DNA from: a virus | DNA: 25,054 nt | Virus record (IMG/VR): IMGVR_UViG_3300006334_000060 | Location: 1 to 25,054 of that record | Reading direction: 5' to 3' (one strand) | Part shown: one piece after another, positions 1 to 25,054 of the stretch | How the letters are laid out: each line of letters opens with the position of its first letter | How positions within the stretch are numbered: the first letter of the stretch is position 1 | Notes under the pieces: model-generated | The model's database searches: none | The model's input: only the letters and a program-made list of their open reading frames with translations | What the model was told of the DNA's origin: nothing | Made by a program: the position numbers and the translations under genes

Positions 1-866
1 ACTTAAACAAATTGCTAAATACTGATATGGATTATGTTATTGCATCTGATACAGATTCAATCTATGTTACATTTGATGCATTGATTGAAAAGGTAAACCC
101 AAAGAACCCAATCGACTTTTTAGATACGATTGCAAAGGAAAAGATTGAACCATTTATCGACAAGTCTTACAAACAACTTGCTGACTATGTTTCTGCATAT
201 GACCAGAAGATGTTTATGAAACGTGAGGTGATTGCAGACAAAGGTATCTGGACTGCAAAGAAGAGATATATCCTCAATGCGTGGGATGTTGAAGGTGTTC
301 GATATAAAGAACCATCCCTCAAGATTATGGGCATCGAAGCAGTTAAGTCATCAACGCCTGCACCATGTCGTGAGAAGATTAAGGAAGCACTGAAGATTAT
401 TATGTCTGGTGATGAAAAAGAACTTAACGATTTCATACAGGATTTTCGTAAAGAGTTTACTAGTTTGCCAGTTGAGGATATTGCATTCCCTCGTTCAGTT
501 AACGGACTTAGTAAGTTTCGTAACAGCGCTTCTATATATCGTAAAGGATGTCCAATGCATATCAAGGGAAGTCTGGTTTACAATCATATGATTAACGAAA
601 AACAATTAACACACAAATACCCAGCTATACAAGATGGAGACAAGATTCGATTTATCCAGTTGCGTCAACCTAATCCACTTGGTGTAAACGTAATCTCATT
701 TATTACGAAAGTTCCAAAAGAACTTGACATTCACAAGTATATCGACTATGATACACAATATGAAAAGGCATTTGTTGAACCATTGACTTTTATTACAGAT
801 AACATTCAGTGGAATATTGACCGTTCATATGGCACACAAACATCCTTGGAGGCATTCTTTTCGTGA
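1..866 (+). CDS. 43: DNA polymerase, family B (T4 gp43-like), C-terminal part
   Basis: The gene is open from the left edge (codons begin at base 3), so only about the last 287 residues are seen. The replicative polymerase extends phage DNA in the replisome. Motif C is clear as SDTDSIYV near the window start (T4 has GDTDSVYV), supplying the catalytic aspartates; the palm/thumb stretch with WTAKKRYILN and KIMGIE...SSTP follows, matching T4 gp43 order. The last residues TSLEAFFS resemble the C-terminal clamp-binding tail by which T4-type polymerases bind the gp45 clamp. The TTG at base 12 is not the real start: the three codons before it (LNK) continue the alignment to T4. The stop overlaps the GTG start of the next gene (GTGA), so the two are translationally coupled. 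Identification is by family motifs; certainty is high. Confidence 0.96.
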   Translation, partial: LNKLLNTDMDYVIASDTDSIYVTFDALIEKVNPKNPIDFLDTIAKEKIEPFIDKSYKQLADYVSAYDQKMFMKREVIADKGIWTAKKRYILNAWDVEGVRYKEPSLKIMGIEAVKSSTPAPCREKIKEALKIIMSGDEKELNDFIQDFRKEFTSLPVEDIAFPRSVNGLSKFRNSASIYRKGCPMHIKGSLVYNHMINEKQLTHKYPAIQDGDKIRFIQLRQPNPLGVNVISFITKVPKELDIHKYIDYDTQYEKAFVEPLTFITDNIQWNIDRSYGTQTSLEAFFS

Positions 867-1975
867 AGTTGGAGAGACAAGAGGCATTCGATGTAGCACA
901 TAAGTTGATTATGTACTTCAACGATTTCAAAAGAATTGACGATTACTTTCGTTCTCGCAAGATTGAACGTGTAAAGGATATTCCTACACCTCTGCCTGGC
1001 TTTGGTCTAGAGGATGATATGTTTCAAAATTATGATATGCACCCAGAGGACATGAACTTCAAAGTCGTGCAGATGCAAGGTAAGACCTTTGACACAATGT
1101 TAGAAAAGGTTGCATCTTTTAGTCCAGATGAAAATCCAGGCAAGACTTTGAAACTTGTTGTTATGGAAACAACTACTGATACCGTGGTTGGATTTATTCG
1201 TTTTGGGTCACCACTAATTAATTCTAAACCAAGAAACGATTATCTTGGTGGTGTGCCTGACTTAGATATCTTTAACAAGCGTGCAATCATGGGATTTAAT
1301 ATTGTTCCTGTGCAACCGTTTGGTTACAACTATCTTGGTGGTAAACTTCTTGCTGCTATCTGTTGTTCTCATGATAGTCGTAGAATGTTGAACAAAAAAT
1401 ATAATACAGAGTTTTGTTTGTTTGAAACGACTTCATTATACGGCAATATCAAAGGTGCTAGTATGTATGATGGTATGCGTCCTTATTTGAGATACAAGGG
1501 TGATACACAATCTAAGTTCTTGTTGACACTTGGTGAAGAGATATATTTTGAATTGCGTGATTGGTTTGAAGAAAGAAACGATGGTGAACCGCTTATTCAC
1601 AAAGGTGCATCTAGTAGAAAACTGAAGTATCAAACTAAAATGGTCGGTATCATCAAACAGAATTTAAAAGAGTACAACCAAGAAGCATACGATATCTTTT
1701 GTAAAAAGATGGAAGATGCAAGTGGTGTTACTACACAAAAGAGATTCTATATGTCAGAATATGGATACTCAAATACAAAAGATGTATTATTGGGTAAGAC
1801 GGATACCTTGACAAAAGCAGAAAATTATGATAGATTTGAACTTGATGCTGTAATTGCATGGTGGAAAAAACTTGCTACCAAGCGTTACAATAAGATGATT
1901 GCAGAAGGAAAGGTTCGTAAAGAACTTGAGGTGTGGAATAAAAATACGATGGCTAAAATTGATATTATCAGATAA
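863..1975 (+). CDS. DruA-like / DUF4338-like protein (tentative)
   Basis: A 370-residue protein beginning with GTG, overlapping the polymerase stop by 4 bases. The middle carries a block resembling the DUF4338 family, whose best-known member is DruA of the Druantia defence system: VVGFIRFGSP, then IMGFNIVPVQPFGYN, YLGGKLLAAICC and EFCLFETTSLYGN. The layout (short strand, Gly-Ser-Pro turn, conserved hydrophobic strand, helix, then an (L)xET segment) is what suggests the family. The molecular function of DUF4338 is not settled. The C-terminus is Lys-rich and helical (WWKKLATKRYNKMI). Placement straight after polymerase suggests early expression from the replication operon. Alternatives are a GNAT-like fold or a marine-phage-specific family of unknown function. 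I am confident that it is a gene and only moderately confident of the family. Confidence 0.85.
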   Translation: MKLERQEAFDVAHKLIMYFNDFKRIDDYFRSRKIERVKDIPTPLPGFGLEDDMFQNYDMHPEDMNFKVVQMQGKTFDTMLEKVASFSPDENPGKTLKLVVMETTTDTVVGFIRFGSPLINSKPRNDYLGGVPDLDIFNKRAIMGFNIVPVQPFGYNYLGGKLLAAICCSHDSRRMLNKKYNTEFCLFETTSLYGNIKGASMYDGMRPYLRYKGDTQSKFLLTLGEEIYFELRDWFEERNDGEPLIHKGASSRKLKYQTKMVGIIKQNLKEYNQEAYDIFCKKMEDASGVTTQKRFYMSEYGYSNTKDVLLGKTDTLTKAENYDRFELDAVIAWWKKLATKRYNKMIAEGKVRKELEVWNKNTMAKIDIIR

Positions 1976-1981
1976 AACATC

Positions 1982-2010
1982 TTGACATTGTTCTTAGAAC
2001 ATGGTACATT
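1982..2010 (+). promoter_or_regulatory. Sigma70-type promoter before the ParB/nuclease gene
   Basis: A perfect -35 hexamer TTGACA (1982-1987) is followed by a 17-base spacer and TACATT (2005-2010, 4 of 6 matches to TATAAT). It sits in the 68-base gap between two genes, 34 bases before the ATG at 2044. The same arrangement, TTGACA-N17-TACAGT, occurs before mazG at 4615. A TATAAATC at 2014-2021 overlaps the likely transcription start and could serve as an alternative -10 or a degenerate late element. Confidence 0.7.
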
Positions 2011-2043
2011 GTGTATAAATCAACTAATCAATACGAGGATATT

Positions 2044-3273
2044 ATGAGAGAAATTGAAGTAAAAGTTATTGACGGTAAGACTTGTGTTAAGGCAAAAGAC
2101 TTAACACCAAATCCTACAAATGAAAGTATCTATGACCAATCAGCAGCGAAAGATATTGGTCAATCAATGAGAAAGAGAGTTAAAGCTGGTAAGATTGCAA
2201 ATATGCAACCAGTAACCTATTGGCCTTGTGGAATGATTGATATAGGTCATACAAGAACTTTTGCTGCTATAGAAGAAGATATTGAATATATCTGGGCAAT
2301 TCCTAGTGATGCACCACCACCAGATTCATCTGCTCCATATGATGAAATAACACATACCATAGATGGTAATATTGTTAGAAAAAAGGTATGGAGCGTATTA
2401 CTTGGCGAATTTCAAGCATTAAAAGATGCATATAAAGAACAATATGGTCTTGATATGCCGACTATTGAGAGAGATGCTGTTTTAAAAAGAATTGGACTAA
2501 CAAAAAAGTATTGCAGATATCTGGAAGAAATCATGCACTATGAACCAGAACTGATGCAAGTTGTTGATAATGGTGGTAGTGTTGAACATACTTGGAAACT
2601 TGCTACTGGTCAGTTAGGTGCAAATGTAACTCCTGCTAAAAAAAATGGAATGAATCTCGCTTCATTGTTTTCTGATACAAGAGTGCAAAGTAAATTGGTT
2701 GGTAAAGCAATAAAATATGCACAAGATATTAGAGATTTGTCAATGAAGTTTAAAGACTTTGAGATATCTCCTTTTGGTAATAATGAATGTGGAAAATGGG
2801 AGTCTGGTGCTTTTACGGGCATATTAAGTCATACCTTTATGAGTGTCGCCGCTGGTTGTCTTAAAGAGATGGGTTATAATGTAAGAACTGCATCTGGTCA
2901 TAAAGATGACCCAGATATCTATTTTATTGATGATGATGAAAAGATTGAAGTTAAATGCACACAATTTAATGGTCATGGTGCTGCTACTAAATGGAGTGGT
3001 GGTAAAAATGTCAGAGAGGGTAAATATATTCTAGTTGCACATGATGTTGACTTTGAAAATATCTTTGTTGCCTTTTCTTCTTTAGATGTTAATGATTGGG
3101 GCAATCCAGATATTAACAATAAAAAAACTATGAAACTGAGTGATTGGTACACAAACCATAAAGATGATAAAGATTTACAAATCTGGAAAGGTAATGTGCA
3201 GATTATAAAAACTAATAAAATAAAAGAGGGACAAGTACAAATGAGTTTGTCGCCAGTCAATGAACCTCTTTGA
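2044..3273 (+). CDS. ParB-like domain fused to PD-(D/E)xK nuclease domain
   Basis: A 409-residue protein. The ATG at 2044 is chosen because GAGG (2035-2038) lies 5 bases upstream; a GTG at 2011 would fall on the promoter. Residues 1-90 resemble a ParB/Srx-type domain: a KDLTPNP entry, QPVTYWP strand and IDIGHTRTFAA (residues 66-76), where ParB proteins have a G-x-x-R box. Residues about 139-190 look like a KorB-type helix-turn-helix (IERDAVLKRIGLTKKYCRYL). The C-terminal part has the order expected for PD-(D/E)xK nucleases: helix, GYNVRTASG, DPDIYF (Asp-Pro-Asp near 289-291) and IEVKCT (Glu302-x-Lys304). Inference: a sequence-guided DNA nuclease, possibly for host DNA degradation or phage exclusion. 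It overlaps the glycosyltransferase gene by 14 bases, suggesting co-expression. The fusion is seen directly; the role is inferred. Confidence 0.88.
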   Translation: MREIEVKVIDGKTCVKAKDLTPNPTNESIYDQSAAKDIGQSMRKRVKAGKIANMQPVTYWPCGMIDIGHTRTFAAIEEDIEYIWAIPSDAPPPDSSAPYDEITHTIDGNIVRKKVWSVLLGEFQALKDAYKEQYGLDMPTIERDAVLKRIGLTKKYCRYLEEIMHYEPELMQVVDNGGSVEHTWKLATGQLGANVTPAKKNGMNLASLFSDTRVQSKLVGKAIKYAQDIRDLSMKFKDFEISPFGNNECGKWESGAFTGILSHTFMSVAAGCLKEMGYNVRTASGHKDDPDIYFIDDDEKIEVKCTQFNGHGAATKWSGGKNVREGKYILVAHDVDFENIFVAFSSLDVNDWGNPDINNKKTMKLSDWYTNHKDDKDLQIWKGNVQIIKTNKIKEGQVQMSLSPVNEPL

Positions 3274-4603
3274 TATAGGAAAAGAAATAAAACACCAGAA
3301 CACAGTTCGTGTTCTGGTTTATCCTAACATAACATTCCAAAAAGACTTGGAAAAAGATAGTTATATTCAAGTAATCAAGAAACAGATAAAACTGTTGAAT
3401 GAGATTCGTGATGACTTGTGGTTCTATCTGATACTTCCTAAACCAGTGCCATCGTTACAGTTTGACAACGTAACGCAGATGTACATTGACCTACCTACAT
3501 ATCCGCCAACCATGCGTTCACATTTTGATGTATCTAAATTGCAAAAGATGCTTGGTGAAAAACTTGATTTTGATTTGGTAATGTGTCACTTACCAGAACA
3601 CGCACACGCTTTGAAGAATACTTTGTATAATGTCACGCACCATGTTCCACCATTTTTTGGATATTCACACTGGTTTGATGTTGAACAAATTGTTTCATGG
3701 CCTAAAGATAGTTTTCTTCAGAATATGACAGGTCTTCTAGAATATGACAGATGTTATCTGAATACACAACACCAGAAAGATTTGGTAATTGAACAAGCAG
3801 AGGATACCTTCAACCACATTACAATCGAAAGGTTGAGAAATATTCTTATGCCTCAACACTTAGGAGTTGATAAAAGTGATGTTGTGTCAGATATAAATTA
3901 TGAACCAGAAAAGATTATTGTATTTAATCATAGACCAGATACTTATAAACACTTCAAAGAATTTATTGCTGTGTGTGATAAGTTGTGGGAGATGCGACAA
4001 GATTTTAAAGTCTGGATTCCGCTTTTGGAAAAACCCAATCGTGATTATGTTATCACAACAAAAGGTGATAAGGATTGGTACTATAAACAATTACAAAAGT
4101 GTTATGTTGGGTTTTCGCCCAAACAGAAGTATGGTGGTTGGTCAGTAGCAACAACAGACGGTATGATGAACGGTGTTCCTTATATCATGTATGATGCTGG
4201 TTACTATCATGAATTATATGAACAGGGTGATTTCTTTGAAGATGACGATGATGCTTTTATGTTGTTGAACACATATCTAAATGACCCAGACTATAGAAAT
4301 GAAGAGGCATCTAAAGCATTGGATTGGGTTGGTACTAGACTTGTGTACAAAGATGAGGTGGTTAATATGAATCAATATATGGATGACTTACTTGCAGACC
4401 AGAAAGTTATGGGTGACAGCGATAAGTTTAACGAGATTGTTCACTACATTCGTAAAAGAGGTTCAGTCACGAAGGTTGAGTTGATGGAGTGGTTGAATTG
4501 GGGTAGAGGTATAAAGTGGTCACCATATCGCCGTGCGTTGATGGAACATCCGAATATATATGATGTAAACGATGGTGAACCAAAGTATTGTTGGAAAGAA
4601 TAA
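3260..4603 (+). CDS. GT-B glycosyltransferase with C-terminal winged-helix-like tail
   Basis: A 447-residue protein whose ATG lies inside the end of the preceding nuclease gene. Two Rossmann-like halves are visible. The N-terminal half begins VRVLVYPNI, and the second begins near residue 218 (KIIVFNHRPDTYKHF). The sugar-nucleotide-binding end of a GT-B enzyme is seen at residues 282-311: YVGFSPKQKYGGWSVATTDG then MNGVPYIMYD. After a helical linker, residues about 388-447 (FNEIVHYIRKRGSVTKVEL, WLNWGRGIKWSPYR, ...) look like a winged helix, which could bind DNA. The family transfers sugars from nucleotide donors. The tail and the nuclease neighbour make DNA-base glycosylation a reasonable inference, in the manner of T4 glucosyltransferases, but no hydroxymethylase is in the window. 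Glycosylation of a protein or a surface glycan remains possible. Confidence 0.88.
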   Translation: MNLFDIGKEIKHQNTVRVLVYPNITFQKDLEKDSYIQVIKKQIKLLNEIRDDLWFYLILPKPVPSLQFDNVTQMYIDLPTYPPTMRSHFDVSKLQKMLGEKLDFDLVMCHLPEHAHALKNTLYNVTHHVPPFFGYSHWFDVEQIVSWPKDSFLQNMTGLLEYDRCYLNTQHQKDLVIEQAEDTFNHITIERLRNILMPQHLGVDKSDVVSDINYEPEKIIVFNHRPDTYKHFKEFIAVCDKLWEMRQDFKVWIPLLEKPNRDYVITTKGDKDWYYKQLQKCYVGFSPKQKYGGWSVATTDGMMNGVPYIMYDAGYYHELYEQGDFFEDDDDAFMLLNTYLNDPDYRNEEASKALDWVGTRLVYKDEVVNMNQYMDDLLADQKVMGDSDKFNEIVHYIRKRGSVTKVELMEWLNWGRGIKWSPYRRALMEHPNIYDVNDGEPKYCWKE

Positions 4604-4614
4604 AAATTTATATC

Positions 4615-4643
4615 TTGACAAACCATACAATATTTGATACAGT
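4615..4643 (+). promoter_or_regulatory. Sigma70-type promoter before mazG-uvsX
   Basis: TTGACA (4615-4620), a 17-base spacer and TACAGT (4638-4643, 4 of 6) lie in the 63-base gap before mazG. The ATG at 4667 follows AAGGA (4655-4659). The -35, spacing and unusual TACA-type -10 match the promoter at 1982, suggesting a shared early class read by host sigma70-type polymerase. Confidence 0.7.
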
Positions 4644-4666
4644 ATATGAAATATAAGGAAAATGCG

Positions 4667-5068
4667 ATGACTGTAGATTTTAACAAATACACAGATTTCG
4701 TTGATAAAGTCACAAGTCAAGCATCTAAGGATGCTGAGTACTTTGTCGAGTCATGCGAAATTATTGAAGAACAAGGTGTATCACCAGAACGTATTCTCAC
4801 TGCTGCAATTGGTATCAATGCAGAAGGGGGTGAGTTTGCAGAGATTGTGAAGAAGGCTTTCTTCCAAGGAAAACCAATGGATGAAGATGCACAATATCAT
4901 ATGAAACGTGAACTTGGTGATATTATGTGGTACATTGCACAAGCTTGTATCGCACTAGGTATTACTATGGATGATGTGATTGAAACAAATATCGAAAAGT
5001 TAGAGTCAAGATACCCAGGCGGTTTTGATGCATATCTTTCCGAAAATCGAAAGGATGGTGATATATAA
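4667..5068 (+). CDS. mazG: MazG-like nucleotide pyrophosphohydrolase
   Basis: A 133-residue protein. The ATG at 4667 is preferred to the upstream in-frame TTG at 4634 because AAGGA lies 7 bases before it and the TTG would overlap the promoter. The metal-binding signature of MazG/all-alpha NTP pyrophosphatases is visible: EGGEFAE (residues 53-59, Glu53/56/59) and RELGDIMWY (81-89, Glu82 and Asp85). The family hydrolyses (d)NTPs to monophosphates and pyrophosphate. Phage MazG proteins are common in marine T4-like phages and have been linked to nucleotide-pool or alarmone control, though substrate varies. The next gene, uvsX, starts two bases after its stop, so both are probably made from the promoter at 4615. 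Confidence 0.93.
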
Positions 5069-5070
5069 CT

Positions 5071-6117
5071 ATGGACTTTTTGAAAAATATTGCGAAGACG
5101 GCAGGCAATGAATATGCCGCACTCGTATCTGAAGGTGTAGAAGCAGGAGATGTTGATTCATTTATCGACACTGGTTCTTACATCTTTAATGCGTTATTGA
5201 GTGGGTCAATCTATGGTGGGTTGCCTGCAAACAAGATTACCGCTGTTGCTGGTGAAAGTGCAACAGGTAAAACATTTTTTGTAATGGGAATGGTGAAGTC
5301 GTTCTTGGATGCAAATCCAAACGCTGGTGTCCTGTACTTTGAATCAGAAAGTGCAATCACCAAACAGATGGTTATTGACAGAGGTATTGACCCCAACAGA
5401 ATGGTTATCTTACCTGTCACAACTGTGCAAGAATTTAGAACACAAGCAATTCGTGTACTGGATGATTACCTAAAACAAGATGAAGCAGATAGACAACCTA
5501 TCATGTTGTGTCTTGATTCACTTGGTATGTTATCAACTACAAAAGAGGTTGATGATACTGCCGAAGGTAAAGAAACAAGAGACATGACACGAGCACAAGT
5601 TCTAAAAGCTGCATTCAGAGTCCTCACTCTGAAACTTGGTAAAGCAAAAGTACCAATGATTGTCACTAACCACACATATGATGTTGTAGGTTCTATGTTC
5701 CCTACAAAAGAAATGGGTGGTGGTTCTGGTCTTAAATATGCTGCGTCCTCTATCGTATATCTTTCAAAGAAAAAAGAGAAAGACGGTACAGAGGTTGTAG
5801 GTAATATCATTCACTGCAAGAATCAGAAGTCACGTTTGACTATCGAAAACAAGATGGTCGATGTTCGTCTGATGTATGAACGTGGTCTTGATAGATATTA
5901 TGGTCTACTAGAACTTGCACTCAAATACGGTATCTTCAAATCAGTATCCACTCGCATTGAACTACCAGATGGCACAAAGACATTTGGTAAGACAATTAAC
6001 AATGACCCAGAAAAATTCTTTACTGAGGAAGTCATGAAACAACTTGATGAAGTTGCTCAAAAAGAATTTAAATATGGTAATCAAGAAGTGGAAAATGACA
6101 ATGAAGAAGATGCCTGA
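5071..6117 (+). CDS. uvsX: UvsX recombinase (RecA-like)
   Basis: A 348-residue RecA-family strand-exchange protein used in T4-type recombination-dependent replication and repair. Walker A is GESATGKT (residues 61-68), with the RecA-like ESES catalytic Glu region at 91-94 and Walker B IMLCLDS (144-150). VTNH follows, then [12 protein letters not shown], which resembles the disordered DNA-binding loop region of UvsX. The C-terminus is acidic ([10 protein letters not shown]), as in RecA and UvsX tails. Length is slightly below T4 UvsX (about 390). It starts two bases after mazG, and its last codons overlap the start of the first oxygenase gene. Identification is high-certainty. Confidence 0.96.
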
Positions 6118-6682
6118 CTTCATTGAAGTATATGACAATGCTATAACATCAAAAGACTGTAAAAATGTTATCAAGGATTTTGAAAGTAATCCAGATAGAC
6201 ATGATACCAGAGTTCATGTAAAAGGAAGAGAATGCACCACAGTTTACAGAGCATTTAATAATACTCAAGACCAAAAAACAAACGAAATAGTATTGGGTGG
6301 ATTGAAAAAACCAATAGACGATTATGTGAGAACGCATAGTCGTTTAATAAATGATGTCGCACCCATGATGCCATTTTTTGGTTACAATGTTCAAAAATAT
6401 ACACCAGGCGAAGCATATCATAAGTCACACTGTGAAAACGATGGTGTGGCGTTTCAACGTATTTTAGCATGGATGTTTTACCTAAACACGGTTGAGGATG
6501 AGGGTGGCACATACTTTGAACAGTATGATAAAACAGTAAACGCAACTAGAGGAAGATGCGTTGTTTGGCCTGCATATTGGACACACTTTCATAATGGGAT
6601 TGCTAGTAAAACAGAAACAAAATATATAATAACTGGTTGGATGGTGTTCAGACATTTGATGGAGAATAATAATGCAGTTTGA
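6101..6682 (+). CDS. 2OG-Fe(II) oxygenase, HxE type (prolyl-4-hydroxylase superfamily)
   Basis: A 193-residue protein with the double-stranded beta-helix pattern of phage 2-oxoglutarate/Fe(II) dioxygenases: [15 protein letters not shown], then an LAWMFYLN strand, [25 protein letters not shown] and ETKYIITGW. Probable metal ligands are His110, Glu112 and His164 (MKK numbering), with Lys174 binding 2-oxoglutarate. An HxE instead of HxD triad fits a subgroup common in marine T4-like phages. The start is ATG 6101, or 6110 (MPDFIEV); an ATG at 6044 would add a long overlap with uvsX of unrelated Lys-rich sequence. Substrate is unknown: protein Pro/Lys/Asn or nucleic acid are all possible. It overlaps the second oxygenase by 11 bases. 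Confidence 0.9.
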
Positions 6683-7238
6683 AAGTTTGAATGAAAACTA
6701 TATTCGTACATATGATGATATCATAACAAAAGACTTGTGCGATGAACTCATTTCAGAATTTGAAAGAAACGAAGTCCAGTTTGATAAACAAGTATTAAAA
6801 GACCATCGTTCTTTCACACAAGTTGCCTTACAACAACACCCAAACTGGAAACCATATGCAGACGAACTGCAAGGCGTTTTTAATAAATGTGTTTGGAGAT
6901 ATATGCAAGATTGTGATGTAACTGATAAGATGTTTCCACCACAATATGCATATGAAATGTATCGTATGAAAAGATACGAACCAAATGGTGTTGATGAATT
7001 TCATGACCATGTAGATGTCGGTAATCACGAATCTGCAAAACGGTTCTTGGTATTTTTTTTATATCTTAATGAACCACAGGGTGGTGAAACAGATTTCCCC
7101 CAAAGAGGCATTTCTGTGACACCAAAGGCTGGTCGGTTGTTGATGTTCCCACCAATGTGGACACATCTTCATGCTGGTCGAAAAGTAACAGGTGATACTT
7201 CTAAATATATCGTTGGAAGTTACCTACATTATATCTAA
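6672..7238 (+). CDS. 2OG-Fe(II) oxygenase, HxD type (prolyl-4-hydroxylase superfamily)
   Basis: A 188-residue paralogue-like neighbour of the previous oxygenase. Visible features are EFHDHVDVG (His113-x-Asp115 or the overlapping HDH), a VFFLYLN strand, QGGETDFP, AGRLLMFPPMWTHLHAGR (His167) and TSKYIVGSYLHY (Lys178). This is the standard HxD...H...K set of Fe(II)/2-oxoglutarate hydroxylases. The two proteins share architecture but little linear identity, so they are probably old duplicates or independent acquisitions. Role and substrate are unknown; placement between uvsX and gp41 suggests expression with replication genes. The stop is followed at once by AAGGAG for the next gene. Confidence 0.92.
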   Translation: MQFESLNENYIRTYDDIITKDLCDELISEFERNEVQFDKQVLKDHRSFTQVALQQHPNWKPYADELQGVFNKCVWRYMQDCDVTDKMFPPQYAYEMYRMKRYEPNGVDEFHDHVDVGNHESAKRFLVFFLYLNEPQGGETDFPQRGISVTPKAGRLLMFPPMWTHLHAGRKVTGDTSKYIVGSYLHYI

Positions 7239-7250
7239 GGAGAAATGATT

Positions 7251-7544
7251 ATGAAGGGCAAAATAGTATCCCTTGTGACACTTGCTGGTGAATACATCGG
7301 CAAATATATGCACGAAAATAACGGAAACATTACACTTGAAAATCCAAGAATGTTAATTAATACCCCAGATGGTAAAGTAGGATTTGCAAGAGGTATTTGT
7401 ATGACAGGGCAAGAGAATCCAAAAACTGGTATGTTCTATGCCGGTGGAGTTGTTATCTTAACAGAATCAAATGAACAATTCAAGTCTGCTTACATTGAAG
7501 CAACAACAGGAATTGCAACACCACAAAAAGGACTTATCCTCTAA
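7251..7544 (+). CDS. Sm-like (LSm/Hfq-fold) protein
   Basis: A 97-residue protein. ATG 7251 is chosen over 7245 because AAGGAG at 7237-7242 gives an 8-base spacing to 7251 and only 2 to 7245. Residues 4-34 read as a Sm1 motif: IVSLVTLAGEYIGKY, then ITLENPRMLI. Residues 58-85 hold a Sm2-like part, GMFYAGGVVILTESN. From memory, an Sm-like protein of this size and probable cyanophage origin has been solved from marine metagenomic sequence, and this looks like that family. Sm proteins form rings that bind RNA, so a role in RNA handling during infection is inferred. The last base of its stop is the first base of the next ATG (TAATG). Confidence 0.85.
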   Translation: MKGKIVSLVTLAGEYIGKYMHENNGNITLENPRMLINTPDGKVGFARGICMTGQENPKTGMFYAGGVVILTESNEQFKSAYIEATTGIATPQKGLIL

Positions 7545-7870
7545 TGAAGGACATGAGTGAATATTTTAAGTATGTCGAAAACAAAGACCAGAAGTGGACA
7601 GGTATTGGACTGACCTCAAAGGCAGGAAAGTACGAAGGTGTTGTCTACAGGTATGGTAAAGTCAGTATTTCAGAAGACAAAGAATTTGACAAAGCCACTT
7701 TACATTTTGAATGGGATATGTTAGATTCTAATGACTTACCAAAAGAGTTTTTTGGTGATGATTTTTTTGAACTTGCTGGTGATATTTTACATTTTATTAT
7801 GGACGAACAATTAAACGAGGGTGCATTACAATATGTCGATACAGACGATAGAGAGAACAACATTAACTAA
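7544..7870 (+). CDS. Conserved-looking hypothetical protein, acidic
   Basis: A 108-residue protein that I do not recognise. It begins KDMSEYFKYVENKDQKW; the start could also be ATG 7553. It has an alpha/beta look, with a strand-rich N-terminal half (VVYRYGKVSIS, ATLHFEWDML) and an acidic helical C-terminal half (FFELAGDILHFIMDEQ). It is coupled by a one-base overlap to the Sm-like gene and overlaps the helicase gene by 38 bases, so it belongs to the replication operon. No catalytic motif, signal or membrane segment is seen. Confidence 0.82.
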   Translation: MKDMSEYFKYVENKDQKWTGIGLTSKAGKYEGVVYRYGKVSISEDKEFDKATLHFEWDMLDSNDLPKEFFGDDFFELAGDILHFIMDEQLNEGALQYVDTDDRENNIN

Positions 7871-9230
7871 TCTGATTTGGGATGAGGATTATGCTAGAAA
7901 GGTAATCCCATTTATCAAACCAGAATATTACGCAGATAGGAATGAACGTGTAATTTTTGAGGAGATTACGAAGTTCACAGAAAAGTATAATGCGATACCA
8001 ACACAAGAAGCGCTCACTATTGAACTCGACAATCGTAAGGATATTAACGATGAAGATTATAAGAAAATTGTGGACATCATTGCTTCACTTGAAAAAACAG
8101 ATGTTGACACGCAGTGGTTACTCGACACCACCGAAAAGTTCTGCAAGGATAAAGCAATCTACAATGCGGTACTTGAAGGAATAGGAATTATTGATGGAAA
8201 GGATAAGGAACGAACACCAGAAGCAATCCCATCCATTCTATCAGAAGCACTCGCAGTATCATTCGACAGTCATGTTGGTCATGACTATGTTGAAGACGGT
8301 TCAGAACGATTTGACTTCTATCACAAGAAAGAAGAGAAGATTCAGTTTGACCTAGACTACTTCAACAAAATTACAAAAGGTGGTTTACCACAAAAGACCT
8401 TGAATATCGCACTTGCTGGAACTGGTGTTGGTAAGTCGTTGTTCATGTGTCACGTTGCTGCATCAACACTCATGCAAGGTAAGAATGTTCTGTACATCAC
8501 CTTAGAGATGGCAGAAGAACGTATTGCAGAACGTATTGATGCAAACCTAATGAACATAACTATGGATGACTTACATACACTCCCAAAGAAGATGTTTGAA
8601 ACACAGTTATCCAAGATACAGAAAAAGACAAACGGAAAGTTAATTATCAAGGAATACCCAACTGCATCAGCACACGTTGGACATTTCAGAAGTCTTATTA
8701 AGGAACTCGCACTGAAGCGTAGTTTCAGACCAGATATTATTTTTATTGATTATCTAAATATATGTGCATCTTCAAGATTCAGAGGAAATGCAAACGTAGG
8801 TTCATACTTCTATATCAAAGCGATTGCAGAAGAACTTAGAGGACTTGCAGTAGAAACGAATGTACCGATTATGTCTGCAACCCAGACAACTAGAACTGGT
8901 TATACATCGACAGATATTGGACTTGAAGACACTTCAGAAAGTTTTGGTTTGCCTGCAACGGCAGACCTAATGTTTGCACTCATCTCGACAGAGGAACTAG
9001 AAGACCTCAACCAGATTGTAGTCAAACAATTGAAGAACCGATACAATGACCCCACAATGAACAAAAGGTTTGTATTGGGAATAGACAGAGCAAAGATGCG
9101 TCTGTATGATTGTGAACAGGAAGCACAGGAAGATTTAGTTGATAGTGGACAAGATGAAAATGTATTCGATAACACACCGTTTGCTGGAAAGAGCAAAGGA
9201 TATGAGAAATTCTCTGACCTCAAGGTATAA
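7833..9230 (+). CDS. 41: Replicative DNA helicase (T4 gp41-like, DnaB family)
   Basis: A 465-residue hexameric 5'-3' helicase that unwinds DNA at the fork and partners the primase. The N-terminal helical domain (1-140) is followed by the RecA-like motor. Walker A is AGTGVGKS (195-202), then LYITLEMAEERIAERI (motif H1a region) and Walker B with DIIFIDYLNI (301-310). A Gln-containing SATQTTR (motif H3) and a late RAKMR segment follow. ATG 7833 is preferred to GTG 7821, since ACGAGG (7815-7820) directly abuts the GTG. Length matches T4 gp41 (475). The primase gp61 gene is not in this window. Confidence 0.95.
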   Translation: MSIQTIERTTLTNLIWDEDYARKVIPFIKPEYYADRNERVIFEEITKFTEKYNAIPTQEALTIELDNRKDINDEDYKKIVDIIASLEKTDVDTQWLLDTTEKFCKDKAIYNAVLEGIGIIDGKDKERTPEAIPSILSEALAVSFDSHVGHDYVEDGSERFDFYHKKEEKIQFDLDYFNKITKGGLPQKTLNIALAGTGVGKSLFMCHVAASTLMQGKNVLYITLEMAEERIAERIDANLMNITMDDLHTLPKKMFETQLSKIQKKTNGKLIIKEYPTASAHVGHFRSLIKELALKRSFRPDIIFIDYLNICASSRFRGNANVGSYFYIKAIAEELRGLAVETNVPIMSATQTTRTGYTSTDIGLEDTSESFGLPATADLMFALISTEELEDLNQIVVKQLKNRYNDPTMNKRFVLGIDRAKMRLYDCEQEAQEDLVDSGQDENVFDNTPFAGKSKGYEKFSDLKV

Positions 9231-9426
9231 GAAGAAACAGGATATCAAATACTATACTGACGTAAACCTTGAGACAAAACTATGGGAAGTCATTGAACTT
9301 CCAACACGAAGAGTTGTGCAAGCTTGTGAATTTGAAGAAGATGCAACAAGGGTTTGCTACCATCTAAACAAACACAAACCGTTTGGTGAGTATCCACTAC
9401 CTAATTTTTTGACAATGGGGGGTTGA
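9202..9426 (+). CDS. Small hypothetical protein after gp41
   Basis: A 74-residue protein of unknown function in the -1 frame relative to the helicase end, overlapping it by 29 bases. ATG 9202 is chosen as start. AAAGGA at 9195-9200 is very close (1 base), so starts further upstream (ATG 9154 or 9160) cannot be excluded. The body (DIKYYTDVNLETKLWEVIE, RRVVQACEFEEDA) looks like a short alpha/beta domain, with a Pro-rich C-terminus (FGEYPLPNFL). Its stop codon lies within the -35 hexamer of the next promoter. It is probably the last gene of the replication block. Confidence 0.68.
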   Translation: MRNSLTSRYKKKQDIKYYTDVNLETKLWEVIELPTRRVVQACEFEEDATRVCYHLNKHKPFGEYPLPNFLTMGG

Positions 9427-9450
9427 CTTTATTCCCAAATCACTTATAAT
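9423..9450 (+). promoter_or_regulatory. Sigma70-type promoter with perfect -10
   Basis: TTGACT (9423-9428, 5 of 6) is followed by a 16-base spacer and TATAAT (9445-9450, 6 of 6). It is the best sigma70-type match seen in the window. Its -35 overlaps the stop codon of the preceding gene, and its last -10 base is the first base of a perfect late promoter. Confidence 0.75.
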
Positions 9451-9457
9451 ATAAATA
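9450..9457 (+). promoter_or_regulatory. T4-type late promoter TATAAATA
   Basis: An exact match to the T4 late promoter consensus, recognised in T4 by gp55-bound host polymerase with gp33 and the gp45 clamp. Initiation would fall near 9463-9465, about 22 bases before the ATG at 9486, with GGAG (9474-9477) as ribosome site. A TATAAATT at 9462-9469 lies just downstream. It overlaps the sigma70-type promoter, so the following operon could be read both early and late. Confidence 0.8.
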
Positions 9458-9485
9458 GAGGTATAAATTATATGGAGTGATTGAA

Positions 9486-10586
9486 ATGAAAGGTTTTACT
9501 AATTTCGTATCTGAAGCATACGATATTATTCCCAAGTCTGAGGGAGAAATTGACGAATTAGACATTCCTCATGATAAGGAAAAACTAAAAGCGTTATTCA
9601 CCGATGTTGTGACACAAACTGGTGTTGCAGACCCCATTGCCATATCTAAAAGTACCAATGAAAAAGGTATAAAAATCATGCGTTCAGTCGCAGATGACTT
9701 AGACCTTGCAAAACTCTCTGGAACATATGGTTTCAAAGTTTCTGCTGGTAATGGTTCAAGGGGCGGCACTGGAACTAAATCTATGGGATTTGGTTTTGAA
9801 GGACAAGTTTTCAAAGACCTCAATACCTATATTGAAGAAGGTGTTGATTCACCAAACTTCAAGTATCCAGACTTCATGAAAGACTTTCACTCACAGGTGT
9901 TATCAAAACATTCTGAAATCACTGTAAGTTTAGATGGTGGTGCGAATACTCGTAGACCACTTGTGTTTACAGATATTGGCGCTCTCATCAAAGGTAGAGA
10001 ACTCAACATTGGTCAGTATGTAACAGATATTACTGTAAACGGTGATGGTAATCCATATTACCTCTCACTGAAATACGGTAGCACTGTTACATTTTTCAAT
10101 GCTGGTGTCGCAACTATTTTTACAGAAGACCAGTTTAAAGCAGGAAAAATCACAAACAGAAATGCAAAACAACTTCTTGGTATGCTTGGTATTGATGAAA
10201 AAAGATTCATCGAAACCTTTGAAGGATACGATAAAAAGACTGCAAGTAGAAGAGCTCCAAAAGATGTTGTAGATGTAACCAGAAAAGTAAACATGAGAGC
10301 ATTGTTACAGTTGTTAGTAACTGGTGTTGGTATGGGTTATTGGATGGTACACAAAAAGGGTAAGGGTGTTGAACTCTATGAGATGAATCGTAGAAAGATG
10401 ATGGATGCTGCAAAAGTAAGTAGTGTCAAGGTTCAATATCCAAAGAAGGGAACTGCAAAGAGAATTGATATCGAAGTGGTGACCAAAATGTATATTTTCA
10501 AAATCAACATTCGTAACAAACAGGGTGGATTGTATCCGTCACATATTATGTGTGATTACAAACCAAATCCAGCATATGCAAAATGA
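9486..10586 (+). CDS. Hypothetical protein with capsid-targeting-like leader, possibly nuclease-like
   Basis: A 366-residue protein. ATG 9486 follows GGAG by 8 bases. Residues 1-11, MKGFTNFVSEA, line up position by position with the T4 internal-protein capsid-targeting leader MKTYQEFIAE followed by Ala; V-S-E would be a gp21-type cleavage site. The rest is not recognised with confidence. Residues 98-113 (KSMGFGFEGQVFKDLN), Asp181 in DITVNGDG and Ser194-x-Lys196 in YYLSLKYG could be an E...D...(S)xK nuclease core, which is a weak hint only. The C-terminal half holds KQLLGMLGIDEKRF and VNMRALLQLLVTG. It is the first gene of the late operon and overlaps the next by 4 bases (ATGA). Confidence 0.88.
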   Translation: MKGFTNFVSEAYDIIPKSEGEIDELDIPHDKEKLKALFTDVVTQTGVADPIAISKSTNEKGIKIMRSVADDLDLAKLSGTYGFKVSAGNGSRGGTGTKSMGFGFEGQVFKDLNTYIEEGVDSPNFKYPDFMKDFHSQVLSKHSEITVSLDGGANTRRPLVFTDIGALIKGRELNIGQYVTDITVNGDGNPYYLSLKYGSTVTFFNAGVATIFTEDQFKAGKITNRNAKQLLGMLGIDEKRFIETFEGYDKKTASRRAPKDVVDVTRKVNMRALLQLLVTGVGMGYWMVHKKGKGVELYEMNRRKMMDAAKVSSVKVQYPKKGTAKRIDIEVVTKMYIFKINIRNKQGGLYPSHIMCDYKPNPAYAK

Positions 10587-11815
10587 TTAGTTTGATGGAA
10601 AATAAGGCAGGAAAGAATCTGCACCTAGAACATATCGAAGATGAGATACTTAACTTTGGTGTGCCTGGTGGTCGTGCTGCAATCAACTTCATGCGTTCAC
10701 TAAGAGATATGTTCTCTGGTGCAAGTCGTAGTTCAGTAAACATGACTGTGAAGTGGGATGGCGCTCCTGCAATATTTGCTGGTATTGACCCAGAAGATAA
10801 TACGTTTTTTGTTGCAAAGAAATCTGTGTTTAACGTAGAACCAAAACTCTACAAGACGGAGGCAGAAATAGATGATGATTTATCTGGAACACTTAATTCT
10901 AAATTTAAAATCGCACTTGCAGAATTTTCTAAGTTGGGTATCACAGGGGTACTACAAGGTGACCTCATGTTTACAGACGATGTTGAAAAAACAACCATTG
11001 ACGGCACAAAGTATTATACTTTTCAGCCTAATACTATTGTATATGCTGTTCCACAAGATAGTGGTCTTGGTAAAGTAATCAACAGTGCAAAGATTGGTGT
11101 CGTATGGCACACAACATATACTGGTTCTGCACTGCAAGATATGAAAGCATCATTCGGTGCAAACATCAGTAAACTGAAAAAGACATCCACAGTATGGATG
11201 GATGATGCAACATACAAAGATGCATCTGGTACTGCAACATTTACATCAACTGAAAATGCAGAAGTAACTGGTCACTTGTCAAATGCTGGTAAATCATTCC
11301 ATCAAATTAACTCTGCAAAACTATCTAAGTTCCTTAGATTACAGAACTCACTGACAGGTAAACTGGTTGGTGCATCACTCAAGACATATAACAACTCAAA
11401 GGTTCGTAAGGGTGAAGCAATCAAGAACCCAAAACAACACGCTGCTGGATATATTACTTGGGTTGAAAATCATTTTGCAAAAGAGGTTGACAAGGTAAAA
11501 ACTGAGAAAAGTAAAGATGTTCTAAGAACAAAAGGTAGAGAATACGCAAGAGAATTTAAGAAAGATTTAACAAACTTAGAAGCGGTTATTGCGTTCCAAT
11601 CACATTTGGTAAATGCAAAGATGGGGATTGTAAAAAAACTAAATAGTGTTAAAGGTTTAACTGATACTTTTATTAAGACTAGTAATGGATTTAAAGTGAC
11701 AAACCCAGAGGGTTATGTTGCAATTGACAGAGTATCAGGCGATGCAGTAAAACTTGTTGACAGAATGGAATTTAGTTTTAATAACTTTACTGCAATAAAG
11801 GCATGGGATAAATGA
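10583..11815 (+). CDS. Conserved marine-phage protein with ligase-like (nucleotidyltransferase) motifs
   Basis: A 410-residue protein starting in an ATGA overlap (ATG 10595 is an alternative). It resembles a family common in T4-like marine phages and usually left unnamed. Motifs in ligase order can be read: motif I KWDG (Lys57-Gly60, in VKWDGAPAIF), a DGEL-like QGDLMF (125-130), a motif IIIa-like FQPNTIVYAV (147-156), motif IV-like PEGYVAID (375-382) and motif V-like AVKLVD (388-393). KxDG with a later EGxV and KL is the signature of covalent nucleotidyltransferases (DNA and RNA ligases, capping enzymes). The I-to-IV distance is longer than usual, so an insert (about 180-350) is needed. Function is inferred, not known. 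No targeting leader is seen here, unlike its neighbours. Confidence 0.9.
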   Translation: MISLMENKAGKNLHLEHIEDEILNFGVPGGRAAINFMRSLRDMFSGASRSSVNMTVKWDGAPAIFAGIDPEDNTFFVAKKSVFNVEPKLYKTEAEIDDDLSGTLNSKFKIALAEFSKLGITGVLQGDLMFTDDVEKTTIDGTKYYTFQPNTIVYAVPQDSGLGKVINSAKIGVVWHTTYTGSALQDMKASFGANISKLKKTSTVWMDDATYKDASGTATFTSTENAEVTGHLSNAGKSFHQINSAKLSKFLRLQNSLTGKLVGASLKTYNNSKVRKGEAIKNPKQHAAGYITWVENHFAKEVDKVKTEKSKDVLRTKGREYAREFKKDLTNLEAVIAFQSHLVNAKMGIVKKLNSVKGLTDTFIKTSNGFKVTNPEGYVAIDRVSGDAVKLVDRMEFSFNNFTAIKAWDK

Positions 11816-12228
11816 GAACTTTTAAAGAATTATTTGAAGACGAAATAGACGAAAAACAAACGCCTGCTCAAATTATGCAGAATCGCAGAAAAATGAGTAG
11901 ACGTATGAAAATTCTTGCGAAGAAATCATCCACTAAGATGAAGAAGAAGAGAGCAAGAGTAAGACGCCGTGACCCAGATGCGTTACAGGCGATTGCAAAA
12001 CGTCAAGCAAAAATGATGGTTATCAAACGTAGTTTAGGCCCAGAGGTCAACTACAAAGAACTCCCCATGCAAAAACGTATTCAGATTGACCAGAAGATTG
12101 TTGCCAAAAAACGTAAAGTGATTGACAAGATATCACAGAAGATTCTTAGGAAACTAAAAGCTGGTGAGGGTGAAAGAATTAAAAAGAATAAGGCTGCAAT
12201 GGCAGGCATGGACGCAGTGGGAGATTGA
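11812..12228 (+). CDS. Highly basic protein with acidic capsid-targeting-like leader
   Basis: A 138-residue protein coupled by ATGA overlap to the previous gene. Residues 1-14, MRTFKELFEDEIDE, are acidic after the MRTFKE start and end in I-D-E, a gp21-type (L/I)-x-E site. Everything after it is strongly basic: NRRKMSRRMKILAKK, TKMKKKRARVRRR, then long Lys-rich helices. The pattern of a removable acidic leader on a basic body is that of T4 internal head proteins, which are packaged with DNA. I infer a DNA-binding internal capsid protein. No enzyme motif is present. A ribosomal-protein-like look is due to composition only. Confidence 0.86.
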   Translation: MRTFKELFEDEIDEKQTPAQIMQNRRKMSRRMKILAKKSSTKMKKKRARVRRRDPDALQAIAKRQAKMMVIKRSLGPEVNYKELPMQKRIQIDQKIVAKKRKVIDKISQKILRKLKAGEGERIKKNKAAMAGMDAVGD

Positions 12229-12229
12229 T

Positions 12230-14953
12230 ATGAAAACTTTTAAAGAAGCAAGAGGCGATACCGCTGTATTCACATTTGGTAGATTTAATCCGCCCACAAC
12301 TGGTCACGAAAAACTTATAGACGCACTTGGTAGAGAGCAGGGTAAGAACCCAGGCGCTCCTATGTATGTGTATCCATCTCATTCCCAGAACCCAAAGAAA
12401 GACCCACTTCCTCATGGAAGAAAAGTCGCATACATGAAGAAGATGTTTCCAAAGTACAAAAGAAACATTACAGTCAGTCGTGCAAGAAATGTGTTCGATA
12501 TCGCAGTTGAACTGCATAACAAAGGTCACAAGGCAATTGTCATGGTTGTTGGTTCAGATAGGGTGGATGAATTTGCAAACCTATTAGACAAGTATAATGG
12601 TGTAGAGGGTAGACACGGTTTCTATGGATTCGATGATATTAAGGTAGTATCTGCTGGAGAACGTGACCCAGACGCAGAGGGTGTAACAGGAATGTCTGCA
12701 TCTAAAATGCGTGCCGCTGCAACTGCAAATGACCTTGACCAGTTTAAACTTGGTCTTCCAAAAGGATTTGCAGATGGAGAAAAACTGTTTAATGATGTTC
12801 GTAAGTTTATGGGCGTTAAAGAAGAATTCAATCTTACAATGGAAGAACTAAATCGTGACCTTTATATTCGTGGAGAGATTTGGAATGTCGGTGATGTTGT
12901 AAAAACAACAGATGGTGATGAGGGTACAATCATTCGCAAAGGCACAAACTATGTTGTGTTTGAGGACTTGAGAAGAGTGTGGTTGCATAATCTTGAAGAG
13001 GTTAGAAAAACAAAACAAGATAAAGATGTTGAGGACAGAGAAGGTACACAACCAGCAAAGTATTATGCAAAAGGTGCTGGTGGCAAAACTATGAAAAAGT
13101 CTACCAAGCAATCTAGGGCAAGACACTTTGAAAAAGGTGCGAAGATGGATGATGATAATCCTGCCGCATATAAACCAGCGCCTGGCGATAAAGGTGCAAA
13201 AACCAAACTGTCCAAGTACACCAAAAAATATAGACAGATGTATGGTGAGACTGAGGAAAGTCTTTGGGCAAACATTCATAAGAAGAGAGAAAGAATCAAA
13301 AGGGGTTCTGGTGAGAAGATGAGAAAAGTTGGTGACAAAGGCGCTCCAACACCAGACCAGATGAAACGTGCAAAGGGTGAGTCTGTCACAGAAGAAATGA
13401 AGTGTCCGCCTGCAACCCAAGACGTAAAGATTAATACGACAAACAGAGATGCAACAATCAAGAACTTCAACTATGGGCCACTGAATGTTGACGAACCAGG
13501 CGATTACTGGAAAGATATTGCAAAGTACTGGAAGACAACTGAAGAGGCAGCAAAGAAGTCAGTATGTAACAATTGTGTTGCGTTTGATGTATCACCAAGA
13601 ATGTTAGAGTGTATGCCAGGCGAAACATCTGATGATGATGGTCGTTTGGGATATTGTTGGATGCACCACTTCAAGTGTCACTCTGCAAGAGCGTGTCACA
13701 CTTGGGCAAAGGGTGGGCCAATCACTGAAGATGAAAAATCATATGATTGGCAAAAACGTGCAAAGATGGATGAGAGAAAACTGACAGATGCAGAAAAGAA
13801 GAAATTAGTAAGTTTAGAAAAAGATGTGTCAAAGAAAGACTTTATTGACAGATACGGTAAAGAAGAAGGTGAATCAATCTATTATGCAACTTTGACAAAA
13901 ATGGCAAAGAAACACGCAGAAGAGATACACGAAATGTCAATAGGTAAAATAATTCGTGATAAGATTTACAATATGACACATCCAAAAAAGATGGATAATC
14001 TTGTAAAAGCGTATGCAGATGCAGTTGCATCAGATACCAAGGGAAGACATGGAAACAGTTATCATGCTGGTGAGGTAGTCAGAAGACATGGTGCTGAAAG
14101 ACAAGGTGTTGACGTAAGACAACTTATGGGTTATATAAACTCACTTGTTAAGAAAGGTGACATACCAGCATCATTGAAAGCACAGGATGAGATTGATGAA
14201 GAATTCTTGGATGAAAAGATTGCTGGTCTTGTAAAGAAGTCAGATAAGTCTGGTGTACCATATGGTATTCTTAAAAAGGTTTACGATAGAGGTATGGCGG
14301 CATGGAGAACTGGACACAGGCCAGGCACCACACCACAGCAGTGGGCCTTTGCCAGAGTCAATTCATTCTTGACAGGTGGTGGTGCAAGAAAGTCTGATGC
14401 AGACTTGTGGTCAAAAGCAAAAGGTGCAAAGAAGAAAAAGAAAGAGTCTTATGAGATTGGTAAAGATTACGGTGACCACGCTCGTAAGATAACGCCTGGA
14501 CAACAAGTAACTAAAGAGTCAATAGAAGAATGGTATCTTAGTGAGAGTGTAAGAGATAAATATGAACAGAGATATGGTGACGAGTGGTTAAGTAAATTAA
14601 CCAAAACCTACCATGCAATGCTAGAAAAGGTTGAACCCTGTTGTGACGATTGTGCAGAACAATTTGACCATATCGTAGAGGATGCAGAGTATCAAGGTAG
14701 AAAAGTAAAACTGAATGACCCCATTCGCACAAGCGAAAACCCTAACAAGAAGTTTAAGGTTTATGTGAAGAATGAAAAGGGAAAGGTCGTAGTGGTTCGT
14801 TTCGGTGACCCAAATATGGCAATCAATCGTGATGACCCAGAAAGAAGAAAGTCATTTCGTGCGAGACACAACTGCGATGACCCAGGCCCGAAAACGAAGG
14901 CAAGATATTGGAGTTGTTTCCAATGGCGTGCTGGTGCAAAAGTCGATAACTAA
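12230..14953 (+). CDS. 907-residue polyprotein: nucleotidyltransferase plus several marine-phage virion modules
   Basis: ATG 12230 (GGGAG at 12219-12223) gives MKTFKEARGD, the leader-like start; an upstream in-frame ATG at 12164 lies inside the preceding gene. Modules in order: a cytidylyltransferase/NMN-adenylyltransferase-like domain (11-190) with FGRFNPPTTGH (T/HxGH at 23-26) and GMSASKMR (154-161, the ISSTxxR position); a KOW/SH3-like segment (214-257); a basic KSTKQSRARHF...APGDKGAKTKLSKYTKKYRQMYGE module (273-339); a Cys/His-rich probable zinc domain (Cys446, 449, 460, 476, 483, 489); an RYGKEEGESIYYATLTKMAKK module (541-561); a GVPYGILKKVYDRG module (675-735); and a C-terminal YQGRKVKLND...FRARHNCDDPGP module (820-907). 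ITE, IHE, LDE, LSE and IVE tripeptides sit near module borders. Inference: packaged and cleaved by prohead protease. Confidence 0.92.
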   Translation: MKTFKEARGDTAVFTFGRFNPPTTGHEKLIDALGREQGKNPGAPMYVYPSHSQNPKKDPLPHGRKVAYMKKMFPKYKRNITVSRARNVFDIAVELHNKGHKAIVMVVGSDRVDEFANLLDKYNGVEGRHGFYGFDDIKVVSAGERDPDAEGVTGMSASKMRAAATANDLDQFKLGLPKGFADGEKLFNDVRKFMGVKEEFNLTMEELNRDLYIRGEIWNVGDVVKTTDGDEGTIIRKGTNYVVFEDLRRVWLHNLEEVRKTKQDKDVEDREGTQPAKYYAKGAGGKTMKKSTKQSRARHFEKGAKMDDDNPAAYKPAPGDKGAKTKLSKYTKKYRQMYGETEESLWANIHKKRERIKRGSGEKMRKVGDKGAPTPDQMKRAKGESVTEEMKCPPATQDVKINTTNRDATIKNFNYGPLNVDEPGDYWKDIAKYWKTTEEAAKKSVCNNCVAFDVSPRMLECMPGETSDDDGRLGYCWMHHFKCHSARACHTWAKGGPITEDEKSYDWQKRAKMDERKLTDAEKKKLVSLEKDVSKKDFIDRYGKEEGESIYYATLTKMAKKHAEEIHEMSIGKIIRDKIYNMTHPKKMDNLVKAYADAVASDTKGRHGNSYHAGEVVRRHGAERQGVDVRQLMGYINSLVKKGDIPASLKAQDEIDEEFLDEKIAGLVKKSDKSGVPYGILKKVYDRGMAAWRTGHRPGTTPQQWAFARVNSFLTGGGARKSDADLWSKAKGAKKKKKESYEIGKDYGDHARKITPGQQVTKESIEEWYLSESVRDKYEQRYGDEWLSKLTKTYHAMLEKVEPCCDDCAEQFDHIVEDAEYQGRKVKLNDPIRTSENPNKKFKVYVKNEKGKVVVVRFGDPNMAINRDDPERRKSFRARHNCDDPGPKTKARYWSCFQWRAGAKVDN

Positions 14954-14965
14954 AGGAAGATAAAA

Positions 14966-16423
14966 ATGAGATATGGAAAAAGCATGAGTGAAGCCCTTGC
15001 AGAAATTCGTGAGGGGTTCTCCAAAAAAGAAATCAAGATGGCAATCGGTGTTGCATCTGACCCACGTTATAAACAGGGTAATTACTCTGGTGCGGTAAGA
15101 GCAATCGAAAAAATTAAAAAGGGATTGTCAACACACCCACAGGTTGCTGCTGTTCTAAAAAGACAGAACGAGGAGATATTTGAAAAAGTCAAGTGTCCAG
15201 AATGTAATGGCGAAGGTTGTGACCATTGTGAGGGAAGAGGATATCATACCGAAGCACTTGACAAAGAGGATGAACCTTTTGTAAAGGACTTGATTAAAAA
15301 ACTAAGAAAAGGTTCTGCAACTCACGGTAAACAGGCAGATGACTTGGAGAAGGCAGTCAAGGAAGAAACTGAACTTGATGAAGTGAAGACTACTCATGTA
15401 GTTATTGATACTGCTGATGGTGACAAGGTTGTCGGTACTGCATCTTCTGAAAAGGTTGCAAAGGAAATTATCACAACTGCACAACTTCCACCTATTAAAA
15501 TCAAAGATAAGAAGACTTTGAAGGTTGTTATGATGAAGAAACCTGTCAGTGATAAGAAGGCATCACAGATGATTGGTTATCCTTTGAAAGAGGAAGTTGA
15601 ACTTGATGAGAGTGTCAAGGCATCAACTGCTTATGACTTTGACCGATTAATTAAAGATGGTGGGCTTGATAAAAGAGATTTCCAAAAGGCAAAAAACTTA
15701 TACACCCAGAATAAGTTGATGGATTTAAGAAAATTTATCTATAACTTAGATACCTCTCCACTAGAAGCAATCATGGATGTCATTGCAAAAAATGACCCAA
15801 AGGCATTTATGAAGATGTATCCAAAATCCAAGAAGGGTGAGTATATGTCTAGTATCGCTTACGCACACAAAGAAGAAGTTGAACTTGATGAAAGAAAGTT
15901 TGAAGCTGGTAAGTCTGCTTCTGGTTACGATATATTCCACAAAGACTTTTCATCTGCAATGCAACACGCAACTGCATTTGCAAAGAAAAAAGGACAACCA
16001 ATTAAGAAAGATGAGATTGATAATAAAGTTGCAACAGGCCCAAGAAAACCAAGCCCAGGCAAAGAAAACTCATACACTCTTGAAACCGAAAAAGGTAAGA
16101 GGTGGTCAGTTCAAGTGTATAACATGGGTAGTAAATTTGAACTGAATATGTACTTAACATCATCTCATGTGCCTGAAGGTGATACGCTTGATGAAGCAAA
16201 AGAAGTTTTGTCAAGATTTAAAGATGATAAACTTAAAAAGAGTATCATGAATCTTGCAACACAAAAAGGACTAAAGGTTAAGGAAATGGGAGACAAACTT
16301 GAAGTCTCTGGTAATGCCAGAAAGGTTATGGACTTAACCCTTGCAGTTCAAAAACATGATGTAAAAGTTGAACATAACATGATGTCAGCGTATACTGCTG
16401 CTATAACTAAAGGAGTAAAATAA
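14966..16423 (+). CDS. 485-residue polyprotein with repeated ELDE linkers and a zinc motif
   Basis: ATG 14966 follows AAGGA (14953-14957). Residues 1-17 (MRYGKSMSEALAEIREG) contain I-R-E, a possible leader cut. A helical module follows (FSKKEIKMAIGVASDPRYK...), then a DnaJ-like zinc motif CPECNGEGCDHCEGRG (77-92). From there the protein is a string of small alpha/beta modules separated by near-identical acidic linkers: KEETELDE (132-139), KEEVELDE (208-215), KEEVELDE (302-309) and EGDTLDE (404-410). Each ends L-D-E, matching the gp21 (L/I)-x-E rule. Modules between linkers are about 70-100 residues and unrelated by eye (THVVIDTADGDKVVG; AYDFDRLIKDGGLDKRDF; SGYDIFHKDFSSAMQHA; a final KH-like alpha/beta module with RFKDDKLKKSIMNLA). 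I recognise no enzyme. Inference: internal capsid polyprotein. The next ATG overlaps its stop by one base. Confidence 0.92.
   Translation: MRYGKSMSEALAEIREGFSKKEIKMAIGVASDPRYKQGNYSGAVRAIEKIKKGLSTHPQVAAVLKRQNEEIFEKVKCPECNGEGCDHCEGRGYHTEALDKEDEPFVKDLIKKLRKGSATHGKQADDLEKAVKEETELDEVKTTHVVIDTADGDKVVGTASSEKVAKEIITTAQLPPIKIKDKKTLKVVMMKKPVSDKKASQMIGYPLKEEVELDESVKASTAYDFDRLIKDGGLDKRDFQKAKNLYTQNKLMDLRKFIYNLDTSPLEAIMDVIAKNDPKAFMKMYPKSKKGEYMSSIAYAHKEEVELDERKFEAGKSASGYDIFHKDFSSAMQHATAFAKKKGQPIKKDEIDNKVATGPRKPSPGKENSYTLETEKGKRWSVQVYNMGSKFELNMYLTSSHVPEGDTLDEAKEVLSRFKDDKLKKSIMNLATQKGLKVKEMGDKLEVSGNARKVMDLTLAVQKHDVKVEHNMMSAYTAAITKGVK
15365..15891 (+). repeat. Dispersed in-frame linker repeat encoding E-(V/T)-ELDE
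   Basis: The 17-mer GAAGTTGAACTTGATGA occurs exactly at 15593-15609 and 15875-15891, and with two changes at 15365-15381 (GAAACTGAACTTGATGA). All copies are in the same reading frame. Weaker relatives are CTTGATGAAG near 16189 and AAACTTGATGAGAA near 16658 in the next gene. The spacings are 228 and 282 bases, multiples of three. Identity at the DNA level as well as protein suggests recent duplication or linker shuffling rather than convergence. Confidence 0.8.
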
Positions 16424-17280
16424 TGTCAAAATATTTTGATACAAAACCTGGCAGTCTTGAAGAAGCCGTATCCGCTGCTCAACAGGCTGCAATTGCTATC
16501 TCCAAAAAGGAGAGAGGTGAGAAACCAAAAGATAAAAAAGATGAAGGTAATGCATTTGGTGCTGCCTTAATGGCGGCAAAGGAAAAGGGTGAAAAAACCT
16601 TTACTGTTGCTGGTAAAAAATATGATGTAAAGACTGAACAAGAAATCAAGGAAGAAAAACTTGATGAGAAGGTTGAGTATGTTGAGTACAAATTCAAAAA
16701 CAAGAATGATGCAATGGCAGCAAAGAAGATGCTTGATGCAGTTCAGTTAATGAGTTTCGATATCAACGATGACAACATCTCTGGTGGTGAACTCATGGTT
16801 GATGCTGGTTCAAAGGATATGACCAAGTATCATAAAGAAATCATGAAGAAGTTTAAACCAAAGGTAATGAAAACTGAAACCAACAAGAACGACAAGTCTG
16901 ATGACGGTGACGGTCTTGATGCGGTTCAACCAGACGCTGTTAAGAAGAAGTTCAAAGACCGTAAGGACAAGGACATTGATAACGATGGTGACGTAGATGA
17001 TTCAGATAAGTTCTTGCACAAAAGACGTAAGGCAATCTCAAAGTCAATGGGTGAGTCACTTATGTCTGTTGCAGATTCCGTTAGACAAATGTGGGATGAA
17101 GCTGCAAAGAAATCTGAGTCTCAAGATGTGTTGAATGATAAAGATGGTGATGGTATGGATGATGACCAGAAACCAGAAAAAGCGAAAGCAAAGAAAATGA
17201 CTGATACTGGTAAACCAGTAACACCGATTGAGACATCACCAAAGATGCCTAAAACAAAAAATGAGAAGAACAAAGTCTAG
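16423..17280 (+). CDS. 285-residue acidic/basic protein with EF-hand-like loops and LDE linker
   Basis: The ATG overlaps the previous stop by one base, with AAAGGAG at 16409-16415. The start MSKYFDTKPGSLEEAVSAAQ contains L-E-E (12-14), a possible leader cut. KEEKLDEKVEY (77-87) repeats the linker of the previous polyprotein. A small alpha/beta module follows (VEYVEYKFKNKNDAMAAKKML...MTKYHKEIM). The C-terminal half is low-complexity and charged, with two calcium-loop-like stretches: DIDNDGDVDDSD (184-195, full DxDxDG pattern) and DKDGDGMDDDQ (239-249). Such loops are seen in EF-hand and dockerin-like proteins; calcium binding is inferred only. Likely a virion or prohead protein of the same class as its neighbours. 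The last base of the stop is the first base of the next GTG start. Confidence 0.88.
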   Translation: MSKYFDTKPGSLEEAVSAAQQAAIAISKKERGEKPKDKKDEGNAFGAALMAAKEKGEKTFTVAGKKYDVKTEQEIKEEKLDEKVEYVEYKFKNKNDAMAAKKMLDAVQLMSFDINDDNISGGELMVDAGSKDMTKYHKEIMKKFKPKVMKTETNKNDKSDDGDGLDAVQPDAVKKKFKDRKDKDIDNDGDVDDSDKFLHKRRKAISKSMGESLMSVADSVRQMWDEAAKKSESQDVLNDKDGDGMDDDQKPEKAKAKKMTDTGKPVTPIETSPKMPKTKNEKNKV

Positions 17281-17807
17281 TGATACGGTTTGATGAAGTA
17301 TATAATTTGGTGGCAGAGGAGAACGAAGAACTTCCAACCATCTATTGCGATATGGATATGGTGCTCTGTAACTTCTTGAAAGGTGCAGAGGAAGTTCTTG
17401 GTGTTCCCTTTCCAAGAGCGGATAAAAGGGAGAAGTGGATAAAGATTTCCTCTACCAAAGACTTTTGGGTAAACCTTGAATGGATGATGGGTGCCCAAAG
17501 AATGTGGTCATTTATAAACAAGTATGATGCACACATTCTATCTGCATACTCAACCAAAGACCCAAACAGTCGTAAGGGAAAACTTGCATGGTTGAAGAAG
17601 AATGCGAAACTTACAAAAAAGTCTCGTATTCACTTAGTATTGAGGGCAGACAAACAAAAATTTGCAATGATAAACAACAAACCAAACCTGTTGATTGATG
17701 ATTATATTAAGAACATTCACGAATGGGAAGCAAAGGGTGGAGTTGGAATACATCATACAGACCCAACTACAACTCTCGCAGAATTGAAACGGTTAGGTTT
17801 TAAATAA
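17280..17807 (+). CDS. HAD-family 5'(3')-deoxyribonucleotidase-like protein
   Basis: A 175-residue protein starting with GTG 17280 in a TAGTG overlap. HAD motifs are present in order: motif I YCDMDMVLCNF (Asp24, Asp26), motif II-like LSAYSTKD (87-94), a motif III Lys around 125-127 (ADKQKF) and motif IV LLIDDYIKN (137-145, Asp140/141). The size and the DxDxV start fit the NT5C/deoxyribonucleotidase group, which dephosphorylates nucleoside monophosphates. The 20 residues before motif I, MIRFDEVYNLVAEENEE, are an extension resembling the leaders of upstream proteins (LVAE then E), so this enzyme might also be packaged. An alternative is an ordinary late nucleotide-scavenging enzyme. Confidence 0.88.
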   Translation: MIRFDEVYNLVAEENEELPTIYCDMDMVLCNFLKGAEEVLGVPFPRADKREKWIKISSTKDFWVNLEWMMGAQRMWSFINKYDAHILSAYSTKDPNSRKGKLAWLKKNAKLTKKSRIHLVLRADKQKFAMINNKPNLLIDDYIKNIHEWEAKGGVGIHHTDPTTTLAELKRLGFK

Positions 17808-17808
17808 C

Positions 17809-17816
17809 ATAAATAG
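17809..17816 (+). promoter_or_regulatory. T4-type late promoter, CATAAATA
   Basis: Seven of eight matches to TATAAATA, in the 46-base gap before a virion gene. Expected initiation near 17823 leaves a short leader with AGGAG (17841-17845) and ATG at 17854. The following bases GATGAG resemble the GAGG that follows the 9450 site only loosely. Confidence 0.7.
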
Positions 17817-17853
17817 ATGAGTATATATACTATCTAACTTAGGAGAAATTAAA

Positions 17854-19161
17854 ATGAGCTCATGGAGTATGAATGATGGTTCTGCACTGACAGGTACTAT
17901 GACATTCACCAATGGAAATGCCGCTGTTTCTGGTTCTGGTACGAACTTTGACCCAGAAGTAAAAGTGGGTGACATCATCATTTCCGCTGGTGGGGTCAAA
18001 CATAGAGTAAAAGCTGTTACGTCAGATACCGCACTAACACTAACTGAAAATTTCAGTGGTTCAACCGAAAATGGTGTTGCCGCCACGGTTACAAGACCAC
18101 CACTGAATTTTGCATCTGCAGCACCGCATATTGATAACAATGTGTTGGGTATCACCTCTGGTGAATCTTTGGGTGGTGTAGACAACATTACAAGTATCGG
18201 TGTCGGTAACACAACACTAGGTACTTACGAAAGAATTGGTGGTAACACATACCACACTTCAGCACCGACAGTAACAATTGCTGCACCAACAGCAAGAACA
18301 ATTACTCAAGCGAACATCAATGAAACAACAGATGTGTTTACTGTAACTGGTCATAATATGAGAACTGGTACAAAGTTAACTTATACATCAAATGGAACAA
18401 ATATTGTTCATAGTGGTGGAACTCTTGCAGATAGCACAGCAGTTTTTGTTATTAGAGTTGATGATAATACTTTTAAAATCGCATCTTCACTTTCAAATGC
18501 AAATGCTGGTACTGCATTAGACATTACAAATGATGGTAATGATAGTAACTCATTTGTAGGTGATACTGCAGCAGCAACTGCAACCATCTCTGGTGGTAAA
18601 GTAACTGGTTTCACAATCACTAACGTGGGTTCTGACTATCAGTCTGCACCTTCAGTTACAATTGCTGCCCCAAGTGGTACTGGAAATTTGAACTTAACAG
18701 ACAACACAGTATTAATTGTTGCTGATGATGAAATCGTTGTTCCTGCCGCATTCTATGCTGCTATCTCAACTGGTGAATCAGTGACATATGCACAAGGTGG
18801 TTCTGGTGCTCAAGCAGACCTTACAGATGGAACTGTCTACTACCTAATCAAATCTGGAACTGCAAACAAGATTAGTCTTGCAACAAGTGCCGCAAATGCA
18901 CTTGCTGGAACAAAGATTGACTTAACTGCTGTTGCATCTGGTGGTACTGCACACTCATTTGTTGGTGGAACTGCAACCGCAACCGCAACTCTTGGTCTTG
19001 GTGTAGACGGTGACGATAACAGAAGAGATATCGCACACGTTGGTTGGGTCAAGAAGACTGTAGGTACTGGTGGTCGTGCTGGTAGAATTCACTACGAAAC
19101 TCTAGTTGCCGCATCAAGTATGTCTGGTGATGCAGAGGATATCGCAACCCCAGACAGTTAA
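17854..19161 (+). CDS. Virion structural protein with internal repeats
   Basis: A 435-residue, Thr/Ser/Gly/Ala-rich, beta-strand protein with no Cys. Strong AGGAG and a late promoter precede it. Residues 1-130 start with an oligomeric-looking beta domain (GTMTFTNGNAAVSGSGTNF, VGDIIISAGG, HRVKAVTSDTALTLT). Two related modules follow at about 133-245 and 262-380. Each opens YxSAPxVTIAAP and ends (A/N)AGTxxDxT...(H/N)SFVGxTAxATAT. The C-terminal 40 residues (RRDIAHVGWVKKTVGTGGR) look like a conserved terminal element. This composition is typical of marine T4-like phage decoration or fibre-associated proteins detected in virions. The exact location in the particle is unknown. Confidence 0.9.
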   Translation: MSSWSMNDGSALTGTMTFTNGNAAVSGSGTNFDPEVKVGDIIISAGGVKHRVKAVTSDTALTLTENFSGSTENGVAATVTRPPLNFASAAPHIDNNVLGITSGESLGGVDNITSIGVGNTTLGTYERIGGNTYHTSAPTVTIAAPTARTITQANINETTDVFTVTGHNMRTGTKLTYTSNGTNIVHSGGTLADSTAVFVIRVDDNTFKIASSLSNANAGTALDITNDGNDSNSFVGDTAAATATISGGKVTGFTITNVGSDYQSAPSVTIAAPSGTGNLNLTDNTVLIVADDEIVVPAAFYAAISTGESVTYAQGGSGAQADLTDGTVYYLIKSGTANKISLATSAANALAGTKIDLTAVASGGTAHSFVGGTATATATLGLGVDGDDNRRDIAHVGWVKKTVGTGGRAGRIHYETLVAASSMSGDAEDIATPDS

Positions 19162-19179
19162 TATATAATGGAGTAGATT

Positions 19180-19440
19180 ATGGCAGGTCAATTGACTGAG
19201 ACTGAGATTAATATTAGGAAACAAACACTAAGTGCAGAACTTGAAAAACAAAAGTCTGCACTTAGTAAACTAGAAGAACAAAGAACGAATATCACTGCAC
19301 AGATGTACGCCACAACTGGTGCAATCCAACAGTGTGATTTGTTCTTACAACAACTAAATGGTGGTAACGAAAATGTTACCAGTAGCATTCCATCAGAACC
19401 AGAAGATGGTTCAAACAATATCGTTACGGCGATGAGTTGA
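19180..19440 (+). CDS. Small coiled-coil protein
   Basis: An 86-residue protein with GGAG at 19170-19173 and ATG 19180. Residues 3-62 are helical with heptad-like hydrophobic spacing (LSAELEKQKSALSKLEEQR), followed by a Gly/Asn/Ser-rich tail (NGGNENVTSSIPSE). No motif for a known enzyme. Small coiled-coil proteins of this kind often sit beside structural genes in marine T4-like phages, so a chaperone or minor virion role is possible but not shown. Confidence 0.85.
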   Translation: MAGQLTETEINIRKQTLSAELEKQKSALSKLEEQRTNITAQMYATTGAIQQCDLFLQQLNGGNENVTSSIPSEPEDGSNNIVTAMS

Positions 19441-19460
19441 TGGTTTACAGGAGATAAAAA

Positions 19461-20225
19461 ATGGCTGATAAGAAAATTACTGCGTTGACAGACTTGGGTA
19501 ATGCGATTGCATCTGAAGATTTGCTTCATGTGATTGATGACCCATCTGGCACACCAGTTAACAAAAAGATTACTGTTGCAAATGTATTCAATAACATTCC
19601 AACATACATTGCACTAGACGGTACTGCACAATCCATTACAGGAAGTGTTGCAGTAAACACAACCACTTCAATTACATTACTTGACCTAAGTTCTGCAAGT
19701 AACAACACCACTGCAACTGGTGCTTTAGGTGCTGGTACAAATGGACAAGTGAAGGTCGTTATTATGTCAACTGACCCAAGTGCTGGTTCATCATACAAAC
19801 TAACACCAGCAGCAAGAAACGGTTACGATTCAATCTCTTTCCAAGATGAAGGTGATACTGCAATCCTCATGTTCTCAAATAATAAATGGAACATCGTTTC
19901 AATGCATGGTGCAGTAGAAACTACACAGACTATTACTGCAACTGGTAGTGTAGATTTGACATCAAGTCTTACACTTCTTGATACAACCTCTGGTGCTCAA
20001 ACACTTTCACTTGCAACTGGTAAATTTATTGGTCAAATGAAAACTATTGTTATGAAAACAAAAGGTGGTTCAAACAATGCAACTATGACAACTGCTGGTG
20101 GTAACTTACTTGCTGGTCAAGTATCTACATCAATTGTATGGAATAGTGAAGGTGATGCAGTTACACTAATGTACAATGGTACAAAGTGGGTGGTAACCAG
20201 TAACTTTGGTGCAACGATATCATAA
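19461..20225 (+). CDS. Virion structural protein, duplicated beta domain
   Basis: A 254-residue protein starting [15 protein letters not shown], a common N-terminal module of marine phage structural proteins ([26 protein letters not shown]). AGGAG (19449-19453) is 7 bases before the ATG. Two similar beta domains follow: about 62-155 ([15 protein letters not shown]... [18 protein letters not shown]) and about 162-250 ([13 protein letters not shown]... [18 protein letters not shown]). The conserved pairs SITLLD/SLTLLD and [25 protein letters not shown] show an internal duplication. It is likely a tail-fibre, neck or decoration protein; position in the particle is unknown. Confidence 0.88.
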
Positions 20226-20235
20226 GGAGTAAACT

Positions 20236-20415
20236 ATGGAAGTAGTAAGATATGGTGCTGGTGGAATGCCAATTGTCTCTAAAGAAGAGAAAAAGGTAGA
20301 ACCAGTAGAAAAGGTCGAAAAGACAAAAAAGAAATCAGAACCACTTCAAGAGATTCTTGAAGTCAATCCAAATGAAGATGATGGTTTTGATGAGGAACAT
20401 GGAGAAGATGAATGA
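20236..20415 (+). CDS. Short charged hypothetical protein (59 residues)
   Basis: A small gene with AAGGAG (20224-20229) 6 bases before ATG 20236, ending in an ATGA overlap with the next gene. The product starts MEVVRYGAGGMPIVSKEEKK, continues as a Lys/Glu/Val-rich linker, and ends strongly acidic (NEDDGFDEEHGEDE). Good ribosome site and coupling at both ends make it real despite its size. It is probably unfolded or an extended tail. No function recognised. Confidence 0.8.
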   Translation: MEVVRYGAGGMPIVSKEEKKVEPVEKVEKTKKKSEPLQEILEVNPNEDDGFDEEHGEDE

Positions 20416-20819
20416 AAACCTTTAAACAATATATGAAGGAAGCTCCTCATCCAGCAGACGGTGACAATCCTGTTGATGGTGACATGATGTTGGGTGACCT
20501 TACCAGTGATGCAGTAGTCGAAAGATTGAATGCATATGTTGGTGCGATTGCAGATAGAGAATATCTCAATCCAGAAAAAGCAGTTGCTGAGATGAGACAG
20601 AAACTTATGAGAGTTGGTATTCATTTTGGTGATGTTCAATTTACTGAGGAAAGTGGTGAGATTTCTGTTCCTCTAGTTCAGTATGGTGGCGCATTTGGTA
20701 AAAGTGGAGACACACCATATGATGAGTTTGATAACGAAGTCGAGAGTGGTCGTTCATTGAACTTTGTATATGAGAGAACAGGTGGGGGTACGCATAGAAT
20801 TCTAGCAAAGATTATGTAG
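20412..20819 (+). CDS. Conserved-looking protein with capsid-targeting-like leader
   Basis: A 135-residue protein beginning MKTFKQYMKEAPHP. The first 11 residues align with the T4 leader MKTYQEFIAE plus Ala, with M-K-E at the cleavage position (less ideal than L/I-x-E). A helical stretch (SDAVVERLNAYVGAIAD, PEKAVAEMRQKLMRVGI) is followed by strands (VQFTEESGEISVPLVQYGG) and an ending NFVYERTGGGTHRILAKIM. No enzyme motif seen. Coupled by ATGA to the 59-residue gene. Inference: late protein, possibly internal to the capsid. Confidence 0.85.
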   Translation: MKTFKQYMKEAPHPADGDNPVDGDMMLGDLTSDAVVERLNAYVGAIADREYLNPEKAVAEMRQKLMRVGIHFGDVQFTEESGEISVPLVQYGGAFGKSGDTPYDEFDNEVESGRSLNFVYERTGGGTHRILAKIM

Positions 20820-20820
20820 T

Positions 20821-21183
20821 ATGTTTGAGAAAATAACCAATGAGAATGTGATGTTATTTGCACTGAAACATTACGACAATCCACAGTGCGAAGGCGAGAA
20901 AGAATTTCATGATGATATGAAGAGGTTCAAGTATATAAAGAGATTACTCAAGAAATATACAGACCACGGAGTATTAAAGGAACGGTTATTACTTAATCAC
21001 ATAATCGTATTGAATAATGTGTTTGGGCCTGAGGCATCAACGACACTTATGTTGTTCAAGATAGAACCAAAGTATTGGCCCCAACTAAAGTCGTTTATGA
21101 ATTTCTTGGGAATATTGCCTGAGAAAGAATTACCAGAGGTACACGAAGATTTATTTGTGTCTGGTGCGTTAAGGAAACTATAA
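20821..21183 (+). CDS. Conserved-looking hypothetical protein, helical
   Basis: A 120-residue mostly helical protein starting one base after the previous stop. Segments are MFEKITNENVMLFALKHYDN, an EFHDDMKRFKYIKRLLKKY helix, LLLNHIIVLNNVFGPEASTT and LKSFMNFLGILPEKELPEV. I recall similar small proteins in T4-like marine phage late operons but know no function. No signal peptide, metal site or transmembrane segment. Its stop overlaps the next ATG by one base (TAATG), so translation is coupled. Confidence 0.85.
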   Translation: MFEKITNENVMLFALKHYDNPQCEGEKEFHDDMKRFKYIKRLLKKYTDHGVLKERLLLNHIIVLNNVFGPEASTTLMLFKIEPKYWPQLKSFMNFLGILPEKELPEVHEDLFVSGALRKL

Positions 21184-21821
21184 TGGGTAGAGCGATAGAT
21201 TTATTTGTAACGTACAGGTTTATTAAGTTACTAGTCACACCTTTTGAAAAACAGGAGGCGTATAAACTTGGTATCATAGATAAAGACGGTAATCGTATTA
21301 CTGAACCTGGCACAAATAAACCCACCACACTTAGACTTGGTAAAGAGAAGGATGCATACACAGTTCTTCACAAGTTGGTTTTCAATATCAAAAAGTTGTT
21401 TGCAAAGGTGCCTGGATTGCGTACTAAAGTTGGTACATATGCATCTGCACTGTTTCTGTTAAAGGATACATTTAAAGAACACGTTGATGACCCACAGGTA
21501 TTTGAAAAAGAATTCCTCAAGTATCTAAAAGAAAATGGATATGAACTTGATGATACTATTGCAGAAGAGGTAACACTTGAGGATGGTAAGTTACCAAAAG
21601 GTATATATAAATTAACACAGGATATCGCATTTGATGAAGAGGATGCTGATACACCAGATGCATTAGAGGGTGATGAGATTCAAGTATTTGAAGCAATCGC
21701 ACCAACTGATACTATCTTAGGAGTGGATGTATTCCCTGTAATTCATGTGCCAACACAGAGTAAAATCTTTGTCAGTGCAGAGGATATTAAAGAAGTAGGA
21801 ATCGAGGATTTAGAACTATGA
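21183..21821 (+). CDS. Conserved-looking hypothetical protein, probably virion-associated
   Basis: A 212-residue protein starting MGRAIDLFVTYRFIKLLVTPF, an amphipathic N-terminal helix. A helical middle (RLGKEKDAYTVLHKLVFNIKKLFAK, VGTYASALFLLKDTF) is followed by an acidic linker (DDTIAEEVTLEDGKLPKG) and a strand-rich end (QVFEAIAPTDTILGVDVFPVIHV, KIFVSAEDIKEVG). I recognise no catalytic motif. It sits among late genes, coupled at both ends by 1- and 4-base overlaps. Confidence 0.86.
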   Translation: MGRAIDLFVTYRFIKLLVTPFEKQEAYKLGIIDKDGNRITEPGTNKPTTLRLGKEKDAYTVLHKLVFNIKKLFAKVPGLRTKVGTYASALFLLKDTFKEHVDDPQVFEKEFLKYLKENGYELDDTIAEEVTLEDGKLPKGIYKLTQDIAFDEEDADTPDALEGDEIQVFEAIAPTDTILGVDVFPVIHVPTQSKIFVSAEDIKEVGIEDLEL

Positions 21822-22327
21822 GTTTAAAATTTCAAGACATCATGAAGAATTTCTACAACGATGAAACATTGGGTATTAAGAACGAAGATGCCCCTGCAAA
21901 TGCGACAGGCCCTGCTGTTGCTGGTACTGGTGATGATAGTTCAGTTGTTGTAGTCAAAAAGAAAAAGAAAAATATGTACGATGGTCGTACTAGAGAAGCA
22001 AGAGCATTTATGAAAAGAATGGAAACGCTTCGTGCAAAGAGAGAATCTAAACTTGCAAAGACAGTAAAGGAAAGAACTGAGGACTTTGGAGTTGAGTATC
22101 TTCTTGCAGAGGATAATGTTGCAATCTTACAGAACATCGTTAAAAGAAAACAAAATAACAAAATCAAAATGAAGGACGGTACAATGCGTATTGACCTTTT
22201 CACTGCGTCTGCACTGACACAGGCACTAGACCAAGTTAAACCAGACACCAAAAAGAAGATGATGGATATCATCAATAATGGTGGTAAAGCACAACTAATG
22301 AAACTTGTTAGTGTGGTAATGAAGTGA
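21818..22327 (+). CDS. Hypothetical protein with basic linker
   Basis: A 169-residue protein starting in an ATGA overlap. The N-terminus MSLKFQDIMKNFYNDETLG is followed by an Ala/Gly-rich disordered stretch, VVVVKKKKKN, a basic helix (TREARAFMKRMETLRAKRESK) and an alpha-helical end (RIDLFTASALTQALDQVKPD, KMMDIINNGGKAQLMKLVSVVMK). The start loosely resembles the leaders of neighbouring genes but lacks the MKTFK form. No function recognised; the basic, low-complexity front half suggests interaction with DNA or protein in the virion. Confidence 0.85.
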   Translation: MSLKFQDIMKNFYNDETLGIKNEDAPANATGPAVAGTGDDSSVVVVKKKKKNMYDGRTREARAFMKRMETLRAKRESKLAKTVKERTEDFGVEYLLAEDNVAILQNIVKRKQNNKIKMKDGTMRIDLFTASALTQALDQVKPDTKKKMMDIINNGGKAQLMKLVSVVMK

Positions 22328-22331
22328 TGTC

Positions 22332-23126
22332 ATGCGTTCTTTTAAAGAAGTTGCATACAATTTTGAAAAACCAATAGCAGACCTTAATGCTAATTCGATG
22401 GGGCCTGGTCTTGATACCATGCGTCCTATCATTAATCTTACCGCTAGTAAAGAAATCACGAAATCAGACCTAGACCAACTTGAACGGTATGCAGATAAAC
22501 TGTTTGCCGCAGTTGGTATTGATGTTGAGTTCACTCGACATTTTCTTGATAGGGTAAATGATGAACGTAATAAGAAACAGATAACAACTGCTGAGTTGAC
22601 AAGATTATTCAAACAATCTTTTAAGAAGTACGGCAAAAAGATTGCACAACTTGGGCCCGATGCCGAAGCTGTGATTAACGATATGAAAACAGATGTGAAT
22701 ATGCCGTTCGCACTAAACCTCAAGGGTGGTGAGTTAGAACTTGTTGCGAAAACAATTATGAGAAAGAAAGACTTTAAAACTCGTAATACAAAACTCGCAT
22801 TTGAACAATACAGAATGTTAGAGGCACCAAGGATACCAAGAAAGAAAGGACAACCTGCTGGTTCTGATAAACACTCTGATTTGTACACAGATGAAAACCC
22901 AAAAGGCACAATACATGGTCTTAAATTTGCAACGGTAGAAGATGCGAAAGCAAGTGTTGCAAAGATTGAAAAGTCTGGAAAGACACACGCACACAAGATA
23001 CAGGCAGCGATTGCAATGGAGCAACGTGCTAGGGTCATGGGTAAAACTGGGCCCGCAGACGTATATCGTGCATATATAAACAAGATGAAAGAAAAGACTA
23101 AACAAAGGAGAAAAAAAGATGATTGA
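22332..23126 (+). CDS. Two-module protein with MRSFKE leader-like start
   Basis: A 264-residue protein starting MRSFKEVAYNFEKPI. The first module (about 55-160) holds FTRHFLDRVNDERNKKQIT, a KKYGKKIAQL helix and ELELVAKTIMRKKDF. This loosely recalls the RelE/DUF4258 class (conserved H..DRV..R then a late strand with K and R), a weak guess. After a linker containing RMLEAPRIPRKKG, the second module (DKHSDLYTDENPKGTIHGLKF...AKASVAKIEKSGKTHAHKIQAA then AMEQRARVMG) is of a type that recurs in marine phage virion proteins. The basic C-terminus (TKQRRKKDD) overlaps the candidate holin gene. Function is unknown. Confidence 0.87.
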   Translation: MRSFKEVAYNFEKPIADLNANSMGPGLDTMRPIINLTASKEITKSDLDQLERYADKLFAAVGIDVEFTRHFLDRVNDERNKKQITTAELTRLFKQSFKKYGKKIAQLGPDAEAVINDMKTDVNMPFALNLKGGELELVAKTIMRKKDFKTRNTKLAFEQYRMLEAPRIPRKKGQPAGSDKHSDLYTDENPKGTIHGLKFATVEDAKASVAKIEKSGKTHAHKIQAAIAMEQRARVMGKTGPADVYRAYINKMKEKTKQRRKKDD

Positions 23127-23280
23127 TTGGATTAAAGGAAGAATGAAAGAAAGAACATCATGGGATGGTGCAGTATGTGTTGCACTTGGATTGATGATTC
23201 TATTCATGGCGCCACTTGCTAAGATTGCAGCAGGAATTGCAATCGCATGGGGGGTTTGGACTATTTGGAAATCCGAATAA
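23119..23280 (+). CDS. 53-residue membrane protein, candidate holin
   Basis: A short gene with AAGGAG (23105-23110) 8 bases before ATG 23119, overlapping the previous gene by 8 bases. The product begins with a charged part MIDWIKGRMKERTSWDG. A hydrophobic stretch of about 33 residues follows, split by a Pro-Leu-Ala-Lys turn (AVCVALGLMILFMAP / IAAGIAIAWGVWTIW), ending KSE. This fits a two-helix hairpin in the inner membrane. Position directly before the spanin pair suggests holin or antiholin. The family is seen in marine phages but I know of no proof of function. Confidence 0.82.
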   Translation: MIDWIKGRMKERTSWDGAVCVALGLMILFMAPLAKIAAGIAIAWGVWTIWKSE

Positions 23281-23289
23281 GGAAATAAG

Positions 23290-23793
23290 ATGATTAAATT
23301 ATATGGAGCAATCGCTCTCATAGCAATATTGGGTGGTATTGGATATGGTTTTAAATACTATTATGATACCACCCAAAACACGATTGCACAATTGCGTGAG
23401 AACAATGCACAGTTGGAAGTTGCAGTAGAAACCGCAACAGAGAGTGTAAATAAATTACAGGGTGACATTGCTAAAATGGCAACCCTAAATAAATCTTTGC
23501 AAGAGGATTTACAAAAAGCAGAAGCATATGGTGATGAACTGCGAGCAAAATTAAGTAAGTTAAATCTTGTTGTAGAGGCATTAAAAGATGCAAAAGTATT
23601 AGAAGGAAAAATGAATGGCGCAACAGCGGATGTTTGGCGTGACTTCATGGGCGACACTGGTGGTGATAAGCAGCGTCCTCTTCCTCAATGGTTGCAGCAG
23701 TCTGAGACAAGAACCAATAATCAAGACAGTAACCAAAGTGGAGAAGACAACAGTACCAGTAGTAGCACGCCCGAAGCCACTACAACTGAATGA
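23290..23793 (+). CDS. Inner-membrane spanin subunit (i-spanin, Rz-like)
   Basis: A 167-residue protein with AAGGAA before ATG 23290. One N-terminal membrane anchor (LYGAIALIAILGGIGYGF, residues 4-21) is followed by a long periplasmic coiled coil (about 28-105: NTIAQLRENNAQLEVAVETA, LNKSLQEDLQKAEAYGDEL). The end is Gln/Ser/Thr-rich and disordered (NNQDSNQSGEDNSTSSST). This is the layout of lambda Rz-type i-spanins, which bridge to an outer-membrane lipoprotein to fuse the two membranes at lysis. The disordered tail is exactly where the o-spanin gene begins in another frame, explaining its low complexity. Confidence 0.87.
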   Translation: MIKLYGAIALIAILGGIGYGFKYYYDTTQNTIAQLRENNAQLEVAVETATESVNKLQGDIAKMATLNKSLQEDLQKAEAYGDELRAKLSKLNLVVEALKDAKVLEGKMNGATADVWRDFMGDTGGDKQRPLPQWLQQSETRTNNQDSNQSGEDNSTSSSTPEATTTE

Positions 23794-24016
23794 CACAAGA
23801 GTATTTGTAGTCACCAAAGATAACTATGAGGAATTCCAAAAGGAATTTACTGCAATTTATGGTGACTTTGCCTTTGTCGCATTAAGTATGAAAGATTATG
23901 AAAACCTTGTTCTTAACGTAGCAGATATAAAAAGATACTTAGAACAACAAAAAGAGATAATCGTTTACTACGAAAAAGCGGTGTCAGAGGAGAAAACAGA
24001 TGGAGCAGATGATTGA
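23615..24016 (+). CDS. Outer-membrane lipoprotein spanin subunit (o-spanin, Rz1-like)
   Basis: A 133-residue protein in the +1 frame relative to the i-spanin, starting inside it (179-base overlap) and running 223 bases past it. It has its own ribosome site, GAAGGA (23602-23607), 7 bases before ATG 23615. The signal peptide WATLVVISSVLFLNGC ends in a lipobox (L-N-G-Cys27), so the mature lipoprotein is about 107 residues. The mature part has a Pro-containing stretch (VPVVARPKPLQL) and a helical domain (KDNYEEFQKEF, NVADIKRYLEQQKEIIVYYEKA). Together with the upstream gene it forms a two-component spanin for Gram-negative lysis. It is longer than lambda Rz1, like many other phage o-spanins. Confidence 0.88.
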   Translation: MAQQRMFGVTSWATLVVISSVLFLNGCSSLRQEPIIKTVTKVEKTTVPVVARPKPLQLNDTRVFVVTKDNYEEFQKEFTAIYGDFAFVALSMKDYENLVLNVADIKRYLEQQKEIIVYYEKAVSEEKTDGADD

Positions 24017-24605
24017 TATTGCTATTGATTTAGCAGTAACATGGTGGCAGTTTACTGTAGTTGGTATACTAATTGCAGTAGGTTTTATTATCAATATGTT
24101 TGGTGTTGATAACAAACGTGAAAGGATTGGGTTTGTATATCATGTCATGCCGAAACTAAGACCACTGAAAATTGAAACAGCAGGCAAAGGATTTTGGGGT
24201 GCTATTTGGATGTGGTTAACAGGAACTAGACATTGGGAAGTTGCCGATGATTGGGAATTCACTATTATGGGTGAGGACTATATTATACCACAAGGATTCA
24301 GATTTGACGGTGCATCAATACCTAAGTTCTTACACACTTGGTTGTCACCGACAGGTGTATTGTTGATGGGTGGTCTAATACATGATTATGCATATAAGTA
24401 TGCAACTCTACTCAAGTCTGACCAGAAAGAAACTATGGGTAAGATTACTCAAAAACAAGCAGACCAAATTTTTAGAGACATCAACATAGAACAAAATGGT
24501 TTCCATTTTCTCAACTATTTGGCATACTACGCACTAAGACTTGGTGGTTGGGTTGCATGGAACGGTCACAGAAAGAGAAATGAAGAGGTCGAAGTTAGTA
24601 AGTAA
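24000..24605 (+). CDS. DUF1353 family membrane-anchored protein
   Basis: A 201-residue protein overlapping the o-spanin by 17 bases; ATG 24009 is an alternative start. An N-terminal transmembrane helix (about 17-34, QFTVVGILIAVGFIINMFG) precedes a DUF1353 domain: the signature FRFDGASIPKFLH (101-112), LMGGLIHDYAYKY (122-134), a KQADQIFRD helix and YALRLGGWVAWN. DUF1353 proteins are widespread in phages. The conserved HD and FDGASIP look catalytic, but no activity is established to my knowledge. Its place at the end of the lysis cassette suggests a role at the envelope. Confidence 0.9.
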   Translation: MEQMIDIAIDLAVTWWQFTVVGILIAVGFIINMFGVDNKRERIGFVYHVMPKLRPLKIETAGKGFWGAIWMWLTGTRHWEVADDWEFTIMGEDYIIPQGFRFDGASIPKFLHTWLSPTGVLLMGGLIHDYAYKYATLLKSDQKETMGKITQKQADQIFRDINIEQNGFHFLNYLAYYALRLGGWVAWNGHRKRNEEVEVSK

Positions 24606-24656
24606 TTTTGACAAATAATTGCGTCAAACTATTGTGCTTGTCAAAATCTTGACAAG
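24605..24656. repeat. Compact TTGAC inverted repeats (hairpin / promoter region)
   Basis: Perfect 10-base arms ATTTTGACAA (24605-24614) and TTGTCAAAAT (24638-24647) face each other. The second arm overlaps an 8-base hairpin CTTGTCAA-AATC-TTGACAAG (24637-24656, four-base loop). A further inverted half-site GTCAAA lies at 24623-24628. TTGACA at 24608 with TATTGT at 24630-24635 (16-base spacer) would also be a plausible sigma70 promoter. The hairpin has no U-run after it, so it is a weak terminator candidate at the end of the lysis operon. Operator or attenuator roles are equally possible. Confidence 0.6.
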
Positions 24657-24657
24657 A

Positions 24658-24665
24658 CCTAAATA
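24658..24665 (+). promoter_or_regulatory. Late-promoter-like CCTAAATA
   Basis: Six of eight matches to TATAAATA, with the CTAAATAGA core similar to the AAATAGA of the sites at 9450 and 17809. It is placed 18 bases before the ATG at 24684, with GGGAGAG (24673-24679) as ribosome site. The shared TAAATAGA(T/G) core in three intergenic gaps supports it more than the score alone. Confidence 0.5.
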
Positions 24666-24683
24666 GATATATGGGAGAGTGGA

Positions 24684-25054
24684 ATGGCCGCAAAAATATC
24701 AGATGACACAAATGTAGCAATGCCAATTAGAAACATGGTTTCTATTATTGTTGCAGTTGCTGTCGCCACATGGGCATACTTTGGGATTATCGAGCGACTT
24801 AACAGTATCGAAACTGAACAAACCCTCATGTCCTCAGATTTAGAAAAAAACACAGAATTTAGAATCAAGTGGCCTAGAGGAGAGATGGGCGCTCTACCAG
24901 CAGATGCCGAACAGTTCATGTTGATAGAACATCTTGCTGGTGAACTGGAAAAACTATCAACAGATATTGAACAGGGTAAAGCGCCTTTTGACCAACAACA
25001 AGCATTGACATTGAATTTTTTTGAAACCAGAATAAACAAACTGGAAAAACAAAT
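24684..25054 (+). CDS. Membrane-anchored coiled-coil protein, 3' end outside the window
   Basis: The frame is open from ATG 24684 to the window end, 123 full codons. GGGAGAG precedes it. The product MAAKISDDTNVAMPIRN is followed by one transmembrane segment (MVSIIVAVAVATWAYFGII). A helical, coiled-coil-like region then contains ETEQTLMSSDLEKNTEF, a short GEMGALPADAEQF loop and LIEHLAGELEKLSTDIEQG. It resembles small single-span proteins near structural or lysis genes in marine phages. Function is not recognised, and length cannot be given because the end is missing. Confidence 0.85.
   Translation, partial: MAAKISDDTNVAMPIRNMVSIIVAVAVATWAYFGIIERLNSIETEQTLMSSDLEKNTEFRIKWPRGEMGALPADAEQFMLIEHLAGELEKLSTDIEQGKAPFDQQQALTLNFFETRINKLEKQ

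Follow-up and report, generated by a model that had tools for sequence, protein, structure and literature searches.

In phage T4, the internal head proteins IPI, IPII and IPIII have an N-terminal leader of the form M-K-x-[FY]-x-x-F, a hydrophobic-x-E junction and mature proteins unrelated to one another; according to PMC9026906, positions 4 and 7 of the leader serve targeting and positions 8 and 10 serve processing. The gp21-type proteases of T4 and of the jumbo phages phiKZ and SPN3US cut after the Glu of a short motif, which in T4 is L/I-x-E. Iyer et al. (2017, PMC5512222) described polyvalent proteins, phage proteins with many domains for which packaging and injection are predicted; the authors compared them to polyproteins and credited their release to embedded peptidase domains. 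Virion-associated enzymes reported for marine T4-type phages include a nucleotidyltransferase, a SAM hydrolase, a kinase and a nuclease annotated as Cas9.

The 25,054 nucleotides analysed here (the window) come from a T4-type marine phage with relatives in the Kyanoviridae. Unrelated proteins encoded downstream of a helicase share the start M-[KR]-x-F-x-x-hydrophobic, with a hydrophobic-x-Glu junction directly ahead of the conserved core, and related isolates have T4-type head genes. Unlike the small internal proteins of T4, those found here include enzymes and long polyproteins; leader length and junction vary, and candidate cut sites, unlike those of described gp21-type substrates, also occur at joints between shuffled modules. 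Release is proposed to depend on a separate head protease, in contrast to the embedded peptidases of polyvalent proteins. The leaders are very probably of the capsid-targeting type and, with prohead-protease sites, mark a cargo set whose cleavage and delivery we infer. Each leader would bind its protein to the scaffold core during prohead formation through the aromatic residue at position 4 and the hydrophobic one at position 7, a putative gp21-type protease of the phage would cut after the Glu of hydrophobic-x-Glu and free the mature cargo in the head, and this cargo (HinP1I-like nuclease, DUF6267 protein, NMNAT-like nucleotidyltransferase, deoxyribonucleotidase and small modules) would enter the host along with the DNA. 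A leader that marks virion enzymes would provide a testable rule for predicting injected proteins in abundant ocean phages.

Leaders and cargo proteins of the window

All six N-termini quoted in the earlier note were found in the sequence at the positions it gave, and the common start is a real observation. Translation begins with ATG at 9486, 11812, 12230, 20412 and 22332 and with GTG at 17280. The 9486 frame is open further 5' to a GTG at 9477 and the 12230 frame to a GTG at 12164; the ATG starts were preferred for both because homologues support them. An aromatic residue 4 and a hydrophobic residue 7 are present in five of the six leaders (F4 and F7 in 9486, F4 and L7 in 11812, F4 and Y7 in 20412, F4 and V7 in 22332 and in 17280); 12230 has F4 but Ala at position 7. 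Strict L/I-x-E ends only the leaders of 11812 (LFE) and 10583 (LME), the others ending in VSE (9486), MKE (20412), FKE (12230) and VAE (17280), and no Glu junction is present in the first ten residues of 22332. The weaker members of the set are 12230 (Ala7, short FKE/A; slashes in peptides mark the candidate cut), 22332 (no Glu junction) and 17280 (loose fit). The proteins behind the leaders are unrelated, as had been claimed: no common family was found in Pfam and PHROG scans except phrog_455 and phrog_23027, which are large profiles matched in different parts of the proteins. No gp21-type protease gene was recognised within the 25-kb window, from which the head module is absent, and ten window proteins scanned against Pfam and PHROGs showed no peptidase family; a gp21-type protease is annotated in Melnitz, HTVC008M, S-CREM2, S-SCSM1 and S-SM1.

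Table 1. Leaders, cores and candidate linker sites in the window (pattern D is defined in the text).
Feature	Position	Strand	Remark
TATAAATA, T4-type late promoter -10 motif (presumed)	9450..9457	+	28 bases before ATG 9486
Leader MKGFTNFVSE, nuclease-like protein 9486-10586	9486..9515	+	putative cut before A
Nuclease-like core	9516..10586	+	phrog_8438
Short leader MISLME, DUF6267 protein	10583..10600	+	relatives carry longer leaders there
DUF6267 core with K-W-D-G motif	10601..11815	+	Pfam 7.5e-104
Leader MRTFKELFE, basic protein 11812-12228	11812..11838	+	pattern D start in 28/48 distinct N-termini
Short leader MKTFKE, nucleotidyltransferase polyprotein 12230-14953	12230..12247	+	virion relatives in three cyanophages
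Linker DEIDEEFLDE, 12230 protein	14186..14215	+	inter-module
EEWYLSE (next residue S), 12230 protein	14525..14545	+	long inter-module gap
Possible second leader type MRYGKSMSEALAE, polyprotein 14966-16423	14966..15004	+	similar starts in relatives
Linker EETELDE, modules Zn_CxxC/E	15362..15382	+	inter-module gap scan
Linker EEVELDE, modules E/C	15590..15610	+	inter-module gap scan
Linker EEVELDE, modules C/B	15872..15892	+	inter-module gap scan
Linker EGDTLDE (next residue A), modules B/D2	16175..16195	+	inter-module gap scan
Linker KEEKLDE, protein 16423-17280	16648..16668	+	inter-module gap scan
Leader MIRFDEVYNLVAE before HAD deoxyribonucleotidase core (17280-17807)	17280..17318	+	PHROG 7e-28
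Leader MKTFKQYMKE, protein 20412-20819	20412..20441	+	pattern D start in 12/16 distinct N-termini
Leader-like start MRSFKEVAYN	22332..22361	+	without Glu junction
Leader-like junction EQYRMLE (next residue A), modules T/M	22803..22823	+	internal, 22332 protein

The motif TATAAATA, which we take to be a T4-type late promoter -10 element, is present as a single copy in the window, yet 1.33 copies are expected by chance over its whole length; of 14 distinct regions 5' of the orthologous gene, 12 also contain the late-promoter motif. Structure models of the DUF6267 and 9486 proteins were of middling quality (mean pLDDT 67 and 73), all their VIA-align rows fell below Z 8, and Foldseek gave no match for either at E up to 0.001. 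Residues 1-11 of the 9486 model are at pLDDT below 50, and its core aligned with the HinP1I restriction enzyme (Z 7.7, rmsd 4.7, 191 aligned; a second row at 7.0 and the next at 4.3); judged from this model, with Z below 8, the cargo would be a HinP1I-like nuclease. The DUF6267 core is perhaps ligase-like, to go by its K-W-D-G motif; RNA ligases scored Z 7.0-6.5 by VIA-align, level with unrelated rows, and the DUF6267 profile found nothing among solved structures up to E 1. The cargo of 12230 would be an NMNAT-like nucleotidyltransferase.

Start pattern and junction in related phages

The motif search for enrichment over chance that the earlier note had proposed was run with four patterns together, including B (M[KR][TS][FY]) and D (M[KRQ].[FY]..[FYLIMVH]), on 32 window proteins hand-picked from 113 listed ORFs, 219 proteins of Melnitz and 196 of HTVC008M, leaving out genes cut at chunk edges. 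The start proved rare outside the cluster in the two complete related genomes. For the window, Melnitz and HTVC008M respectively, pattern A matched 3/20, 3/22 and 4/19 cluster proteins vs 0/12, 1/197 and 3/177 elsewhere; pattern B 4/20, 1/22 and 3/19 vs 0/12, 1/197 and 0/177; pattern C 5/20, 5/22 and 2/19 vs 0/12, 2/197 and 3/177; and pattern D 4/20, 5/22 and 3/19 vs 0/12, 1/197 and 1/177. Within the window alone, no pattern differed significantly between cluster and elsewhere (Fisher 0.08 to 0.23). Internal methionines matched A, B, C and D in 16, 3, 22 and 12 of 2210 cases, and in a T4 control (67 proteins from one 50-kb stretch) pattern D matched IPI, IPII, IPIII and one other protein.

A favourable start context unrelated to packaging could also produce a common start, and MK starts are indeed common in these genomes, with a Shine-Dalgarno-like stretch before many leaders, although the same stretch guided the choice of starts. 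This explanation was set aside as very improbable, since the pattern is concentrated in one cluster, accompanies a conserved Glu junction, occurs in mid-chain without Met in one relative (L039) and marks virion proteins of S-CREM2.

Among the matches listed for relatives, six families gave 259 distinct junction regions, of which 245 have [LIVMFY]xE, the family of 22332 (6 homologues) being left out of this count; further down the same proteins its frequency ranged from 6 to 40%, depending on the family. For the DUF6267 and 12230 locus searches, the 80 top matches were used out of at least 598 in each case. The junction was retained even where the leader itself had been swapped. In the 9486, DUF6267 and HAD families it is conserved and the leader is not, because pattern D starts were found in 1/13, 4/70 (among the matches listed) and 0/18 N-termini, respectively; the proportion for 12230 was 39/61 distinct N-termini among the matches listed. 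In the 9486 family, all 11 aligned sequences have Glu10, 9 of them being truncated at the match start, and E-[AS]-Y is present in 13/13 distinct N-termini, though the leader is often replaced. The HAD family has hydrophobic-x-E ahead of the core in 23/24 distinct junction regions, in DUF6267 relatives the equivalent place is taken by longer leaders like MKTFSELLTE and MIKFSNFLTE, and a relative of 22332 (L077) has MKTFRQHLLSE ahead of the same core. A motif-free junction test gave a mixed result, with KxE first, ExE third and LxE only seventh of 400. The capsid-protein site was located by alignment at FLTE/A in T4, FLSE/A in Melnitz and FLGE/I in HTVC008M; a cargo leader of Melnitz reads MQGFKTFLSE/A.

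Virion proteomes of relatives

Pattern D, which had been set on the window, Melnitz and HTVC008M before S-CREM2 was counted, matched 4 of 28 non-structural proteins in the published virion proteome of this phage (gp6, gp14, gp136 and gp154) vs 0/24 structural and 0/167 undetected proteins (Fisher 3.5e-4). A position matrix trained without S-CREM2 placed virion proteins at ranks 1, 2, 3 and 5 of 219, and its score across the 28 non-structural virion proteins was not significant (p 0.063). Pattern B matched 0/28 of these and 0/167 undetected proteins; the loose pattern E, applied to part of the proteome, matched 7/15 vs 10/127. Pattern F matched 6/28 non-structural virion, 1/167 undetected and 1/24 structural proteins, and was not used as proof because it was written after part of the S-CREM2 list had been seen. 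Loosely similar starts occur on gp15 and gp155, and 20 further non-structural virion proteins (the 28 minus gp6, gp12-gp15, gp136, gp154 and gp155) have no similar start.

Virions of three cyanophages, S-CREM2, S-SM1 and S-SCSM1, contain a relative of the nucleotidyltransferase, with a leader every time (MKNFSSFLTE/A, MKKFSAFLNE/A and MKSFLQFLKE/A). In the two virion proteomes searched, 12230 was the only one of the six window leader families to match a relative, and leaderless DUF6267 relatives (S-CREM2 gp87, S-SCSM1 gp257) were absent from the virion protein lists. The whole S-SCSM1 proteome showed no enrichment (1/48 virion-flagged vs 5/231 other proteins, p 0.68; gp61, gp134 and gp215, cut at chunk edges, left out), and S-SCSM1 gp30 (MKTFKQFMSE/S) is not virion-flagged; the record flags 48 virion proteins and the paper counts 45, and the flags were used. 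The authors of both proteomes consider carry-over of virion-associated proteins possible.

The earlier note had read the leaders as T4 capsid-targeting sequences. This reading was upheld in part: the key positions are largely kept, the junction is conserved in relatives and leader-bearing relatives are present in virions, but 22332 lacks the junction and S-SCSM1 shows no enrichment. The proteins might instead be tail or baseplate components sharing an assembly tag, as matches to tail families occur among genes within and beyond the cluster (17854, 24000). This too was set aside, as having very little probability: the motif is present on T4 internal head proteins and on none of the 24 structural proteins of S-CREM2, and several of the proteins match enzymes.

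Inter-module linkers of the large proteins

The large cluster proteins are module-shuffled chains. As in polyvalent proteins, several domains occur per chain in varying order: 117 nonredundant proteins, some truncated at contig ends, show 72 module orders. Among the matches listed, [LI]xE was present in 219 of 288 inter-module gaps (76%) vs 287 of 4942 same-length windows inside modules (5.8%), and the strict form [LI][DNSTQE]E in 37% vs 0.9%. Some contigs were listed under more than one locus number, and module counts were repeated without near-duplicates; in this nonredundant set, [LI]xE was present in 182 of 235 gaps. In the window, sites similar to those of the leaders, which the earlier note had not mentioned, also separate modules in four proteins (12230, 14966, 16423 and 22332). 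The 14966 protein has four E..[LI]DE vs 0.08 expected (0/500 shuffles reach four), and protein 16423-17280 has one vs 0.05 expected. In L039, KLSFEQFIKE stands at the place of EQYRMLE, before DUF6267 and inside the chain; in another relative (L115), MKSFKDYISE stands at an internal joint but may itself be an independent start.

The same kind of site would be used between domains of these proteins as at the leaders. The large proteins carry candidate cut sites between their domains, and one chain would therefore enter the prohead and yield several small cargo proteins. The chances are about even that marine T4-type phages make their head cargo as modular polyproteins, with one leader, prohead-protease sites between shuffled enzyme and binding modules and many injected effectors. 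A possible though somewhat doubtful alternative is that leaders target and are cut while the acidic inter-module linkers are flexible hinges, never cut. Glu and Lys abound in the linkers, the top ranks of KxE and ExE in the motif-free test fit hinges, and linker motifs were not enriched among virion proteins of S-CREM2 or S-SCSM1; against hinges stand the excess of both [LI]xE forms in gaps over module interiors and the leader-like peptides at the internal joints of L039 and L115. If the linkers are also cut, as the modular polyprotein reading holds, the heads of these phages would contain a modular, protease-released arsenal, and module gain, loss or reordering between sites would re-equip this first-minute arsenal with nothing else altered; in the portions of the open-licence literature covered, no description of such an arsenal in tailed phages was found. 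MTRYxKTM may be a second leader type and a candidate for packaging. Similar starts recur among relatives, and some proteins of the 21818 type have them too. The virion proteins of S-CREM2 include two that are related to the polyproteins at module level, gp111 (8e-5, to 14966) and gp160 (1e-6, to Melnitz).

Leader-type starts in the gene cluster

The window, a 25-kb viral record, carries the end of a DNA polymerase gene and genes for a UvsX-like recombinase and DnaB-like helicase. Next come the leader cluster (9.4 to 23.1 kb) and, after it, a gene with a match to a tail assembly chaperone family. The cluster is colinear in two complete isolates, Methylophilales phage Melnitz and Pelagibacter phage HTVC008M, both filed in Kyanoviridae. 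Six N-termini, read in the earlier note as capsid-targeting leaders of the T4 type, were found in the window sequence as quoted there; proteins are named here by their start position. In the available part of PMC9026906, positions 4 and 7 of the T4 leader are assigned to targeting and 8 and 10 to processing, and gp21 of T4 is described as cleaving after L/I-x-E.

Four N-terminal patterns (A to D) were tried together, having been set down before that targeting-position rule was consulted. The seven-residue pattern D, M[KRQ].[FY]..[FYLIMVH], matched 4/20 cluster proteins in the window, 5/22 in Melnitz and 3/19 in HTVC008M, against 0/12, 1/197 and 1/177 outside the cluster and 12 of 2210 internal methionines. 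In Melnitz and HTVC008M, pattern D was commoner inside the cluster than elsewhere. The sole Melnitz match outside the cluster (first row of the table) has an HTVC008M relative whose gene lies inside it. As a control, 67 T4 proteins from one 50-kb stretch were searched, and pattern D matched IPI, IPII, IPIII and one other. A second recurrent start, approximately M-x-[RK]-Y-x-K-[ST]-M, was seen on polyproteins and some 21818-type proteins and may be another leader class.

Positions of features in the window and in loci of related phages
Feature	Position	Remark
Zeta-toxin-like kinase, Melnitz	L083:15855-16523	away from cluster
Zeta-toxin-like kinase, HTVC008M	L087:6562-7224	
RimK-like ATP-grasp protein, Melnitz	L082:82-1131	leader-like start MTQKFSQFITEE; far from cluster
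S-CREM2 gp6, gp12, gp13, gp14	L089:3837-12846	one block of leader-bearing virion proteins
S-SCSM1 gp30	L195:24215-24535	small; starts MKTFKQFMSES; unflagged, flanked by virion-flagged genes
Second start type, window	14966-15004	
Second start type, Melnitz	L082:17131	
Second start type, HTVC008M	L087:9429	
Second start type, L051, L075, L039		
TATAAATA, window	9450-9457	28 bases before ATG at 9486

Leader junctions and the head protease

Searching with the DUF6267 protein, which starts at 10583, supplied one set of loci with relatives (the best 80 out of at least 598); further loci were added. Their leaders differ, yet mostly finish in hydrophobic-x-Glu directly before the conserved core, as in MKTFSELLTE-DKGGKN, MIKFSNFLTE-DKAGKN, MKNFKELLE-ARGDTA and MKTFKQYMKE-A (hyphen, predicted cut after Glu). 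Within -10 to +3, [LIVMFY]xE was present in 245 of 259 distinct junction regions from six families (12/12, 88/89, 40/48, 68/69, 23/24 and 14/17), compared with 6 to 40% by family in control windows further down the same proteins. Pattern D starts were frequent in the families of 11812 (28/48), 12230 (39/61) and 20412 (12/16) and rare in those of 9486 (1/13), DUF6267 (4/70) and the HAD protein (0/18); because of these last three, confidence in the capsid-targeting reading was slightly lowered. In the 9486 family, some leaders are short (MKGFTNFVSE-A) and others unrelated, 20 to 30 residues long and ending in, for example, QFSE-A, and a Glu-[Ala/Ser]-Tyr junction is kept in 13/13 distinct N-termini. 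The AlphaFold model of 9486 has pLDDT below 50 at residues 1-11 and higher confidence beyond. The two zeta-toxin-like kinases of Melnitz and HTVC008M differ in their leaders, but their mature proteins begin similarly with G[VL]YDP.

Prohead proteases are annotated in Melnitz and HTVC008M, and the capsid protein maturation site aligns as FLSE-A and FLGE-I, respectively, with FLTE-A of T4, which we take to be the site at which T4 gp23 is cleaved. The Melnitz relative of 9486 starts MQGFKTFLSE-A, its FLSE tetrapeptide being identical to that of the Melnitz capsid protein site.

Virion proteomes of related phages

The S-CREM2 virion proteome comprises 52 proteins (PMC10665884, available part). Among 219 S-CREM2 proteins compared, pattern D matched 4 of 28 virion proteins not listed as structural (gp6 SAM hydrolase, gp14 kinase, gp136 and gp154 cytidylyltransferase) and none of the 24 structural or 167 undetected proteins (Fisher 3.5e-4); pattern B, M[KR][TS][FY], had no match in any group. 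A position matrix trained on leaders of T4, the window, Melnitz and HTVC008M placed virion proteins at ranks 1, 2, 3 and 5 of the 219, and its shift across all 28 non-structural virion proteins was not significant (p 0.063). Two further S-CREM2 virion proteins, gp12 (annotated as a Cas9-like nuclease) and gp13, read LRFASFMAE-A at residues 17-25 and MKDLHSFLTE, respectively. In the block of gp6, gp12, gp13 and gp14, a SAM lyase was found (Pfam 2e-19), and a Pfam search up to E 0.001 gave no match for the Cas9-annotated nuclease. An enzyme that destroys SAM could, if packaged, weaken restriction from the very start of infection.

For S-SCSM1, 279 of 282 proteins were compared and pattern D was not enriched (1/48 virion-flagged, 5/231 others). 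The sole virion-flagged match is the NMNAT gp91 (MKSFLQFLKE-A), which the available part of PMC9602691 names among the virion proteins; gp89 to gp93, five adjacent genes around it, are virion-flagged. Of the five unflagged matches, one (gp30) carries a textbook leader; the remaining four resemble, by eye, signal peptides, membrane starts or unrelated sequences. S-SM1 virions contain a citidylyltransferase of cluster T4-GC190 (PMC3037559, available part), and S-SM1 gp190, labelled GC 190, starts MKKFSAFLNE-A. The DUF6267 relatives S-CREM2 gp87 and S-SCSM1 gp257 are leaderless and absent from the virion protein lists, as expected if the leader decides, although non-detection is weak evidence.

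The capsid-targeting claim was supported by comparison and the S-CREM2 proteome, but the S-SCSM1 proteome as a whole gave no enrichment. With comparison and one of two proteomes tested as a whole in its favor, the reading is strong and probably correct; cleavage, delivery and the polyprotein mechanism are predictions. According to a general statement in the available part of PMC9026906, leaders of this kind may enable packaging of various proteins by T4-like phages, and no description of them in marine T4-type phages was found among the literature matches listed (in one case 15 of 381).

Polyprotein linkers, proposed cargo and possible late expression

The 12230, 14966, 16423 and 22332 proteins are chains of small modules. 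A search with 24 seed modules in the fetched loci, Melnitz and HTVC008M recovered 248 proteins with at least two modules in 79 orders, or 117 proteins and 72 orders after removal of near-duplicates, some cut at contig ends. The motif [LI]xE occurred in 219/288 distinct inter-module gaps (182/235 in the nonredundant set) versus 287/4942 equal-length windows inside modules; under a slightly different filter, the stricter [LI][DNSTQE]E occurred in 106/286 gaps versus 0.9% of inside windows, and the looser [LIVMFY]xE in 273/286 versus 18%. Linkers in the window are EETELDE, EEVELDE (twice), EGDTLDE-A, KEEKLDE, EEFLDE and EQYRMLE-A. In 41 nonredundant proteins with at least two linkers, 159/681 alignment starts and 211/746 ends (counts not independent) lay within 8 residues of a linker, compared with about 9%, at most 13%, of random positions (200 draws). 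A motif-free junction test was mixed, ranking KxE 1st, ExE 3rd, MxE 5th, LxE 7th and IxE 11th of 400. At locus L039, the module preceding DUF6267 finishes in KLSFEQFIKE, a leader-like string lacking Met; at a similar joint, L115 reads MKSFKDYISE, which may alternatively be a start codon. Linker-like strings occur in the virion proteins S-SCSM1 gp92 (KEEVELDE) and S-CREM2 gp160 (KEETEISE), and linker motifs were not enriched among virion proteins of S-CREM2 (1/52 vs 0/167 and 0/52 vs 1/167) or S-SCSM1 (1/48 vs 1/231 and 3/48 vs 8/231). Module J (L051, L055, L075 and L076), with a GHKDNNPMNN..NRREPR stretch that is HNH-nuclease-like by eye, recurs between linkers.

The 12230 protein combines a cytidylyltransferase family member with modules, and 17280 belongs to a deoxyribonucleotidase family. 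The 9486 model aligned with HinP1I at Z 7.7 (rmsd 4.7 over 191 aligned residues) and Z 7.0, and the row below scored 4.3; this would suggest a HinP1I-like fold at a score below the tool's safe-match level. In DUF6267, a KWDG motif is invariant, KxDG being presumably ligase motif I; its model matched the RNA ligases 1xdn (Z 7.0, rmsd 4.3, 169 aligned) and T4 Rnl2 (6.6 and 6.5), rows tied with unrelated ones, the top row itself being unrelated. As a guess, the cargo might equip the phage for the metabolism of nucleic acids and NAD in the first minute of infection.

The sequence TATAAATA, which we take to be the T4 late promoter core, occurs once in the window, where chance alone would give one or two copies. 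Upstream of the 9486 orthologue, it was present in 12/14 distinct regions of up to 220 bases, versus 0.023 expected per 220 bases, several of the phages being close relatives.

Follow-up and report, generated by a model that had tools for sequence, protein, structure and literature searches.

Why does a marine phage join a nucleotidyltransferase-like enzyme to a train of further modules in a single reading frame? The question was addressed for positions 12230–14953 (+) of a 25,054-base IMG/VR fragment, called the window here. The fragment belongs to a marine T4-like myovirus. Its closest named relatives are Methylophilales phage Melnitz, Pelagibacter phage HTVC008M and phage C48C1, all of them Kyanoviridae. 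The 907-residue frame called by a first-pass annotation is real and consists of 907 open codons. The encoded protein carries a net charge of +33; the T4 internal proteins are likewise basic. We conclude that it is probably a capsid cargo polyprotein that is directed into the head by a capsid targeting sequence (CTS) and cut by the prohead protease gp21.

Gene Cluster

The frame is part of a conserved cluster of genes starting at 9486 (phrog_8438), 10583 (DUF6267), 11812, 12230, 14966 and 16423, with UvsX and the gp41 helicase encoded upstream of it. The first gene (9486..10586, +) has the CTS-like start MKGFTNFVSE|AYD (the bar marks the candidate cleavage site). Just upstream of this tagged gene, at 9450..9457 (+), stands the single copy of the T4-type late promoter consensus TATAAATA in the window, which is weak evidence alone, 1.33 copies being expected by chance.

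The DUF6267 protein (10583..11815, +) contains the ligase-like motifs KWDGAP, EGYV and KLVDR, which are invariant in the form KxDGAP, EGYV and K[LI]VDR. A comparison with the PDB by sequence gave no match. Its relatives in C48C1 and DLP6 carry a CTS-like peptide at the N-terminus, and in phrog_455 DUF6267 is fused to the nucleotidyltransferase (NT) domain. Possibly this protein is a packaged nucleic-acid ligase, the ligase-like reading being based on motifs only. The following gene (11812..12228, +) encodes a very basic protein of 138 amino acids (net charge +26) with the CTS-like start MRTFKELFE|DEIDE|.

Downstream of the 907-residue frame a second module train of 485 amino acids is encoded (14966..16423, +), with sites at 16, 73, 139, 215, 309 and 410. 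It is the cleaner train, its linkers being KEETELDE|, KEEVELDE| (twice) and GDTLDE|. The linker DNA repeat coding for EETELDE is found at 15363..15383 (+) with more copies at 15591–15611, 15873–15893 and 16649–16669, the last one within the next gene. Such repeated linker DNA (e.g., that coding for KEEVELDE) may promote module exchange. This next gene (16423..17280, +) encodes a third mosaic protein, MSKYFDTKPGSLEE|A..., with an internal EEKLDE|K; a similar piece occurs in the virion protein gp280 of phage S-SCSM1. Outside the main cluster, a 135-residue protein (20412–20819) also has a tag-like N-terminus, MKTFKQYMKEAPHPAD, and its Melnitz counterpart starts similarly with MKNFKNHIAEE. The prohead protease of this virus was not seen because the window is without head genes. 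A prohead protease gene is present in HTVC008M, S-CREM2, S-SM1 and S-SCSM1.

The Nucleotidyltransferase Domain

The N-terminal motifs TTGH (residues 23–26) and GMSASKMR (154–161), from which an adenylyltransferase-like enzyme had been proposed, were confirmed and are near-invariant in 38 relatives. The near-invariant positions include G17, R18, N20, P21, G25 and H26 as well as S156 and R161, in the contexts GRxNPxTxGH and SASKMR. Among them, G25, H26, S156 and R161 are invariant in all 38 sequences and constitute the (H/T)xGH and SxxxR/K motifs. The HxGH domain comprises residues 10–195 (12257..12814, +). A small beta-rich extension (residues 196–257; 12815..13000, +), which ends with LEE-257, is conserved with the cyanophage orthologues.

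Profile searches against nucleotidyltransferase families, which the first-pass annotation had suggested, gave a divided result. The PHROG cytidyltransferase profiles phrog_3041 and phrog_395 matched with 1e-88 and 4e-62, respectively, and spanned residues 4–311. The Pfam profile CTP_transf_like reached 17.3 bits, below its cut-off of 21, and the NCBIfam NMNAT (NadR/NadD) equivalog TIGR01526 reached 15.6 bits, far below its cut-off of 341. A sequence profile of the domain found no significant match in the PDB and a fold search was used instead. The AlphaFold model, built from 32 sequences, had a pLDDT of 88.5. Foldseek returned NaMN and phosphopantetheine adenylyltransferases (PPAT) as the best PDB matches, about equal to each other, at a probability of 1.0 and TM values of 0.5–0.7 (9fyb, E = 1.9e-5; 36 PDB matches at E ≤ 0.001). 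Domain 1 of the model thus shows the Rossmann-type HxGH nucleotidyltransferase fold. We regard this modelled fold as secure and the enzyme as adenylyltransferase-like. HTVC008M and C48C1 have an annotated NAD synthetase, a weak hint at the NAD pathway for this enzyme.

The Putative N-Terminal Tag

In the T4 tag, targeting depends on residues 4 and 7 and processing on residues 8 and 10; cleavage by gp21 follows L/I-x-E (PMC9026906). T4 Alt is cleaved at ITE-6 and LTE-619 (PMC5694885). We therefore took as CTS an N-terminal tag of about 10 amino acids with hydrophobic residues at positions 4 and 7 and [LI]xE followed by a small residue; IPII and IPIII (MKTYQEFIAE|A) and IPI (MKTFKEF) served as T4 control sequences.

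The 907-residue protein starts with MKTFKEARGD, its relatives with MKKFSEIIEARGD, MKSFKDIREARGD and MKRFVDLQEAKK. Its first six residues are those of T4 IPI. By this comparison MKTFKE|A (residues 1–6; 12230..12247, +) is a putative CTS with the first cleavage site. Most relatives show this pattern in full (MKKFSEIIE|A), and a [LIVMF]xE site stands before the NT fold in 56 of 63 distinct N-termini, mostly in the form MK[KTS]F..[IL]xE|A. The tag of the window protein is a shortened version, with F instead of L/I at P3 and without a separate position 7. The prohead protease of HTVC008M itself (gp21, L086:22211-22867) starts with MKLITE|, which recalls the ITE-6 cut of T4 Alt; those of S-CREM2 and S-SCSM1 start with MKLIRE.

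Modules and Their Borders

The several further modules postulated behind the enzyme were indeed found, among them a phrog_16028, a Cys-rich, a DUF5824 and a phrog_7595/DUF5754-like module. A basic module with a site-free border (AKYYAKGAG...RQMYGE, residues 277–341; 13058..13252, +) precedes the phrog_16028 module (ESLWANIHKKR...KGAPTPDQMKRA, residues 343–386; 13256..13387, +; profile match at 344–381). VTE-388 (13385..13393, +), identified from the border contexts, is the site before the Cys-rich module (residues 389–515; 13394..13774, +), which ends with MDE-515. Module D (residues 516–568; 13775..13933, +), ends with IHE-568. Module E follows (residues 569–657; 13934..14200, +), and the double site IDE-657 and LDE-662 (14192..14215, +) lies in a low-confidence linker (residues 653–663). 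The DUF5824 (PF19141) module (residues 663–736; 14216..14437, +) scored 67.8 bits at a gathering cut-off of 25. Module F (residues 773–817; 14546..14680, +), is preceded by IEE-767 (14522..14530, +) and LSE-772 (14537–14545, +), and ends with IVE-817. The last module (DAEYQGRKVKLNDP..., residues 818–907; 14681..14950, +) matched phrog_7595 at residues 817–899 (1e-14); DUF5754 (PF19058) reached 19.4 bits on it, below the gathering cut-off of 27.4.

Bare counting of the tripeptides was rejected as evidence, as the frame contains eight [LI]xE compared with 5.3 in shuffled sequences (p = 0.14). Instead, the 12 residues ahead of each module were examined in nonredundant upstream contexts from 334 related loci, with shuffles within the linker as the null; the relatives are not independent observations. 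[LI]xE was found before DUF5824 in 57 of 68 contexts (18.9 shuffled, z = 10.9), before the last module in 29 of 38 (12.7 shuffled, z = 6.2), before module E in all 10 (3.9 shuffled) and before the Cys-rich module in 16 of 41 (9.4 shuffled). These four borders consequently show L/I-x-E beyond composition, as expected of a polyprotein processed by gp21. The control motifs [LI]xD, [LI]xK and [LI]E were not raised at the same borders; [LI]xxE was raised before the Cys-rich module only (15 versus 8.6). Of 64 contexts realigned on the E, 39 had L and 17 had I at P3, while P2 and the upstream positions varied more; the realignment anchor itself demands E at P1 and a hydrophobic P3. HSP breakpoints were closer to the sites than under rotation for the 907-residue frame (p = 0.012) and for 14966–16423 (p = 0.0086), and not significantly so for 16423–17280 (p = 0.32). 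Several sites fall within linkers that the full-length model shows at low confidence. In the test of upstream contexts, the borders preceding residues 277 and 343 showed no [LI]xE enrichment. Therefore, not every module is separable.

The first-pass annotation had placed five tripeptides close to the module borders. All five positions are correct, and IHE-568, LDE-662 and IVE-817 are supported as border sites because the border position is enriched or conserved in relatives. The other two are probably not processing sites and were discarded as such. Only 9 of the 63 distinct tails of the Cys module retain ITE-500; the border there is M[DNT]E, here MDE-515. At the F border, [LIVMF]xE occurs at −2, the position of LSE-772, in 9 of 28 contexts and at −7, that of IEE-767, in 16 of 28. 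FKE-6 in the tag, VTE-388, MDE-515, IDE-657 and IEE-767 were absent from the earlier list.

Among the relatives, modules are missing, reordered or split into separate ORFs. The Cys-rich module forms its own ORF in locus L083 (MKTFKQHIVE|KMSCPAATQ) and the DUF5824 module in L329 (MLSFKSFLTE|KKIAGLVKK), both immediately following a T4-IP-like start. The last module occurs in separate ORFs in L002, L004, L018 and L262; in a separate ORF of L018 a T4-IP-like tag stands directly before the module (MKSFIEHLSE|AEYDGRKV). This replacement of an upstream module and its site by a tag and its site is the strongest sign that the borders may act as processing sites.

The same data bear on the reading that the chain is packaged and stays uncut. 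The N-terminal tag would be removable, the internal LxE would belong to acidic flexible linkers and the modules would work as one multidomain protein. T4 offers a direct precedent for an N-terminal tag only, some borders are without a site, and IEE-767 and LSE-772 lie in a well-modelled, structured region and not in a linker. Against these points stand the specific enrichment at P3 and P1 over composition-matched shuffles and the modules that also occur as stand-alone tagged ORFs and hence have no need of each other. We consider an uncut cargo unlikely.

Related Proteins in Virions

The orthologous enzyme T4-GC190, which starts with MKKFSAFLNE|A, was detected in purified virions of S-SM1 (PMC3037559). 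A cytidylyltransferase was reported in S-CREM2 virions (PMC10665884) and an NMNAT in S-SCSM1 virions (PMC9602691), where it is also flagged in the genome record. The suggestion that the enzyme is packaged is therefore supported for orthologues by published mass spectrometry (S-SM1, S-SCSM1, S-CREM2), and tag-like N-termini and gp21-type sites at most borders are in line with it. In S-SCSM1 five consecutive protein genes including that of the enzyme are flagged as virion proteins. One of the five, gp280, contains KEEVELDE|R, a linker also present in the window gene 14966–16423.

A tag rule was set from T4 and marine N-termini before S-CREM2 was looked at; a first regular expression, applied to HTVC008M, had been discarded as too loose and for missing known cases. 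In S-CREM2, seven of the nine ORFs picked by the rule belong to the virion proteome compared with 36 of 190 others (p = 3.7e-4), and they include a SAM hydrolase and a kinase. The result for S-SCSM1, where rule matches were assigned to genes by eye, was not significant (4/12 versus 43/270, p = 0.12); both phages pooled gave p = 3.9e-4. S-SCSM1 gp030 (MKTFKQFMSE) is tag-like yet not flagged as a virion protein. The Cas9-like S-CREM2 gp12 (L091:7704-10313 (-)), reported in virions, has FASFMAE|A around residue 25, which may be an internal-protein tag. A similar N-terminal piece (GYxxYADxxTGKxTH-like) directly follows the tags of the kinase S-CREM2 gp14 (L091:10579-12846) and of the NT proteins P-SSM4_155 (L088:4755-5906) and S-CREM1 218 (L337:23735-24868). 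Judged from its sequence, this common piece suggests an exchange of cargo modules between enzymes.

If the protein were a normal auxiliary metabolic enzyme, synthesized in the host during infection for a late supply of NAD or CoA, it could reach virion preparations by carry-over. Possible CsCl carry-over is conceded by the authors of two virion studies (PMC10665884, PMC9602691), and the related phages HTVC008M and C48C1 have annotated NAD synthetase genes, as mentioned above. The enzyme is not alone in the S-SCSM1 virions, as five neighbouring cluster genes are represented there; the tag is common to unrelated S-CREM2 virion proteins (SAM hydrolase, kinase), and the cluster contains basic module trains. 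These findings make the auxiliary role quite improbable. Least probable is a head, neck or scaffold protein that gp21 degrades like gp22 to pieces without cargo function: many L/I-x-E sites are also found in T4 gp22, gp67 and gp68, but the site density is low here (8 in 907 residues, none in the 200-residue enzyme), the catalytic motifs are invariant and orthologue peptides survive in mature virions.

Proposed Fate of the Chain

For the cargo polyprotein the following course is proposed. The 907-residue chain would be expressed late and taken into the prohead core by its T4-internal-protein-like tag MKTFKE|A. A prohead protease of the gp21 family with L/I-x-E specificity would then trim the tag and cut at most border sites. 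The predicted products are an adenylyltransferase unit of about residues 7–388 and the modules 389–515, 516–568, 569–657, 663–767, 773–817 and 818–907. Enzyme unit and modules would stay in the head with the DNA and be ejected alongside it. This analysis supplies the fold of domain 1, the tag-like starts, the sites at the borders, the shuffled modules and their stand-alone forms with a tag; the orthologues in virions come from the data of others, and targeting, cleavage, ejection and substrate are what we infer. If modules are bounded by sites, their gain, loss, reordering or move to an own tagged ORF is harmless to the others, and a mosaic is the consequence.

The evidence is evenly balanced on a wider proposal, namely that marine T4-like phages possess a general exchangeable cargo format of one tag and protease-bounded modules that are swapped via their own L/I-x-E linkers. 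The tag, readable from sequence, would mark enzymes that are injected, for example the S-CREM2 SAM hydrolase and kinase and possibly also the Cas9-like nuclease of this phage. If this is true, the basic mosaic proteins that now count as hypothetical in abundant ocean phages, whose hosts are SAR11, OM43 and cyanobacteria, become one readable class of injected head cargo, and a sequence rule predicts the phage proteins that are first to reach the host cell. It would also explain the unrelated enzymes in cyanophage virions, which earlier authors could not separate from contamination.

Comparison with Known Systems

Packaging of the enzyme is already known and its NAD role has been speculated on in the literature. 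We found no description of a T4-type tag combined with protease-bounded interchangeable modules in these phages in our literature search. The NT domain shares its fold (Foldseek) and the TxGH and SxxxR motifs with NaMN/NMN adenylyltransferase and PPAT, but identity is 13–19% and no family match at the sequence level lies above cut-off. Closest is the cyanomyovirus T4-GC190 “cytitidyltransferase” or NMNAT-like virion protein (S-SM1, S-SCSM1, S-CREM2, P-SSM4). Its NT domain is 41–43% identical in P-SSM4 and S-SCSM1, it has a CTS-like start, often adjoins a DUF6267-type gene and is found in virions. These proteins comprise about 290–410 amino acids with one or two added pieces, whereas the window protein has 907 with at least six further modules.

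The ejection proteins of phiKZ and SPN3US are head proteins that a protease related to gp21 cleaves behind a Glu within a short motif. There propeptides are removed, and we found no interchangeable module chain described for them in the literature consulted. T4 Alt is an enzyme that is packaged and that gp21 trims at both ends (ITE-6, LTE-619; PMC5694885), but it is an ADP-ribosyltransferase of unrelated fold and not modular. T4 IPI, IPII and IPIII resemble the window protein in the putative N-terminal tag, here in its shortened version, the E|A processing motif and the basic character. Each of them is small, stands alone and is cut once, whereas in the window a single tag would bring in a whole chain of modules with more cuts. 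The proposed format would be a variation on the way T4 uses its internal proteins.

Follow-up and report, generated by a model that had tools for sequence, protein, structure and literature searches.

The gene at positions 14966..16423 (+ strand) of the DNA analysed here, a 25,054-nt window comprising an IMG/VR record of a marine T4-like phage, raises the question of whether a single phage protein is built to be cut into several small ones inside the assembling head. Its 485-aa product contains KEETELDE ending at residue 139, KEEVELDE at 215 and 309, and EGDTLDE at 410 (LDE spacings of 76, 94 and 101 residues), in addition to IRE at residue 16, after the leader. These had been read in an original prediction as gp21-type prohead protease sites between separate modules, and each site then named (ELDE139, ELDE215, ELDE309, TLDE410, IRE16 and KEEKLDE82 of the next gene) is exact to the residue in the ORF translations. 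Four LDE triplets arise in 4e-5 of composition-matched shuffles, a figure that leaves the repeated KEE-x-E context uncounted. Judged from sequence comparisons, the protein is probably a prohead cargo polyprotein that would be cut at gp21-type sites, its pieces being kept in the head.

The N-terminal leader, MRYGKSMSEALAEIRE (14966..15013), ends with a predicted cut after E16 (first nucleotide after it, 15014); it is short, closes in an [LI]xE site followed by G and is not of the MKTFK.. type, the T4-type MKxF leader pattern giving no match to it. The module behind it is preceded by KEEVELDE in Melnitz, a complete OM43 phage of the Kyanoviridae with which the 25-kb window is syntenic, and by other [LIVM]xE sites elsewhere. 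Modules A (residues 17–70) and A2 (71–139, with a CxxC..CxxC stretch) occupy 15014..15382 up to the predicted site LDE139 (15374..15382) and have homologues in other architectures. Homologue search and AlphaFold2 delimit module B (residues 140–215; 15383..15610), which ends in the predicted site LDE215 (15602..15610), and module C (216–309; 15611..15892), which ends in the predicted site LDE309 (15884..15892). Module D (310–410; 15893..16195) is present in more than 20 other proteins and ends in the predicted site LDE410 (16187..16195), where D409 and E410 are invariant in 8 aligned relatives; module E and the C-terminal tail (411–485; 16196..16420), defined from the translation and homologue search, complete the chain. 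Pfam and PHROGs gave no assignment for the protein, and no Pfam domain rose above the cut-off. The stretch in module A2 (15188-15271, about residues 75–102) has the form CxxCxGxGCxxC, resembles a DnaJ-type zinc motif and is also found in cyanophage proteins, e.g. Syn9 gp186.

An AlphaFold2 model of the protein, computed from an alignment of window and fetched-contig sequences only (43 sequences), had a mean pLDDT of 78 and a pTM of 0.32, with the modules reaching pLDDT 85–97 (91–97 at residues 21–70) and values below 50 confined to residues 94–98, 136–139, 303–314, 400–406 and 466–470. The expectation that the linkers would lie between folded modules was thus borne out at low confidence values for three sites, 139 and 309 falling within stretches below 50 and 410 shortly C-terminal to one, whereas LDE215 is the least clear of the four, with a pLDDT that is moderately lowered (about 72–73) and not in the very-low-confidence range. 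Placement of the LDE segments inside folded domains, named beforehand as the outcome that would speak against the prediction, was not seen in this model. Fold searches of the whole model returned no significant match in the PDB and only weak matches in a viral library, one of them a DUF5824 protein.

Since related loci were fetched by the motif itself, motif counts within them are no evidence alone, and the evidence comes instead from a swap test in which module cores stripped of their joints were searched against all ORFs, run without gp20-23 homologues, and hits with related upstream sequence were discarded. Of the 886 distinct module starts implied in this way, 53% directly follow an [LIVMF]xE triplet (45% among targets that have no acidic linker), against 0–4% at distant offsets. 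Thirty-six module families have members behind an LDE linker as well as behind an N-terminal leader; the leader/module boundary bears [LIVMF]xE in 30 of these families (exactly placed in 25), and the remaining six have no site at that boundary. With Glu at P1, the P3 residue is hydrophobic in 68 of 74 cases (background 30%), although the P-value for this bias is a guide only because the instances are related. Leaders in this set are often like T4 capsid-targeting leaders, as in MKTFKQYLEE/KSPAWQRSAGKDPEGG against FVSEESLDE/KSPAWQRAAGKDPEGG, or MLTFKEYLEE/ATYKGKTVPLNKPMAG against EVEQEDLDE/AKYQGREVPLNKPMAG (slashes mark cuts or predicted cuts).

Module A, which starts GFSKKEIKMAIG in the window, illustrates the exchange: it stands after the leader in the window (AEIRE/GFSKKEIK) and in the middle of the next gene in Melnitz (KEEVELDE/GYSPKEIK). 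Of 17 distinct contexts, 13 have Glu at P1 and 14 have L, I, V or M at P3, with P2 varying (R, E, D, S, Q, T or N), and two of the four exceptions gain a site on a one-residue shift; the junctions include IRE/G in the window, LDE/G in Melnitz, and MDE/A, EMTE/A and EVRE/G elsewhere. In some relatives the alignment to the window protein stops at residue 139, and in others it begins only at 225.

The T4 substrates offer a direct comparison. IPII and IPIII start MKTYQEFIAE/A and IPI starts MKTFKEF; for targeting, the first 10 residues of IPIII are enough; the cuts in Alt fall at ITE6 and LTE619; and gp23, from which a 65-residue N-terminal region is removed, has FLTE/A at 65. The cytidylyltransferase/NMNAT genes adjoining the polyprotein gene encode the leaders MKSFLQFLKE/A in S-SCSM1 and MKNFSSFLTE/A in S-CREM2, MKKFSAFLSE/A in Syn9 and MKKFSEIIE/A in Melnitz. 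A separate protein of the window (20412..20819, +) begins MKTFKQYMKE/A, and this leader and MKSFLQFLKE are closely like T4 MKTYQEFIAE. The T4-type leader pattern is matched by 3 of the 85 window ORFs and 3 of the 440 Melnitz ORFs, most of them in the cassette to which the polyprotein gene belongs. As the window record ends upstream of gp21, we infer the protease from relatives, Melnitz gp21 being a Peptidase_S77 (1.5e-31).

This cassette begins at 9486..10586 (+) with a gene assigned to phrog_8438 (unknown function), whose product has the CTS-like leader MKGFTNFVSE/A. It further includes a gene at 11812..12228 (+) with the leader MRTFKELFEDEIDE/K, and a cytidylyltransferase/NMNAT-like multidomain gene at 12230..14953 (+; phrog_3041, 4.8e-90) with the leader MKTFKE/A, a DUF5824 module (Pfam 1.4e-18), a weak DUF5754-like module and an LDE at nt 14207-14215, immediately upstream of the DUF5824 module. 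Beyond the polyprotein gene lie the gene at 16423..17280 (+), whose KEEKLDE82 junction (predicted cut after nt 16668) is preserved in the fetched loci L001, L002, L003 and L005, and, at the cassette end, an NT5C-like nucleotidase gene at 17280..17807 (+; Pfam NT5C 6e-4, below the cut-off; phrog_2643, 7e-28).

At 9450..9457 (+), between the helicase region and the cassette and 27–36 bp upstream of its first gene, stands TATAAATA, a sequence known as the T4-type late promoter box. It is the only match in the 25-kb window and, with 1.33 chance matches expected, its position is the evidence. In Melnitz the same box stands 47 bp before the orthologous gene, the only one in the first 30 kb, and further boxes precede gp22 and gp23. 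The box also precedes the cassette in loci L004 (27–36 bp; its first cassette gene differs and begins MYTLRQYITE/A) and L006 (35 bp), and in S-CREM2 it lies 28 bp before the cytidylyltransferase gene; Syn9 and S-SCSM1 have no exact box at the cassette head. From this placement, the cassette with its polyprotein gene is probably expressed late, from the box upstream. An ATAAATA at 17809-17815, directly 3′ of the cassette and about 40 bp upstream of the gene at 17854, is a possible second late start.

Published proteomes place the neighbouring cytidylyltransferase in the virions of three cyanophages and proteins of adjacent genes in those of two. In S-SCSM1, SSCSM1_89 to 93, 95 and 97 are marked as virion proteins, a set that includes the NMNAT and the product of the next gene, SSCSM1_92, which bears KEEVELDE420 (PMC9602691). 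The virion proteome of S-CREM2 lists the cytidylyltransferase together with ORFs 155, 156 and 160, in a study whose authors could not exclude carry-over of abundant proteins (PMC10665884), and that of S-SM1 includes the orthologous cytidylyltransferase (PMC3037559).

The last 13 residues of the window protein (473–485; 16382..16420, +), MSAYTAAITKGVK, resemble the C-terminal tail of the scaffold protein gp22. With a position matrix built solely from 18 gp22 tails, this tail scores 19.2 bits (z 6.2), and the protein and its orthologues span 19.2–21.6 bits; among 4642 non-gp22 ORFs only they reach the scores of gp22 tails, the next ORF scoring 15.6. The gp22 resemblance is limited to these residues, the protein being absent from the gp20-23 homologues found by phmmer. 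The C-terminus of Melnitz gp22 reads MSAYMSAISKNVKRGKV; the Melnitz orthologue of the 485-aa protein is without a gp22-like tail and has another one (..RIAQLQLQIAKAQETINQLNAQEK), in common with L007. We infer that the gp22-like tail would bind coat or core.

This tail also speaks for the main rival of a cargo polyprotein, namely a degradable core protein in the manner of gp22, gp67 and gp68, which would be cut by gp21 at the LDE sites and whose pieces would leave the head without serving as cargo. T4 gp22, gp67 and gp68 share several [LI]xE sites with the window protein, the C-terminal tail is common to it and gp22, and multiply cut core proteins can be lost. In T4, however, the products are small peptides that exit the head, whereas the sites of the window protein separate folded, reused modules, which the model predicts confidently as domains. 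Many of these modules recur as single leader-bearing proteins like the T4 internal proteins, some polyproteins bear recognisable domains such as HicA, and the neighbour proteins were detected in relatives' mature virions. We consider a degradable core protein unlikely.

Less probable still is an uncut multidomain virion or DNA-binding protein in which KEEVELDE would supply flexible acidic linkers only. The linkers are indeed acidic, and three of four are of low confidence in the AlphaFold2 model, but a plain linker has no need of a Glu at P1 and a hydrophobic P3 that keep a set distance to the module. This pattern recurs behind N-terminal leaders, and P2 and the positions before P3 are free to vary. 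That the linkers are mainly recombination joints without a protease role is the least credible explanation, since in spite of extensive module shuffling the KEEVELDE-coding DNA is diverse (62 versions among 142 copies) and many swap boundaries have [LIVMF]xE alone, without the linker; shuffling and cleavage are in any case compatible, not exclusive.

The substrate of separate modules proposed in the original prediction, with its predicted cuts, is supported by the swap test, the AlphaFold2 model, the leaders, the late box, the gp22-like tail and the virion data for the locus in relatives, and the cargo polyprotein is best understood as the T4 internal-protein system in polyprotein form. The leader, probably together with the gp22-like tail, would put the polyprotein into the scaffold core of the assembling head, where an active gp21-type prohead protease would cut behind the Glu residues that close IRE16, LDE139, LDE215, LDE309 and LDE410. 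These cuts would take off the leader and divide the rest into about five small folded pieces within the head; these would remain with the DNA and may reach the next host, as the T4 internal proteins do. The acidic LDE linker would serve an inner module as the cleavable capsid-targeting leader serves a single-domain internal protein, and through this equivalence modules would be swappable between genes.

Proteins jointed in this way extend well beyond the window. The KEEVELDE-coding DNA pattern was found in at least 120 stretches of the viral collection (IMG/VR), and among the matches listed 118 lie in an ORF, 60 of them with two or more junctions in that ORF; 257 Gb of prokaryote genomes gave 48 stretches, with 29 in an ORF and three with at least two junctions. 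Once the variant EEVEQIDEL was added, the matches listed comprised 163 ORFs with two or more strict junctions in 143 loci, among which the median junction spacing is 80 aa and the most junctions in one protein are nine (1431 aa). A gp20-23 homologue was present in 23 of 142 IMG/VR stretches with polyproteins (median distance 1.45 kb), and T4-likeness is established for a minority of the IMG/VR stretches. The complete Melnitz genome has KEE..[LI]DE in just three genes, each of them a member of the orthologous cluster; the predicted joints of Melnitz include IDE191 of gene 20 (numbered from the annotated start) and LDE139 of gene 21.

The content of the chains varies. The module chain in one such case, P0005 of L053 (1936-6231, − strand; 1431 aa, LDE-jointed), includes a HicA-type mRNA interferase domain as one module (residues 75–125; Pfam HicA-type toxin, 2e-11). 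The same protein has an intein-like insertion at residues about 844–1090 that resembles the inteins of phi92-type DNA polymerases. An EF-hand-like module, LKGNQHKIDKNKNGKIDAHDF, recurs directly after the leader in many IMG/VR polyproteins (e.g. those of L096, L120, L142 and L167).

Several described systems share parts of this arrangement. T4 IPI, IPII, IPIII and Alt likewise have a short leader ending in [LI]xE, are cut after Glu and are packaged, but the internal proteins yield one mature protein per gene, whereas here many domains stand under one leader, each later domain with its own LDE site, and MRYGKSMSEALAEIRE is of a type other than the T4 internal-protein leaders. The ejection proteins of giant phages (phiKZ gp93, SPN3US gp53/gp54) receive several prohead-protease cuts after Glu and are packaged and ejected; those cuts, however, strip one long propeptide and do not divide a series of modules, and the SPN3US motif is AxE. 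The polyvalent proteins of phages and conjugative elements also unite many unrelated domains per chain, and their proposed fate is delivery along with DNA and division into units, but the splitting is credited to a zincin-like peptidase within the chain (Iyer et al. 2017, PMC5512222), whereas here the signal is a prohead protease motif, and no zincin-like peptidase domain was found in the 485-aa protein at the Pfam cut-off. A literature search limited to open-licence papers found no description of LDE-jointed prohead polyproteins.

The recurrence of such sites between shuffled modules in many other viral sequences suggests that LDE joints are a widespread, apparently undescribed means of loading many small proteins into the phage head. 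The broader proposition, to which we give an even chance, is that many T4-like and related sea and freshwater phages carry prohead-cut chains of up to 10 interchangeable modules under one targeting signal, to be injected as a combinatorial effector set. If true, such cargo could be found simply by looking for [LI]DE behind an acidic stretch, hundreds of small proteins that are candidates for packaging would gain exact boundaries, and a large group of multidomain proteins that lack annotation in aquatic phages would be explained. Tailed phages would then own a polyprotein strategy akin to the one used by RNA viruses, except that the cutting would take place in the capsid.
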